A stretch of DNA of 42,383 nucleotides, from the NCBI RefSeq assembly GCF_000971235.1, contig NZ_BBMB01000016.1, positions 1 to 42,383 of the forward strand, given 5' to 3'. Origin of the DNA: Demequina subtropica (GTDB lineage: Bacteria; Actinomycetota; Actinomycetes; Actinomycetales; Demequinaceae). The position numbers were made by a program, and so were the translations under genes. This document shows positions 1-42,383 of the stretch, piece after piece. Each line of letters begins with the position of its first letter. Within the stretch, counting starts at the first letter, position 1. A model generated the notes under the pieces. That model was not told the origin of the DNA, ran no database searches, and saw only the letters and a program-made list of their open reading frames with translations.

Positions 1-1
1 G

Positions 2-2254
2 GACGATGCGGGCGACGGCGACGGCGACACCGGCACGGGCGACGGCGACACCGGCACGGGCGACGGCGACGGCGGCGCCTCCACCGAGCCCGCCGTCGGC
101 ACCCTCGTGTGGGGCGTCGACGCGGACTTCCGCTCCTACGTCACGGGCCCGATCGCGCAGGGCAGCATCACGGTGACGGGCGCGACCGCGAAGAACGGCC
201 TCTTCACCTTCACCCAGTCCGGCGGCAACGCCGACGCCGATGCACGCACCGGCACCGCAAGGTACGCAGGCTCCGTCACGTTCACGGGCCACCACGGGGC
301 GCTCGACCTCACCATCGCCGATCCGCGCGTCCGCTTCACCGCCACCGGCGCCGTGCTCACCGCGGCGGTCGACGGCACGCGGGTCGACTTCGCGACGCTC
401 GACCTCTCCGCCGCCACCCGCACCACGGCCGACGGCGCGACGCGCTGGACCGCAGCACCCGCGACCCTGACCTCGGCGGGCGCCAAGGCCTTCGACGGCA
501 TCTACGAGGCGGGCCGCACGCTCGACCCGGTGACGTTCACCGTCGGCGCCAACGGCGCCGTCGACGCCGGCTCCGGCTCGTCGTCCGGCGGGTCCTCGTC
601 CGGCGGCTCGAGCTCGGGCGGATCGTCGTCCGGCGGCAGCGGCACCAACACCAACACCGGCAACGGCAACGGCACCCACACCGACACGACGACCACCACC
701 CAGACGGTCGGCCGCCTCACGTGGGGCGTCGACTCCGGCTTCCGCTCGTACGTCACCGGCCCGATCGCCCAGGGCGCGATCTCCGTCACCGGCGCGAGCG
801 CGAAGGCCGGCACCTTCACGTTCCTCCAGTCCGGCGGCGACGCCGATGCGAACGCGCGCACCGGCACCGCCCGCTACGCCGGCGCGGTGACGTTCACCGG
901 CCATCACGGCGACCTCAACCTCACGGTGTCGAACCCGTACGTACGCCTGGGCTCCACGGGCGCGACGCTGAGCGTCGAGGTCGACGGCGTGCGCGTGGAC
1001 TTCGCGACCCTCCACCTCGCGGCGGGCACGCGCACCACGCTCGACGGCGCGATCCGTTGGGCGAACGTCCCCGCCACGCTCACGTCCGCGGGCGCCCGCG
1101 CCTTCGACGGCTTCTACGCCGCCGGACGCGCGCTCGACCCGGTGACGTTCACCGTCGGCACCGGCACCCCGGTCGCCAGCTCGACCACCACCGTGGTCGC
1201 GACCGCGACGACCGCATCGTCCGCCAGCGACGTGCCGTCGACGCCTCCGGCGACCACCGGCATCGTCCTCGACGACGCCACGCTGGCCGCCCTGCTGCGC
1301 GGCGAGGTGGTCACCCTCCGCGTGAGCGGCTTCGAGCCCGGCGAGACCGGCGTGCGCGTGGTCGTGTACTCGACGCCCACGATCCTCGCCGAGGACCTCA
1401 GCGCGGACGCGGACGGCGTGGTCGAGTGGACCGGGGCCCTCCCCGGCTCCCTCACGGGCACCCACACGCTCACCTTCCAGGGCACGGAGAGCTACGGGAT
1501 CGTGCTCGACATCCCCGCGCGCACCATGTGCCTGGTGGACGATGCGACGCTCGCGTGGGGCGTCAAGGACTCGTTCCGCGCGTACATCGAGGGCACCATC
1601 GCGAACGGCACCTGGGAGCTCGACGGCGTGACGCAGGACGGCGGCCAGTTCGTGTGGACGGCCGGCACCGGCGGCCTCGACACGGATCCGGTGAGCGGCG
1701 CTTTCGCGTTCGACGGCGCGGTGCTCTTCACCGGCCACGACGGGGCGCTCAGCACCACGCTCGCGAACCCCACCGTGGAGGTGAGCGACGGCGTCGCCAC
1801 GCTCGTCCTCGACGTGACGGGCGAGACCCAGGCGGGCGAGACGGTCGAGCAGACCGGCGTGCGCTTCGCGACGGTCGACACCGCCGCGGCCGAGGTCTCG
1901 ACGGACGGCGACACCGTCACGCTCACGGGCATCCCTGCGACGCTCACCGCGGACGGCGCCGCGGCCTTCGGCACCTATCCCGAGGGCTCGGAGCTCGATG
2001 CGGTGACGCTCACGGTGACCGGAGCCCAGGCCTGCGGCGGTGTCATCGCGGGCCTCCCGGCCCCCGAGCCCGCCGTCGAGGAGACTTCCGAGCCCCTGGC
2101 CGACGTCGCGGTCGAGGACCAGGCGGCGGCGGACGATGCGGCAGCGGAGCCCGCGGGCGACGCGCCGTCGCCGTGGTGGCCGTGGGCCGTCGGCGCGGGC
2201 GCGCTGCTGGCCGCCGGGCTGACGTTCGGGATCCGGAGGGCACGCCGGGCCTGA
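2..2254 (+). CDS. Surface haem-binding protein with three HtaA domains (5' partial)
   Basis: The reading frame is open from base 2, so the start and signal peptide lie outside the window. After a Gly-Asp/Thr linker with two exact 21-bp units (23-43, 44-64) come three HtaA domains, at about nt 104-550, 713-1165 and 1545-2035. Each opens with a W-G-V motif and carries the FR(S/A)Y tyrosine and FTGH histidine that bind haem in corynebacterial HtaA. Domains 1 and 2 are near copies and joined by a Gly/Ser stretch (nt 575-645) and a Thr/Asn stretch; domain 3 is divergent. An Ig-like segment (about 1260-1520) precedes domain 3. The C-terminus has a Trp/Pro-rich membrane segment and an arginine tail, so the protein is anchored at the cell surface. 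It converges on hmuOTUV and should hand haem to HmuT (inference). Confidence 0.9.
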   Translation, partial: DDAGDGDGDTGTGDGDTGTGDGDGGASTEPAVGTLVWGVDADFRSYVTGPIAQGSITVTGATAKNGLFTFTQSGGNADADARTGTARYAGSVTFTGHHGALDLTIADPRVRFTATGAVLTAAVDGTRVDFATLDLSAATRTTADGATRWTAAPATLTSAGAKAFDGIYEAGRTLDPVTFTVGANGAVDAGSGSSSGGSSSGGSSSGGSSSGGSGTNTNTGNGNGTHTDTTTTTQTVGRLTWGVDSGFRSYVTGPIAQGAISVTGASAKAGTFTFLQSGGDADANARTGTARYAGAVTFTGHHGDLNLTVSNPYVRLGSTGATLSVEVDGVRVDFATLHLAAGTRTTLDGAIRWANVPATLTSAGARAFDGFYAAGRALDPVTFTVGTGTPVASSTTTVVATATTASSASDVPSTPPATTGIVLDDATLAALLRGEVVTLRVSGFEPGETGVRVVVYSTPTILAEDLSADADGVVEWTGALPGSLTGTHTLTFQGTESYGIVLDIPARTMCLVDDATLAWGVKDSFRAYIEGTIANGTWELDGVTQDGGQFVWTAGTGGLDTDPVSGAFAFDGAVLFTGHDGALSTTLANPTVEVSDGVATLVLDVTGETQAGETVEQTGVRFATVDTAAAEVSTDGDTVTLTGIPATLTADGAAAFGTYPEGSELDAVTLTVTGAQACGGVIAGLPAPEPAVEETSEPLADVAVEDQAAADDAAAEPAGDAPSPWWPWAVGAGALLAAGLTFGIRRARRA

Positions 2255-2265
2255 CGCCCACCGCA

Positions 2266-2307
2266 CATGAGGAAGCCCCCGACCGCAAGGTCGGGGGCTT
2301 CCTCATG
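2266..2307. terminator. Bidirectional terminator between the HtaA gene and hmuV
   Basis: Perfect 19-bp inverted repeat (2266-2284 with 2289-2307) around a GCAA loop. It lies between two convergent stop codons and would end both transcripts. There is no long U tract, which is usual for GC-rich actinobacteria. Confidence 0.88.
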
Positions 2308-2327
2308 TCGCGAGCAGGTGAGCGTTG

Positions 2328-3098
2328 TCAGCGGCGCGGCAGCACCACCGGCAGACCGGTGTCCGGGTCCTCGATCACGCGCACGTCGAGCCCGTAGACG
2401 GGCTCGAGCAGCTCGGGCACCAGCACCTCGCGCGGAGAGCCGAGGCCCGCGAGCCGGGCGCGGTCGAGCACCGCGATGCGGTCGGCGTAGGCGGCCGCGA
2501 GCGAGAGGTCATGGACCACGACCACCACCGCGCTTCCACTCTTCGCGAGCGACCGTGCGAGCGCGAAGACCTCCTCCTGGTGACGGATGTCGAGCGCGGC
2601 GGTGGGCTCGTCGAGCATGACCACGGGCGTGCGCTGCGCGAGCACGCGCGCGAGCGAGACGCGCGCCCGCTCGCCGCCCGAGAGCGACGCGAACACGCGA
2701 TCGGCCAGGTGGGAGACGTCGGCGCGCGCGAGCGACTCGGCGATCACCGCATCGTCCTCGTCTGCCTCCGGCCGGGCTCGCCACGGGCTGCGGCCCATCG
2801 CGACCACCTCGCGCACCGTGAAGGAGAAGGCGACCTGATTGTCCTGCGTGAGCACCGCCCGCTCGCGCGCCAGGGCCCCCGGCTGCCACGCCGAGAGCGG
2901 CCGCCCGTCGAGCTCGACGAGCCCGCCCGCGAGCTCCCTCTCACCCGACAGCGCGGACAGGAGCGTCGACTTCCCCGCACCGTTCGGGCCCACGAGCGCC
3001 AGGAGCTCGCCGTGGCGCACGTCGAGGGTCACCCGGTCCGCCAGCACGGCGTCGCCGACGCGGACCGTGACCTCGCGCGCGTGGATCGCGGCCGTCAT
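2328..3098 (-). CDS. hmuV: Haem ABC transporter ATP-binding protein HmuV
   Basis: ATPase of the haem importer, 256 residues, cytoplasmic, paired with the permease HmuU. The Walker A loop GPNGAGKST is at residues 37-45, the LSGGE signature at 139-143, Walker B VVMLDE at 159-164 and the switch histidine at about 196. The chosen ATG at 3098 gives the normal size for the FecE/HmuV family and overlaps the hmuU stop codon by four bases (ATGA), so translation is probably coupled. It is the last gene of hmuO-hmuT-hmuU-hmuV. A siderophore importer would look similar; the adjoining haem oxygenase and HtaA protein favour haem. Confidence 0.93.
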   Translation of the reverse strand: MTAAIHAREVTVRVGDAVLADRVTLDVRHGELLALVGPNGAGKSTLLSALSGERELAGGLVELDGRPLSAWQPGALARERAVLTQDNQVAFSFTVREVVAMGRSPWRARPEADEDDAVIAESLARADVSHLADRVFASLSGGERARVSLARVLAQRTPVVMLDEPTAALDIRHQEEVFALARSLAKSGSAVVVVVHDLSLAAAYADRIAVLDRARLAGLGSPREVLVPELLEPVYGLDVRVIEDPDTGLPVVLPRR

Positions 3099-4138
3099 GC
3101 CCACCCTCCGGAGCGCGAGCGCTGGCGGCGCAGCAGCCAGAAGAAGAACGGTCCGCCGACCAGCGAGGTGAGCAGCCCGATCGGCAGCTCCGCGCCCCCG
3201 ACGAGCGTGCGCGCCGCCACGTCGGCGTACGTGAGCAGCACCGCGCCGCCCAGCGCGCTGGCAAGCAGCAGGGCACGATGCGCGGGGCCGAGCACGAGCC
3301 GCATGACGTGCGGCACCACGAGCCCCACGAACGCTATGATGCCCGCGTACGCGACCGCGGCGCCGGTGAGCACGGCGACCACCAGGATCGAGACGATGCG
3401 CAGGCGCTCGACCCGCACGCCCAGGTGCGCGGCCGTGCGCTCTCCCAGCGCGAGGAGGTCGTAGCGCGGCGCGAGCGCCACGGCCACCGCGATGCCGATC
3501 GCGGCGAGCGCCGCGACCACGGCGACCTCGGGCCAGCGGGTGCCGTTGAGGCTGCCGAGCTGCCAGAAGACGATCTGCTCGCGCGCGGCCGAGTCGCCGA
3601 TGAACAGCAGCAGCGCGAGCCCCGCGCCCGCGAACGCGTTGACCGCGATGCCCGTGAGCAGGAGGGTCACCACCTCGGTGCGGCCGTTCGCGCGCGCCAT
3701 CGCGTACACGAGGAGCGTCACGCCCACGCCGCCGGCGAACGCGAACGCGGCGACCGAGGCGACGGAGCCGAGCGCCGCGCCCGTGACGATCGCGAGCGCG
3801 GCGCCGAGCGCGGCGCCCGAGGAGACCCCCACCACGCCGGGCTCGGCGAGCGGGTTGCCGAAGATCGCCTGCATCACGGCTCCGGCGACCGCGAGCGCCG
3901 CGCCCACCAGGACGCTCATCGCGACGCGCGGGAACCGGATCTGCCACAGCGCCTGGGTGGTGACGTCCGCGGCGGGCGCCCAGGAGGTGCGGATGCCCAT
4001 GCCCTCGAGCGCCGCACCGACCACCTCGGTGGGCGCGATCGCCAGCTGGCCCACGGCCGCCGAGAGCAGCACCCCGAACACGAGCACGACCACGAGCACG
4101 AGCCCCATGAGCGAGGCGCGGCGTCCGCGCGCGCTCAC
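3095..4138 (-). CDS. hmuU: Haem ABC transporter permease HmuU (FecCD family)
   Basis: Integral membrane permease of about 347 residues with the many hydrophobic segments of the FecCD/BtuC fold. It shows the family landmarks RFPR near the first third, NPLAEPGVVGVSSGA, and GLVVPHVMR near the C-terminus, the last marking the contact with the ATPase. The start is taken as GTG at 4138, which overlaps the hmuT stop (GTGA), repeating the coupling seen at the hmuU-hmuV junction; an ATG at 4108 is possible but would leave a gap. It forms the transmembrane pathway for haem delivered by HmuT. Confidence 0.92.
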   Translation of the reverse strand: MSARGRRASLMGLVLVVVLVFGVLLSAAVGQLAIAPTEVVGAALEGMGIRTSWAPAADVTTQALWQIRFPRVAMSVLVGAALAVAGAVMQAIFGNPLAEPGVVGVSSGAALGAALAIVTGAALGSVASVAAFAFAGGVGVTLLVYAMARANGRTEVVTLLLTGIAVNAFAGAGLALLLFIGDSAAREQIVFWQLGSLNGTRWPEVAVVAALAAIGIAVAVALAPRYDLLALGERTAAHLGVRVERLRIVSILVVAVLTGAAVAYAGIIAFVGLVVPHVMRLVLGPAHRALLLASALGGAVLLTYADVAARTLVGGAELPIGLLTSLVGGPFFFWLLRRQRSRSGGWA

Positions 4139-5190
4139 GCGCCGTAGACCGCGGCGGCGAGCGCCTCGACGATCGCCGCGGAGCGGGGCCCGAACGCGAG
4201 GATGTCGTGATCGTCCATGTCGACGATGCGCCGATCCTGGCCCGCGCTCGTGAGCGCGATCGCGGGACGGTCGGCGATGAGCCCGTCGATGCCCCCGACC
4301 GACTCGAGGCCCTTGGTCATCACCAGGATGACGTCGGGATCGGCGGCGAGCATCGCCTCGTCCGTGAGCGGCTGCATGCCTCGGATCCCGGCGTCGGCCG
4401 CCGCATCCACGCCGCCCAGCGCCGCCACGAGCTCGTCCGCCCCGGACTCCTCGCCGAACATGTAGTAGACGCCCGCCGAGCCGCGCAGGTAGAGGAACGC
4501 CATGCGAAGCGGCTCTCCGCGCGAGGCTGCGAGCGCCGCGACATCCTCGGTCGCCTGGGCCACCTCGGCGGCGATCCGCGCGGCGAGCTCCTCGCCCGCC
4601 GCGGACATGCCGAGCGCATCGCTCACCTGACGCGCGAGCTCGCCCGCGCCCTCGAACCCGTCCTCGTTCTCGACGTAGACCACGGGGACACCGGCATCGC
4701 GCAGCTGCGCGACCGCATCGGAGGGGCCGATGCTGCCGTCGGTGAGCACCACGCTCGGCTCGAGGGCGAGCACCGCCTCCGGCGTGAGCGTGTGGCTCGC
4801 GCCCGTCACCACCGGGACGTCCTCGAGCCCGGGCAGCTCCGACGCCGTGTCGCGCCCGACGATGCTGTCCCCCAGACCGAGCGCGACCACCGTCGCCGCG
4901 ATGCCGCCCGTCATGTCGACGGCGACGATCCTGCTCGCGTCCGTGACCGTCACCTGGCGATCGCCCGCGCGCTCGTGCGACGCGACCGTGACCGGGAGCT
5001 CGGGCCCGGCGTCGCCGTCGAGGACCTCGACCGCGCGATCGGCGAGCACCGCCGTGGCCGGCCCCCCTGCCTCCGCTCGGGCCTCGCCGCCCGCGGCGGA
5101 CGGCTGGACGGACGTGACCGGACCCGCGCAACCCGCCACGGCCAGCGCTGCGGCGGCGATCGCGAGCCTGGCGACGATGCGCGCTGCCAC
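4135..5190 (-). CDS. hmuT: Haem-binding lipoprotein HmuT
   Basis: Substrate-binding lipoprotein of the haem importer, 351 residues. A GTG start at 5190 shares its G with the TAG stop of hmuO. The N-terminus is a basic/hydrophobic signal ending in the lipobox VAGC with Cys21 as the lipidated residue. The body is a class III periplasmic-binding (TroA-like) fold. A histidine in the GASHTLTPE segment and a tyrosine pair in the GVYYMFG segment match the haem-ligand positions of corynebacterial HmuT. It should sit on the outer face of the membrane and receive haem from the HtaA-domain protein. Confidence 0.92.
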   Translation of the reverse strand: MAARIVARLAIAAAALAVAGCAGPVTSVQPSAAGGEARAEAGGPATAVLADRAVEVLDGDAGPELPVTVASHERAGDRQVTVTDASRIVAVDMTGGIAATVVALGLGDSIVGRDTASELPGLEDVPVVTGASHTLTPEAVLALEPSVVLTDGSIGPSDAVAQLRDAGVPVVYVENEDGFEGAGELARQVSDALGMSAAGEELAARIAAEVAQATEDVAALAASRGEPLRMAFLYLRGSAGVYYMFGEESGADELVAALGGVDAAADAGIRGMQPLTDEAMLAADPDVILVMTKGLESVGGIDGLIADRPAIALTSAGQDRRIVDMDDHDILAFGPRSAAIVEALAAAVYGA

Positions 5191-5840
5191 TAGGCGGCCG
5201 CGCGGGCGTCCGCGCCCAGCGCGTCGAAGATCGCGCCGTTGAAGTCGAACGCCGCCCGCGCCTCGTCGATCAGCGCGGCCTCCGCCTCGCGGTCCAGGTC
5301 GAGCGCGTCGAGCTGCTCGCGGTACGCGCGCTTGTAGCGCACGGGCGAGTCGATCGCCTCGAAGCGGTAGAAGCCCAGCTGCGCCTCGGTCGCGCCGTAG
5401 TGACGCGCGACCAGCGCGGCGATCGCCTGACCACCCGAGAGGTCTCCCAGGTAGCGCGTGTAGTGGTGCGCCACGTACCGCGGGACGTCGGCTGCATCGA
5501 GGGCGCGGAGGTGGTCCACATACGCCTGCGTCGCGGGCAGCGCGGGCAGCGCGGCCTCCCAGTCCCCGGCGCCCAGCTCCGCGAGATCCGCCTCCATCGA
5601 CGGGACGCGACGCAGTGCCTGGTCCGCGAGGAAGCCCGGGTCGCCCGGCTGCGGCTCGCGCGCCTCGAGCGCGCGGTAGACGTAGGTGTACTGGGCGAGG
5701 TACCGGACGTAGGCCTCGAGGTCGAGCTCGCCGCCCATGAGGCGGGTGATGAAGGAGCGGTTCTCGGTGTCGCGATGCTGCGGCGCGGTGGCCTCGCGCA
5801 GCCGCGCGGCGAGGCCTGCGGGGACGTCGGTAGCGGTCAT
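5190..5840 (-). CDS. hmuO: Biliverdin-producing haem oxygenase
   Basis: Opens the haem ring with O2 and electrons, giving biliverdin, CO and Fe2+. It has 216 residues, normal for bacterial HmuO. The proximal histidine is His22 in the PQHRDTEN motif and the distal-helix glycine motif GDLSGGQ is at 132-138. It is the first gene of the operon and overlaps hmuT by one base. No ribosome binding site is visible. Instead a -10 hexamer TAGGTT ends six bases before the ATG, so the mRNA is probably leaderless. The order enzyme first, importer after, ties iron release directly to uptake. Confidence 0.94.
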   Translation of the reverse strand: MTATDVPAGLAARLREATAPQHRDTENRSFITRLMGGELDLEAYVRYLAQYTYVYRALEAREPQPGDPGFLADQALRRVPSMEADLAELGAGDWEAALPALPATQAYVDHLRALDAADVPRYVAHHYTRYLGDLSGGQAIAALVARHYGATEAQLGFYRFEAIDSPVRYKRAYREQLDALDLDREAEAALIDEARAAFDFNGAIFDALGADARAAA

Positions 5841-5846
5841 GCGAGC

Positions 5847-5876
5847 AACCTACCAATTCCGCAAGCCTCGTGTCAC
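5847..5876 (-). promoter_or_regulatory. Promoter of the hmuOTUV operon
   Basis: Read on the minus strand: -35 GTGACA (5876-5871), an 18-bp spacer, and -10 TAGGTT (5852-5847). The -10 ends six bases before the hmuO ATG, predicting leaderless transcription. I could not recognise a DtxR/IdeR box in it. Confidence 0.55.
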
Positions 5877-5904
5877 CAAATTCGACGGGCGCGCGAAGCG
5901 AAGA

Positions 5905-5942
5905 ACCCCGGCGCGGCCACATCGTCGGGGCCGTGCCGGGGT
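5905..5942. other. Stem-loop upstream of hmuO
   Basis: Arms 5905-5918 and 5929-5942 pair over 14 bp with one G-T wobble around a 10-base loop. It lies beyond the predicted hmuO promoter, so it would not be part of that mRNA. On the minus strand it is followed by TTCTTC, so it could terminate leftward readthrough. Confidence 0.45.
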
Positions 5943-6021
5943 CACGGTAGGTGCGGGCACGCCATTGTGTCCGCACTCGATGACGCTAGCGGGCGGGAGG
6001 CACCGAACGACCGGCGTTACG

Positions 6022-6036
6022 CAATAGTTATCAATG
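6022..6036. promoter_or_regulatory. AT-rich imperfect palindrome between hmuO and the hydrolase gene
   Basis: The 15-mer CAATAGTTATCAATG reads CA-N-T...A-N-TG on both strands and stands out in DNA that is otherwise about 70 % GC. It lies 89 bp before the hydrolase ATG and 180 bp before hmuO. It could be a Fur-family operator or a promoter core; neither is proven. Confidence 0.3.
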
Positions 6037-6124
6037 GCAACGTTCACATGCTGAGATCGCGCTCTCTCGAGGTGCTCGGGCGGCTCCACCACGCGGGATA
6101 CGCTCGACACAGGGGGTGACGCCC

Positions 6125-7927
6125 ATGACCGAGACCACGGCGAAGGTGGCCGAGTCGACCGATCCCTCGCCGCGCGCGCCCGAGCCCGCTCGGCATCCGC
6201 GCAGGCTGCGCGGTCGAGCGCCCCAGGCCTCCCCCGCATCGTCCCGCCGCCCGCCCGGGCTGCTCGAGCCCTCGTTCTCCGGCGTCGGCCTGGTGGTGGG
6301 CGCCTTCCTCATCTCGGTGTCCCTCGAGCCGTCGCTGCTGCCGCGCGTCCCCGTGGTGCAGGGGCTCGCGTCGGGGGTGTCGTTCATGGTGGGGTACGGC
6401 GCGGGAGCCGGCGCGCACGCGGTCTGGAACTACCTCCAGGTGCCCAACCTGCGCGGGCGCGCGCGGCGCATCGTCGCCTGGTCCCTGCTCGCCGTCATCT
6501 GGGTGAGCCTGTCGCTGTCGGTGTGGCGCTGGGTCGGATGGCAGAACGGCCAGAGGCGAGCATTCGGGATGGACGATCTCAACCCGACGGCCTGGCCCAT
6601 CGTCATCGGCACGGGCGTGGCCGTCGCCGCGGCGCTGCTGCTCCTCGCGCGTGCCCTCCGTGCGCTGTTCCGATGGGCGGACGGGGTGGCGGCGCGCTAC
6701 CTGCCTCCGCGGCTCGCGGTCGCCCTCGCGACCGCCGGGATGCTGGTGCTGCTGTGGCTGCTGGTCTCCGGCCTGCTGGTGCGCGGCCTCTTCCTGGTCG
6801 CCAACGAGGCGTTCTCGGTCCGCGACACGCACGACAAGGCCGGGACCACGCTCGTGACGTCGACGCTGCGCTCGGGCGGCGCGGACTCGCTGGTCGAATG
6901 GGACGAGCTGGGCCGCCAGGGCCGCAGCTTCGTCTCGGCGGGGGCCTCGGCCGAGCAGCTCGAGGCGTACGACGGCCAGCCCGCCATCGAGCCCATCCGC
7001 GTCTATGTGGGCCTCAGGTCGGCACCCACGCTCGAGGAGCGCGCGCAGCTGGTGCTCGAGGAGCTGGTGCGCACCGGAGCGTTCGATCGCCAGGTGCTGG
7101 TGCTCGCCACCACCACGGGCACAGGCTTCATCGACGCCAACGCGGCCGACTCGCTCGAGTTCCTCTACCACGGGGACACCGCGATCGCGGGGCTCCAGTA
7201 CTCGTACCTGCCGAGCTGGCTCTCGCTCCTCGCCGACCAGGAGGCCGTCGCGGATGCCTCGCTCGCGGTGTTCGACGCGGTGCACGACTACTGGGCCGAC
7301 CTCCCCGCATCCTCACGGCCGGAGCTGTACCTGTACGGGCTGTCGCTGGGATCCGCCGGCGTGGAGTCGATCCTCACCAGCCCGGACATCCTCAACGAGC
7401 CGATCGACGGCGCCCTCATGACCGGGCCCACCTTCCTCAACCTCCTGCACAACCAGCTCGAGCGCTCGCGCGACGACGGCTCGCCTGCGTGGCTGCCCGT
7501 GGTGGGCGAGGGACGCACCATCCGCTTCACGGGCGAGGACGATGCGTTGGCCCAGCCGAAGGGCGTCTGGGGCGACACGCGCGTGGTCTACCTCCAGCAC
7601 GGGTCCGACCCGGTGGTGTTCTTCTCCCCCGTCACGTTCTACCGCGAGCCCGAATGGCTGCAGGGCGACGCCCGTGCGCCGGACGTGTCCCCCAAGATGC
7701 GCTGGTTCCCCTTCATCACCGGCTGGCAGACGCTGCTCGACATGCCGGCCTCGGGCTCGGTCCCGGAGGGCTACGGCCACATGTACACCGCGAGCGCGAA
7801 CCTCCAAGCATGGGTGGGCATCACGCGCCCCGCCGACTGGACGGACGAGGACACGGCACAGCTGGGCGCCTATCTCGACGCGCGCCGCGCCGAGCAGCGC
7901 ACCCTCCTGGAGCAGCTGGGCCAGTAG
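6125..7927 (+). CDS. Membrane alpha/beta-hydrolase family protein (Abhydrolase_9 type)
   Basis: A 600-residue protein of the actinobacterial membrane-hydrolase family: a cytoplasmic basic/Pro-rich N-terminus, about four hydrophobic segments in the first third, then a large hydrolase domain. The nucleophile elbow is the GLSLGS motif in the second half, preceded by the TTTGTGFID segment typical of this family. The start is the ATG at 6125, which has AGGGGG eight bases upstream; the GTG at 6116 is too close to that site. The substrate is unknown, and a lipid or cell-wall ester role is a guess from the membrane location. Its terminator hairpin abuts the stop. Confidence 0.82.
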   Translation: MTETTAKVAESTDPSPRAPEPARHPRRLRGRAPQASPASSRRPPGLLEPSFSGVGLVVGAFLISVSLEPSLLPRVPVVQGLASGVSFMVGYGAGAGAHAVWNYLQVPNLRGRARRIVAWSLLAVIWVSLSLSVWRWVGWQNGQRRAFGMDDLNPTAWPIVIGTGVAVAAALLLLARALRALFRWADGVAARYLPPRLAVALATAGMLVLLWLLVSGLLVRGLFLVANEAFSVRDTHDKAGTTLVTSTLRSGGADSLVEWDELGRQGRSFVSAGASAEQLEAYDGQPAIEPIRVYVGLRSAPTLEERAQLVLEELVRTGAFDRQVLVLATTTGTGFIDANAADSLEFLYHGDTAIAGLQYSYLPSWLSLLADQEAVADASLAVFDAVHDYWADLPASSRPELYLYGLSLGSAGVESILTSPDILNEPIDGALMTGPTFLNLLHNQLERSRDDGSPAWLPVVGEGRTIRFTGEDDALAQPKGVWGDTRVVYLQHGSDPVVFFSPVTFYREPEWLQGDARAPDVSPKMRWFPFITGWQTLLDMPASGSVPEGYGHMYTASANLQAWVGITRPADWTDEDTAQLGAYLDARRAEQRTLLEQLGQ

Positions 7928-7958
7928 GCCGCGCGCACGCTAATGGTGCGCGCGGGCC
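7927..7958. terminator. Bidirectional terminator between convergent genes
   Basis: Arms 7927-7938 and 7946-7958 pair over 12 bp with one bulged G around a 7-base loop. It starts at the stop codon of the hydrolase gene and contains the stop codon of the small minus-strand gene in its loop. Confidence 0.7.
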
Positions 7959-8083
7959 AGCCTCCACATAGTCCACGACGTCCCGATGAATCTCCCCAGC
8001 TGCGCGAGCACGTTGCGGCGCCTGCGCAGCTCGCCCCCGGTGGGCAGCGGCGCGTGCGCGATCCTCTCGTCGGTGCCATCCAT
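7940..8083 (-). CDS. Small basic protein of 47 residues, unknown function
   Basis: A short gene read on the minus strand from ATG at 8083 to TAG at 7942-7940. A strong ribosome binding site (AGAGGAGG) lies upstream, and the start is 13 bp after the stop of the flavoprotein gene, so both are probably one operon. The product begins MDGTDERIAHAPL, has an arginine run (ELRRRRNVLAQLG) and ends with a short amphipathic stretch containing two tryptophans. It has no long membrane segment. Its last codons form one arm of the terminator hairpin. I do not recognise a family; a partner or anchor for the flavoprotein is only a suggestion. Confidence 0.62.
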   Translation of the reverse strand: MDGTDERIAHAPLPTGGELRRRRNVLAQLGRFIGTSWTMWRLARAHH

Positions 8084-8096
8084 CACACGCCTCCTC

Positions 8097-9554
8097 TCAC
8101 TCCGGGATCCAGGTCCAGCCCGGACGGGCCTTCGCCTTGTAGATGAACAGGGTGTGCAGCATGCGCTTCACCCAGTGGCCCGAGAGCCCGATCTCGCCCT
8201 TGGTCGCCTTGAGGTCCCGCCCCGTCTCGGGGTACTTCTCCCAGTCGGGCACCACGGGGCTCATCGTCATCGCGGCGGCCGTGCCGGTGCGGAAGCCGTG
8301 CCCCGCGGACGCGACGCATGCCGCCGCCATCTCCGACATCGAGGCCGAGTGCGTGGGCACAGGGGCGCCCTTGAGGATCATGTCGGCGATCGACTTCGCG
8401 ACCACCTTGCCCATGGTCCCCGACGGCATGCCGGTGCGCGGCGGCGAGGGCGCGACCGCGACGCCGTCGGGCGTCGCGCGCGGCACGGAGATCTGGTGCG
8501 GCGGCGCGAACGCGATGCCCACCGCGAACACGTTCCGGTAGGTGGGGTTCTGGTACGTCCGCGGCCAGTCGCGCGCCGACCACTCGTCGTACGGCCTGGG
8601 CGTGTAGTCCGCGTCGACCTTGAGGAAGCCCGAGGGCGCGAAGATGGTGCCGGTGATGTCCTCGCCCGCGCGGTCGAACGCCTTCCAGTCGTTGCCCTTG
8701 AACGGCGGCAGCAGCATCGCGAAGTCGTACGCGAGGTCGTTGTGCGAGCCGTCGAGCTGGTCGTAGTGGATGACGCCGGGGTCGATCGACGTGACGGCCG
8801 CTCCGGTGATGGCGCGCACGCCCCGCTCACGGAACAGCGACTCGGTCCACAGCTGGGACGTGGTCCGGTAGCCGTTCTGGTCGAACTGCATGCCCCCCAC
8901 GCCGAAGTCGCCGAGCTCGTTCTCGTTGGTGAGGTAGACGATGTCGGCGTTGTCGCGCACGCCCGCCTCGCGCAGCTCGTGCTCGACGTTGAACGTGTAC
9001 TCGAACGCGGCGCCCTCGCACGTGCACGTGCCGTGGCCTACCCCGATCACCACCGTCTTGGGGCCGCTCCGCAGCGCGCCCTTGAGCTCCTCGAGCCGCG
9101 TCGCGGCCTCGGTCGCGTGGTCGGGCGTGCACACCGACAGCGTGTGGCCGCCGTCGGGTCCCAGGCCCGGCGTCGCCCCGAAGTTGAGCTTCGGCCCCGT
9201 CGCGTTGATCACGTAGTCGTACCGGATCTTCTTCAGCTCGCCGTCATGGGCGGCGCTGGTGAGCTCGACCTCGACCGCCGGCTGCTCGTCCGCCGCGTCA
9301 CCCTCGGGCCACAGCGCGACGGCCTTGCCCTGGACGAACCGGATGCCCTGCTTCTTGTAGATGGGACCCAGCTCGAACACCACGTCCTCGTGCGACATCT
9401 TGCCGACGCCCACCCAGATGTTGGAGGGGATCCAGTTGTAGGTGGGCTTGGGGTTGACCACCACCACCTCGTGCTCCTTCGGCAGGAGCTTGCGCAGGTA
9501 CAGGGCCGCGGTGTGCCCCGAGACGCCGGCGCCCAGCACGACCACGCGCGCCAT
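8097..9554 (-). CDS. Sulfide:quinone-reductase-like FAD-dependent oxidoreductase
   Basis: A 485-residue two-dinucleotide-binding flavoprotein. The FAD-binding GAGVSG motif is at residues 8-13, an ATG/PKLNFG segment at about 118-126, and a second nucleotide site (VVIGVGHG) at 168-175. Cys177 and Cys179 lie in a GTCTCEGAAFE motif that matches the redox cysteine motif of sulfide:quinone reductases, and Cys413 near the C-terminus could be its partner. The C-terminal RMLHTLFIYKA segment is suited to membrane association. It would oxidise sulfide or a related donor and reduce quinone (family inference). A ribosome binding site (AAGGAAGG) precedes the ATG. A CsoR/CstR-like palindrome lies 67 bp upstream. 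Confidence 0.82.
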   Translation of the reverse strand: MARVVVLGAGVSGHTAALYLRKLLPKEHEVVVVNPKPTYNWIPSNIWVGVGKMSHEDVVFELGPIYKKQGIRFVQGKAVALWPEGDAADEQPAVEVELTSAAHDGELKKIRYDYVINATGPKLNFGATPGLGPDGGHTLSVCTPDHATEAATRLEELKGALRSGPKTVVIGVGHGTCTCEGAAFEYTFNVEHELREAGVRDNADIVYLTNENELGDFGVGGMQFDQNGYRTTSQLWTESLFRERGVRAITGAAVTSIDPGVIHYDQLDGSHNDLAYDFAMLLPPFKGNDWKAFDRAGEDITGTIFAPSGFLKVDADYTPRPYDEWSARDWPRTYQNPTYRNVFAVGIAFAPPHQISVPRATPDGVAVAPSPPRTGMPSGTMGKVVAKSIADMILKGAPVPTHSASMSEMAAACVASAGHGFRTGTAAAMTMSPVVPDWEKYPETGRDLKATKGEIGLSGHWVKRMLHTLFIYKAKARPGWTWIPE

Positions 9555-9620
9555 GTCCGATCACCTTCCTTGCTGATCTGTGGGAGGGCCGTCGCCGTTG
9601 ACGGCCCATCCTTCAGATCT

Positions 9621-9636
9621 ATACCCCCGAGGGTAT
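9621..9636. promoter_or_regulatory. CsoR/CstR-family-like operator
   Basis: The 16-mer ATACCCCCGAGGGTAT has perfect ATACCC/GGGTAT arms around CCGA. This is the shape of operators bound by CsoR-family repressors, which sense Cu(I) or, in CstR, persulfides. It lies upstream of the sulfide-quinone-reductase-like gene, which suggests persulfide control. A second palindrome (AAGGGAC-gttg-GTCCCTT) follows at 9644-9661. Confidence 0.6.
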
Positions 9637-9697
9637 GCGCCGCAAGGGACGTTGGTCCCTTCCGAGACGCGAGGGCGATGCGGTAACCGGACGCACG

Positions 9698-9729
9698 GAC
9701 GCGCCGCCGGGAAGGCCCGGCGGCGCGTC
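9698..9729 (-). terminator. Terminator of the first holin-like gene
   Basis: Perfect 14-bp stem (9698-9711 with 9716-9729) and an AAGG loop, starting 8 bases after the minus-strand stop at 9738. Confidence 0.8.
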
Positions 9730-9737
9730 AGCGAAGC

Positions 9738-10127
9738 TCAGTCCTTCTTCTTCTCCGCGGCCTCCTTGAGGAGGAACATCGGCAGGATCCACGTCGCGAG
9801 GGCCGTCACCAGCCACACGAGCACCGTCGCGGCGATCCAGGTCCCGATGCCGTCGATCGTGAAGTCGTCGACCACGAGCGTCGCGATGAGCAGCGCGACG
9901 AAGGTCGAGACCAGCCCCACGCCGCCCAGGATCGCGTTGGCGTACTTGGTGGCCATCTTGAAGATCAGCGGGGAGAGGATCCACTGCGCGAGCGCATAGA
10001 CGACGGTCGCCACCAGCAGGGCCATCAGGGGAAGGGACATGTTGTCGCTCAGGATCAGCGACGTGATCCACAGGCCCAGGGCCGCGGAACCGAGGAAGAT
10101 CAGCGTGTGAATCAGGAATCGCACCAT
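9738..10127 (-). CDS. Holin superfamily IV-like membrane protein, copy 1
   Basis: A 129-residue protein with four hydrophobic helices and a lysine-rich tail (EAAEKKKD), matching the small four-helix family named after mycobacterial holin superfamily IV (YvlD-like). The name does not imply phage lysis; the role in bacteria is not established. The ATG at 10127 is chosen because the neighbouring paralogue starts in the same way and because a -10 hexamer TAGCGT ends seven bases before it, suggesting a leaderless transcript. A GTG at 10163 would add an uncharacteristic polar extension. Confidence 0.8.
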   Translation of the reverse strand: MVRFLIHTLIFLGSAALGLWITSLILSDNMSLPLMALLVATVVYALAQWILSPLIFKMATKYANAILGGVGLVSTFVALLIATLVVDDFTIDGIGTWIAATVLVWLVTALATWILPMFLLKEAAEKKKD

Positions 10128-10211
10128 GAGGCCGACGCTACTACCGGATCGCCCGATTCGCACGGGAATCAGGCATGACGCGCATATGTCCGCAGAGGAC
10201 GATGCGGGCGC

Positions 10212-10643
10212 TCAGCCCTTCGTGACGTCGCCGGGGGCGTCGATGACCTTGGTGTCACCCTCGCCGCGCCCCTTGCGCTCGCTCGAGAACACCCCCGGGA
10301 GGACCCACACACCGATCGCGGTGATGAGCCACACGAGCAGCGTGGCGGCCGCCCAGGTGCCGAAGCCGTGGATGGTGAGGCCCGACGTGAGCGTCGCGGT
10401 GATGAAGAGCGCGACGAAGGTCGAGATGATCCCCACGCCGCCGACCACGGCCCGCGCGCGCTTCTCGATCTGGCGCTCGATGAGAGGCGAGAGCAGGCTC
10501 TGCGCGAGCGCGAAGAACACCGTGGCCGTGATGAGACCGCTCAGCTTGAGCTCGAAGTCCGAGCCCAGCATGAGCGATGTCAGAGCCAGCGCGGCGGCTG
10601 CGGAGGACAGGAACACCGCGGCCTTGATCAGGAATCTCTCCAT
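10212..10643 (-). CDS. Holin superfamily IV-like membrane protein, copy 2
   Basis: A 143-residue paralogue of the gene just downstream: same four-helix pattern, same GGVG(I/L)(I/V)STFVAL core and a matching start (M-(E/V)-RFLI). It has a longer polar C-terminus ending DAPGDVTKG. The pair is a tandem duplication, and each copy keeps its own -10 hexamer TAGCGT (here six bases before the ATG). Function unknown; a membrane stress role is only a guess. Confidence 0.8.
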   Translation of the reverse strand: MERFLIKAAVFLSSAAAALALTSLMLGSDFELKLSGLITATVFFALAQSLLSPLIERQIEKRARAVVGGVGIISTFVALFITATLTSGLTIHGFGTWAAATLLVWLITAIGVWVLPGVFSSERKGRGEGDTKVIDAPGDVTKG

Positions 10644-10725
10644 GAGGCGACGCTACAACGCGCCGGGCGACGCCCGCGAGGGGGAATCGCGCCCCGGCCG
10701 CGCGCATCGTCCCTGGACACAGATC

Positions 10726-10753
10726 GAGGGTGCCTCCCGGGGGAGGCACCCTC
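10726..10753. terminator. Terminator-like hairpin in a divergent intergenic region
   Basis: Perfect 13-bp stem (10726-10738 with 10741-10753) with a minimal loop. It lies between two genes that point away from each other, where no known transcript should end. See findings. Confidence 0.55.
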
Positions 10754-10813
10754 GTGCGCTGTCGACCATCTCGCCGGCTTCCAGGGACTTGAGGCCGGTG
10801 AGCAAGACGATTC

Positions 10814-10825
10814 GGTCCTAGGACC
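10814..10825. promoter_or_regulatory. 12-bp perfect palindrome upstream of the antiporter gene
   Basis: GGTCCTAGGACC lies 100 bp before the ybaL-like start, in the 282-bp divergent region 10644-10925. It is a candidate operator; I cannot assign a regulator. The remainder of the region holds one GCATCGTCC motif (10704-10712) and the hairpin above. Confidence 0.3.
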
Positions 10826-10925
10826 TTGTGCCCAGAACAGTACAGCATCGCGATCCACTCCCGGGACCTTCGACGCATCTCGATCCGGACACATCCCGGC
10901 AAACCCGCTCGGATAGGTTGTGGGC

Positions 10926-12569
10926 ATGCTGCACCATGCACCCCTCATCACGACGATCGCGGTGGGCCTGGTGGCCGCCTTCATCCTGGGGCTGCTCGCG
11001 CAGCGGCTCCGGCTCTCCCCGATCGTCGGGTACCTCGCCGCGGGGCTCGTGATCGGGCCGTACACCCCGGGGTATGTGGGGGACGTGGACCTCGCGGTGC
11101 AGCTGAGCGAGATCGGCGTGATCCTGCTCATGTTCGGCGTGGGCCTTCACTTCTCCTTCAAGGAGCTGCTCGCGGTGCGCAAGGTCGCGCTGCCCGGCGC
11201 GATCGTCCAGATGACCGCGGCCACGGCGCTCGGAACAGGGCTCGGTCTATGGATGGGCTGGGGCGCCGCGAGCGCGATGCTCTTCGGCCTCGCGCTCTCG
11301 GTCGCGTCGACCGTGGTGATGCTGCGCGCGCTCGGAGAGCGGCAGATGCTCGACACCCGCGCAGGGCACATCGCTGTCGGCTGGCTCATCGTCGAGGACC
11401 TCGCGATGGTGATCGCGCTCGTGGTGGTGCCGGTGCTCGCGGAGGGCGGCACCTCGCCCGGCCACCTCGCTGGCGAGCTCGCGTGGACCGTGCTGCGCGT
11501 GGGCGGCTTCGTGGCGCTCATGTGGTTCGTCGGGCGGCGCGTGATCCCGTGGACGCTCGCGCGCGTCGCGGATACCGGCTCGCGCGAGCTGTTCACGCTC
11601 GGCGTCCTGGCGATCGGGCTCGGGGTCGCGGTGGGCGCGGCGTGGGCCTTCGAGGTGTCCTTCGCGCTCGGCGCGTTCTTCGCCGGCATGATCCTGCGCG
11701 AGTCCGACCTCGCGCATCGTGCCGCCGAGGACTCGCTGCCGCTGCGCGACGCCTTCGCCGTCCTGTTCTTCGTGGCCGTCGGCATGCTCGTCGACCCCGG
11801 CATCGTGCTCCGGGAGCCGCTGGGCCTGCTGGCGACCGTCGCCATCATCGTGGGCGGCAAGGCAGCAGTGGCCTTCGCGCTCGTGCGCGCCATGCGGTAC
11901 TCGCGCTCGATGGCGCTCGTGGTAGCCGCCTCGCTCGCCCAGATCGGCGAGTTCTCCTTCATCCTCGTGACGCTCGGCGCGGACCTCGAGATCCTTCATC
12001 AGGACGCGCAGGACCTGGTGCTCGCGGGGGCGATCCTGTCGATCATCGCCAACCCGCTCATCTTCGCGTGGGTCGCGCGGGTCACCTCCCGGACGGAGGC
12101 GCCGGCCGAGCCGGACGACTCGCCGTTCGCCACCGCGGCGACGGACCACGTCATCGTGGTGGGCTACGGGCGCGTGGGCGGCCGCGCGGCCCGGAGGTTG
12201 TGGGCCGCGGGTGTCCCCACCGTGGTGATCGACGACGACGAGACCCGCGTCGAACGCATCCGCGCCGAAGGCCACGAGGCGGTGCTGGGCAACGCGGTGC
12301 GCGCCAAGGTGCTGCACGCGGCAGGGATCGGCGCGGCGCGGGCGGTGCTGGTCGGCGTGCCGGATCCGCTCAACGCCGGCGCGGTGGTCGCGGCGGCGCG
12401 CGAGCTGGCACCCGCGGCGGACATCGTCGCGCGCGGCCACGGCAAGCGCGACGTCGACTACCTGGAGGAGCAGGGGGCGACGCACGTTCTGGTGGGCGTG
12501 CACGAGGTCGCGGACCTCATGGTCGCGCGCGCGGGCGGCTGGCCGGACGCGCCCGCAGCCGACGTCTAG
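10926..12569 (+). CDS. YbaL/KefB-type cation:proton antiporter with RCK domain
   Basis: A 547-residue CPA2-family antiporter. The N-terminus (HHAPLITTI, then RLSPIVGYLAAGLVIGP) closely follows E. coli YbaL. About twelve membrane helices fill residues 1-385, including LSVASTVVMLRAL and the ED pair in the WLIVEDLAM segment, typical of proton-coupled CPA2 carriers. An RCK_N domain follows, with the nucleotide-binding GYGRVG at about residue 415 and the acidic VVIDDDE at the end of strand two. It should exchange K+ (or Na+) for H+ under nucleotide gating. The ATG at 10926 is six bases after TAGGTT, so the mRNA is probably leaderless; the GTG at 10920 is less likely. Confidence 0.88.
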   Translation: MLHHAPLITTIAVGLVAAFILGLLAQRLRLSPIVGYLAAGLVIGPYTPGYVGDVDLAVQLSEIGVILLMFGVGLHFSFKELLAVRKVALPGAIVQMTAATALGTGLGLWMGWGAASAMLFGLALSVASTVVMLRALGERQMLDTRAGHIAVGWLIVEDLAMVIALVVVPVLAEGGTSPGHLAGELAWTVLRVGGFVALMWFVGRRVIPWTLARVADTGSRELFTLGVLAIGLGVAVGAAWAFEVSFALGAFFAGMILRESDLAHRAAEDSLPLRDAFAVLFFVAVGMLVDPGIVLREPLGLLATVAIIVGGKAAVAFALVRAMRYSRSMALVVAASLAQIGEFSFILVTLGADLEILHQDAQDLVLAGAILSIIANPLIFAWVARVTSRTEAPAEPDDSPFATAATDHVIVVGYGRVGGRAARRLWAAGVPTVVIDDDETRVERIRAEGHEAVLGNAVRAKVLHAAGIGAARAVLVGVPDPLNAGAVVAAARELAPAADIVARGHGKRDVDYLEEQGATHVLVGVHEVADLMVARAGGWPDAPAADV

Positions 12570-12630
12570 GGCGGAGCACGTCGGGCACCTCCGACAGGCG
12601 CCGCGGCGCTCACGGGCCTAGCCTGGCCGG

Positions 12631-13044
12631 ATGAACCACGACGGCGTGCGTCTCGACACCCTCATCCGGCTGCTCCATCAGGCCTACGACGCGGCCTTCG
12701 AGGAGGCCCTCGCAGACCGCTCCACGACGCGCGTCGAGCTCGTCATGCTGAGCGTCCTCGCGCGCGCCGCGCAGCCGATGACCTGGGACGCGCTCGAGTC
12801 CGCGATGGGCCCGCGCTACTCGGCCGTCGCGTGCACCGAGGCCTGGAACGCCCTCGCGGTCGCGGGCTGGGCGGTCGAGCCCGACGGCCTCTACGCGGCC
12901 ACGGATGCCGGCCGCGACGTGGTGGACGATCTCGACGAGGAACGCGAGCGGATCGTGGCGCGCGCGACCGAGGGCCTGAGCGAGGACGAGGTCGCGACGG
13001 CGATCGTCGCGCTGCGCGGCATGCTCGCCAACCTCAGCGCCTGA
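12631..13044 (+). CDS. Small winged-helix (MarR-like) protein
   Basis: A 137-residue protein with a helical N-terminus, a winged-helix-like centre (MTWDALESAMGPRYSAVACTEAWNALAVAGWAV) and a C-terminal helix with an acidic DDLDEERER stretch, the arrangement of MarR-type dimers. Recognition is weak because the wing is short. TAGCCT ends six bases before the ATG, so the transcript is probably leaderless. It converges on a multidrug exporter 15 bp away and could regulate it, but convergent rather than divergent order makes this uncertain. Confidence 0.65.
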   Translation: MNHDGVRLDTLIRLLHQAYDAAFEEALADRSTTRVELVMLSVLARAAQPMTWDALESAMGPRYSAVACTEAWNALAVAGWAVEPDGLYAATDAGRDVVDDLDEERERIVARATEGLSEDEVATAIVALRGMLANLSA

Positions 13045-13059
13045 CCGCCGCCGCCTCCG

Positions 13060-14580
13060 TCAACCGACCGCGGGCGCGCTCTCGGTGTCCTGCACGTTCG
13101 CGTGATAGTCGGCCTTGCGGATCCTCACCAGCAGCAGCGCGGACAGCATCCCCAGGTAGAGCAGCACGGCGCCCCACAGGAATCCCGTGTGGAAGCCCGC
13201 GACCAAGGACTCGGGGCCGGGCACCTGCGCGACGCTGCCGTCCGGCATGGTCCGCTCGACCGTCCCGATCTCCTCGACGGACCGCGTGGTGGAGGCGAGC
13301 GCGAGCGTCGACAGCAGCGCGAGCCCCACCGAGCCGCCCACCTGCTGCGTGGTGTTGAGCAGCGCCGAGGCGACGCCCGCATCCCGCGGCTGCACACCGA
13401 TGAGCGCGGTCGAGCTGGTCGGGATGAACACGAACGCCATGCCGACGCTGATCATCACGAGCGACGGCAGCACGTGGGTCCAGTACTGGTCCTGCGGCGT
13501 GATCCGCAGGAGCATGAGCATGCCGGTGCCCGCGACCGCGAGGCCACCCACCATGAGCGGGCGGGGTCCCGTGACGGGGAGCACGCGCGCCACGAGCCCC
13601 GCGGCGAGGATGATGCCGAGCGAGAACGGCAGGAAGTGCAGCCCCGTACGCAACGCCGAGTACCCGAGCACTCCCTGCATGTAGTAGCTGAGGAACAGGA
13701 ACATCGCGAAGAGCCCCGCCCCGACCAGCAGGAACGTGAGGTACGAGCCGCCGCGGATCGGGTGCGCGGGGATGCGTAGCGGCAGCAGCGGGTTCGCCAC
13801 GCGACGCTCCACCGCGACGAAGGCGACGATCAGCACCGCGGCGGCGGAGAGGCAGCCGATGGCGAGCGGGTCCGCCCAGCCGGCGTCGGCCTCGGACACG
13901 CGTGTGAACCCGTAGACGAGCGCGAGCAGCCCGGAGGTGGCGAGCAGCGCGCCCGGGATGTCGTAGGACGGGTGGCCGTCCGAGCGCGACTCGCGGACGA
14001 TCCCGACGGCGAGCACCGCGGTCACGAGCGCGATGGGGACGTTCACCCACATGACCCAGCGCCAGCCGGGCCCGTCCGTGAGGAGCCCGCCCAGGATGAG
14101 CCCGATCGCGGCCCCGCCGCCGGACAGCGCGCCGAACACGCCGAAGGCCTTCGCTCGCTCATGGGGCTCGGTGAACGCGACGGTGACGAGCGACAGGGCC
14201 GCCGGGGCGAGCAGCGCCGCGAACATGCCCTGAAGCCCGCGCGCGGCGAACATGAAGCCCTCCGCGGGCGCGAGGCCGCCCAGCGCGGACGCCGCGGCGA
14301 AGCCCAGCAGGCCCACGATGAAGGTCCGCTTGCGGCCCCAGTAGTCGGCGATGCGACCGCCGAGCAGGAGCAGGCCCCCGAAGGCGAGCGTGTACGCGGT
14401 CACCACCCATTGGCGGTTCGCGTCGGAGATCGAGAGCGCCTCCTGGATGTGCGGAAGCGCGACGTTCACGATCGACCCGTCGAGGATGATCATGAGCTGC
14501 GCGACGGCGATGACGGCGAGCATGCGCCACCGCGTCGGATCGGGTGCGCTGGTCTCGGGGATAGCGTGGAGCTCGGCCAT
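13060..14580 (-). CDS. DHA2-family (EmrB/QacA) drug:H+ antiporter
   Basis: A 506-residue major-facilitator protein with the 14-helix pattern of DHA2 exporters. Visible motifs are LDGSIVNVALPHI in helix 1 (motif D1), GGRIADYWGRKR between helices 2 and 3 (motif A) and WRWVMWVNVPI after helix 5 (motif C region). The ATG at 14580 is preferred: it is followed directly by a conserved pre-helix segment, whereas the upstream extension is arginine/serine rich and unlike the family. It would export hydrophobic toxic compounds using the proton gradient; substrate not predictable. Confidence 0.88.
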   Translation of the reverse strand: MAELHAIPETSAPDPTRWRMLAVIAVAQLMIILDGSIVNVALPHIQEALSISDANRQWVVTAYTLAFGGLLLLGGRIADYWGRKRTFIVGLLGFAAASALGGLAPAEGFMFAARGLQGMFAALLAPAALSLVTVAFTEPHERAKAFGVFGALSGGGAAIGLILGGLLTDGPGWRWVMWVNVPIALVTAVLAVGIVRESRSDGHPSYDIPGALLATSGLLALVYGFTRVSEADAGWADPLAIGCLSAAAVLIVAFVAVERRVANPLLPLRIPAHPIRGGSYLTFLLVGAGLFAMFLFLSYYMQGVLGYSALRTGLHFLPFSLGIILAAGLVARVLPVTGPRPLMVGGLAVAGTGMLMLLRITPQDQYWTHVLPSLVMISVGMAFVFIPTSSTALIGVQPRDAGVASALLNTTQQVGGSVGLALLSTLALASTTRSVEEIGTVERTMPDGSVAQVPGPESLVAGFHTGFLWGAVLLYLGMLSALLLVRIRKADYHANVQDTESAPAVG

Positions 14581-14722
14581 GAGCGGCCTCGATTCTGGGG
14601 ACGGGGCGCGCGTCGCGAGAGGCGCACGTCCGGCTGTTGAGGAATGGTGCCGGCGCGTCGTCATCGGCCGCGTCAGTGAATCGCCCCACCACGGTCACCC
14701 CGCCGGCGAGCGCGCGTCAATC

Positions 14723-14736
14723 CCCCAGTAGTGGGG
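14723..14736 (-). terminator. Weak hairpin after the AhpD-like gene
   Basis: CCCCA-GTAG-TGGGG, 8 bases past the stop at 14744. It is short and could equally be an operator for the exporter gene on the same strand. The rest of 14581-14743 shows nothing firm. Confidence 0.35.
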
Positions 14737-14743
14737 TACCGGC

Positions 14744-15157
14744 TCAGTCGGTGCCGCGCATCACGCGGTTCCAGGCGTTGGTGACCGCGACCACCTCGAT
14801 GATCGCGCCGATCTGCCCCGCGTTGAACCACGCGCCCACGTGCTCGCGCGCATCGGCCTCGAGCCCGCGCGGTGCATCGGTCAGGATCTCCGCGAACCTC
14901 AACGCCGCCGCGTCGCCGTCGGAGACCAGCCCGTCGCGCATCAGGCGGGCCGGCCGCGCGAGCGCGCTGATGAGATCGTGCCGAGCCCCCTGGTGGGCGA
15001 GCGACTCCGAGTGCATGCGGATCGAGCCGTGGCAGCCGTTCAGATGCGAGACCCGCAGGCGGATCATGTCGCGCAGACGCGGGTCGAGCGCGTCGCCGGC
15101 GTCGCCGTCGATGCTCTCAAGCGCCTTGAGAAAGCCCGCCTGAACCCGCGCATCCAT
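14744..15157 (-). CDS. Carboxymuconolactone decarboxylase/AhpD-like protein
   Basis: A 137-residue helical protein. The segment RLRVSHLNGCHGSIRMHSE (residues 33-51) fits the AhpD/CMD active-site motif, in which C-x-x-C and a histidine six residues on reduce peroxiredoxin partners. Here the first cysteine is Cys42 and the histidine is His49, but the second cysteine is replaced by Ser45. The enzyme may therefore lack disulfide chemistry or work through a mixed disulfide. TAGCCT ends seven bases before the ATG, predicting a leaderless mRNA. It is divergent from valS. Confidence 0.8.
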   Translation of the reverse strand: MDARVQAGFLKALESIDGDAGDALDPRLRDMIRLRVSHLNGCHGSIRMHSESLAHQGARHDLISALARPARLMRDGLVSDGDAAALRFAEILTDAPRGLEADAREHVGAWFNAGQIGAIIEVVAVTNAWNRVMRGTD

Positions 15158-15212
15158 GCCCTGCAGGCTAGTCGTGAGACCGCTCCCGGGGATAGGGGCG
15201 CGCGGGCCTCGG

Positions 15213-15259
15213 GGACGATGCCGGGGCGGCGCATCGTCCCCGGTGCCCGTGCATCGTCC
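15213..15259. repeat. Three copies of the GGACGATGC motif ahead of valS
   Basis: Copies at 15213-15221 (forward), 15231-15239 (reverse) and 15251-15259 (reverse) fall within 47 bp between the AhpD-like gene and valS. The first two can pair as a hairpin (GGACGATGC with GCATCGTCC, 9-base loop). This is the densest cluster of the motif in the window. Confidence 0.75.
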
Positions 15260-15281
15260 CCGCTCTGGAAGAATGGCCCCC

Positions 15282-18035
15282 ATGACTTCGCGCATCCCCG
15301 ACAAGGCCACCGTCGACGGACTCGAGGACCGCTGGAACGAGGCCTGGGAGGCCGCCGGCACCTACCGCTTCGACGAGTCGAAGACCCGCGAGCAGGTGTA
15401 CTCCATCGACACCCCGCCGCCAACCGTCTCGGGCTCCCTCCACGTGGGCCACGTGTTCAGCTACACGCACACCGATGTGGTGGCGCGCTACCAGCGCATG
15501 AAGGGCCGCGAGGTCTTCTACCCGATGGGCTGGGACGACAACGGCCTGCCCACCGAGCGCCGCGTGCAGAACTACTACGGCGTCCGCTGCGACCCCACCC
15601 TCCCCTACGTCGAAGGCTACGAGCCCCCGTTCGAGGGCGGCGAGGGCAAGTCGGTCAAGGCCGCGGACCAGCAGCCGATCTCGCGCCGGAACTTCGTCGA
15701 GCTGTGCGAGCGCCTGACCGCCGAGGACGAGAAGCAGTTCGAGGCGCTGTGGCGCCACCTCGGCCTCTCGGTCGACTGGTCGCGCACCTACCAGACCATC
15801 TCGCCCTCGTCGCAGGCCGTGGCCCAGCAGGCCTTCCTGCGTGGGCTCGGGCGTGGCGAGTGCTACCAGGCCGAGGCGCCGACCCTGTGGGACGTCACGT
15901 TCCGCACCGCGGTCGCGCAGGCCGAGCTCGAGGACCGCGAGCGTCCCGGCGCGTACCACCGCCTGGCCTTCGAGCCGGCGGCGGACATGGAGGAGGCGAC
16001 CGGCTCGTACGAGTCCGTGTGGATCGAGACCACCCGCCCCGAGCTGCTCCCCGCGTGCGTCGCCCTGGTCGCGCACCCCGACGACGAGCGCTACCAGCCG
16101 CTGTTCGGCACGCACGTGCGCACGCCTCTGTTCGGCGTCGAGGTGCCCGTGGTCGCGCACCACCTCGCCAACCCCGACAAGGGGTCCGGCATCGCGATGA
16201 TCTGCACGTTCGGCGACGTCACCGACGTCACCTGGTGGCGCGAGCTGCGCCTGCCGACGCGCCCGGTCATCGGCTGGGACGGCCGCATGCTGGCAGAGGC
16301 TCCCGCCGGGATCGACTCCCCCGAGGGCGTCGCCGCGTACGGCGAGCTCGCGGGGCTCACCACGTTCTCGGCGCAGAAGCGCATCGTCGAGATGCTGGTC
16401 GAGGCCGGCGTCATGGACGGCGACCCGCGCGCGATCTCGCACCCGGTCAAGTTCTTCGAGAAGGGCGACAAGCCGCTCGAGATCGTCACCACGCGCCAGT
16501 GGTACATCCGCAACGGCGGCACCGACGCGGGCCTGAACGCGGAGCTGGTCGCGCGCGGCTCGGAGCTCGACTTCGAGCCCGACTTCATGCGCGTGCGCTA
16601 CGAGAACTGGGTCAAGGGCCTCACGGGCGACTGGCTGATCTCGCGCCAGCGCTTCTTCGGCGTGCCGATCCCGGTCTGGTACCCCGTGCTCGAGGACGGC
16701 TCGCCCGACTACGACCACCCGCTGGTCCCGTCGGAGGAGGCGCTCCCCGTCGACCCGTCCGTGGACGTGCCCGCCGGCTACGAGGCCTCGCAGCGCGACG
16801 TGCCCGGCGGCTTCACCGGGGAGAAGGACATCATGGACACGTGGGCGACCTCGTCGCTCACCCCGCAGATCGTGTGCGGCTGGCGCGACAACCCCGCGCT
16901 GTTCGCCGCCACGTTCCCCATGGACCTCCGCCCCCAGGGTCAGGACATCATCCGCACGTGGCTGTTCTCCACGGTGGTGCGCTCGCACGCCGAGCACGGC
17001 ACCCTCCCGTGGAAGCACGCCGCGATCTCCGGCTGGATCCTCGACCCCGACCGCAAGAAGATGTCGAAGTCGAAGGGCAACGTCGTCACGCCGATGGGCC
17101 TGCTCGAGTCGCACGGCTCGGACGCGGTCCGGTACTGGGCCGCCGCGGCGCGCCTGGGCACCGATGCTGCCTTCGACGAGGGCCAGATGAAGATCGGCCG
17201 TCGCCTCGCGATGAAGGTGCTCAACGCCTCGAAGTTCGTGCTGGGCGCGACGGGCATCTCGACAGCGGCGGGCTCGTCGCTGGCCGAGGGCCTCGAGGCC
17301 ACCGCGCACGTGACCGCGGCGCCGGTGACCGAGGCGCTCGACGCAGCGATGCTCTCGGCGCTCGCCGACGTGGTGGACGCCGCCACCAAGGCGCTCGAGG
17401 GCTACGACCACACCAAGGCGCTCGAGGTCGCGGAGACGCTGTTCTGGACCTTCTGCGACGACTACCTCGAGCTGGTCAAGGCGCGTGCCTACGACGGCGC
17501 CGCCCCGGGCGAGGCGATCGACCCGCACGCGCCGTGCTCGGAGGGTGCCGCATCGGCGCGCGCCGCGCTCACGCTGTCCCTGCAGACGTTCCTGCGCCTG
17601 TTCGCGCCGGTGCTGCCGTTCGCGACCGAGGAGGTGTGGAGCTGGTTCCAGGAGGGCTCGGTGCACCGCGCCTCGTGGCCGGTCTCGGAGCCGCTGCGTG
17701 CGGCGGCGGGCGCCTCCTCCGCAGGTGCTCCCCTGCTGGCCGCGGCTGGCGAGGCGCTCTCCGTGCTCCGCAAGGTCAAGTCCGAGGCCAAGGTCTCGCA
17801 GCGCACGCCGCTGACGTCGGTGGACCTGCTGGTGCCGGCTGCCAAGGCGTCGTTCGTGCGGGCGGCGAAGGCGGACCTGCTCGCCGCGGGCCGCGTCGAG
17901 GCGATGCAGATCGTCGACACCGAGGCCGCGCTCGAGCCCAACGTCGACGGCCTGGGCACCGAGGACGGATCGCCGGACGCGATCGCCGACCCCACGGTCA
18001 TGCGCACGGAGAACGCGGTCCTGGGCGAGGCGTAG
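15282..18035 (+). CDS. valS: Valyl-tRNA synthetase
   Basis: Charges tRNA-Val. The 917-residue protein is a class Ia synthetase: the HIGH-type signature HVGH is at residues 54-57 (GSLHVGHVFSYTH), the CP1 editing domain fills about 190-400, KMSKS is at 593-597, and the tRNA-Val anticodon-binding helices follow. The ATG at 15282 has GGAAG about ten bases upstream; the in-frame ATG at 15273 is too close to that site. In most actinobacteria valS follows clpX in the same direction, whereas here it converges on clpX, which indicates a local rearrangement. Confidence 0.96.
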   Translation: MTSRIPDKATVDGLEDRWNEAWEAAGTYRFDESKTREQVYSIDTPPPTVSGSLHVGHVFSYTHTDVVARYQRMKGREVFYPMGWDDNGLPTERRVQNYYGVRCDPTLPYVEGYEPPFEGGEGKSVKAADQQPISRRNFVELCERLTAEDEKQFEALWRHLGLSVDWSRTYQTISPSSQAVAQQAFLRGLGRGECYQAEAPTLWDVTFRTAVAQAELEDRERPGAYHRLAFEPAADMEEATGSYESVWIETTRPELLPACVALVAHPDDERYQPLFGTHVRTPLFGVEVPVVAHHLANPDKGSGIAMICTFGDVTDVTWWRELRLPTRPVIGWDGRMLAEAPAGIDSPEGVAAYGELAGLTTFSAQKRIVEMLVEAGVMDGDPRAISHPVKFFEKGDKPLEIVTTRQWYIRNGGTDAGLNAELVARGSELDFEPDFMRVRYENWVKGLTGDWLISRQRFFGVPIPVWYPVLEDGSPDYDHPLVPSEEALPVDPSVDVPAGYEASQRDVPGGFTGEKDIMDTWATSSLTPQIVCGWRDNPALFAATFPMDLRPQGQDIIRTWLFSTVVRSHAEHGTLPWKHAAISGWILDPDRKKMSKSKGNVVTPMGLLESHGSDAVRYWAAAARLGTDAAFDEGQMKIGRRLAMKVLNASKFVLGATGISTAAGSSLAEGLEATAHVTAAPVTEALDAAMLSALADVVDAATKALEGYDHTKALEVAETLFWTFCDDYLELVKARAYDGAAPGEAIDPHAPCSEGAASARAALTLSLQTFLRLFAPVLPFATEEVWSWFQEGSVHRASWPVSEPLRAAAGASSAGAPLLAAAGEALSVLRKVKSEAKVSQRTPLTSVDLLVPAAKASFVRAAKADLLAAGRVEAMQIVDTEAALEPNVDGLGTEDGSPDAIADPTVMRTENAVLGEA

Positions 18036-18053
18036 CCCCCCTGGCCTGCGGAA

Positions 18054-18111
18054 ATGGTAGGTCCTGGTCGGTTTGGCTAGGTTCTCGCCTCACAGTGGTA
18101 GCTGATTGTCG
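18054..18111 (+). repeat. Left 58-bp inverted repeat of the endonuclease cassette
   Basis: Begins 19 bases past the valS stop. It matches the reverse complement of 19153-19210 at 50 of 58 positions, with an uninterrupted 12-base core (GGTTCTCGCCTCACAG region). It lies before the valS terminator and would be transcribed as valS 3' UTR. Confidence 0.85.
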
Positions 18112-18115
18112 CTAG

Positions 18116-18154
18116 GCGCCGGTCGGTGCTGGTATCCCCAGCCCCGACCGGCGC
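18116..18154 (+). terminator. valS terminator
   Basis: Stem of 11 bp (18116-18126 with 18144-18154) plus an inner 4-bp stem, followed by TTCTCTCTCC. It is the most classical intrinsic terminator in the window. Confidence 0.85.
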
Positions 18155-18220
18155 TTCTCTCTCCACCTAGGATCCGAGCCAGCCGCAGGAAGCGTTCCGA
18201 GACCACCTACAACCGACGGT

Positions 18221-19174
18221 GTGACACACCTCCGCGCCGTCCCCACCCTTGCACCCGAGGAGACGCTCGCCGACGCGTTGCGACGCACCACCCGCGCGTT
18301 CACGTTAGCGGAGCTCGCGAGCATGGCATCCGCACGGAAAGCACGGACCGCCGTCGAGAACGGCCACGCCGTGCGGGTCCTTCCAGATGCGTACGTCGCA
18401 GGCATCCACGCCGAGTCGTTCGCGGCACGGGCCGATGCAGCGCTGCTGTGGTCGGGCCTCAACGGGGCCCTCTCGGGCCCGGCCGCGCTGTACGTGTGGG
18501 GCTTCCTCGCCGAGCCGCCCGAGATGATCGACCTGGTGATGCCGCAACCCCTCCACCACCAGATCCCGCGTTGGCTGCGGATCCGACGCATCAGCTGGCA
18601 GCCTCCGCTCGCACGCCTCCGGACCATGACCGTGGTCGGAGCCTCGCACGCGGTGGTGCTGGGCTACGGCCTGTTGGCGGCGCGGGATCGCTCGACCGCG
18701 GTGCACGCGGCGATCGCCAGCGGCATGACGAGCGTCGACCAGCTCCTCGACACCGTCGCCGCTGTCCCACGGGTGCCATCGCGTCGTGCGCTGGTGCGAA
18801 CCCTCGAGGCAGCCGCGCTCGGCGCAGAGAGCTATCTCGAGGAGCACAGCGCGCGGAAGGTGTTCAACACGGGCGAGTTCGCGCGTTTCATCCGCCAGCA
18901 CCGCGTGCTCGCCGAGGGGCGGACCCACCGCCTCGACATGTTCGACCCGTCGACCCTGACCAACGTCGAGCTCGACAGCGAGGAGCACCATGGCAACCCC
19001 GACCAGCGCCGCCGGGACCTTCGTAGGGATGCGCGGCTCGCCACCGTCGGGATCCAGGCGGTGCGGCTCGACTACCGGGACCTCACAGAACGACCGGAGT
19101 GGTGCCGTGCCTTGGTACGTGGCGTGCTCGTGGCGCGCGAGCGCCACGTGGGCGACAATGCGCTACCCCTGTGA
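18221..19174 (+). CDS. AbiEi-N/DUF559-like (Vsr/PD-(D/E)XK) endonuclease protein
   Basis: 317 residues. The N-terminus (about 14-62) looks like the AbiEi-type winged helix: FTLAELASMASARKARTAV followed by VRVLPDAYVAG. The C-terminal third fits DUF559, a Vsr-like nuclease fold: LEEHSARK, HRLDMFDPSTL with Asp239, NVELDSEEHH with Glu250, then an Arg/Asp-rich helix and GIQAVRLDYRDL. The pattern D...ExD with a following helix is that of PD-(D/E)XK enzymes. GTG start at 18221; no ribosome site is seen, but TACAAC ends seven bases before it, so it may be leaderless. The last codons (DNALPL) and the stop lie inside the right inverted repeat. No partner toxin gene is adjacent. A defence or selfish-nuclease role is inference. 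Confidence 0.75.
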   Translation: MTHLRAVPTLAPEETLADALRRTTRAFTLAELASMASARKARTAVENGHAVRVLPDAYVAGIHAESFAARADAALLWSGLNGALSGPAALYVWGFLAEPPEMIDLVMPQPLHHQIPRWLRIRRISWQPPLARLRTMTVVGASHAVVLGYGLLAARDRSTAVHAAIASGMTSVDQLLDTVAAVPRVPSRRALVRTLEAAALGAESYLEEHSARKVFNTGEFARFIRQHRVLAEGRTHRLDMFDPSTLTNVELDSEEHHGNPDQRRRDLRRDARLATVGIQAVRLDYRDLTERPEWCRALVRGVLVARERHVGDNALPL

Positions 19175-19210
19175 GGCGAGAACCTCGCCGATCCGACCAC
19201 TACCTACCAT
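19153..19210 (-). repeat. Right 58-bp inverted repeat of the endonuclease cassette
   Basis: Reverse-complement partner of 18054-18111. It covers the last six sense codons and stop of the endonuclease gene and reaches to 16 bases from the clpX stop. It contains a small extra stem, GGCGAG-aac-CTCGCC. Confidence 0.85.
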
Positions 19211-19226
19211 CTTCGGCGTGGGTGGG

Positions 19227-20483
<1,257 letters not shown>

Positions 20484-20651
20484 CGTGGGACTCCTCTCAC
20501 GAACCAGGTCGTGTGCTTCAAGGCTACCTAGGGGCTCTGACACACGGGGGACGGCGCGCCGGGCTCAGTCGACAGCCTCGCAGATACCAGCGCCGATGCG
20601 CGAGATCCTTAGCATTTCGTGACCTTCGCGACATCGCCCCGACACGCACGA

Positions 20652-20680
20652 CGGGGCGCCGGCATCACGCCGGCGCCCCG
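20652..20680 (-). terminator. Terminator of the clpP1-clpP2 operon
   Basis: Perfect 12-bp stem (20652-20663 with 20669-20680), 21 bases past the clpP2 stop. The rest of 20484-20700 holds the clpX promoter. Confidence 0.82.
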
Positions 20681-20700
20681 AGTGCTGTCGACAGACCGCG

Positions 20701-21405
20701 CTACGCCCCCGCGGGACGCACCGCGGTGGTGCCCTTGCGGGACTCGAGGACCTGGTCCACGAGTCCGTACTCCTTGGCCTGCTCGGCCGAGAGGAACGTG
20801 TCGCGCTCGATGTCCTCGCGCACCTTCTCGGGGGTCTGACCCGAGTGGAAGGCGAGCGTGTTCTCGAGCCACTCGCGCATGCGGAGCATCTCCTCCGCGT
20901 AGATCTCGATGTCCGAGGCCTGCGCACGCGCGCCGCCCTCGATGCGCGGCTGGTGGATCATCACGCGGGCGTTAGGCAGCGCGAGGCGCTTGCCCGGGGT
21001 GCCCGCCGCGAGCAGGACCGCGGCCGCCGAGGCCGCCTGGCCCAGGCACACGGTCTGGATCTCGGGCTTGATGTACTGCATCGTGTCGTAGATCGCGGTG
21101 AGCGCGGTCTGCGAGCCGCCGGGGCTGTTGATGTACAGCGTGATGAGGCGGTCGGGGTCCTGCGACTCGAGCACGAGCAGCTGGGCCATGACGTCGTCCG
21201 CCGAGGCGTCGTCGATCTGCACACCGAGGAAGATGATGCGGTCCTCGAACAGCTTCGCGTACGGGTCCTGGCGCTTGAAGCCGTAGGCCGTGCGCTCCTC
21301 GAACTGAGGAAGGATGTAGCGCGACGAGGGGGCGTCGTAGGCCCCGCCGCCGAAGGTGCCGGCCGTGCGTCCGGCCGCCTGGAACGCGCGCTGGATCTCG
21401 CTCAC
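20701..21405 (-). CDS. clpP2: ATP-dependent Clp protease proteolytic subunit, second copy
   Basis: Serine protease subunit, 234 residues, with catalytic Ser126 (GQAASAAAV), His151 (MIHQP) and Asp202 (ERDTFLS). It has a longer N-terminal extension than the upstream copy (YILPQFEER region), as seen for actinobacterial ClpP2. The GTG start at 21405 overlaps the clpP1 stop by four bases (GTGA), so the two subunits are translationally coupled, consistent with a mixed ClpP1P2 tetradecamer. Actinobacterial ClpP1P2 works with ClpX and ClpC; ClpX is encoded just downstream. Confidence 0.95.
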
Positions 21406-22016
21406 GCCTTGCCTCCCTGGGACTTGTCGCCCGCCTCCGCGGCGTGCGTGATGACCTTGTCGACGAACCCGTACTCGAGCGCCTCGTCCGCCGTGAACCA
21501 GCGGTCGCGGTCGGCGTCCTTGGTCACCTGCTCCAGCGTCTTGCCGGTCTGCTCGGCCGTCAGCGACGCGAGCACCTTCTTCATGTGCATGATGAGCTCC
21601 GCGTTGATGCGGATGTCGGTCGCGGTGCCGTAGATGCCGCCCGAGGGCTGGTGCATCATCACGCGGGCGTGCGGCGTCGCGAAGCGCTTGCCGGGCGCGC
21701 CCGAGGAGAGCAGGAACTGCCCCATCGACGCGGCCATACCCATCGCGACGGTCGCGACGTCGGGCTTGATGTACTGCATCGTGTCGTAGATCGCCATGCC
21801 CGCGGTGATCGAGCCGCCGGGGCTGTTGATGTACAGGTAGATGTCCTTGTCCGGGTCCTCCGCGGCCAGCAGCATCATCTGAGCGCAGATGGCGTTCGCG
21901 TTGTCGTCGCGCACCTCGTCGCCCAGCCAGATGATGCGCTCGCGCAGCAGCCGGTTGAAGATCGAGTCGTTCAGGCCCATCCCGGGCCCTTCGCCTCGCG
22001 CCGTGATCTCGTTCAC
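21402..22016 (-). CDS. clpP1: ATP-dependent Clp protease proteolytic subunit, first copy
   Basis: 204 residues with catalytic Ser97 (GMAASMGQ), His122 (MMHQP) and Asp171 (DADRDRWF). The GTG start at 22016 is supported by a perfect AGGAGG upstream. A -10 TAGGGT at 22051-22046 (minus strand) would give a leader of about 23 nt. The promoter region carries one GGACGATGC copy and a 31-bp dyad. It is the first gene of the clpP1-clpP2 pair and supplies one of the two rings of the protease chamber. Confidence 0.96.
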
Positions 22017-22077
22017 GTGTGTCCTCCTGTCGAGCGTCCAGGTTGACCCTAACGCTCACCGCAGGCCGGACGATGCC

Positions 22078-22108
22078 GTTCACCCCCTGGTTTCGCTACG
22101 GGGTGAAC
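22078..22108. promoter_or_regulatory. Perfect 9-bp dyad in the clpP1/DUF4190 divergent promoter region
   Basis: GTTCACCCC (22078-22086) and GGGGTGAAC (22100-22108) flank a 13-base spacer. Because the flanking genes diverge, an operator is more likely than a terminator. The spacer TTTCGC only loosely recalls ClgR sites, so I do not name the regulator. Confidence 0.45.
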
Positions 22109-22239
22109 GCGTGTCCCCCTCGGGGCGCTCCCCCATCCCGCGCCGACCCCGGTCACCCTCCGAGCCGATGCACGCATGCGCACGGCGCACTAGCGTCGGA
22201 GTGGAGACACGGCCACGCCGGCCGGTCGAGGAGGGCACC

Positions 22240-22767
22240 ATGAGCACCACACCGGAGGACCCGTTCGCGTCGGGCCCGCAGCAACCGCAGCAACCCCAGC
22301 AACCCCAGCCGCAGCAGCCGCCGCAGGGCGGACCGCCTCCGCAGCAGCCTCCCCAGCCCCAGCAGCCGCCCCAGTACGCGGTCCCGCCGGGCGGGGTGCC
22401 GCCGCAGCAGCCGGCCCCCGCCCCGTACGGCGGGTACGGCGGCTACGGCCCGGTCCCGGGCACGGAGAAGAACTGGATGGGCACGGCGTCCCTGGTGCTG
22501 TCGCTCGTGGGCCTGTTCACGTTCATCACCGCGATCGCGGGCATCGTCTTCGGGCACCTGAGCCTCAGCGCCGCCAAGCGCGGCGAGGCCGACAACCGCG
22601 GCATGGGCATCGCGGGCCTGGTGATCGGCTACCTCATCGTGGTGCTCGGGATCCTCGCGGCGATCGCGATCTTCGCGATCGCGGGCTGGTTCATCACCGA
22701 GTGCGGCGGCGACAACCCCGCGGACTGGTGCCAGAACCTCGACATCGAGGTGAGCACCGCCCCCTGA
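22240..22767 (+). CDS. DUF4190 membrane protein with Pro/Gln-rich N-terminus
   Basis: 175 residues. The first 65 are a Pro/Gln/Gly-rich, probably disordered region built on repeated CAG-CC(G/C) codons (nt 22280-22420). The rest is a DUF4190 domain with two membrane helices separated by GHLSLSAAKRGE and the GMGIAGLVIGYL motif. The C-terminus is outside the helices and has two cysteines (TECGGDNPADWCQN) that could form a disulfide. GAGGAGGG lies before the ATG, and TAGCGT (22191-22196) may be its -10. Function unknown. It interrupts the usual tig-clpP1 neighbourhood and points the other way. Confidence 0.82.
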   Translation: MSTTPEDPFASGPQQPQQPQQPQPQQPPQGGPPPQQPPQPQQPPQYAVPPGGVPPQQPAPAPYGGYGGYGPVPGTEKNWMGTASLVLSLVGLFTFITAIAGIVFGHLSLSAAKRGEADNRGMGIAGLVIGYLIVVLGILAAIAIFAIAGWFITECGGDNPADWCQNLDIEVSTAP

Positions 22768-22802
22768 GCGCGCATCGTCCCCGCGAGGCGTGGGAGACAG
22801 CA

Positions 22803-22840
22803 CGAGGCCCCGGCCACCCTCACGGGTGACCGGGGCCTCG
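22803..22840. terminator. Bidirectional terminator between DUF4190 and tig
   Basis: Stem of 17 bp with one mismatch (22803-22819 with 22824-22840) around TCAC. Its outer stem is nearly identical to the terminator at 38406-38448. Confidence 0.88.
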
Positions 22841-22855
22841 TCGCGTCTGCGAGGG

Positions 22856-24181
22856 TTACTCGGCGGCGGCGTCGGCCGCGGCGGCCTCCTCGGCCTTCTC
22901 GTCCTCGATCGAGCCGATGACGTCGGAGAGGTCGACGGCCTTGCCCGCGGTGTCGACCACGGTGGCGCGGCGCAGCGCGAAGGCGGTGGCCTTGGAGCGC
23001 GCGACCTCGGAGACCATGGCGGGGATCTGGCCGGCCTGCTCCACCTGCTGGATGAAGGTGCCCGGGTCCATGCCGTACTGGCGCGACGAGTTGATCAGGT
23101 AGTCGAGGAGCTCGGGCTGCTCGACCTCGATGTCCAGGTCGTCCGCGAGCTGGTCGAGGAGGATCTGGGTGCGGAGGGCCTTGTGGGCCTCCTCGGTGAC
23201 CTCGGCGCGGTGCTCGTCGTCCTCGAGGCGGTTCTCGTTCTCGAGGTGGCTGTGGACCTCGTTCTCGATGACCTTCTTGGGGAGCTCGAAGTCGGTGGCC
23301 TCCGTGAGCTTCTCGAGGAGCTTCTCGCGGGCCTCCATGGCCTGGTTGTTGACCTTGATCTTCGCGGCCTGCGACTCGAGGTCCTCACGGAGCTCGGCGA
23401 GCGTGTCGAACTCCGACGCGAGCTGCGCGAAGTCGTCGTCCGCCTCGGGGAGCTCGCGGGTCTTGACGGCGGTCACCTTGACGGTGATCTGCGCCTTCTC
23501 GCCCGCGTGGTCGCCGGCGGCCAGGGGGGCCTCGAACGTGGTCTCCTCGTCGGCGGACAGGCCGGTGATGGCCTCGTCGATGCCCTCGAGCATGTTGCCG
23601 GCGCCCACCTGGTAGGAGGTGCCCTGGACGTTGTCGATGGTCTCGTCGCCGATGACGGCGACGAGGTCGAGGGTCACGAAGTCGCCCTCGGCGGCCGGAC
23701 GGTCGACGCCCACGAGGGTGCCGAAGCGCTCGCGGAGCGCGTCCAGGCGGCCGTCGACGTCCTCGGCCGAGACCTCGATCGGCTCGACCTCGATGGTGAG
23801 GTCGGCCACGGCGGGCAGCTCGACCTCGGGGCGGATCTCCACGATCGCGGTGAACTCGAGGCCCTCGTCGCCGTCGACCGAGCCGGGGACCTTGGTGACC
23901 TCGACCTCGGGCTGGCCGAAGGGACGGATGCCCGACTCCTTGACCGCCTCGGTGTACCAGCCGGGCAGGCCGTCGTTGACGGCGTGCTCGATGATGGCGC
24001 CCTTGCCGACGCGCTGCTCGAGGACCTTCGCGGGCACCTTGCCCTTGCGGAAGCCGGGGATCTGCACCTGCTTGCCCACGTGCTCGTAGGCGTGCTCCAT
24101 GCTGGGCGCGAGGTCCGCCTCGGAGAGGCTGACCGTCAGCTTGACGGTGGTGGCGTCGATCTTCTCGAGGGCGCTGGTCAC
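22856..24181 (-). CDS. tig: Trigger factor
   Basis: Ribosome-associated chaperone and peptidyl-prolyl isomerase, 441 residues. The N-terminal ribosome-binding domain contains the FRKGKVP signature (GFRKGKVPAKVLEQ) near residue 45, the FKBP-like domain spans about 150-240 and the helical arms with acidic C-terminus (EKAEEAAAADAAAE) follow. The start is GTG at 24181, with AGGAG seven bases upstream. A -10 TACGAT at 24259-24254 on the minus strand would give a leader of about 65 nt. It stands next to clpP1P2, as in most actinobacteria, linking folding and degradation of new proteins. Confidence 0.96.
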   Translation of the reverse strand: MTSALEKIDATTVKLTVSLSEADLAPSMEHAYEHVGKQVQIPGFRKGKVPAKVLEQRVGKGAIIEHAVNDGLPGWYTEAVKESGIRPFGQPEVEVTKVPGSVDGDEGLEFTAIVEIRPEVELPAVADLTIEVEPIEVSAEDVDGRLDALRERFGTLVGVDRPAAEGDFVTLDLVAVIGDETIDNVQGTSYQVGAGNMLEGIDEAITGLSADEETTFEAPLAAGDHAGEKAQITVKVTAVKTRELPEADDDFAQLASEFDTLAELREDLESQAAKIKVNNQAMEAREKLLEKLTEATDFELPKKVIENEVHSHLENENRLEDDEHRAEVTEEAHKALRTQILLDQLADDLDIEVEQPELLDYLINSSRQYGMDPGTFIQQVEQAGQIPAMVSEVARSKATAFALRRATVVDTAGKAVDLSDVIGSIEDEKAEEAAAADAAAE

Positions 24182-24311
24182 TACGTACTCCTGAATATGG
24201 GTTGAGGGGCCCGCGGGTGCTCCGTCGGCTCCCGCTGCTCGGGCAACCCTGCAATCGTACGCGCCGCACGCGCACAGGCCAATTCGAGGACGATGCGCGG
24301 GCCGCCCTCGC

Positions 24312-24350
24312 GCGGGCGCGCGCTCCGGGGTTGCCGGGGCGCGCGCCCGC
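24312..24350 (-). terminator. Terminator of the xyloglucanase gene
   Basis: Perfect 12-bp stem (24312-24323 with 24339-24350), with a further CCGG pair inside the loop, 6 bases past the stop at 24356. Confidence 0.75.
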
Positions 24351-24355
24351 ACCTG

Positions 24356-26956
24356 TCAGGAGAGCGGCTCCCACGGCCCCCACGGGGAGGCGCCGGGAGC
24401 CTGGCCCCTGGTCCACCACTTGGCACGCCAGAGCACGCCGTCCGCGTCGACCACCACGTCGCCGCGCGTGAAGATCCGCGTCGCGGTCCACACGGCGACT
24501 CCCGACGGCGCGGCGGCGACCTCCTGCCACGGACCGTAGACCGCGCCGGGCTCCTGAGCCCTGGTCCACCAGGTCGCGACCCAGACCGCGCCGTCGTGGC
24601 TCACCACGTCGCCCTCGCGGTAGGCGGTACCGGCGCTCCACGCGCCGGGCGCCGCGGCCGCCGCATCGTCGCCGACGACGATGCCGCGCCCGTTGGTCGC
24701 GATGTAGACGCGGCCGAAGACGTCGGGGTCGCCCTCGATGTCCGCGCCGATCCACCCCCACTGGTGCTCGTCGTCGTTGATGCGCTCCCACGTGCCGCCG
24801 CCGTCGACGGACCGCCACACGCCGCGCTCGCCGTCACGCGAGGCGGCGGTGTAGATCGCGGGCGAGGTCGCGCCGGGCGCCGCCTTGCCGAAGCCGATCG
24901 TGTCCGCCTCGTCGAAGCCGGCGACGCGCTTCCACGTGGCACCCGCGTCAGGCGACCGCCACAGCCCGTACGCGCCGTCCTCGTCGCCGCCCGCGAGCCA
25001 CACCTCGCCCGGCGCGCCGGGCATCGCCGCGAACCGCACGTTGCCCTCGGCGGGGAGCACGGAGCTCGCCGCGACGAATGTGGCGCCCGCATCTGTCGAC
25101 ACGTAGAACGTGCCCTCGGCGAAGCCGTAGAGCAAGCTCGCGTCGACGCGATCGGCCTCGACGCGGGCACCCGTCGGAAGCCCCACGCTCACCTCCCACG
25201 TCGCGCCGCCGTCGGCGGAGTAGCGTGCGTCCGCCCCCGCGGGCGCCCACACGAGCGCCTGACCGTCCGCGGCCACCGCGACCGTGCCGGGACCCGAGGC
25301 GCCATCCGCCGCCGGCGAGGCGGTCCAGGCCTCCCCCGCATCGTGCGTGACCGCGGTCACGTGCGCGCCCGAGCCGTCGGTGCCGGCCCTGGCGATCGTG
25401 CCGTCCGCGAGCCCCGCCGCGTCGACGCTGGTCGCGCCGCCGAAGTAAGGGTCCTGGAAGGTGTCGGTCACCGCGGTGATGTCGTCATGGACGAACCCGC
25501 CCAGGTCGAGCATCGCCGACACGAGGTCGACGTCGCCCGCGGGCGCGACGAGGTCCTGGATCGCCGTCTCCTCGATCCCGTCCGCGCCGGGCTCGATGTC
25601 GATGACGCCGCCGTCCTCGTCCCAGTCGGTGAGGTTCTCGCTGCGGTAGATGGTCGCGCCCGTGCCGTACATGAGCTCGTCCGGGTTGAAGGGGTCGATC
25701 TCCAGCGCGGAGATCATCCAGCCCAGCTTCGGGGTCGGCTCGGCCCACATCGTCGGCTCGCCCACCTGCTTGCCGAAGCGCAGCCACGGGACCTCGTCGA
25801 TCGACTGGTCGTAGCGGGTCACCAGCGTGCCGCCCGTGCTCCAGTCGTAGTCCCAGATCGGCGACCAGGTCTCGCCCCGGTCCGTGCTGCGGAAGATCAG
25901 CACGTCGGGCCACCACTGGATCTGCGACGCGACCATGAGCGTGTCGGGGTCGGTGCGGTCGACGGTGAGGCCGCCGAAGCCGAAGTCGACGCCGACGGGG
26001 CGCTGCGGCGGAGTGATGTCCGTCCAGGCGCCGTCGTCGAGGCCGTAGCGCCACACCTGTCCATCGGAGCCGTCGTACGGGCCGGAGGTGTTGCTCGTCG
26101 TGAGGTAGAGGTACCTCCCGTCCTCATCGATCACGCCGTGGTGGGGCAGGAACCCGGTGGGCGCGCCCTCGACGGGCGCCCAGGTCTCCCCCGCATCGTC
26201 CGAGCGGTAGAGGATGCTGTCGGTGTCCGCGACCGCCGTGAAGACCGTCCGTGTGGGCTCGCCCGGGGAGGACGATGCGGCGTCGAAGGCCGTCCACAGC
26301 ACGCCGAGGTTCTGCATGAGGTACGAGTTCGCGGACGAGGCGTCCGGCACGAAGTCGCCGGCGTTGGGGAAGGCCTCGACCTGCGAGAAGGTGGCACCCG
26401 CATCGGTCGACCGCCACAGACCCTCGCCCGACTCCGCGCCGTAGTAGAGGACGTCGTTGTCGTTCGGGTCGACCTGCAGCCTCTCACCGATGCCGCGGCC
26501 GGGCATGTTCCCGCCCACCTTGAAGGGCAGCGGCGTCGCCTCCCAGGTCTCGCCGTAGTCCGCGGAGCGGAGGATCGCTCCGTTGCTCTCGTCCCACTCG
26601 TTCGTGTACATGCCGACGGCGGCGTACACGCGCGCCGTGTCGACCGGATCGGTGCCGAGGCTCAGCACGCCCAGGCGGTTCCACTCGTCCCACCCCACGT
26701 GGTCGAGCAGGGGGACCCACGTGTCGGTCGCACGGTCGAGCCGGTAGGCGCCGCCGATGTCCGTGCGGGCGTAGACCAGGCCCTCCTCGGTCTGGTTGTA
26801 GATGATCCCGGGGACGTAGCCGCCGCCCGAGATCGCGACGTTGGACCAGGTGTAGCCGGGCCCGTCGGCGTCCGCGGCCTGGGCGGCGGGCACCAGCGCC
26901 GCGGTGAGGAGGGCGCCTGCGGTGGCGGCGCATGTCGCGGCCGCGGTGAATCTCAC
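24356..26956 (-). CDS. Secreted GH74 xyloglucanase with two C-terminal CBM5/12-like modules
   Basis: 866 residues. A Sec signal (VRFTAAATCAATAGALL...AAQA) precedes the mature ADADGPGYTW. Two seven-bladed propellers are marked by repeated Asp-box motifs (SADYGETW, STDAGATF, SDDAGETW, STDRGETW, SPDAGATW, SVDGGGTW). The ARTDIGGAYR segment near the N-terminus and GWMISALEIDPFNPDELMYGTG in the middle carry the acidic residues that act as catalysts in GH74. Two tandem modules end the protein (YREGDVVSHDG...WWT and FTRGDVVVDADG...WWT), of the chitin/cellulose-binding family 5/12 type. It cleaves the glucan backbone of xyloglucan. The GTG at 26956 has AAAGGAG at ideal spacing; the GTG at 26965 overlaps that site. 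Confidence 0.88.
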   Translation of the reverse strand: MRFTAAATCAATAGALLTAALVPAAQAADADGPGYTWSNVAISGGGYVPGIIYNQTEEGLVYARTDIGGAYRLDRATDTWVPLLDHVGWDEWNRLGVLSLGTDPVDTARVYAAVGMYTNEWDESNGAILRSADYGETWEATPLPFKVGGNMPGRGIGERLQVDPNDNDVLYYGAESGEGLWRSTDAGATFSQVEAFPNAGDFVPDASSANSYLMQNLGVLWTAFDAASSSPGEPTRTVFTAVADTDSILYRSDDAGETWAPVEGAPTGFLPHHGVIDEDGRYLYLTTSNTSGPYDGSDGQVWRYGLDDGAWTDITPPQRPVGVDFGFGGLTVDRTDPDTLMVASQIQWWPDVLIFRSTDRGETWSPIWDYDWSTGGTLVTRYDQSIDEVPWLRFGKQVGEPTMWAEPTPKLGWMISALEIDPFNPDELMYGTGATIYRSENLTDWDEDGGVIDIEPGADGIEETAIQDLVAPAGDVDLVSAMLDLGGFVHDDITAVTDTFQDPYFGGATSVDAAGLADGTIARAGTDGSGAHVTAVTHDAGEAWTASPAADGASGPGTVAVAADGQALVWAPAGADARYSADGGATWEVSVGLPTGARVEADRVDASLLYGFAEGTFYVSTDAGATFVAASSVLPAEGNVRFAAMPGAPGEVWLAGGDEDGAYGLWRSPDAGATWKRVAGFDEADTIGFGKAAPGATSPAIYTAASRDGERGVWRSVDGGGTWERINDDEHQWGWIGADIEGDPDVFGRVYIATNGRGIVVGDDAAAAAPGAWSAGTAYREGDVVSHDGAVWVATWWTRAQEPGAVYGPWQEVAAAPSGVAVWTATRIFTRGDVVVDADGVLWRAKWWTRGQAPGASPWGPWEPLS

Positions 26957-27003
26957 GATGAACACTCCTTTGTGTCATTTGAGCCCTTTCCGGGCTGTTC
27001 GTG

Positions 27004-27032
27004 ACGTTATCGAAGCGATTCGACGCTCGCAA
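27004..27032 (-). promoter_or_regulatory. Xyloglucanase promoter with palindrome in the spacer
   Basis: Minus strand: -35 TTGCGA (27032-27027), a 17-bp spacer and -10 TAACGT (27009-27004). The spacer contains TCGAA-GCGA-TTCGA (27010-27023), so a bound repressor would block the polymerase. A second imperfect palindrome, AGGGAGCGCCCT (27034-27045), lies just upstream and resembles half of a cellulose-utilisation (CebR-type) box. Confidence 0.5.
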
Positions 27033-27131
27033 GAGGGAGCGCCCTGCGAAAGGGAGGAAAGGGAAGACTTTCGGGACGATGCGGACCACGTCGCCCGATG
27101 CTCTTGACGGTCCCGCCCAGGAGGCATAGAC

Positions 27132-27617
27132 GTGTCCCTCATGGACTCCGACCGGGGGGCGGCGTTGGCGGCGCTGCTCACAGCGACCTTCCGCGCGACG
27201 CGCTCCGCGACGCTCGCCCTGGGCGACCTCAAGGCATCGGCGCCGCGCCACATCCTCGCGACGCTCGACGCCGACGGCCCGATGCGCGTGCGAGACGTCG
27301 CCGCGGCCCTTCGCATCGCGCCGCCCTCGGTCGCGCACGCCGCCGAGGCGCTCGAGCACCAGGGCTACGTCGAGCGGTACGCCTCACCCGACTGCGGCGG
27401 GTGCACGATGCTCCGGATCACGCCGGACGGCAGCGCCGCCAACCGCGACTGGTACGCGCGCATCGTGGAGGCTCTGGGAGGCGGGCTCGCCGAGGCGAGC
27501 GACGAGGACTGGGACGCGGTCGCCCGCACCGCGCGGCTGCTCGCCTCGCTCGACCACGAGTCGATGCGCGCGTCCGCCCCGCCGCATCGGGGACATCGAG
27601 GGCCGCGCGCGGTCTGA
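27132..27617 (+). CDS. MarR-family transcriptional regulator
   Basis: 161 residues. The winged helix spans about 40-100: the ILATLDADGPMRVRDVAAALRI helix-turn, the recognition helix APPSVAHAAEALEHQGYVER, and a wing with two cysteines (SPDCGGCTMLRIT) where MarR proteins normally have D/E-R-R. A Cys-Gly-Gly-Cys wing could sense oxidants or metal (inference). The GTG at 27132 is chosen because AGGAGG ends seven bases before it; the ATG at 27141 is the alternative. It is divergent from the xyloglucanase gene and shares its 175-bp promoter region, which makes it a candidate regulator of it, though sugar control is more usual for LacI proteins. Confidence 0.85.
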   Translation: MSLMDSDRGAALAALLTATFRATRSATLALGDLKASAPRHILATLDADGPMRVRDVAAALRIAPPSVAHAAEALEHQGYVERYASPDCGGCTMLRITPDGSAANRDWYARIVEALGGGLAEASDEDWDAVARTARLLASLDHESMRASAPPHRGHRGPRAV

Positions 27618-27632
27618 GGGACCCGCCGCCCG

Positions 27633-28193
27633 CTACAGGAACTGCAGCGGGTCGAACTCCGCGATCGGGATGATGCGCACGCGCGGCAGCGACTCGTTGA
27701 AGGCGTGGACGTCGTACTCGAGGTCGAAGAACTCGAGCCCGTGGCCCTGGAGCTCGATGAACGCGGCGTTGCGGAACTCCACGAAGCCGGCGAGCCCCAC
27801 GCGGCGACCGTCGAGCAGATCCTCGACCTGGTCGACGAAGTCGCCATCGTTGCTCACCAGCACCACGTCGTCCTCGCGGTCCCGCAGCGCCTCCATGGTG
27901 CGCTGGATCGCGATGTCGACCACCTTCTCCCCCGGTCCGCCGGACAGCGGGACGGGGCGGAAGCCGATCGCGAGCAGCGCCTGCACGAACGTCATGGGCA
28001 GCTCGTTGTTGGCCGCGAGGAAGAACAGCCCCTGCGTCGGCTGGTCCCAGCGCTCCTGCACGTGACGGAGCACGCGCTCCCAACGAGGGCGCTCCTCGGG
28101 GCGGGGGCGGCGGCCGAGAATAGAGGTGCCGAGCGTGGCGTCGATGTTCTCGCCGTCGACGAGCACGTAGGTGACGCGTGAGTCCTTAGCCAT
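27633..28193 (-). CDS. NYN-domain (PIN-like) ribonuclease family protein
   Basis: 186 residues, almost entirely one NYN domain. The metal-binding acidic residues are visible: Asp13 in VLVDGENID, Asp93 in EKVVDIAIQ, and Asp116/Asp118 in LVSNDGDF, the order expected for PIN-like nucleases of the NYN family. A C-terminal extension ends in EFDPLQFL. It probably cleaves RNA, but the substrate is unknown. The ATG at 28193 is six bases after TAGGCT, so the mRNA is probably leaderless. It is divergent from a GNAT gene with only 33 bp between starts. Confidence 0.86.
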   Translation of the reverse strand: MAKDSRVTYVLVDGENIDATLGTSILGRRPRPEERPRWERVLRHVQERWDQPTQGLFFLAANNELPMTFVQALLAIGFRPVPLSGGPGEKVVDIAIQRTMEALRDREDDVVLVSNDGDFVDQVEDLLDGRRVGLAGFVEFRNAAFIELQGHGLEFFDLEYDVHAFNESLPRVRIIPIAEFDPLQFL

Positions 28194-28226
28194 GCGCCGA
28201 GCCTACGGCCCTCGTAGCCTGTCGGG
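28194..28226. promoter_or_regulatory. 33-bp divergent promoter with two leaderless -10 elements
   Basis: TAGGCT on the minus strand (28205-28200) ends six bases before the NYN ATG, and TAGCCT on the plus strand (28215-28220) ends six bases before the GNAT GTG. The two -10 elements are only nine bases apart, so the two polymerases must compete. Confidence 0.6.
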
Positions 28227-28811
28227 GTGACCGAGCCGCGCATCGTCCCTGCCCACCTTGTCCCCCGCGCCGACCTCGACGCCGTGATGCGCGAGGGCGG
28301 CGACGCGAACTCGTGCCGCTGCCAGTGGTTCAAGCTCTCCCCGGGCGAGTGGAAGGCGACCGGTCGCGAGGCGCGGGACGATGCGCTCGTCGCCCAGGCG
28401 GGCTGCGGGCGCCCGGACGCCGCGACCACCTCCGGGCTGGTCGCGTACGTGGACGGCGAGCCGGCCGGCTGGGTCGCGGTCGAGCCGCGCACCGCGTACC
28501 CGCGGCTGCGGACGGCGCGCATCCCGTGGTCCGGGCGTGACGAGGACAAGGACGATGCGGGGGTCTGGGCGGTCACGTGCTTCGTGGTGCGGAAGGGGTA
28601 CCGCGGACGCGGGCTCGCGACGGCTCTCGCTGGTGCGGCGGTGGCTCATGCCCGGTCCTCCGGCGCTGCGGCGGTCGAGGGCTACCCGCGGGTCGAGGGC
28701 GGCGACGCGTCCGCGCTTTTCGTGGGGACGCGGTCGCTCTTCGAGGCCGCCGGGCTGCGCGAGGTGTCGCGCCCGACGCCGGGCCGCGCCGTGATGCGGG
28801 CGGAGCTGTGA
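28227..28811 (+). CDS. GNAT-family N-acetyltransferase
   Basis: 194 residues. The acetyl-CoA-binding core is VTCFVVRKGYRGRGLATALA, with the R-G-x-G-x-A loop, at about residues 115-134. The N-terminus has a Cys-rich NSCRCQWFKL segment found in a subgroup of actinobacterial GNATs. The substrate is unknown. GTG start at 28227, preceded by TAGCCT at six bases; probably leaderless. Its stop codon overlaps the start of the DUF1304 gene (TGATG), so the two are cotranslated. It contains two of the GGACGATGC copies (28377, 28550), read as Asp-Ala codon pairs, and a reverse copy near the start (28240). Confidence 0.88.
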   Translation: MTEPRIVPAHLVPRADLDAVMREGGDANSCRCQWFKLSPGEWKATGREARDDALVAQAGCGRPDAATTSGLVAYVDGEPAGWVAVEPRTAYPRLRTARIPWSGRDEDKDDAGVWAVTCFVVRKGYRGRGLATALAGAAVAHARSSGAAAVEGYPRVEGGDASALFVGTRSLFEAAGLREVSRPTPGRAVMRAEL

Positions 28812-29197
28812 TGCTCGTCGCGGCGTGCGTGCTCGCCGGCCTCGCGGCCCTGGTGCACGTGTACATCTTCTGGCTCGAGTCGGTCGCGTGGATGCGCCCG
28901 GCGACGCGGCGGGTGTTCGGCATCGAGAGCGAGGACGATGCGCGCGCTACCCGGGCGCTCGCCTTCAACCAGGGCTTCTACAACCTGTTCCTCGCGCTCG
29001 TGACGGCCGTGGGCATCGTGCTGCTGCTCGTCGACGAGGGCGCTCCCGGCGCCGCGCTGATCTACGCCGGTTGCGGGTCGATGGTGCTCGCGGCGCTGGT
29101 GCTGGTGGCGGGCTCGCGGGCGTACGGCTCCGCGGCCGCGAAGCAGGGGACGCTGCCGCTGCTCGCTCTCGTGGCGCTGACCGCGGCGCTGCTGTGA
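28811..29197 (+). CDS. DUF1304 membrane protein
   Basis: 128 residues with four predicted membrane helices. The family signature is visible: HVYIFWLESVAW in helix 1, then RRVFGI, then NQGFYNLFLAL in helix 2. Function unknown. Its ATG overlaps the stop of the GNAT gene by one base, so expression should be coupled; whether the enzyme modifies a membrane compound handled by this protein is open. Six bases separate its stop from the convergent CDF gene. Confidence 0.86.
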   Translation: MLVAACVLAGLAALVHVYIFWLESVAWMRPATRRVFGIESEDDARATRALAFNQGFYNLFLALVTAVGIVLLLVDEGAPGAALIYAGCGSMVLAALVLVAGSRAYGSAAAKQGTLPLLALVALTAALL

Positions 29198-29203
29198 CGG
29201 CGC

Positions 29204-29800
29204 TCAGGCCTCGGCGTACCGGGCCTCGAGCCGCTCCTTCGTCGCGGCGCGCCAGACCTTGAGACCCGCGTCGGCGTTGATCGCAGCGATCCCGACGCCG
29301 ACGATGATGTCCGGCCAGCCGGAGACCCAGGCGAGCGCGATCGCCGCGGTCGCGAGGATCGCGACGTTCGCGAGCGCGTCGTTCCGCGCGGACAACCAGG
29401 CGGCGCGCGCGAGCGACCCACCGTGGTGGCGGTGGCGCGACAGGATCGCGGCCGCCGCGAGGTTGGCGAGCAGCGCGCCGAAGGCGGTCACGGACAGCGG
29501 GATGGTCTCGGGACGGCTCGGATCGAGGATCTTCACCACCGCGGTCACGAGCGTGACCGCCGCAGGCACCAGGATGACGACGGCGAGGGCATGCCCCACC
29601 CGTGCGCGCCGGCGCAGCGGCCATGCGGCGGCGAAGAAGATCAACATGTTGAGGATCCCGTCCTCGAGGAAGTCGATCGAGTCCGCGACGAGCGCAACCG
29701 AGCCGATGAACTGGGAGACGGTGAACTCCACCACCGCGTACGCGAGGTTGATGAGCGCGACCGCGAGCACCGCGCGGCGGAGGGCTGAGACGTCGGACAT
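29204..29800 (-). CDS. Cation diffusion facilitator family transporter
   Basis: 198 residues with six hydrophobic helices, matching the membrane half of CDF (CzcD-like) exporters but lacking most of the usual cytoplasmic C-terminal domain. The helix-2 site is ADSIDFLEDGILN and the helix-5 site is SARNDALANVAILATA; both keep the acidic residues that bind Zn2+ or a similar ion. The ATG at 29800 is preferred to a longer Pro/Arg-rich frame. A shortened CDF could be a dimer without metal gating (inference). Confidence 0.82.
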   Translation of the reverse strand: MSDVSALRRAVLAVALINLAYAVVEFTVSQFIGSVALVADSIDFLEDGILNMLIFFAAAWPLRRRARVGHALAVVILVPAAVTLVTAVVKILDPSRPETIPLSVTAFGALLANLAAAAILSRHRHHGGSLARAAWLSARNDALANVAILATAAIALAWVSGWPDIIVGVGIAAINADAGLKVWRAATKERLEARYAEA

Positions 29801-29828
29801 GAGCCCAGCGTGCCAGGCGGATCGGCGC

Positions 29829-30506
29829 TCAGGGTGCGGAGGGGGCGGCGTCTGCCGCGTCGGTACGGCCGCCGCGGACAAGCAGCCACAGCGCGAGCCC
29901 CGCCTCGGCCGCGAAGCTCACGGCCCATGCCGGGTAGCTGAACGCGGGGCTGTCAGGCAGCAGCATCGCCTGCCCGAACCACCAGGCGACGGCCACTCCG
30001 TCGAGAAGGACCAGCCACGCCAGCGCGCGTGGCACGATGCGGCTGCGCAGCAGCAGGACCCCGAGGGGGAACAGCCACGCGCTGAAGAACACCTGCGCCG
30101 CGACCACGCCCGTGCTGTGCACCTCGATCGCGACGGCGACGGCGTTGCCTGCCCCAGCGGCGAGCCCGACGGACAGCACGACGAGGCTGGCCGCGTGGAC
30201 CGCCGCGCCGACGGCGTTGAGGACGAGGAGCAGCAGCGCGAGGCCGCGCCCGGCGGGCCTCAGCACCTCAGCGAGCGCCCAGGCCGCGAGCACGAAGAAG
30301 AGCAGGGAGACGAGCGCGATCGCAAGCCCGGCGCGGAACCGCTCCTCGGACGTCGCGATCAGGTCCGCGAGCGCGTCCTCGTTGCTCAGCCCGATGTGGC
30401 CGATCTGGTCCGCGAGGAATGCCGCGACGATGAACGCGAGGTAGAAGGCTCCGGCGGTGCGGGCGGTCACGCCGCGACGCGCGGCGGGCCTGGTCGGGAT
30501 GGACAT
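29829..30506 (-). CDS. DUF4386 membrane protein
   Basis: 225 residues with about seven hydrophobic segments. The arrangement R-x-A-G-x-x-Y-L-x-x-I near residue 20, a soluble loop (SNEDALADLIATSEERF), and the VHSTGVVAAQVFFSAWLFPLG helix fit the DUF4386 family. Function unknown. The ATG at 30506 has AAGGGG six bases upstream. It is read in the same direction as the CDF gene and could be cotranscribed with it (gap 28 bp). Confidence 0.8.
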   Translation of the reverse strand: MSIPTRPAARRGVTARTAGAFYLAFIVAAFLADQIGHIGLSNEDALADLIATSEERFRAGLAIALVSLLFFVLAAWALAEVLRPAGRGLALLLLVLNAVGAAVHAASLVVLSVGLAAGAGNAVAVAIEVHSTGVVAAQVFFSAWLFPLGVLLLRSRIVPRALAWLVLLDGVAVAWWFGQAMLLPDSPAFSYPAWAVSFAAEAGLALWLLVRGGRTDAADAAPSAP

Positions 30507-30586
30507 CACGAACCCCTTGGCTGGCGGGCTCCCCCGCGTTCCAGTCAAGCACTCGACCGCGTCGCCTGCAGGGCTGCCGCCATCCG

Positions 30587-30660
30587 TCGGGGTGACAGGA
30601 TTTGAACCTGCGACCCTCTGCTCCCAAAGCAGATGCGCTACCAAGCTGCGCCACACCCCG
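30587..30660 (-). tRNA. tRNA-Pro (anticodon TGG)
   Basis: Minus-strand cloverleaf with acceptor CGGGGTG/CACCCCG, D-arm GCGCAGCTTGGTAGCGC, anticodon arm around TTTGGGA (anticodon TGG), T-arm with GGTTCGAATCC, and A as discriminator. 74 nt; CCA is not encoded. Confidence 0.96.
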
Positions 30661-30748
30661 TTCGCGCCGACGGGCGCGATGTACCTCGCCGCGGCGAGGC
30701 TCCGCTACTCTAGTACGCGCCGAGCACGCGTCAGCGACGGTCGGCTTC
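30661..30748. promoter_or_regulatory. Divergent tRNA promoter region
   Basis: The 88 bp between the two tRNA genes contain a short AT-richer stretch, CTACTCTAGTAC (30713-30724). TACTCT on the plus strand and TAGAGT on the minus strand could be overlapping -10 elements for the two genes. Confidence 0.4.
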
Positions 30749-30819
30749 GCGGGTGTAGCTCAATGGTAGAGCCTCAGTCTTCCAAACTGATGGTGCGGGT
30801 TCGATTCCCGTCACCCGCT
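30749..30819 (+). tRNA. tRNA-Gly (anticodon TCC)
   Basis: Plus-strand cloverleaf with acceptor GCGGGTG/CACCCGC, D-arm TAGCTCAATGGTAGAGC, anticodon loop CTTCCAA (anticodon TCC), T-arm GGTTCGATTCC and discriminator T. 71 nt; CCA is not encoded. Confidence 0.96.
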
Positions 30820-30828
30820 CGCAGCGAC

Positions 30829-30854
30829 AGGCCCGCTCCGTCAGGAGCGGGCCT
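30829..30854 (+). terminator. Terminator of tRNA-Gly
   Basis: Perfect 11-bp stem (30829-30839 with 30844-30854) with a GTCA loop, 9 bases after the tRNA, followed by TCGTCGTTC. Confidence 0.85.
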
Positions 30855-30879
30855 TCGTCGTTCCCGGGCGCGGATGCGT

Positions 30880-30936
30880 CCTGGCGGGACATGAGGGCCG
30901 GAATCCCGTCGCATCGGGCCCCCATGTCCCGCCAGG
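30880..30936. terminator. Long inverted repeat downstream of the fusion gene
   Basis: Perfect 14-bp arms (30880-30893 with 30923-30936), extended by a few more pairs inward around a loop of about 16-20 bases. It lies 20 bases past the minus-strand stop at 30956, so it may terminate that gene, but it is longer and more open than the other terminators here. Confidence 0.55.
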
Positions 30937-30955
30937 GCGGCGAGGCGGACCGGCC

Positions 30956-33814
30956 CTACAGCGCCGCCCACGCCTCGCGACGCACCATGACGCGTTCGAG
31001 CGCGCCCAGGAACCGCCCGACCGCCTCCGCGTCGATGGTGAGCGGCGGCTTGATCTTGAGGACGTTCTTGTGGTCCCCCGTGGGCTGCACGATCACCCCC
31101 TCGAGCAGCAGCGCCTCGCAGATCTCGCGCGCCGCCGCAGGGTCGGGCGCATCGGGCCCGCCCGCCACGACCTCGAGGCCGAGGTACAGCCCCATCCCGT
31201 GGACCTCCCCCAACGCGTCGAACCGCGAGCACAGCGCACGCATGCCATCCGCGAGCAGCGCCCCGACCACGCGTGCGTTCTCCTGCAGCCCGTCCTCGTC
31301 GAGCACGCGCAGCACGGTCGAGCCGACCACGCAGCTCACCGGGCTGCCTCCCGCGGAGGAGAAGAACGACCCCTCGACCGCGAACGCGTCCGCGATCTCA
31401 CGCGTGGTGATCACCGCGCCTAGCGGGTGGCCGTTCCCCATCGCCTTCGCCACCGCGATGACATCCGGCACCACGCCCTGCTGCTCGCAGCCCCAGAAGT
31501 GCGCACCCAAGCGGCCGTAGCTCACCTGGACCTCGTCCGACACGACCAGGCCGCCGCGCGCCCGCACGGCCGCCGCGAGGCCCGCGAGGTAGCCGTCGGG
31601 CAGCAGGATCCCGCCGCCGTTGCCGAAGATCGGCTCGGCGACCAGCCCCGCGAGCGCCGCGCCCGCCTCGTCCAGCGCGGACAGCCTCGCCAGCGCATCG
31701 TCGAGGTAGCGCCCGGCCTCGGCACCACGATGCCGCCCCCGGTAGGTGTTGGGCGCGTCGAGCAGATGCACCCAGCCGGGCCGCGAGCCCAGCGCGCCGG
31801 GGTTGTCGCCCAGCGACGTCGAGATCGCATCGGCCCCCACGGTCCAGCCGTGATACGCCTCGGTGAGCGCGAGGACGTCCTCCCGCCCGGTCGCGGCGCG
31901 CGCGATGCGGATCGCGAGGTCGACCGCCTCCGAGCCGCTGTTGACGAGCAGCACCGTGTCCAGACCCTCCGGCGCCCGCGCGGCGAGCTCCTCGGAGAGC
32001 TCGGCGACCGCCGCGTAGTGGAAGCGCGAGTTGGTGTTGAGCCGGCGCAGCTGGCGCGACACCGCGTCCGCGAGGCGCGGCTCGCCGTGCCCGAGGATCG
32101 CGACGTTGTTCACCATGTCGAGGTAGCCGCGGCCGTCGGTGTCGAGAAGGTGGTGGCGCCAGCCGCGCTCGATCCGCGGCGGCACGTCGTAGTAGTGCTC
32201 CTGCACGGTCGCGAACGACCCGTCGCGCGCCTCCAGGAGGTCGCCCGCGGCGCGACGGGACGATGCTCCGATCGCCCGGCCGAGCAACGGCGTCGGGTTC
32301 GGGCACAACTCGAGCCACGCGTCGGCGTGCTCTGGCGTCACGGTCTCCGGGGGAAGCAGCCCCGGGACCACGCACAGCTGTACATGGAACGGCCCGTCGG
32401 CCCGCGCGAGCAGGGTGCCCGCGACGATCTCCTGGTCGGCGTCGATCACGGTCGCCACGCGGTCGAGATGCACCGTGAGCCCCGACTCCAGCTCGAGCGC
32501 AAGGCCGAGGCGCGACCACCGTGCCGCGTAGCCCGGTCCGGGGCTCCGGATCTCGGTGCCCGCCGGCACCAGCACGTCGATGCCGAGCGCCACGGACCGG
32601 GGCACGCGCGCGGTGGCCGCCTCCGGGGTCGCCCGGCGCTCGCCGTGGCGCGTGATGGCCGCTCCTTCGCCGGCCGTGGCGGTGAGCACGTCGCGCTCCC
32701 ACGAGCGCCACATCCATGCACCCCCGTCCGCGGCGTCGCCGAGCACCGAAAGGTCCACCTCCGGCGCATGCGCGAGCCCCGTCAGCATCGGCGTGAGGCC
32801 CGTGAACGTGACCGGCGCCGTCCTTCCGAGCCGCTGCATGAGCAGCAGTTCGGATTCGTCGAACCCGAGCGACAGCGCGCGCTCGAGCATGCGATCCTCG
32901 AGCGGGCGACGGACGCGCGCGTAGTCGTTCCCGGGGTCCTCCGCGAGGACCCGCTCCCCCGCCGCCGCGAGCACCACGGCGCGAGAGACCACGAGCGGCC
33001 ACACGGCGGCGATCTCGGACCTGGTGAGCGGCATCGCGCGGTCGAAGGCCGCGAGCGCCTCGAGCGCGTCGCTCACCGCGGGGCCGTCGTGCTGCAGCAG
33101 CCCGCACATGACCACGGCCGCCTCGGCAGCCAGCCACCCCCGGCCCAGGTCGCCGAAGTCGATCACGCCGGAGATCGCGCCGTCAGGACCGACCACCACG
33201 TTGTCCGCCGTGAGGTCGCCATGGATCGCCTGCACCCGGAGGGCGTGCCGCACATGGAGAAGCTGCTGCTGGGCCTCGCGCAGGATCACGCCGAGCTCGC
33301 CGGCACGGGCCTCACCGAGGTGCGGAGCCGCCTCCTCGAGCACGCGCGCGGCCTCGCGCAGGTCCCAGTCACCGCCGTCCGCGAGTCCGGGATGGTCGAA
33401 CGATGCGAGCGCCGCGGCCAACCCGCCCGCCGTGGCGCCCAGCGCCGCAGGCAGATCGGCCGGAAGCCGCGCTCCCCGCGCGGGCTCACCCTCGAGGAAG
33501 TCGAGCACGCGCACGTGGACGCCCCCGTCGAGCATGACCATGGCCTCGCCGGCCGTGGTGGGATGCACGCGCGGCACGGCGGCCCCCGCCTCGGCGAGAT
33601 GCGCGAGCGCGGCGCCCTGCGCCTCGAGCTCCTCGCGCGCGATCCCCGGATGCGAGGCCTTGAGCAGCCTGCGCGTCCCGTCCGCGAGGACGAGCAGCAC
33701 GTTGCGGTCCTCGTTGGACCCGAGGTCGCGGGCGTCGGCGATGGAGAGGCCCCACTCCTGCGCGGCGAGCGCGCGCAGGGCGGCGAGCGTGAGATCGGCG
33801 GTCACGAGGCGCAT
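30956..33814 (-). CDS. Fusion: APH-like kinase, M23-like domain and class III aminotransferase
   Basis: 952 residues in three parts. Residues 1-330 form an aminoglycoside-phosphotransferase-type kinase: catalytic loop HGDLTADN at 198-205 and metal-binding DFGD at 219-222. Residues about 400-490 resemble a lysostaphin/M23 fold (VALGIDVLVPAGTEIRSPGPG), but no clear zinc-ligand set is visible. Residues about 540-952 are a class III aminotransferase with the PLP lysine at about 790 (AVAKAMGNGHPLG), the SGSEAVDLA phosphate contact and the DEVQVSYGRLG aspartate. Related fusions are thought to phosphorylate an amino alcohol and then eliminate phosphate, or to transaminate the product; the substrate here is unknown. 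ATG 33814 follows GGGGTGAG; a GTG at 33847 is possible. Confidence 0.85.
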   Translation of the reverse strand: MRLVTADLTLAALRALAAQEWGLSIADARDLGSNEDRNVLLVLADGTRRLLKASHPGIAREELEAQGAALAHLAEAGAAVPRVHPTTAGEAMVMLDGGVHVRVLDFLEGEPARGARLPADLPAALGATAGGLAAALASFDHPGLADGGDWDLREAARVLEEAAPHLGEARAGELGVILREAQQQLLHVRHALRVQAIHGDLTADNVVVGPDGAISGVIDFGDLGRGWLAAEAAVVMCGLLQHDGPAVSDALEALAAFDRAMPLTRSEIAAVWPLVVSRAVVLAAAGERVLAEDPGNDYARVRRPLEDRMLERALSLGFDESELLLMQRLGRTAPVTFTGLTPMLTGLAHAPEVDLSVLGDAADGGAWMWRSWERDVLTATAGEGAAITRHGERRATPEAATARVPRSVALGIDVLVPAGTEIRSPGPGYAARWSRLGLALELESGLTVHLDRVATVIDADQEIVAGTLLARADGPFHVQLCVVPGLLPPETVTPEHADAWLELCPNPTPLLGRAIGASSRRAAGDLLEARDGSFATVQEHYYDVPPRIERGWRHHLLDTDGRGYLDMVNNVAILGHGEPRLADAVSRQLRRLNTNSRFHYAAVAELSEELAARAPEGLDTVLLVNSGSEAVDLAIRIARAATGREDVLALTEAYHGWTVGADAISTSLGDNPGALGSRPGWVHLLDAPNTYRGRHRGAEAGRYLDDALARLSALDEAGAALAGLVAEPIFGNGGGILLPDGYLAGLAAAVRARGGLVVSDEVQVSYGRLGAHFWGCEQQGVVPDVIAVAKAMGNGHPLGAVITTREIADAFAVEGSFFSSAGGSPVSCVVGSTVLRVLDEDGLQENARVVGALLADGMRALCSRFDALGEVHGMGLYLGLEVVAGGPDAPDPAAAREICEALLLEGVIVQPTGDHKNVLKIKPPLTIDAEAVGRFLGALERVMVRREAWAAL

Positions 33815-33849
33815 CGTCTCACCCCGCTCGCGGTCCCACGGGGACACGC

Positions 33850-34266
33850 TCAGAACAGCCCGAGCACCAGCCCCGCGACCCCGAGCCCGACCATGTCATG
33901 CGCCGCATCGATGAGCGTGACCGCGGGGCTGCGCACCGCGAAGCCGTTGTGGATCGCATGCGCGCCGCCACGGAACACCAGGCCGATGACCAGGCCCAGG
34001 ACGAGCCCGCCCGACCAGTCGTCCACGCCGAGCCCGTTCATGAGCATCGCGAGCACGATGACGCCCAGCACGTTGGCGACGATGGTGCCGCCGAAGGCCG
34101 CGCCCATGTTCGCGCCGTCCATGAGCTCGTCCGTGACGCCAGCCTTGTCGCGCCAGATCTTCCAGAACCCCGCCGGCGAGTACCACCACCACCCGATCGC
34201 GAAGCTCGCGACGAAGGCGATGAGCACCGCCAGCCAGTTCACCCCGTCGAACGTGAACCAGTCCAT
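33850..34266 (-). CDS. DUF1761 membrane protein
   Basis: 138 residues with four hydrophobic helices. The first helix is followed by a WWYSPAGFWKIW motif and later GGAHAIHNGF, both characteristic of DUF1761. Function unknown. GGAGGGG precedes the ATG. Only 35 bp separate it from the fusion gene downstream, so they may share a transcript. Confidence 0.82.
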   Translation of the reverse strand: MDWFTFDGVNWLAVLIAFVASFAIGWWWYSPAGFWKIWRDKAGVTDELMDGANMGAAFGGTIVANVLGVIVLAMLMNGLGVDDWSGGLVLGLVIGLVFRGGAHAIHNGFAVRSPAVTLIDAAHDMVGLGVAGLVLGLF

Positions 34267-34285
34267 GACCCCTCCCCGGGTCCAC

Positions 34286-34302
34286 GGGCCGCTTTGCGGC
34301 CC
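34286..34302 (-). terminator. Terminator after the SRPBCC gene
   Basis: GGGCCGC-ttt-GCGGCCC, a perfect 7-bp stem 37 bases past the stop of the SRPBCC gene at 34339 and before the DUF1761 start. Confidence 0.55.
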
Positions 34303-34338
34303 CTCAGCGCGAGCGTAGACCTCGACCCGGAGGGCGCG

Positions 34339-34836
34339 TCAGGCGTGCTCGCCGTCGGGGCCGTGCGTCTCCTCATCGACGTGCTCGGCGGCACCGGCGA
34401 TATGCGCGAGATCCTGCTCGAGCGCCTTCCGCGTCGCCTTCATGCCCGCACGCCCGAACAGCAGCCACCCGAGGCGCTGGGCCGGCCCCGGATGCGGCGT
34501 CTCCGCAGAGAAGTCGCACACCAGCCGCGTGCCGTGCTCGAGCGCCTCGAGCGAGTACGTCGTGACGTACTGCGTGCCGCGCGACTCGGCACGGATCACG
34601 GTCTCCGTCGGCGCCTCGGCCGACTCGACCCACATCTCCTCGGTCTCCTCGCGACCCCACATCTTGCGGGTCTCGCGCCAGCGCACGCCCGGCTCGTAGC
34701 CCTCGCCCTCGAGCCGCTCGATGGTGAGGATCGCGGGGATCACCTCGGCCGCGTAGTCGAGGTCGGTGATGACCTCCCAGACGCGCTCGACCGCCGCTGC
34801 GATCTCACGCTCCACGCGAACGCTGTGCCCGACCAT
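34339..34836 (-). CDS. SRPBCC-family protein (polyketide cyclase/START-like)
   Basis: 165 residues with the SRPBCC order: a first strand (VRVEREIAAAVERVWEVITD), the helix and strands around RWRETRKMWGREE, and a long C-terminal helix (GRAGMKATRKALEQDLAHIA). Such proteins bind small hydrophobic ligands in a deep cavity; the ligand is unknown. The ATG at 34836 has GGAGGGG seven bases upstream and is preferred to a Trp/Arg-rich extension. A second SRPBCC gene lies 66 bp upstream, in the same direction but different in sequence. Confidence 0.8.
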   Translation of the reverse strand: MVGHSVRVEREIAAAVERVWEVITDLDYAAEVIPAILTIERLEGEGYEPGVRWRETRKMWGREETEEMWVESAEAPTETVIRAESRGTQYVTTYSLEALEHGTRLVCDFSAETPHPGPAQRLGWLLFGRAGMKATRKALEQDLAHIAGAAEHVDEETHGPDGEHA

Positions 34837-34902
34837 CGTCCATCCCCTCCGCCGGTGTCCCGCCCAGGCTAACGCGACCACCGCGGGCCAGCGCGCCGAG
34901 CG

Positions 34903-35370
34903 TCAGGCGAAGTACCTGGTGAGGTCCCCGATGTCAGCCTTGAGCCGGACGGTGCCGCCCAGCGAGAAGAACGTGACGATGGCCTTGCGCATCGCGCGCT
35001 CCGCGAGCGAGGGCTCCGACTGATAGACGTGGAACACCCGCTTGACCAGCGTGCCGCCGTCGACCTCCGTGAGGAACGTCGTGGACGTGAAGGTGCCGTC
35101 AGGGCCCACCCGCTCCTGGACGAGCCGCCGGTGCGGGTCCGACGCGACGGTGGTGAGCCGGACCACCCCCGAGTCGCTGGCATGGTCCTTCTCGGTGAAC
35201 TGCATCACGTGACCGACGGCCCCCGGCACGCCCTCCTCCGTCACCGCCTGCGTGACCATCGAGAACACCTCGACGCGCAGCTCGGGCTCTGTCAGCGCTC
35301 GCCACACCTCGCTCGCGGGCGCGGCCACGACGCCCTCGCGCTCGACCGAGACATCCAGCGGCCCCGACAT
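34903..35370 (-). CDS. SRPBCC-family protein
   Basis: 155 residues, SRPBCC fold: N-terminal strand with VSVEREGVVAAPASEVWRALTEPE, central strands (DSGVVRLTTVASDPHRRLVQERVG) and a C-terminal helix ending TVRLKADIGDLTRYFA. AGGGAGG precedes the ATG. It may form an operon with the SRPBCC gene 66 bp downstream, but the two are only distant relatives. Ligand unknown. Confidence 0.78.
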   Translation of the reverse strand: MSGPLDVSVEREGVVAAPASEVWRALTEPELRVEVFSMVTQAVTEEGVPGAVGHVMQFTEKDHASDSGVVRLTTVASDPHRRLVQERVGPDGTFTSTTFLTEVDGGTLVKRVFHVYQSEPSLAERAMRKAIVTFFSLGGTVRLKADIGDLTRYFA

Positions 35371-35450
35371 GACGCCTCCCTACGACGGCGGGGTCCGATT
35401 CGCCCCGTTCGCACCACCGTAATAGCAGGGACTGCATCACGTCAGCAGGG

Positions 35451-35479
35451 TTGCCGCATCCGAGGCACGGCGCTAGCCT
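35451..35479 (+). promoter_or_regulatory. Promoter of the cysteine operon
   Basis: -35 TTGCCG (35451-35456), a 17-bp spacer and -10 TAGCCT (35474-35479). Transcription would start near 35486, about 23 bases before the leader peptide ATG. It is the best-formed vegetative promoter in the window. Confidence 0.6.
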
Positions 35480-35508
35480 GACCCCGAAGCCCACGAAAGG
35501 TCCGGACG

Positions 35509-35610
35509 ATGAGCATCGAGCGCCGCGCGATCCCCGCGCCCGCCTCTGCCGTCCGCCCGTGCGCTCTCGCTGACACCTGCTGCCGCTGCTGCGGCTGCTG
35601 CTGTCTGTAG
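35509..35610 (+). CDS. Cysteine-rich leader peptide of the cysK-cysE operon
   Basis: A 33-residue reading frame, ATG 35509 to TAG 35608-35610, with GAAAGG upstream. It holds eight cysteines, seven of them packed into the end, which reads [11 protein letters not shown]. Poly-cysteine upstream peptides are known in mycobacteria and other actinobacteria, where ribosome stalling at low cysteine changes translation or transcription of the downstream sulfur genes. The stop is 126 bases before cysK. The Cys codons themselves can fold (GCCGC-tgct-GCGGC at 35582-35595), so ribosome position should alter the mRNA structure. The leader has no other likely role. Confidence 0.82.
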
Positions 35611-35688
35611 AGCGCTGGCAAGCGCCGCCCGGCCCGAGGCCGAGCCCCGCCCATCACCAGCGCTCGCCCCGGCATCGTCTGCGATGCC
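35611..35688 (+). promoter_or_regulatory. Structured mRNA between leader peptide and cysK
   Basis: AGCGCTGG (35611-35618) can pair with CCAGCGCT (35657-35664) around a 38-base loop, and GGCATCG-tctg-CGATGCC (35671-35688) forms a second hairpin. These begin right after the leader stop and end 48 bases before the cysK ATG, as expected for a translation-coupled attenuator. Apart from this and the promoter, 35371-35508 shows nothing else. Confidence 0.5.
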
Positions 35689-35735
35689 TCTGCGTTGAAC
35701 CCGGTCACACCCATCTCTCAAGGGAAAGAGAAGCC

Positions 35736-36671
35736 ATGGCTCGCATCTACGAGGACGCCACCGCCCTCATCGGCAACACCCCGCTCGTCAAGATCAACAC
35801 CCTCACCGAGGGCGTCGACGCCACGGTGCTGGGCAAGCTCGAGTTCTACAACCCGGCCAACTCCGTCAAGGACCGCCTGGGCGTCGCCATCGTCGACGCC
35901 GCCGAGGCGGACGGCTCGCTCAAGCCCGGCGGCACCATCGTCGAGGCGACGTCCGGCAACACCGGCATCGCGCTGGCCATGGTGGGCGCGGCGCGCGGCT
36001 ACAACGTCGTGCTGACGATGCCCGAGACGATGTCGAAGGAGCGCCGCGCGCTGCTGCGCGCGTTCGGCGCCGAGCTCATCCTCACCCCCGGCACCGAGGG
36101 CATGCGCGGCGCCGTCGAGGCCGCGAACAAGGTCGCGGAGGAGCGTCCGGGCTCGGTGCTCGCGCGCCAGTTCGCGAACGCCGCCAACCCCGAGATCCAC
36201 CGCAAGACCACCGCGGTGGAGATCTGGGAGGACACGGACGGCGAGGTCGACATCGTGATCGCGGGCATCGGGACCGGCGGCACCATCACCGGCGTCGGCG
36301 AGGTGCTCAAGGAGAAGAAGCCCTCCGTCCAGATCATCGGCGTCGAGCCGGCCGAGTCGCCCATCCTCAACGGCGGCCAGCCGGGCCCCCACAAGATCCA
36401 GGGCATCGGCGCGAACTTCGTGCCCGAGATCCTCAACACCGAGATCTACGACGAGATCATCGACGTCGACGCGGAGACCGCCGTCGCGACCGCCCGCGCG
36501 GCGGCACGCAAGGAGGGCCTGCTCGTCGGCATCTCGTCCGGCGCGGCCATCCACGCCGCGATCGAGGTCGCGAAGCGGCCCGAGAACGCCGGCAAGACGA
36601 TCGTCGCGATCATCCCGTCGTTCGGCGAGCGCTACCTGTCCTCGGTCCTCTACTCGGACCTCATGGACTAA
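35736..36671 (+). CDS. cysK: Cysteine synthase A (O-acetylserine sulfhydrylase)
   Basis: PLP enzyme that makes cysteine from O-acetylserine and sulfide. 311 residues, normal length. The PLP lysine is Lys45 in NPANSVKDR, the substrate loop TSGNTG is at 72-77 and the phosphate-binding GTGGT at 179-183. The ATG follows a purine-rich AAGGGAAAGAG. It is the first full gene after the Cys-rich leader, and cysE follows 51 bases downstream, giving both steps from serine to cysteine. Confidence 0.97.
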
Positions 36672-36722
36672 TCTCCCGCCTTCGTGCGTTCTGCATCCAG
36701 TCCCCACCCGGAAGGTACCCAG

Positions 36723-37370
36723 ATGGCATCCGAGATCGGCGTCCTCGCCCGCATGCTCGAGGACATCCGCACGGTCCAGAGACGCGATCCCGCCGCACCC
36801 GCGTGGTGGGTCATCGCGGGCTCCTACCAGGGGCTCCACGCCGTCTGGTACCACCGGGTGGCGCACTGGCTGTGGCGCCACCGCGCACGCTCGTACGCGC
36901 GGCTCATGTCGCAGTACGCGCGCCGCGTCACGGGGATCGAGATCCATCCGGGCGCGACGCTCGGGAGGCGCGTGTTCATCGACCACGGCATGGGCGTGGT
37001 GATCGGCGAGACCGCGGTGGTGGGCAACGACGTCCTGCTGTTCAACGGCATCAACCTGGGCGGCACCACCATGAGCCCCGGCAAGCGCCACCCCACCATC
37101 GGCGACCGCGTCGTCATCGGCGCGGGTGCGAAGGTCCTCGGCCCGCTCCGCGTCGGCCCGGACGCCCGCATCGGCGCCAACGCCGTGGTGGTCAAGGACG
37201 TCCCCGACGGCGCGACGGCGGTCGGCATCCCCGCCGTCATCCGCAACCACCCCGGAGCGACGGAGGCCTCGACCGCGGCATCGTCCGTCGACTCGGGCGA
37301 CTCGCACCGTCACCCCGACCCCGATGCGATGCCGGAGCCGGTGCGCGAGCCGGCGATGTACTACATCTAG
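36723..37370 (+). CDS. cysE: Serine O-acetyltransferase
   Basis: Acetylates serine with acetyl-CoA, the first step of cysteine synthesis. 215 residues: a helical N-terminus, then a left-handed beta helix of hexapeptide repeats ([56 protein letters not shown]). The catalytic histidines are in the [11 protein letters not shown] and GKRHPTIGD segments. The protein ends PAMYYI; a C-terminal isoleucine is the residue that inserts into the CysK active site to form the cysteine synthase complex. GGAAGG precedes the ATG. Confidence 0.95.
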
Positions 37371-37380
37371 ACCGGGACCT

Positions 37381-37412
37381 CGAGGGCCCTCGCCATGCGG
37401 CGGGGGCCCTCG
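37381..37412 (+). terminator. Terminator of the cysK-cysE operon
   Basis: Stem of about 14 bp with one G-T pair (37381-37394 with 37399-37412), 10 bases past the cysE stop. Confidence 0.82.
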
Positions 37413-37459
37413 TCGCGTCCCTAGACTGGAGTCAAACCCCCTCACCACAAGGAGTGTCG

Positions 37460-38392
37460 ATGAAGACGTTCACCATGCCCGGAACAGAGATCACCGCGCC
37501 CGCAGTGGTGCTCGGCCTCATGCGCATCGTCGAGAAGTCCGACGAGGAGGTCCGCACGCTGGTCAAGACCGCGATGGACGCGGGCATCGACTTCATGGAC
37601 CATGCGGACCTCTACGGCCCCCCGTACCACGGCTGCGAGCGTCGCTTCGCAGAGGCGCTCCGCCTCAGCCCGACCGAGCGCGAGGCGCTCACCATCCAGA
37701 CCAAGTGCGGCATCCGCCAGCCCGGGCCGTACTTCGACTTCTCCTACGAGCACATCCTCGAGTCCGTCGACGGCTCGCTCGCGGCGCTCGGTACCGACTA
37801 CCTCGACATCCTGCTGCTGCACCGCCCCGACGCGCTCATGGAGCCGGACGAGGTCGCGCGTGCCTTCGACCACCTGCACGCGGCCGGCAAGGTCCGCCAC
37901 TTCGGCGTCTCGAACCACACGCCCGGGCAGATCGAGCTGCTCAAGCGGAGCGTGCGCCAGCCGCTGGTCGCGAACCAGATCCAGATGTCCGTCACGCACG
38001 CGCCGTCGATCGCGTCCGGCGTCGCCATGAACATGGGCGACCTGGACCAGTCGATCGACCGCGACAACGGGATCGTCGACTACTGCCGCCTGAACGACAT
38101 CACGCTCCAGGCGTGGTCGCCGTTCCAGGCCCGCTTCTTCGACGGCCCGTTCCTGGGCAACCCCAAGTACGCGGAGCTCAACGAGGTGATCGACCGGCTC
38201 GCGTGGAAGTACGAGGTGCCGGCCGAGGGCATCGCCGTGGCGTGGCTCACGCGGCACCCGGCGCAGATGCAGGTGGTGCTGGGCACCACCACGCCGTCGC
38301 GCGTCGAGGGTGCGGCGAAGGGCGCCGACGTCCACCTGTCGCGCGCCGAGTGGTACGAGATGTTCCGCGCAGCGGGCTACACGGTTCCCTGA
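37460..38392 (+). CDS. Aldo/keto reductase (YdhF-like)
   Basis: NAD(P)H-dependent oxidoreductase, 310 residues, TIM barrel. The catalytic tetrad is visible: Asp47 and Tyr52 in FMDHADLYG, Lys82 in IQTKCGI and His121 in LLLHRPD. The NADPH-binding C-terminal segment (VVLGTTTPSRVEGAAKG) follows. AAGGAG precedes the ATG, and TAGACT at 37422-37427 may be its -10, so it has its own promoter after the cysE terminator. The YdhF group has no settled substrate. Confidence 0.9.
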   Translation: MKTFTMPGTEITAPAVVLGLMRIVEKSDEEVRTLVKTAMDAGIDFMDHADLYGPPYHGCERRFAEALRLSPTEREALTIQTKCGIRQPGPYFDFSYEHILESVDGSLAALGTDYLDILLLHRPDALMEPDEVARAFDHLHAAGKVRHFGVSNHTPGQIELLKRSVRQPLVANQIQMSVTHAPSIASGVAMNMGDLDQSIDRDNGIVDYCRLNDITLQAWSPFQARFFDGPFLGNPKYAELNEVIDRLAWKYEVPAEGIAVAWLTRHPAQMQVVLGTTTPSRVEGAAKGADVHLSRAEWYEMFRAAGYTVP

Positions 38393-38405
38393 CCCCACGC
38401 ACGAT

Positions 38406-38448
38406 GCACGAGGCCCCGGCCGCCGTCATGGCGACCGGGGCCTCGTGC
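38406..38448. terminator. Bidirectional terminator between the aldo/keto reductase and dps
   Basis: Stem of 19 bp with one mismatch (38406-38424 with 38430-38448). Its outer stem is nearly identical to that of the terminator at 22803-22840. Confidence 0.88.
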
Positions 38449-38459
38449 TGTGCCGGGTC

Positions 38460-38960
38460 CTACGCGGCGAACGAGCGCAGCATCCACGCCGCCTGCTCAT
38501 GCGCGGCGAGGCGCGCGTTGAACAGGTCCGCCGTCGCGCCATCGCCCGCGTCCTCCGCGACCTCGACGAGCGGACGGATGAGCCGTGCCAGGGTCTCGTG
38601 GTCCCGCGCGAGGTTCTCGACCATCGTCATCGCGTCGGTGGTGCGCTCGTTGTCCTTGATCGAGGCGTGCTCCAGGAACTCGGCGTACGAGCCCGGCGCG
38701 CCCGAGCCGAGCGCGCGCATCCGCTCCGCGAGGACGTCCGCCGCCGCCCACAGCTCCTGGTACTGCTCCTCGAACAGGAGGTGCAGCGAGCGGAAGTGCG
38801 GCCCGGTGACGTTCCAGTGGTAGCCGTGCGACTTGAGGTACAGCGTGAAGGTGTCGGCCAGGACCTGCGCGAGACCTGCGTTGATCGCCTTGAGGTCCTC
38901 CGCCTTGATCCCGATCTTGGGGCTCGACTCGGTGGTCCTGACGGGAGTCGTGCTAGCCAT
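38460..38960 (-). CDS. dps: DNA starvation/stationary-phase protection protein Dps
   Basis: Ferritin-like protein of 166 residues that oxidises Fe2+ with peroxide and stores iron in a 12-subunit cage. The ferroxidase ligands follow the Dps spacing: His48 (YHWNVTG), His60, Glu64, Asp75 and Glu79 (AAADVLAERMRALG). The N-terminus is short with few positive charges, so strong DNA binding is not assured. GAGGAGG precedes the ATG at 38960. It is divergent from the CoA-binding protein gene; the 144-bp region between them holds no box that I can name. Confidence 0.95.
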   Translation of the reverse strand: MASTTPVRTTESSPKIGIKAEDLKAINAGLAQVLADTFTLYLKSHGYHWNVTGPHFRSLHLLFEEQYQELWAAADVLAERMRALGSGAPGSYAEFLEHASIKDNERTTDAMTMVENLARDHETLARLIRPLVEVAEDAGDGATADLFNARLAAHEQAAWMLRSFAA

Positions 38961-39104
38961 GTCTCCTCCTCGGTTGTCTCTTCGCGGAGCCGCAGGAGCG
39001 CGGCGCCGTCCAGTCGGGCCAACCGACACGGGCCGTGCCGCATTCCCCGGCACCGGAGCGCGCGGACGACGGAATGGCGCGTATGCCTGATACGTTCCGG
39101 AGCC

Positions 39105-39614
39105 ATGGAGCACATCAGCCTCGACCCTCACCGCAAGGCCGCCGCCGAGTCCTGCCCCGCCCCCGTCTTCTCCGACGCCCCGGGTGACGACGAGCTCGCG
39201 CTCGCGCTCGCGCGCACCCGACGCGTCGCGATCGTCGGCGCGTCGCCCAACCCGTCGCGCACGAGCTACCAGATCGCGGTGTGGCTCATGGAGCACACGC
39301 CGTACGAGCTCTACCTGGTCAACCCCGCCGCCGCCGGCGAGGAGATCCTGGGCCACGGCTTCTACGACTCGCTGAGCGACCTCCCGGTGAAGGTCGACAT
39401 GGTCGACGTGTTCCGCCGGTCCGAGCACACCCCCGCGATCGCCTCCGAGGCCGTCGCCGCGAACGCCAAGGCGGTGTGGCTCCAGCTGGGCATCAGCCAC
39501 CCGGAAGCGATGGCGAGCGCGCGCGCCGCCGGGCTGCTCGCCGTCCAGAACCGCTGCATCAAGGTCGAGTACCGCCGCCTCGCGGACCGGATCACCTCGT
39601 TCCGCGCGCTCTGA
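39105..39614 (+). CDS. CoA-binding (YccU-like) protein
   Basis: 169 residues. A Rossmann-type CoA-binding domain (CoA_binding_2) spans about 30-155: VAIVGASPNPSRTSYQIAVWLM with the nucleotide loop, YELYLVNPAAAGEEILG, VDMVDVFRRSEHTPAIA and VWLQLGISHPEA. The role of these stand-alone proteins is not established. TACGTT ends eight bases before the ATG; GGAG is too close to act as a normal ribosome site, so the transcript may be leaderless or nearly so. Confidence 0.86.
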   Translation: MEHISLDPHRKAAAESCPAPVFSDAPGDDELALALARTRRVAIVGASPNPSRTSYQIAVWLMEHTPYELYLVNPAAAGEEILGHGFYDSLSDLPVKVDMVDVFRRSEHTPAIASEAVAANAKAVWLQLGISHPEAMASARAAGLLAVQNRCIKVEYRRLADRITSFRAL

Positions 39615-39677
39615 CGCGTTCCCGGCGCGCCGCGCCGCCGCCGCGACGCGCATCGTCCCGGGTGACACGATGTCGAT

Positions 39678-40946
39678 ATGTCCGTCACGCCCGGGTACAG
39701 GCTGGTCTCGCTCACACCGGACCGCGCGAGCGAGATGCTCGCCGTCAACACGTGGGCCTTCACGGGCGACATGCGGCCCGAGGACCTCGAGGCGTACGCG
39801 TCCGAGATCCCCTTCTCGCGGACACGGGCGTTCGAGATCGAGGATCCGTCGCACGGCGACGTGGGCACGCTCGCGGGCGTGGCCGCGTCCTACACGTACC
39901 GGATGCGTGTGCCGGGCGCGTCGCTCGTGCCCGTCGCGGGGCTCACCTGGGTGGGCGTGCATCCCGGCCATCGGCGACGCGGCCTGCTGCGCGCGATGAT
40001 GGGCGATCACCTCGCGGATGCTCGCGCGCGCGGTGAGGTCGCGTCCGCGCTGTACGCGGCGGAGACCGGGATCTATCAGCGTTTCGGCTACGGCCTCGCG
40101 GCGCGCCAGGTCGACGTGCGGGCGCCGCGCGGCGCATCGCTCCGCCCGGTGGCGGGATCGGACGCGCTCCGCGTGCGCATCGAGGACGCGAGCCTCGAGC
40201 GGCATGGCGGCGCGATCGCCACGATCCAGCGCCGCCTTGACCGGCCGGGCACGCCGACCCTCGACCACGAGGAGGCGCTGCGTGCGCGTTTCGCCGACCC
40301 CCTCGCGCACCGACGCGGCAGCGAGCGCATGCGCGTGGCCCTGGTCGAGGAGGCCGGCGGCGAGCCGGTCGCGTACGCGTTCTTCCGCCGCGAGGGCAGG
40401 TGGGACGACGACGGCAACCCCGGCGGCACCGTGCACACCTGGTCCTTCGGCGCCGCCGGGCCCGCGGCCGCGCATCGCCTGTGGTCCGTGCTGCTCGACC
40501 TCGACCTCATGGGCACCGTGAAGGCCGGTCCGCTCGCGCTCGACGACCCCCTGCTGTGGCTGCTCGAGGACCCGCGCTCGGCCCGCGCGCGGGTGCGGGA
40601 CAACATCTGGCTGCGGATCGTGGACGTGCCCGCGGCCCTCACGGCGCGCGAGTACCTGTGCCCCGTCGACGCCGTGATCCAGGTGACCGATCCGCTGTTC
40701 CACGACAACGCGGGCCCGTGGCGCATCACGTCCCGCGACGGCGAGGGCCACGTCGAGGCCGCCCCGGGCGAGGAGCCCGACCTGGTGATCGGCGTGCAGG
40801 AGCTCTCGGCCGCGTACCTGGGAGGCGTGAGCCTCGCGGCGCTCGCGGGCGCCGGGCTGATCGAGGAGCGCACGCCGGGCGCGGTGCACGCGCTCGCGGC
40901 GGCCTTCGAGTCGACGTCCGCGCCGGTGTGCAACCTGTTCTTCTGA
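39678..40946 (+). CDS. Eis-like GNAT acetyltransferase, copy 1
   Basis: 422 residues with the three-part build of Eis: an N-terminal GNAT with the acetyl-CoA loop VGVHPGHRRRGLLRAMM (about 92-108), a second GNAT-like domain, and a C-terminal SCP2-like domain (about 310-422). Tyr133 lies in IYQRFGYG, which holds the general-acid tyrosine in Eis, and the protein ends in Phe, whose carboxylate is part of the Eis active site. Mycobacterial Eis acetylates several amines of aminoglycosides and other targets; the target here is unknown. A GCATCGTCC motif lies 20 bases before the ATG. Confidence 0.86.
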   Translation: MSVTPGYRLVSLTPDRASEMLAVNTWAFTGDMRPEDLEAYASEIPFSRTRAFEIEDPSHGDVGTLAGVAASYTYRMRVPGASLVPVAGLTWVGVHPGHRRRGLLRAMMGDHLADARARGEVASALYAAETGIYQRFGYGLAARQVDVRAPRGASLRPVAGSDALRVRIEDASLERHGGAIATIQRRLDRPGTPTLDHEEALRARFADPLAHRRGSERMRVALVEEAGGEPVAYAFFRREGRWDDDGNPGGTVHTWSFGAAGPAAAHRLWSVLLDLDLMGTVKAGPLALDDPLLWLLEDPRSARARVRDNIWLRIVDVPAALTAREYLCPVDAVIQVTDPLFHDNAGPWRITSRDGEGHVEAAPGEEPDLVIGVQELSAAYLGGVSLAALAGAGLIEERTPGAVHALAAAFESTSAPVCNLFF

Positions 40947-41049
40947 TACTCGCGCCTGCGCGTCCCCACCCGTCTGCCAGGTCGTATTCCGTCGGGTGAG
41001 CAAGCCCACAGGATTTGGGCCAGCGCAGGGGCCATGTCACGGTGGACGG

Positions 41050-42309
41050 ATGAAGAAGGCAGAGGGATACCGACCGATCTCGATCTCCGACGAGCGTCTC
41101 GACGAGTTCTTCGACGTGGTCCAGTGGGCCTTCGTCGGCGAGTGGCTGCGCGAGGACCGGCAGGACTACGTGGACGCCCTCCCGGTCGAGCGCGCCCGCG
41201 CGCTCGAGGTGACCGATGCGCGGCGCGGCCGGGTGAGCGAGATCGCCGCCGTGCACGCGAGCTTCGGCACCGAGATGGTCGTGCCTGGTGGGCGCACGGT
41301 GCCCACGGCGGGCCTGTCGTGGCTAGGTGTCCACCCCGCGCATCGTCGCCGAGGGCTCATGACCCGCATGATCCACGACCACTTCGAGCGCTCGCTCGCG
41401 CGCGGTGAGGCGGTCTCCGTGCTGTACGCGATGGAGGCGCCCATCTATGCGCGGTTCGGCTACGGCATGGGCTCGCAGACCGTGAAGGCCGAGATCCCGC
41501 GCGGCGCGAGGATGTGGCCCGTCGATGGCGCCGACGAGCTCACAGTGCGGCTCGAACGCGCGTCCTTCGACGCGCACGACGAGCTGGTCGCCGACCTGCA
41601 GGCGCGCCTCGACCGCCCCGGCACCGTCATCAACGCGGTCGGGTCGGGGCGCAACGCGCGGTTCACCGACCCCGTGGGCAACCGCCGTGGCATGGAGAAG
41701 TGGCGCCTCGCGATCGTCGAGGACGCGGGCGATCCCGTGGCGTACGCGTTCTTCCGCCGCCACGCACGCTCGTCGGTGGGGATCCACGACGGCGTGTGCC
41801 AGGTCCGCGAGCACGGCTCGCTGACCCCCGCGGCGTCCCAGCGACTGTGGCAGACCCTCACGGACTTCGACCTGGTCGAGACGACCATGACGGAGAACCT
41901 CGCGACGGACGATCCTCTGCTGCACCAGCTCAAGGACCCTCGCGGCGTGCGCTCCAAGGTCATCGACAACCTGTGGGTGCGCCTGCTCGACGTCCCCACC
42001 GCGCTCGAGGCGCGCGACTACCTCCACGACTGCGACGTGGTGGTCGAGCTCGCCGACAAGCATGTGCCCGCGAACTCCGGCGCGTGGCGGATCCGCATCG
42101 CCCGCGGCGAGGCGAGCGTCACGCGCACGGACGATGCGCCGGACCTCACGATGGACATCCGCCACCTGTCGCAGTGCTACCTGGGCGGCACGTCGCTCGA
42201 GGCGCTCGTGCGTGCGGGTTTGGTTCGCGAGCACACGCCCGGTCAGGCACGCGACCTCGCGACCGCGATGCTCTCCCCCGTCGCGCCGCTGGCGAACTGG
42301 GACTTCTAG
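41050..42309 (+). CDS. Eis-like GNAT acetyltransferase, copy 2
   Basis: 419 residues, same direction and same domain order as the preceding gene: acetyl-CoA loop LGVHPAHRRRGLMTRM at about 92-107, Tyr133 in IYARFGYG, and a terminal Phe (ANWDF). The middle domain is more diverged. The two genes are a tandem duplication with 103 bp between them. CACGGT ends six bases before the ATG, which could be a leaderless -10; a frame opening at 40996 is less likely. Bases 42310-42383 hold only an imperfect GC-rich stem. Confidence 0.86.
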   Translation: MKKAEGYRPISISDERLDEFFDVVQWAFVGEWLREDRQDYVDALPVERARALEVTDARRGRVSEIAAVHASFGTEMVVPGGRTVPTAGLSWLGVHPAHRRRGLMTRMIHDHFERSLARGEAVSVLYAMEAPIYARFGYGMGSQTVKAEIPRGARMWPVDGADELTVRLERASFDAHDELVADLQARLDRPGTVINAVGSGRNARFTDPVGNRRGMEKWRLAIVEDAGDPVAYAFFRRHARSSVGIHDGVCQVREHGSLTPAASQRLWQTLTDFDLVETTMTENLATDDPLLHQLKDPRGVRSKVIDNLWVRLLDVPTALEARDYLHDCDVVVELADKHVPANSGAWRIRIARGEASVTRTDDAPDLTMDIRHLSQCYLGGTSLEALVRAGLVREHTPGQARDLATAMLSPVAPLANWDF

Positions 42310-42383
42310 GGTCCCGGCCTCGCGCGCGGCGCCTCGTGCACCGCGCCTCGCGCGCTAAGAGGTGCTGAGCGCCCGAATCACGC

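What the first reader, a model, noticed from the sequence alone, without database searches (positions are those of the whole stretch)
1..42383. A 9-mer, GGACGATGC, is massively over-represented on both strands and between genes
By hand I counted 26 exact copies. Forward: 1, 1537, 2131, 7537, 10197, 15213, 22068, 24288, 26270, 27074, 28377, 28550, 28933, 32268, 42129. Reverse (GCATCGTCC): 1214, 2749, 6236, 10704, 15231, 15251, 22772, 26193, 28240, 37278, 39650. At about 72 % GC and independent bases I expect roughly 0.5. About ten are intergenic although intergenic DNA is about a tenth of the window, so Asp-Asp-Ala codon use cannot explain it. Inside genes the rare GAT codon appears where GAC is otherwise preferred. 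Orientation is mixed (15:11), unlike a polar FtsK or Chi signal. It could be a nucleoid, recombination, uptake or methylation signal.
Basis: partly seen in the sequence, partly recalled or inferred. Interest (0 to 1): 0.78.

Follow-up and report, generated by a model that had tools for sequence, protein, structure and literature searches.

The report
Self-DNA uptake code in Demequina
A nine-letter DNA word is repeated about 1,400 times on both strands of a Demequina (high-GC Gram-positive) genome and differs by one to three letters between groups of sister species, so it is likely a "self" tag that tells these bacteria whose loose DNA to take up, a device so far described in only two families of Gram-negative bacteria.

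Summary
The window holds 27 GGACGATGC (shuffles: mean 1.33); the whole 3.08-Mb genome holds 1,392 (708:684; reversed-word control 18). With copies masked, order 3-6 models predict 16-27 in a 506-kb sample that holds 235. The genome is a Demequina. Across 44 genus genomes the word has lineage-specific variants: GGACGATGC in 16 (929-1,864 copies), GGCCGATGC in 16 (718-2,018) plus 4 weaker, GCCCGACGC in 2 (1,101; 1,206), none of the three in 6. They follow a metE tree of 28 genomes. No replication-strand bias is seen and intergenic DNA is enriched; prepilins occur in 44 of 44 genomes and ComEC in 43. This is the signature of DNA uptake sequences, stated in 2025 to be known only from Neisseriaceae and Pasteurellaceae. 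Uptake and the receptor are untested; a type IV pilin is the predicted reader, but no single pilin fits all tag-rich genomes. Verdict: likely a third, independently evolved uptake code.

The parts
1..9 (+). GGACGATGC copy (first bases of the contig)
1214..1222 (-). GGACGATGC copy
1260..1268 (-).
1537..1545 (+). GGACGATGC copy
2131..2139 (+). GGACGATGC copy
2749..2757 (-). GGACGATGC copy
6236..6244 (-). GGACGATGC copy
7537..7545 (+). GGACGATGC copy inside the alpha/beta-hydrolase gene
10197..10205 (+). GGACGATGC copy, intergenic
10704..10712 (-). GGACGATGC copy, intergenic
15213..15221 (+). GGACGATGC copy, left arm of an inverted pair upstream of the tRNA-synthetase domain
   Evidence: the pair folds at -28.5 kcal/mol, z -3.1
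15231..15239 (-). GGACGATGC copy, right arm of the inverted pair
15251..15259 (-). GGACGATGC copy, third of the cluster
22068..22076 (+). GGACGATGC copy, likely upstream of clpP
   Evidence: start of clpP inferred
22772..22780 (-). GGACGATGC copy, intergenic between trigger factor and clpP
24288..24296 (+). GGACGATGC copy, likely upstream of the trigger-factor start
   Evidence: start inferred
26193..26201 (-). GGACGATGC copy inside the BNR-repeat gene
26270..26278 (+). GGACGATGC copy inside the BNR-repeat gene
27074..27082 (+). GGACGATGC copy, intergenic
28240..28248 (-). GGACGATGC copy
28376..28384 (+). GGACGATGC copy
28550..28558 (+). GGACGATGC copy
28933..28941 (+). GGACGATGC copy, intergenic
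32258..32266 (+). GGACGATGC copy (reader gave 32268)
37278..37286 (-). GGACGATGC copy
39650..39658 (-). GGACGATGC copy
42129..42137 (+). GGACGATGC copy inside the acetyltransferase gene

Best explanation
GGACGATGC, present 1,392 times in this Demequina genome, is predicted to be a DNA uptake sequence: a self-tag that a type IV pilus would recognise on free DNA so that the cell preferentially imports DNA of its own kind. Inferred mechanism: a type IV pilin on the retractable pilus (in most genomes looked at, a cysteine-bearing one is on hand) binds the tag, which has a strict inner part and looser outer bases; the pilus pulls the DNA to ComEA; ComEC brings one strand in; homologous recombination then favours DNA that carries tags, which over time spreads and maintains copies wherever they do little harm. 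Shown here: copy number, two-strand symmetry, intergenic excess, near-match tolerance pattern, lineage-specific variants, and the genes for pilus, ComEA and ComEC. Not shown: competence, tag-dependent uptake, and which pilin (or other protein) reads the tag.
For: Number and density like known systems: 1,392 in 3.08 Mb; Frye 2013 gives about 1,900 10-mers in N. meningitidis/gonorrhoeae (section read). 708:684 strands and no replication-strand bias by GC skew: 102 copies on the G-rich strand, 118 on the other, in 23 stretches (computed). Excess not from codons (180 against 35.4) and 2.2-fold denser between genes. After masking exact copies, six single-change neighbours at positions 1-3 are enriched 2.3- to 6-fold (for example C at 1: 99 against 34.6; C at 2: 55 against 17.5; C at 3: 79 against 24.6), while at positions 4-9 none with more than 2 copies exceeds 1.8-fold: a tolerant edge with a strict core, as expected of a binding site kept up by uptake. 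Dialects in 44 genus genomes: 16 GGAC, 20 GGCC (4 of them weak), 2 GCCCGACGC, 6 none, following the MetE tree with 4 changes where the least possible is 3 and shuffles average 12.1 (0 of 200 as low; 28 genomes). At aligned positions, 14 relatives of the same dialect keep the word in 78 of 159 site comparisons (background 50.5); 9 relatives of the GGCC dialect keep it in 1 of 38 (background 6.3) and read GGCCGATGC exactly there in 5 of 38, against 2 of 159 for the same-dialect relatives. Type IV pilus operon in the genome; pilB, pilT and pilC homologues in 21 of 21 genomes compared; prepilins in 44 of 44 genus genomes; ComEC in 43 of 44; ComEA beside ComEC in this genome. Inverted neighbours within 60 bp are commoner than direct ones, 16 against 6 site-counts.
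Against: No uptake or competence data: one search found one paper holding both 'Demequina' and 'natural transformation', once each (listing only). No reader is pinned down. The metE-linked orphan pilin is not at the metE locus of this genome although the tag is abundant. Cysteine-bearing pilins do not fit everywhere: the operon pilins fetched from the GGCC-rich genomes G013 and G031 have no cysteine, and their second profile matches showed no pilin motif to my scan. At least two kinds of minor-pilin cassette occur in both dialects. The one pilin position that split the dialects 12:12 among orphan pilins held in only 2 of 5 orphan-lacking GGCC species, 1 of 4 not seen before. Six genomes have prepilins and (five of six) ComEC but none of the three words. 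Three of 14 same-dialect relatives keep sites no better than background (G004 1 of 7, G063 0 of 1, G016 3 of 10), and the counts reuse the same few sites across genomes. One GGAC genome (G021) also holds 664 GGCCGATGC. DprA was not searched. A chromosomal DNA-binding protein could in principle give abundant, lineage-specific words.
Confidence: 0.8

Rival explanations
1. A chromosome-organising (nucleoid-associated or segregation) protein binds GGACGATGC, and its specificity has drifted between Demequina lineages.
For: Abundant, spread over the stretches examined, both strands, intergenic excess; such a site could also change with its protein.
Against: Known polar signals of this kind (KOPS, recalled) are strand-biased; none is seen here (102:118). 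Near-match tolerance at the edge and the lack of all three words in 6 of 44 genomes of the genus fit a dispensable process better than chromosome organisation.
Confidence: 0.08
2. A Chi-like recombination hotspot recognised by a helicase-nuclease.
For: Chi is a short, abundant, non-palindromic word (recalled).
Against: Chi is polar with replication (recalled); here forward and reverse are 708:684 and 102:118 relative to GC skew. Dialects differing by one to three letters inside one genus would need repeated change of a core repair enzyme.
Confidence: 0.04
3. A target of a DNA methyltransferase or restriction-like system, over-represented as a self mark.
Against: Restriction targets are usually avoided, and a 9-base contiguous asymmetric target is longer than usual (both recalled). 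Loose positions 1-3 are unlike a methylase site. No methylation data were available and methylase genes were not searched.
Confidence: 0.04
4. A HIP1-like abundant word of unknown cause (mutation or repair bias), with no uptake role.
For: Cyanobacterial HIP1 shows that abundant words can exist without a known role (recalled).
Against: The word is not a palindrome, and related species carry altered forms of it, at 5 of 38 aligned site comparisons in the same place.
Confidence: 0.04

Closest known systems
DNA uptake sequence (DUS) dialects of Neisseriaceae, read by the minor pilin ComP
   Same: Short non-palindromic word in the thousands, several dialects differing by one or a few bases around a constant inner core and following phylogeny (PMC3630211, abstract and section 'DUS dialects' read); type IV pilus and ComEC present; an orphan pilin outside the pilus operon in many Demequina.
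Uptake signal sequence (USS) of Pasteurellaceae, reader predicted to be the minor pilin PpdA/ComN
   Same: 9-base core, hundreds to thousands of copies, two types, inverted pairs (PMC12616744, abstract and introduction read). One orientation is favoured in one reading frame of genes (71 of 180 here), as reported for known uptake sequences (PMC2346458, abstract only).
   Different: No GCGG core in the 9-mer; no AT-rich downstream modules (flanks show a following G and weak G+C preferences).
HIP1 of cyanobacteria (recalled)
   Same: Extremely abundant short word spread over the chromosome.
   Different: HIP1 is a palindrome; GGACGATGC is not.
Natural transformation of Micrococcus luteus (Flp pilus; titles and starts of abstracts in the listing only)
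   Same: Competence in the same phylum.
   Different: There the pilus is of the Flp kind; here the operon has the PilB/PilC/PilM type IV pilus families, and a repeated tag is present.

Membership tests
DUS/USS-type uptake sequence (as a functional kind) | Word of about 9-12 bases in hundreds to thousands of copies, far above expectation | tested here: met
   1,392 copies; 235 against 16-27 expected in 506 kb
DUS/USS-type uptake sequence (as a functional kind) | Both orientations, no replication polarity | tested here: met
   708:684; 102:118 relative to GC skew in 23 stretches; not mapped about oriC
DUS/USS-type uptake sequence (as a functional kind) | Dialects in relatives with a constant inner core, following phylogeny | tested here: met
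   GGACGATGC / GGCCGATGC / GCCCGACGC in 44 genomes; 4 changes on the MetE tree of 28 genomes. The part constant across all three is G..CGA.GC
DUS/USS-type uptake sequence (as a functional kind) | Frequent inverted pairs, often serving as terminators | tested here: inconclusive
   Inverted neighbours within 60 bp 16 against 6 direct (site-counts); three of the nine inverted pairs listed there were folded, z -3.1, -6.7, -1.5; the window pair lies upstream of a gene, terminator role not tested
DUS/USS-type uptake sequence (as a functional kind) | Type IV pilus and ComEA/ComEC uptake machinery encoded | tested here: met
   pilus operon; prepilins 44/44; ComEC 43/44; ComEA in this genome
DUS/USS-type uptake sequence (as a functional kind) | DNA carrying the word is taken up or transforms preferentially | not testable with these tools
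   needs an uptake or transformation assay
DUS/USS-type uptake sequence (as a functional kind) | Sequence-specific pilin receptor | not testable with these tools
   candidates only: operon pilin L064:14339-14800 and metE-linked orphan pilins; no binding test
DUS/USS-type uptake sequence (as a functional kind) | DprA present | not tested
Neisseriaceae DUS proper | Inner core CTG | tested here: not met
   neither strand of the three 9-mers holds CTG (the sequence shows it)
Pasteurellaceae USS proper | Inner core GCGG | tested here: not met
   neither strand of the three 9-mers holds GCGG; in GGACGATGC the base after the word is G in 170 of 234 sites
Chi / KOPS | Orientation bias with replication | tested here: not met
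   (GC skew as proxy)
HIP1 | Palindromic word | tested here: not met
   GGACGATGC differs from its reverse complement GCATCGTCC
ComP (Neisseria minor pilin) | Pilin fold with disulfide near the C-terminus | tested here: inconclusive

The most novel reading that the evidence does not exclude
Demequina carries a third, independently evolved self-DNA uptake code, the first in a Gram-positive (monoderm) phylum, with three dialects inside one genus and a pilin reader; and because a related word ([A/C]CGATGCCGT) is also piled up in another family of the same order, the code may be older and wider than Demequina.
Probability: 0.7. Interest if true: 0.92.

Novelty: new variant of a known kind. Interest (0 to 1): 0.86.

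Why it matters
Uptake sequences are stated to be known only from Neisseriaceae and Pasteurellaceae (Helsem 2025, introduction), both diderm proteobacteria. A third origin in a monoderm actinobacterial genus would show that tagging one's own DNA does not need an outer membrane, would give 44 genomes with dialect gain, switch and apparent loss on which to test how a tag and its reader coevolve, and would mark Demequina as probably naturally transformable; one search found no paper on natural transformation in the genus.
Full report
What was claimed and what is there. A search finds 27; dinucleotide shuffles average 1.33 and never exceed 4. In the whole genome in which the window lies (3,075,577 bases, 23 contigs) there are 708 forward and 684 reverse copies, against 6 and 12 of the word read backwards. 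Twenty-two other genomes of the same order hold 36-203, so even against an order baseline the excess is large.

It is a word, not a by-product. In 506,383 bases of this genome (window plus 25 stretches), 235 copies are present. When all copies are masked and Markov models refitted, orders 3 to 6 expect 16.2, 22.5, 26.8 and 24.0. Reshuffling synonymous codons within genes leaves 35.4 (sd 3.8) of 180 genic copies. Copies are 2.2 times denser between called genes than in them (0.92 against 0.42 per kb; the gene caller is crude).

Anatomy. Beyond the nine bases only a following G is clearly preferred (170 of 234); the 12-mer AGGGACGATGCG is the most enriched of its length (21 against 0.3). With exact copies masked, six one-letter variants at positions 1-3 are over-represented 2.3- to 6-fold; at positions 4-9 no variant with more than 2 copies exceeds 1.8-fold, so CGATGC is the strict part in this dialect. 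Copies lie on both strands; relative to the G-rich strand of each of 23 stretches they are 102 to 118 (computed). Neighbouring copies within 60 bp are more often inverted than direct (16 against 6 site-counts; at a distance 4 and 6); the window's pair at 15213/15231 folds as a hairpin (z -3.1), but it lies upstream of a tRNA-synthetase domain, so I do not call it a terminator.

The organism. Homologues of a pilin from this genome are named Demequina gelatinilytica on a contig of 199,302 bases, the length of G019's contig 26, and Demequina sediminis on one of 2,705,399, the length of G026's contig 1; a second pilin gives D. soli (G016), activiva (G015), iriomotensis (G002), zhanjiangensis (G027) and sediminicola (G008) by the same match.

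Dialects. GGACGATGC is abundant (929-1,864) in 16 of 44 genus genomes and numbers 49-275 in the other 28. A stretch-based word search in G035 gave GCCGATGC with the same core; GGCCGATGC is abundant (718-2,018) in 16 genomes and weaker in 4 more (GGAC genomes hold 134-664 of it too). Stretches of G009 gave GCCCGACGCT, and GCCCGACGC numbers 1,206 in G009 and 1,101 in G011 against 31-370 in the other 42, with reversed-word controls of 40-220. Six genomes (G001, G003, G005, G012, G027, G032) have none of the three. A few genomes are incomplete (G060 50%, G005 85%, G028 88%). On a MetE tree of 28 genomes (13 GGAC, 11 GGCC, 2 GCCCGACGC, 2 none) the four states need 4 changes (minimum 3; shuffles mean 12.1; 0 of 200 as low); the GGAC state appears in the main clade and again in G004/G063, whose neighbours are GCCCGACGC or none. 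The deep root is weakly supported.

Change in place. Aligning the window and the pilus region with relatives (20 and 19 loci), same-dialect relatives (14 genomes) keep the word in 78 of 159 aligned site comparisons where the background of all aligned 9-mers predicts 50.5; GGCC-dialect relatives (9) keep it in 1 of 38 (6.3 predicted), and 5 of the 38 read GGCCGATGC exactly there, against 2 of 159; the GCCCGACGC genome aligned at 2 sites and kept neither. Three same-dialect genomes (G004, G016, G063) are at or below background. The comparisons are not independent, since the same sites recur, and most same-dialect genomes are also the closer ones.

Which protein reads the tag is open. The orphan is missing here; the operon pilins fetched from the GGCC-rich genomes G013 and G031 lack cysteines; minor-pilin cassettes of unlike kinds occur in both dialects; and the one residue that split the dialects among orphans failed in other genomes. 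ComEA or another surface protein remains possible.

Reading. This combination, a short non-palindromic word in a thousand or more copies, symmetric on strands, tolerated in genes and denser between them, with a strict core and phylogeny-following dialects, in a genus with a conserved type IV pilus and ComEA/ComEC, is what marks the uptake sequences of Neisseriaceae (PMC3630211: abstract and one section read) and Pasteurellaceae (PMC12616744: abstract and introduction read). [quoted passage not shown] The Demequina words share neither family's core, so this would be a separate origin.

Breadth. In another family of the order (f20, genus g22) CGATGCCGT numbers 560-1,120 in 8 of 10 genomes (the other two 338 and 83), against 7-577 in the genomes outside g22 and Demequina, among 396 searched (three GGCC Demequina reach 556-867). 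Stretches of G057 give ACGGCATCG (44 against 4.6) as the top 9-mer, beside an unrelated repeat. This is a lead, not a result.

Noticed in passing
G057 and other genomes of family f20, genus g22 (loci L232-L239): A related word, (A/C)CGATGCCGT, is enriched (ACGGCATCG 44 against 4.6 in 151 kb; CGATGCCGT 560-1,120 per genome in 8 of 10 genomes): possibly a second uptake-like word in another family. An unrelated repeat around ATTCCGCAAGGGGAC also stands out there.
   Followed up: partly
T4P operons L119-L138 and L064/L065: The minor-pilin part of the pilus operon exists in unlike versions that are mixed across both tag dialects, while pilB and pilT stay conserved: looks like exchange of pilin cassettes between species.
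   Followed up: partly
metE-linked loci L069-L088 (without L082): An orphan type IV pilin with two invariant cysteines, so far named only from Demequina, lies near metE in 19 of 20 fetched loci but not at the metE locus of the window's genome (L220).
   Followed up: yes
G009, G026, G060: ComEC is split over two frames in these assemblies; sequencing error or gene decay not distinguished.
   Followed up: no
L027:749-1549 (-): The ComEA-like protein begins with tandem EDVRASSP-type repeats before its membrane segment.
   Followed up: no
G000:C13:200677-200943 and G000:C23:78140-78436: Two further places match the C-terminal two thirds of the orphan-pilin profile without the pilin N-terminus; similar weak matches occur in many relatives.
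   Followed up: no
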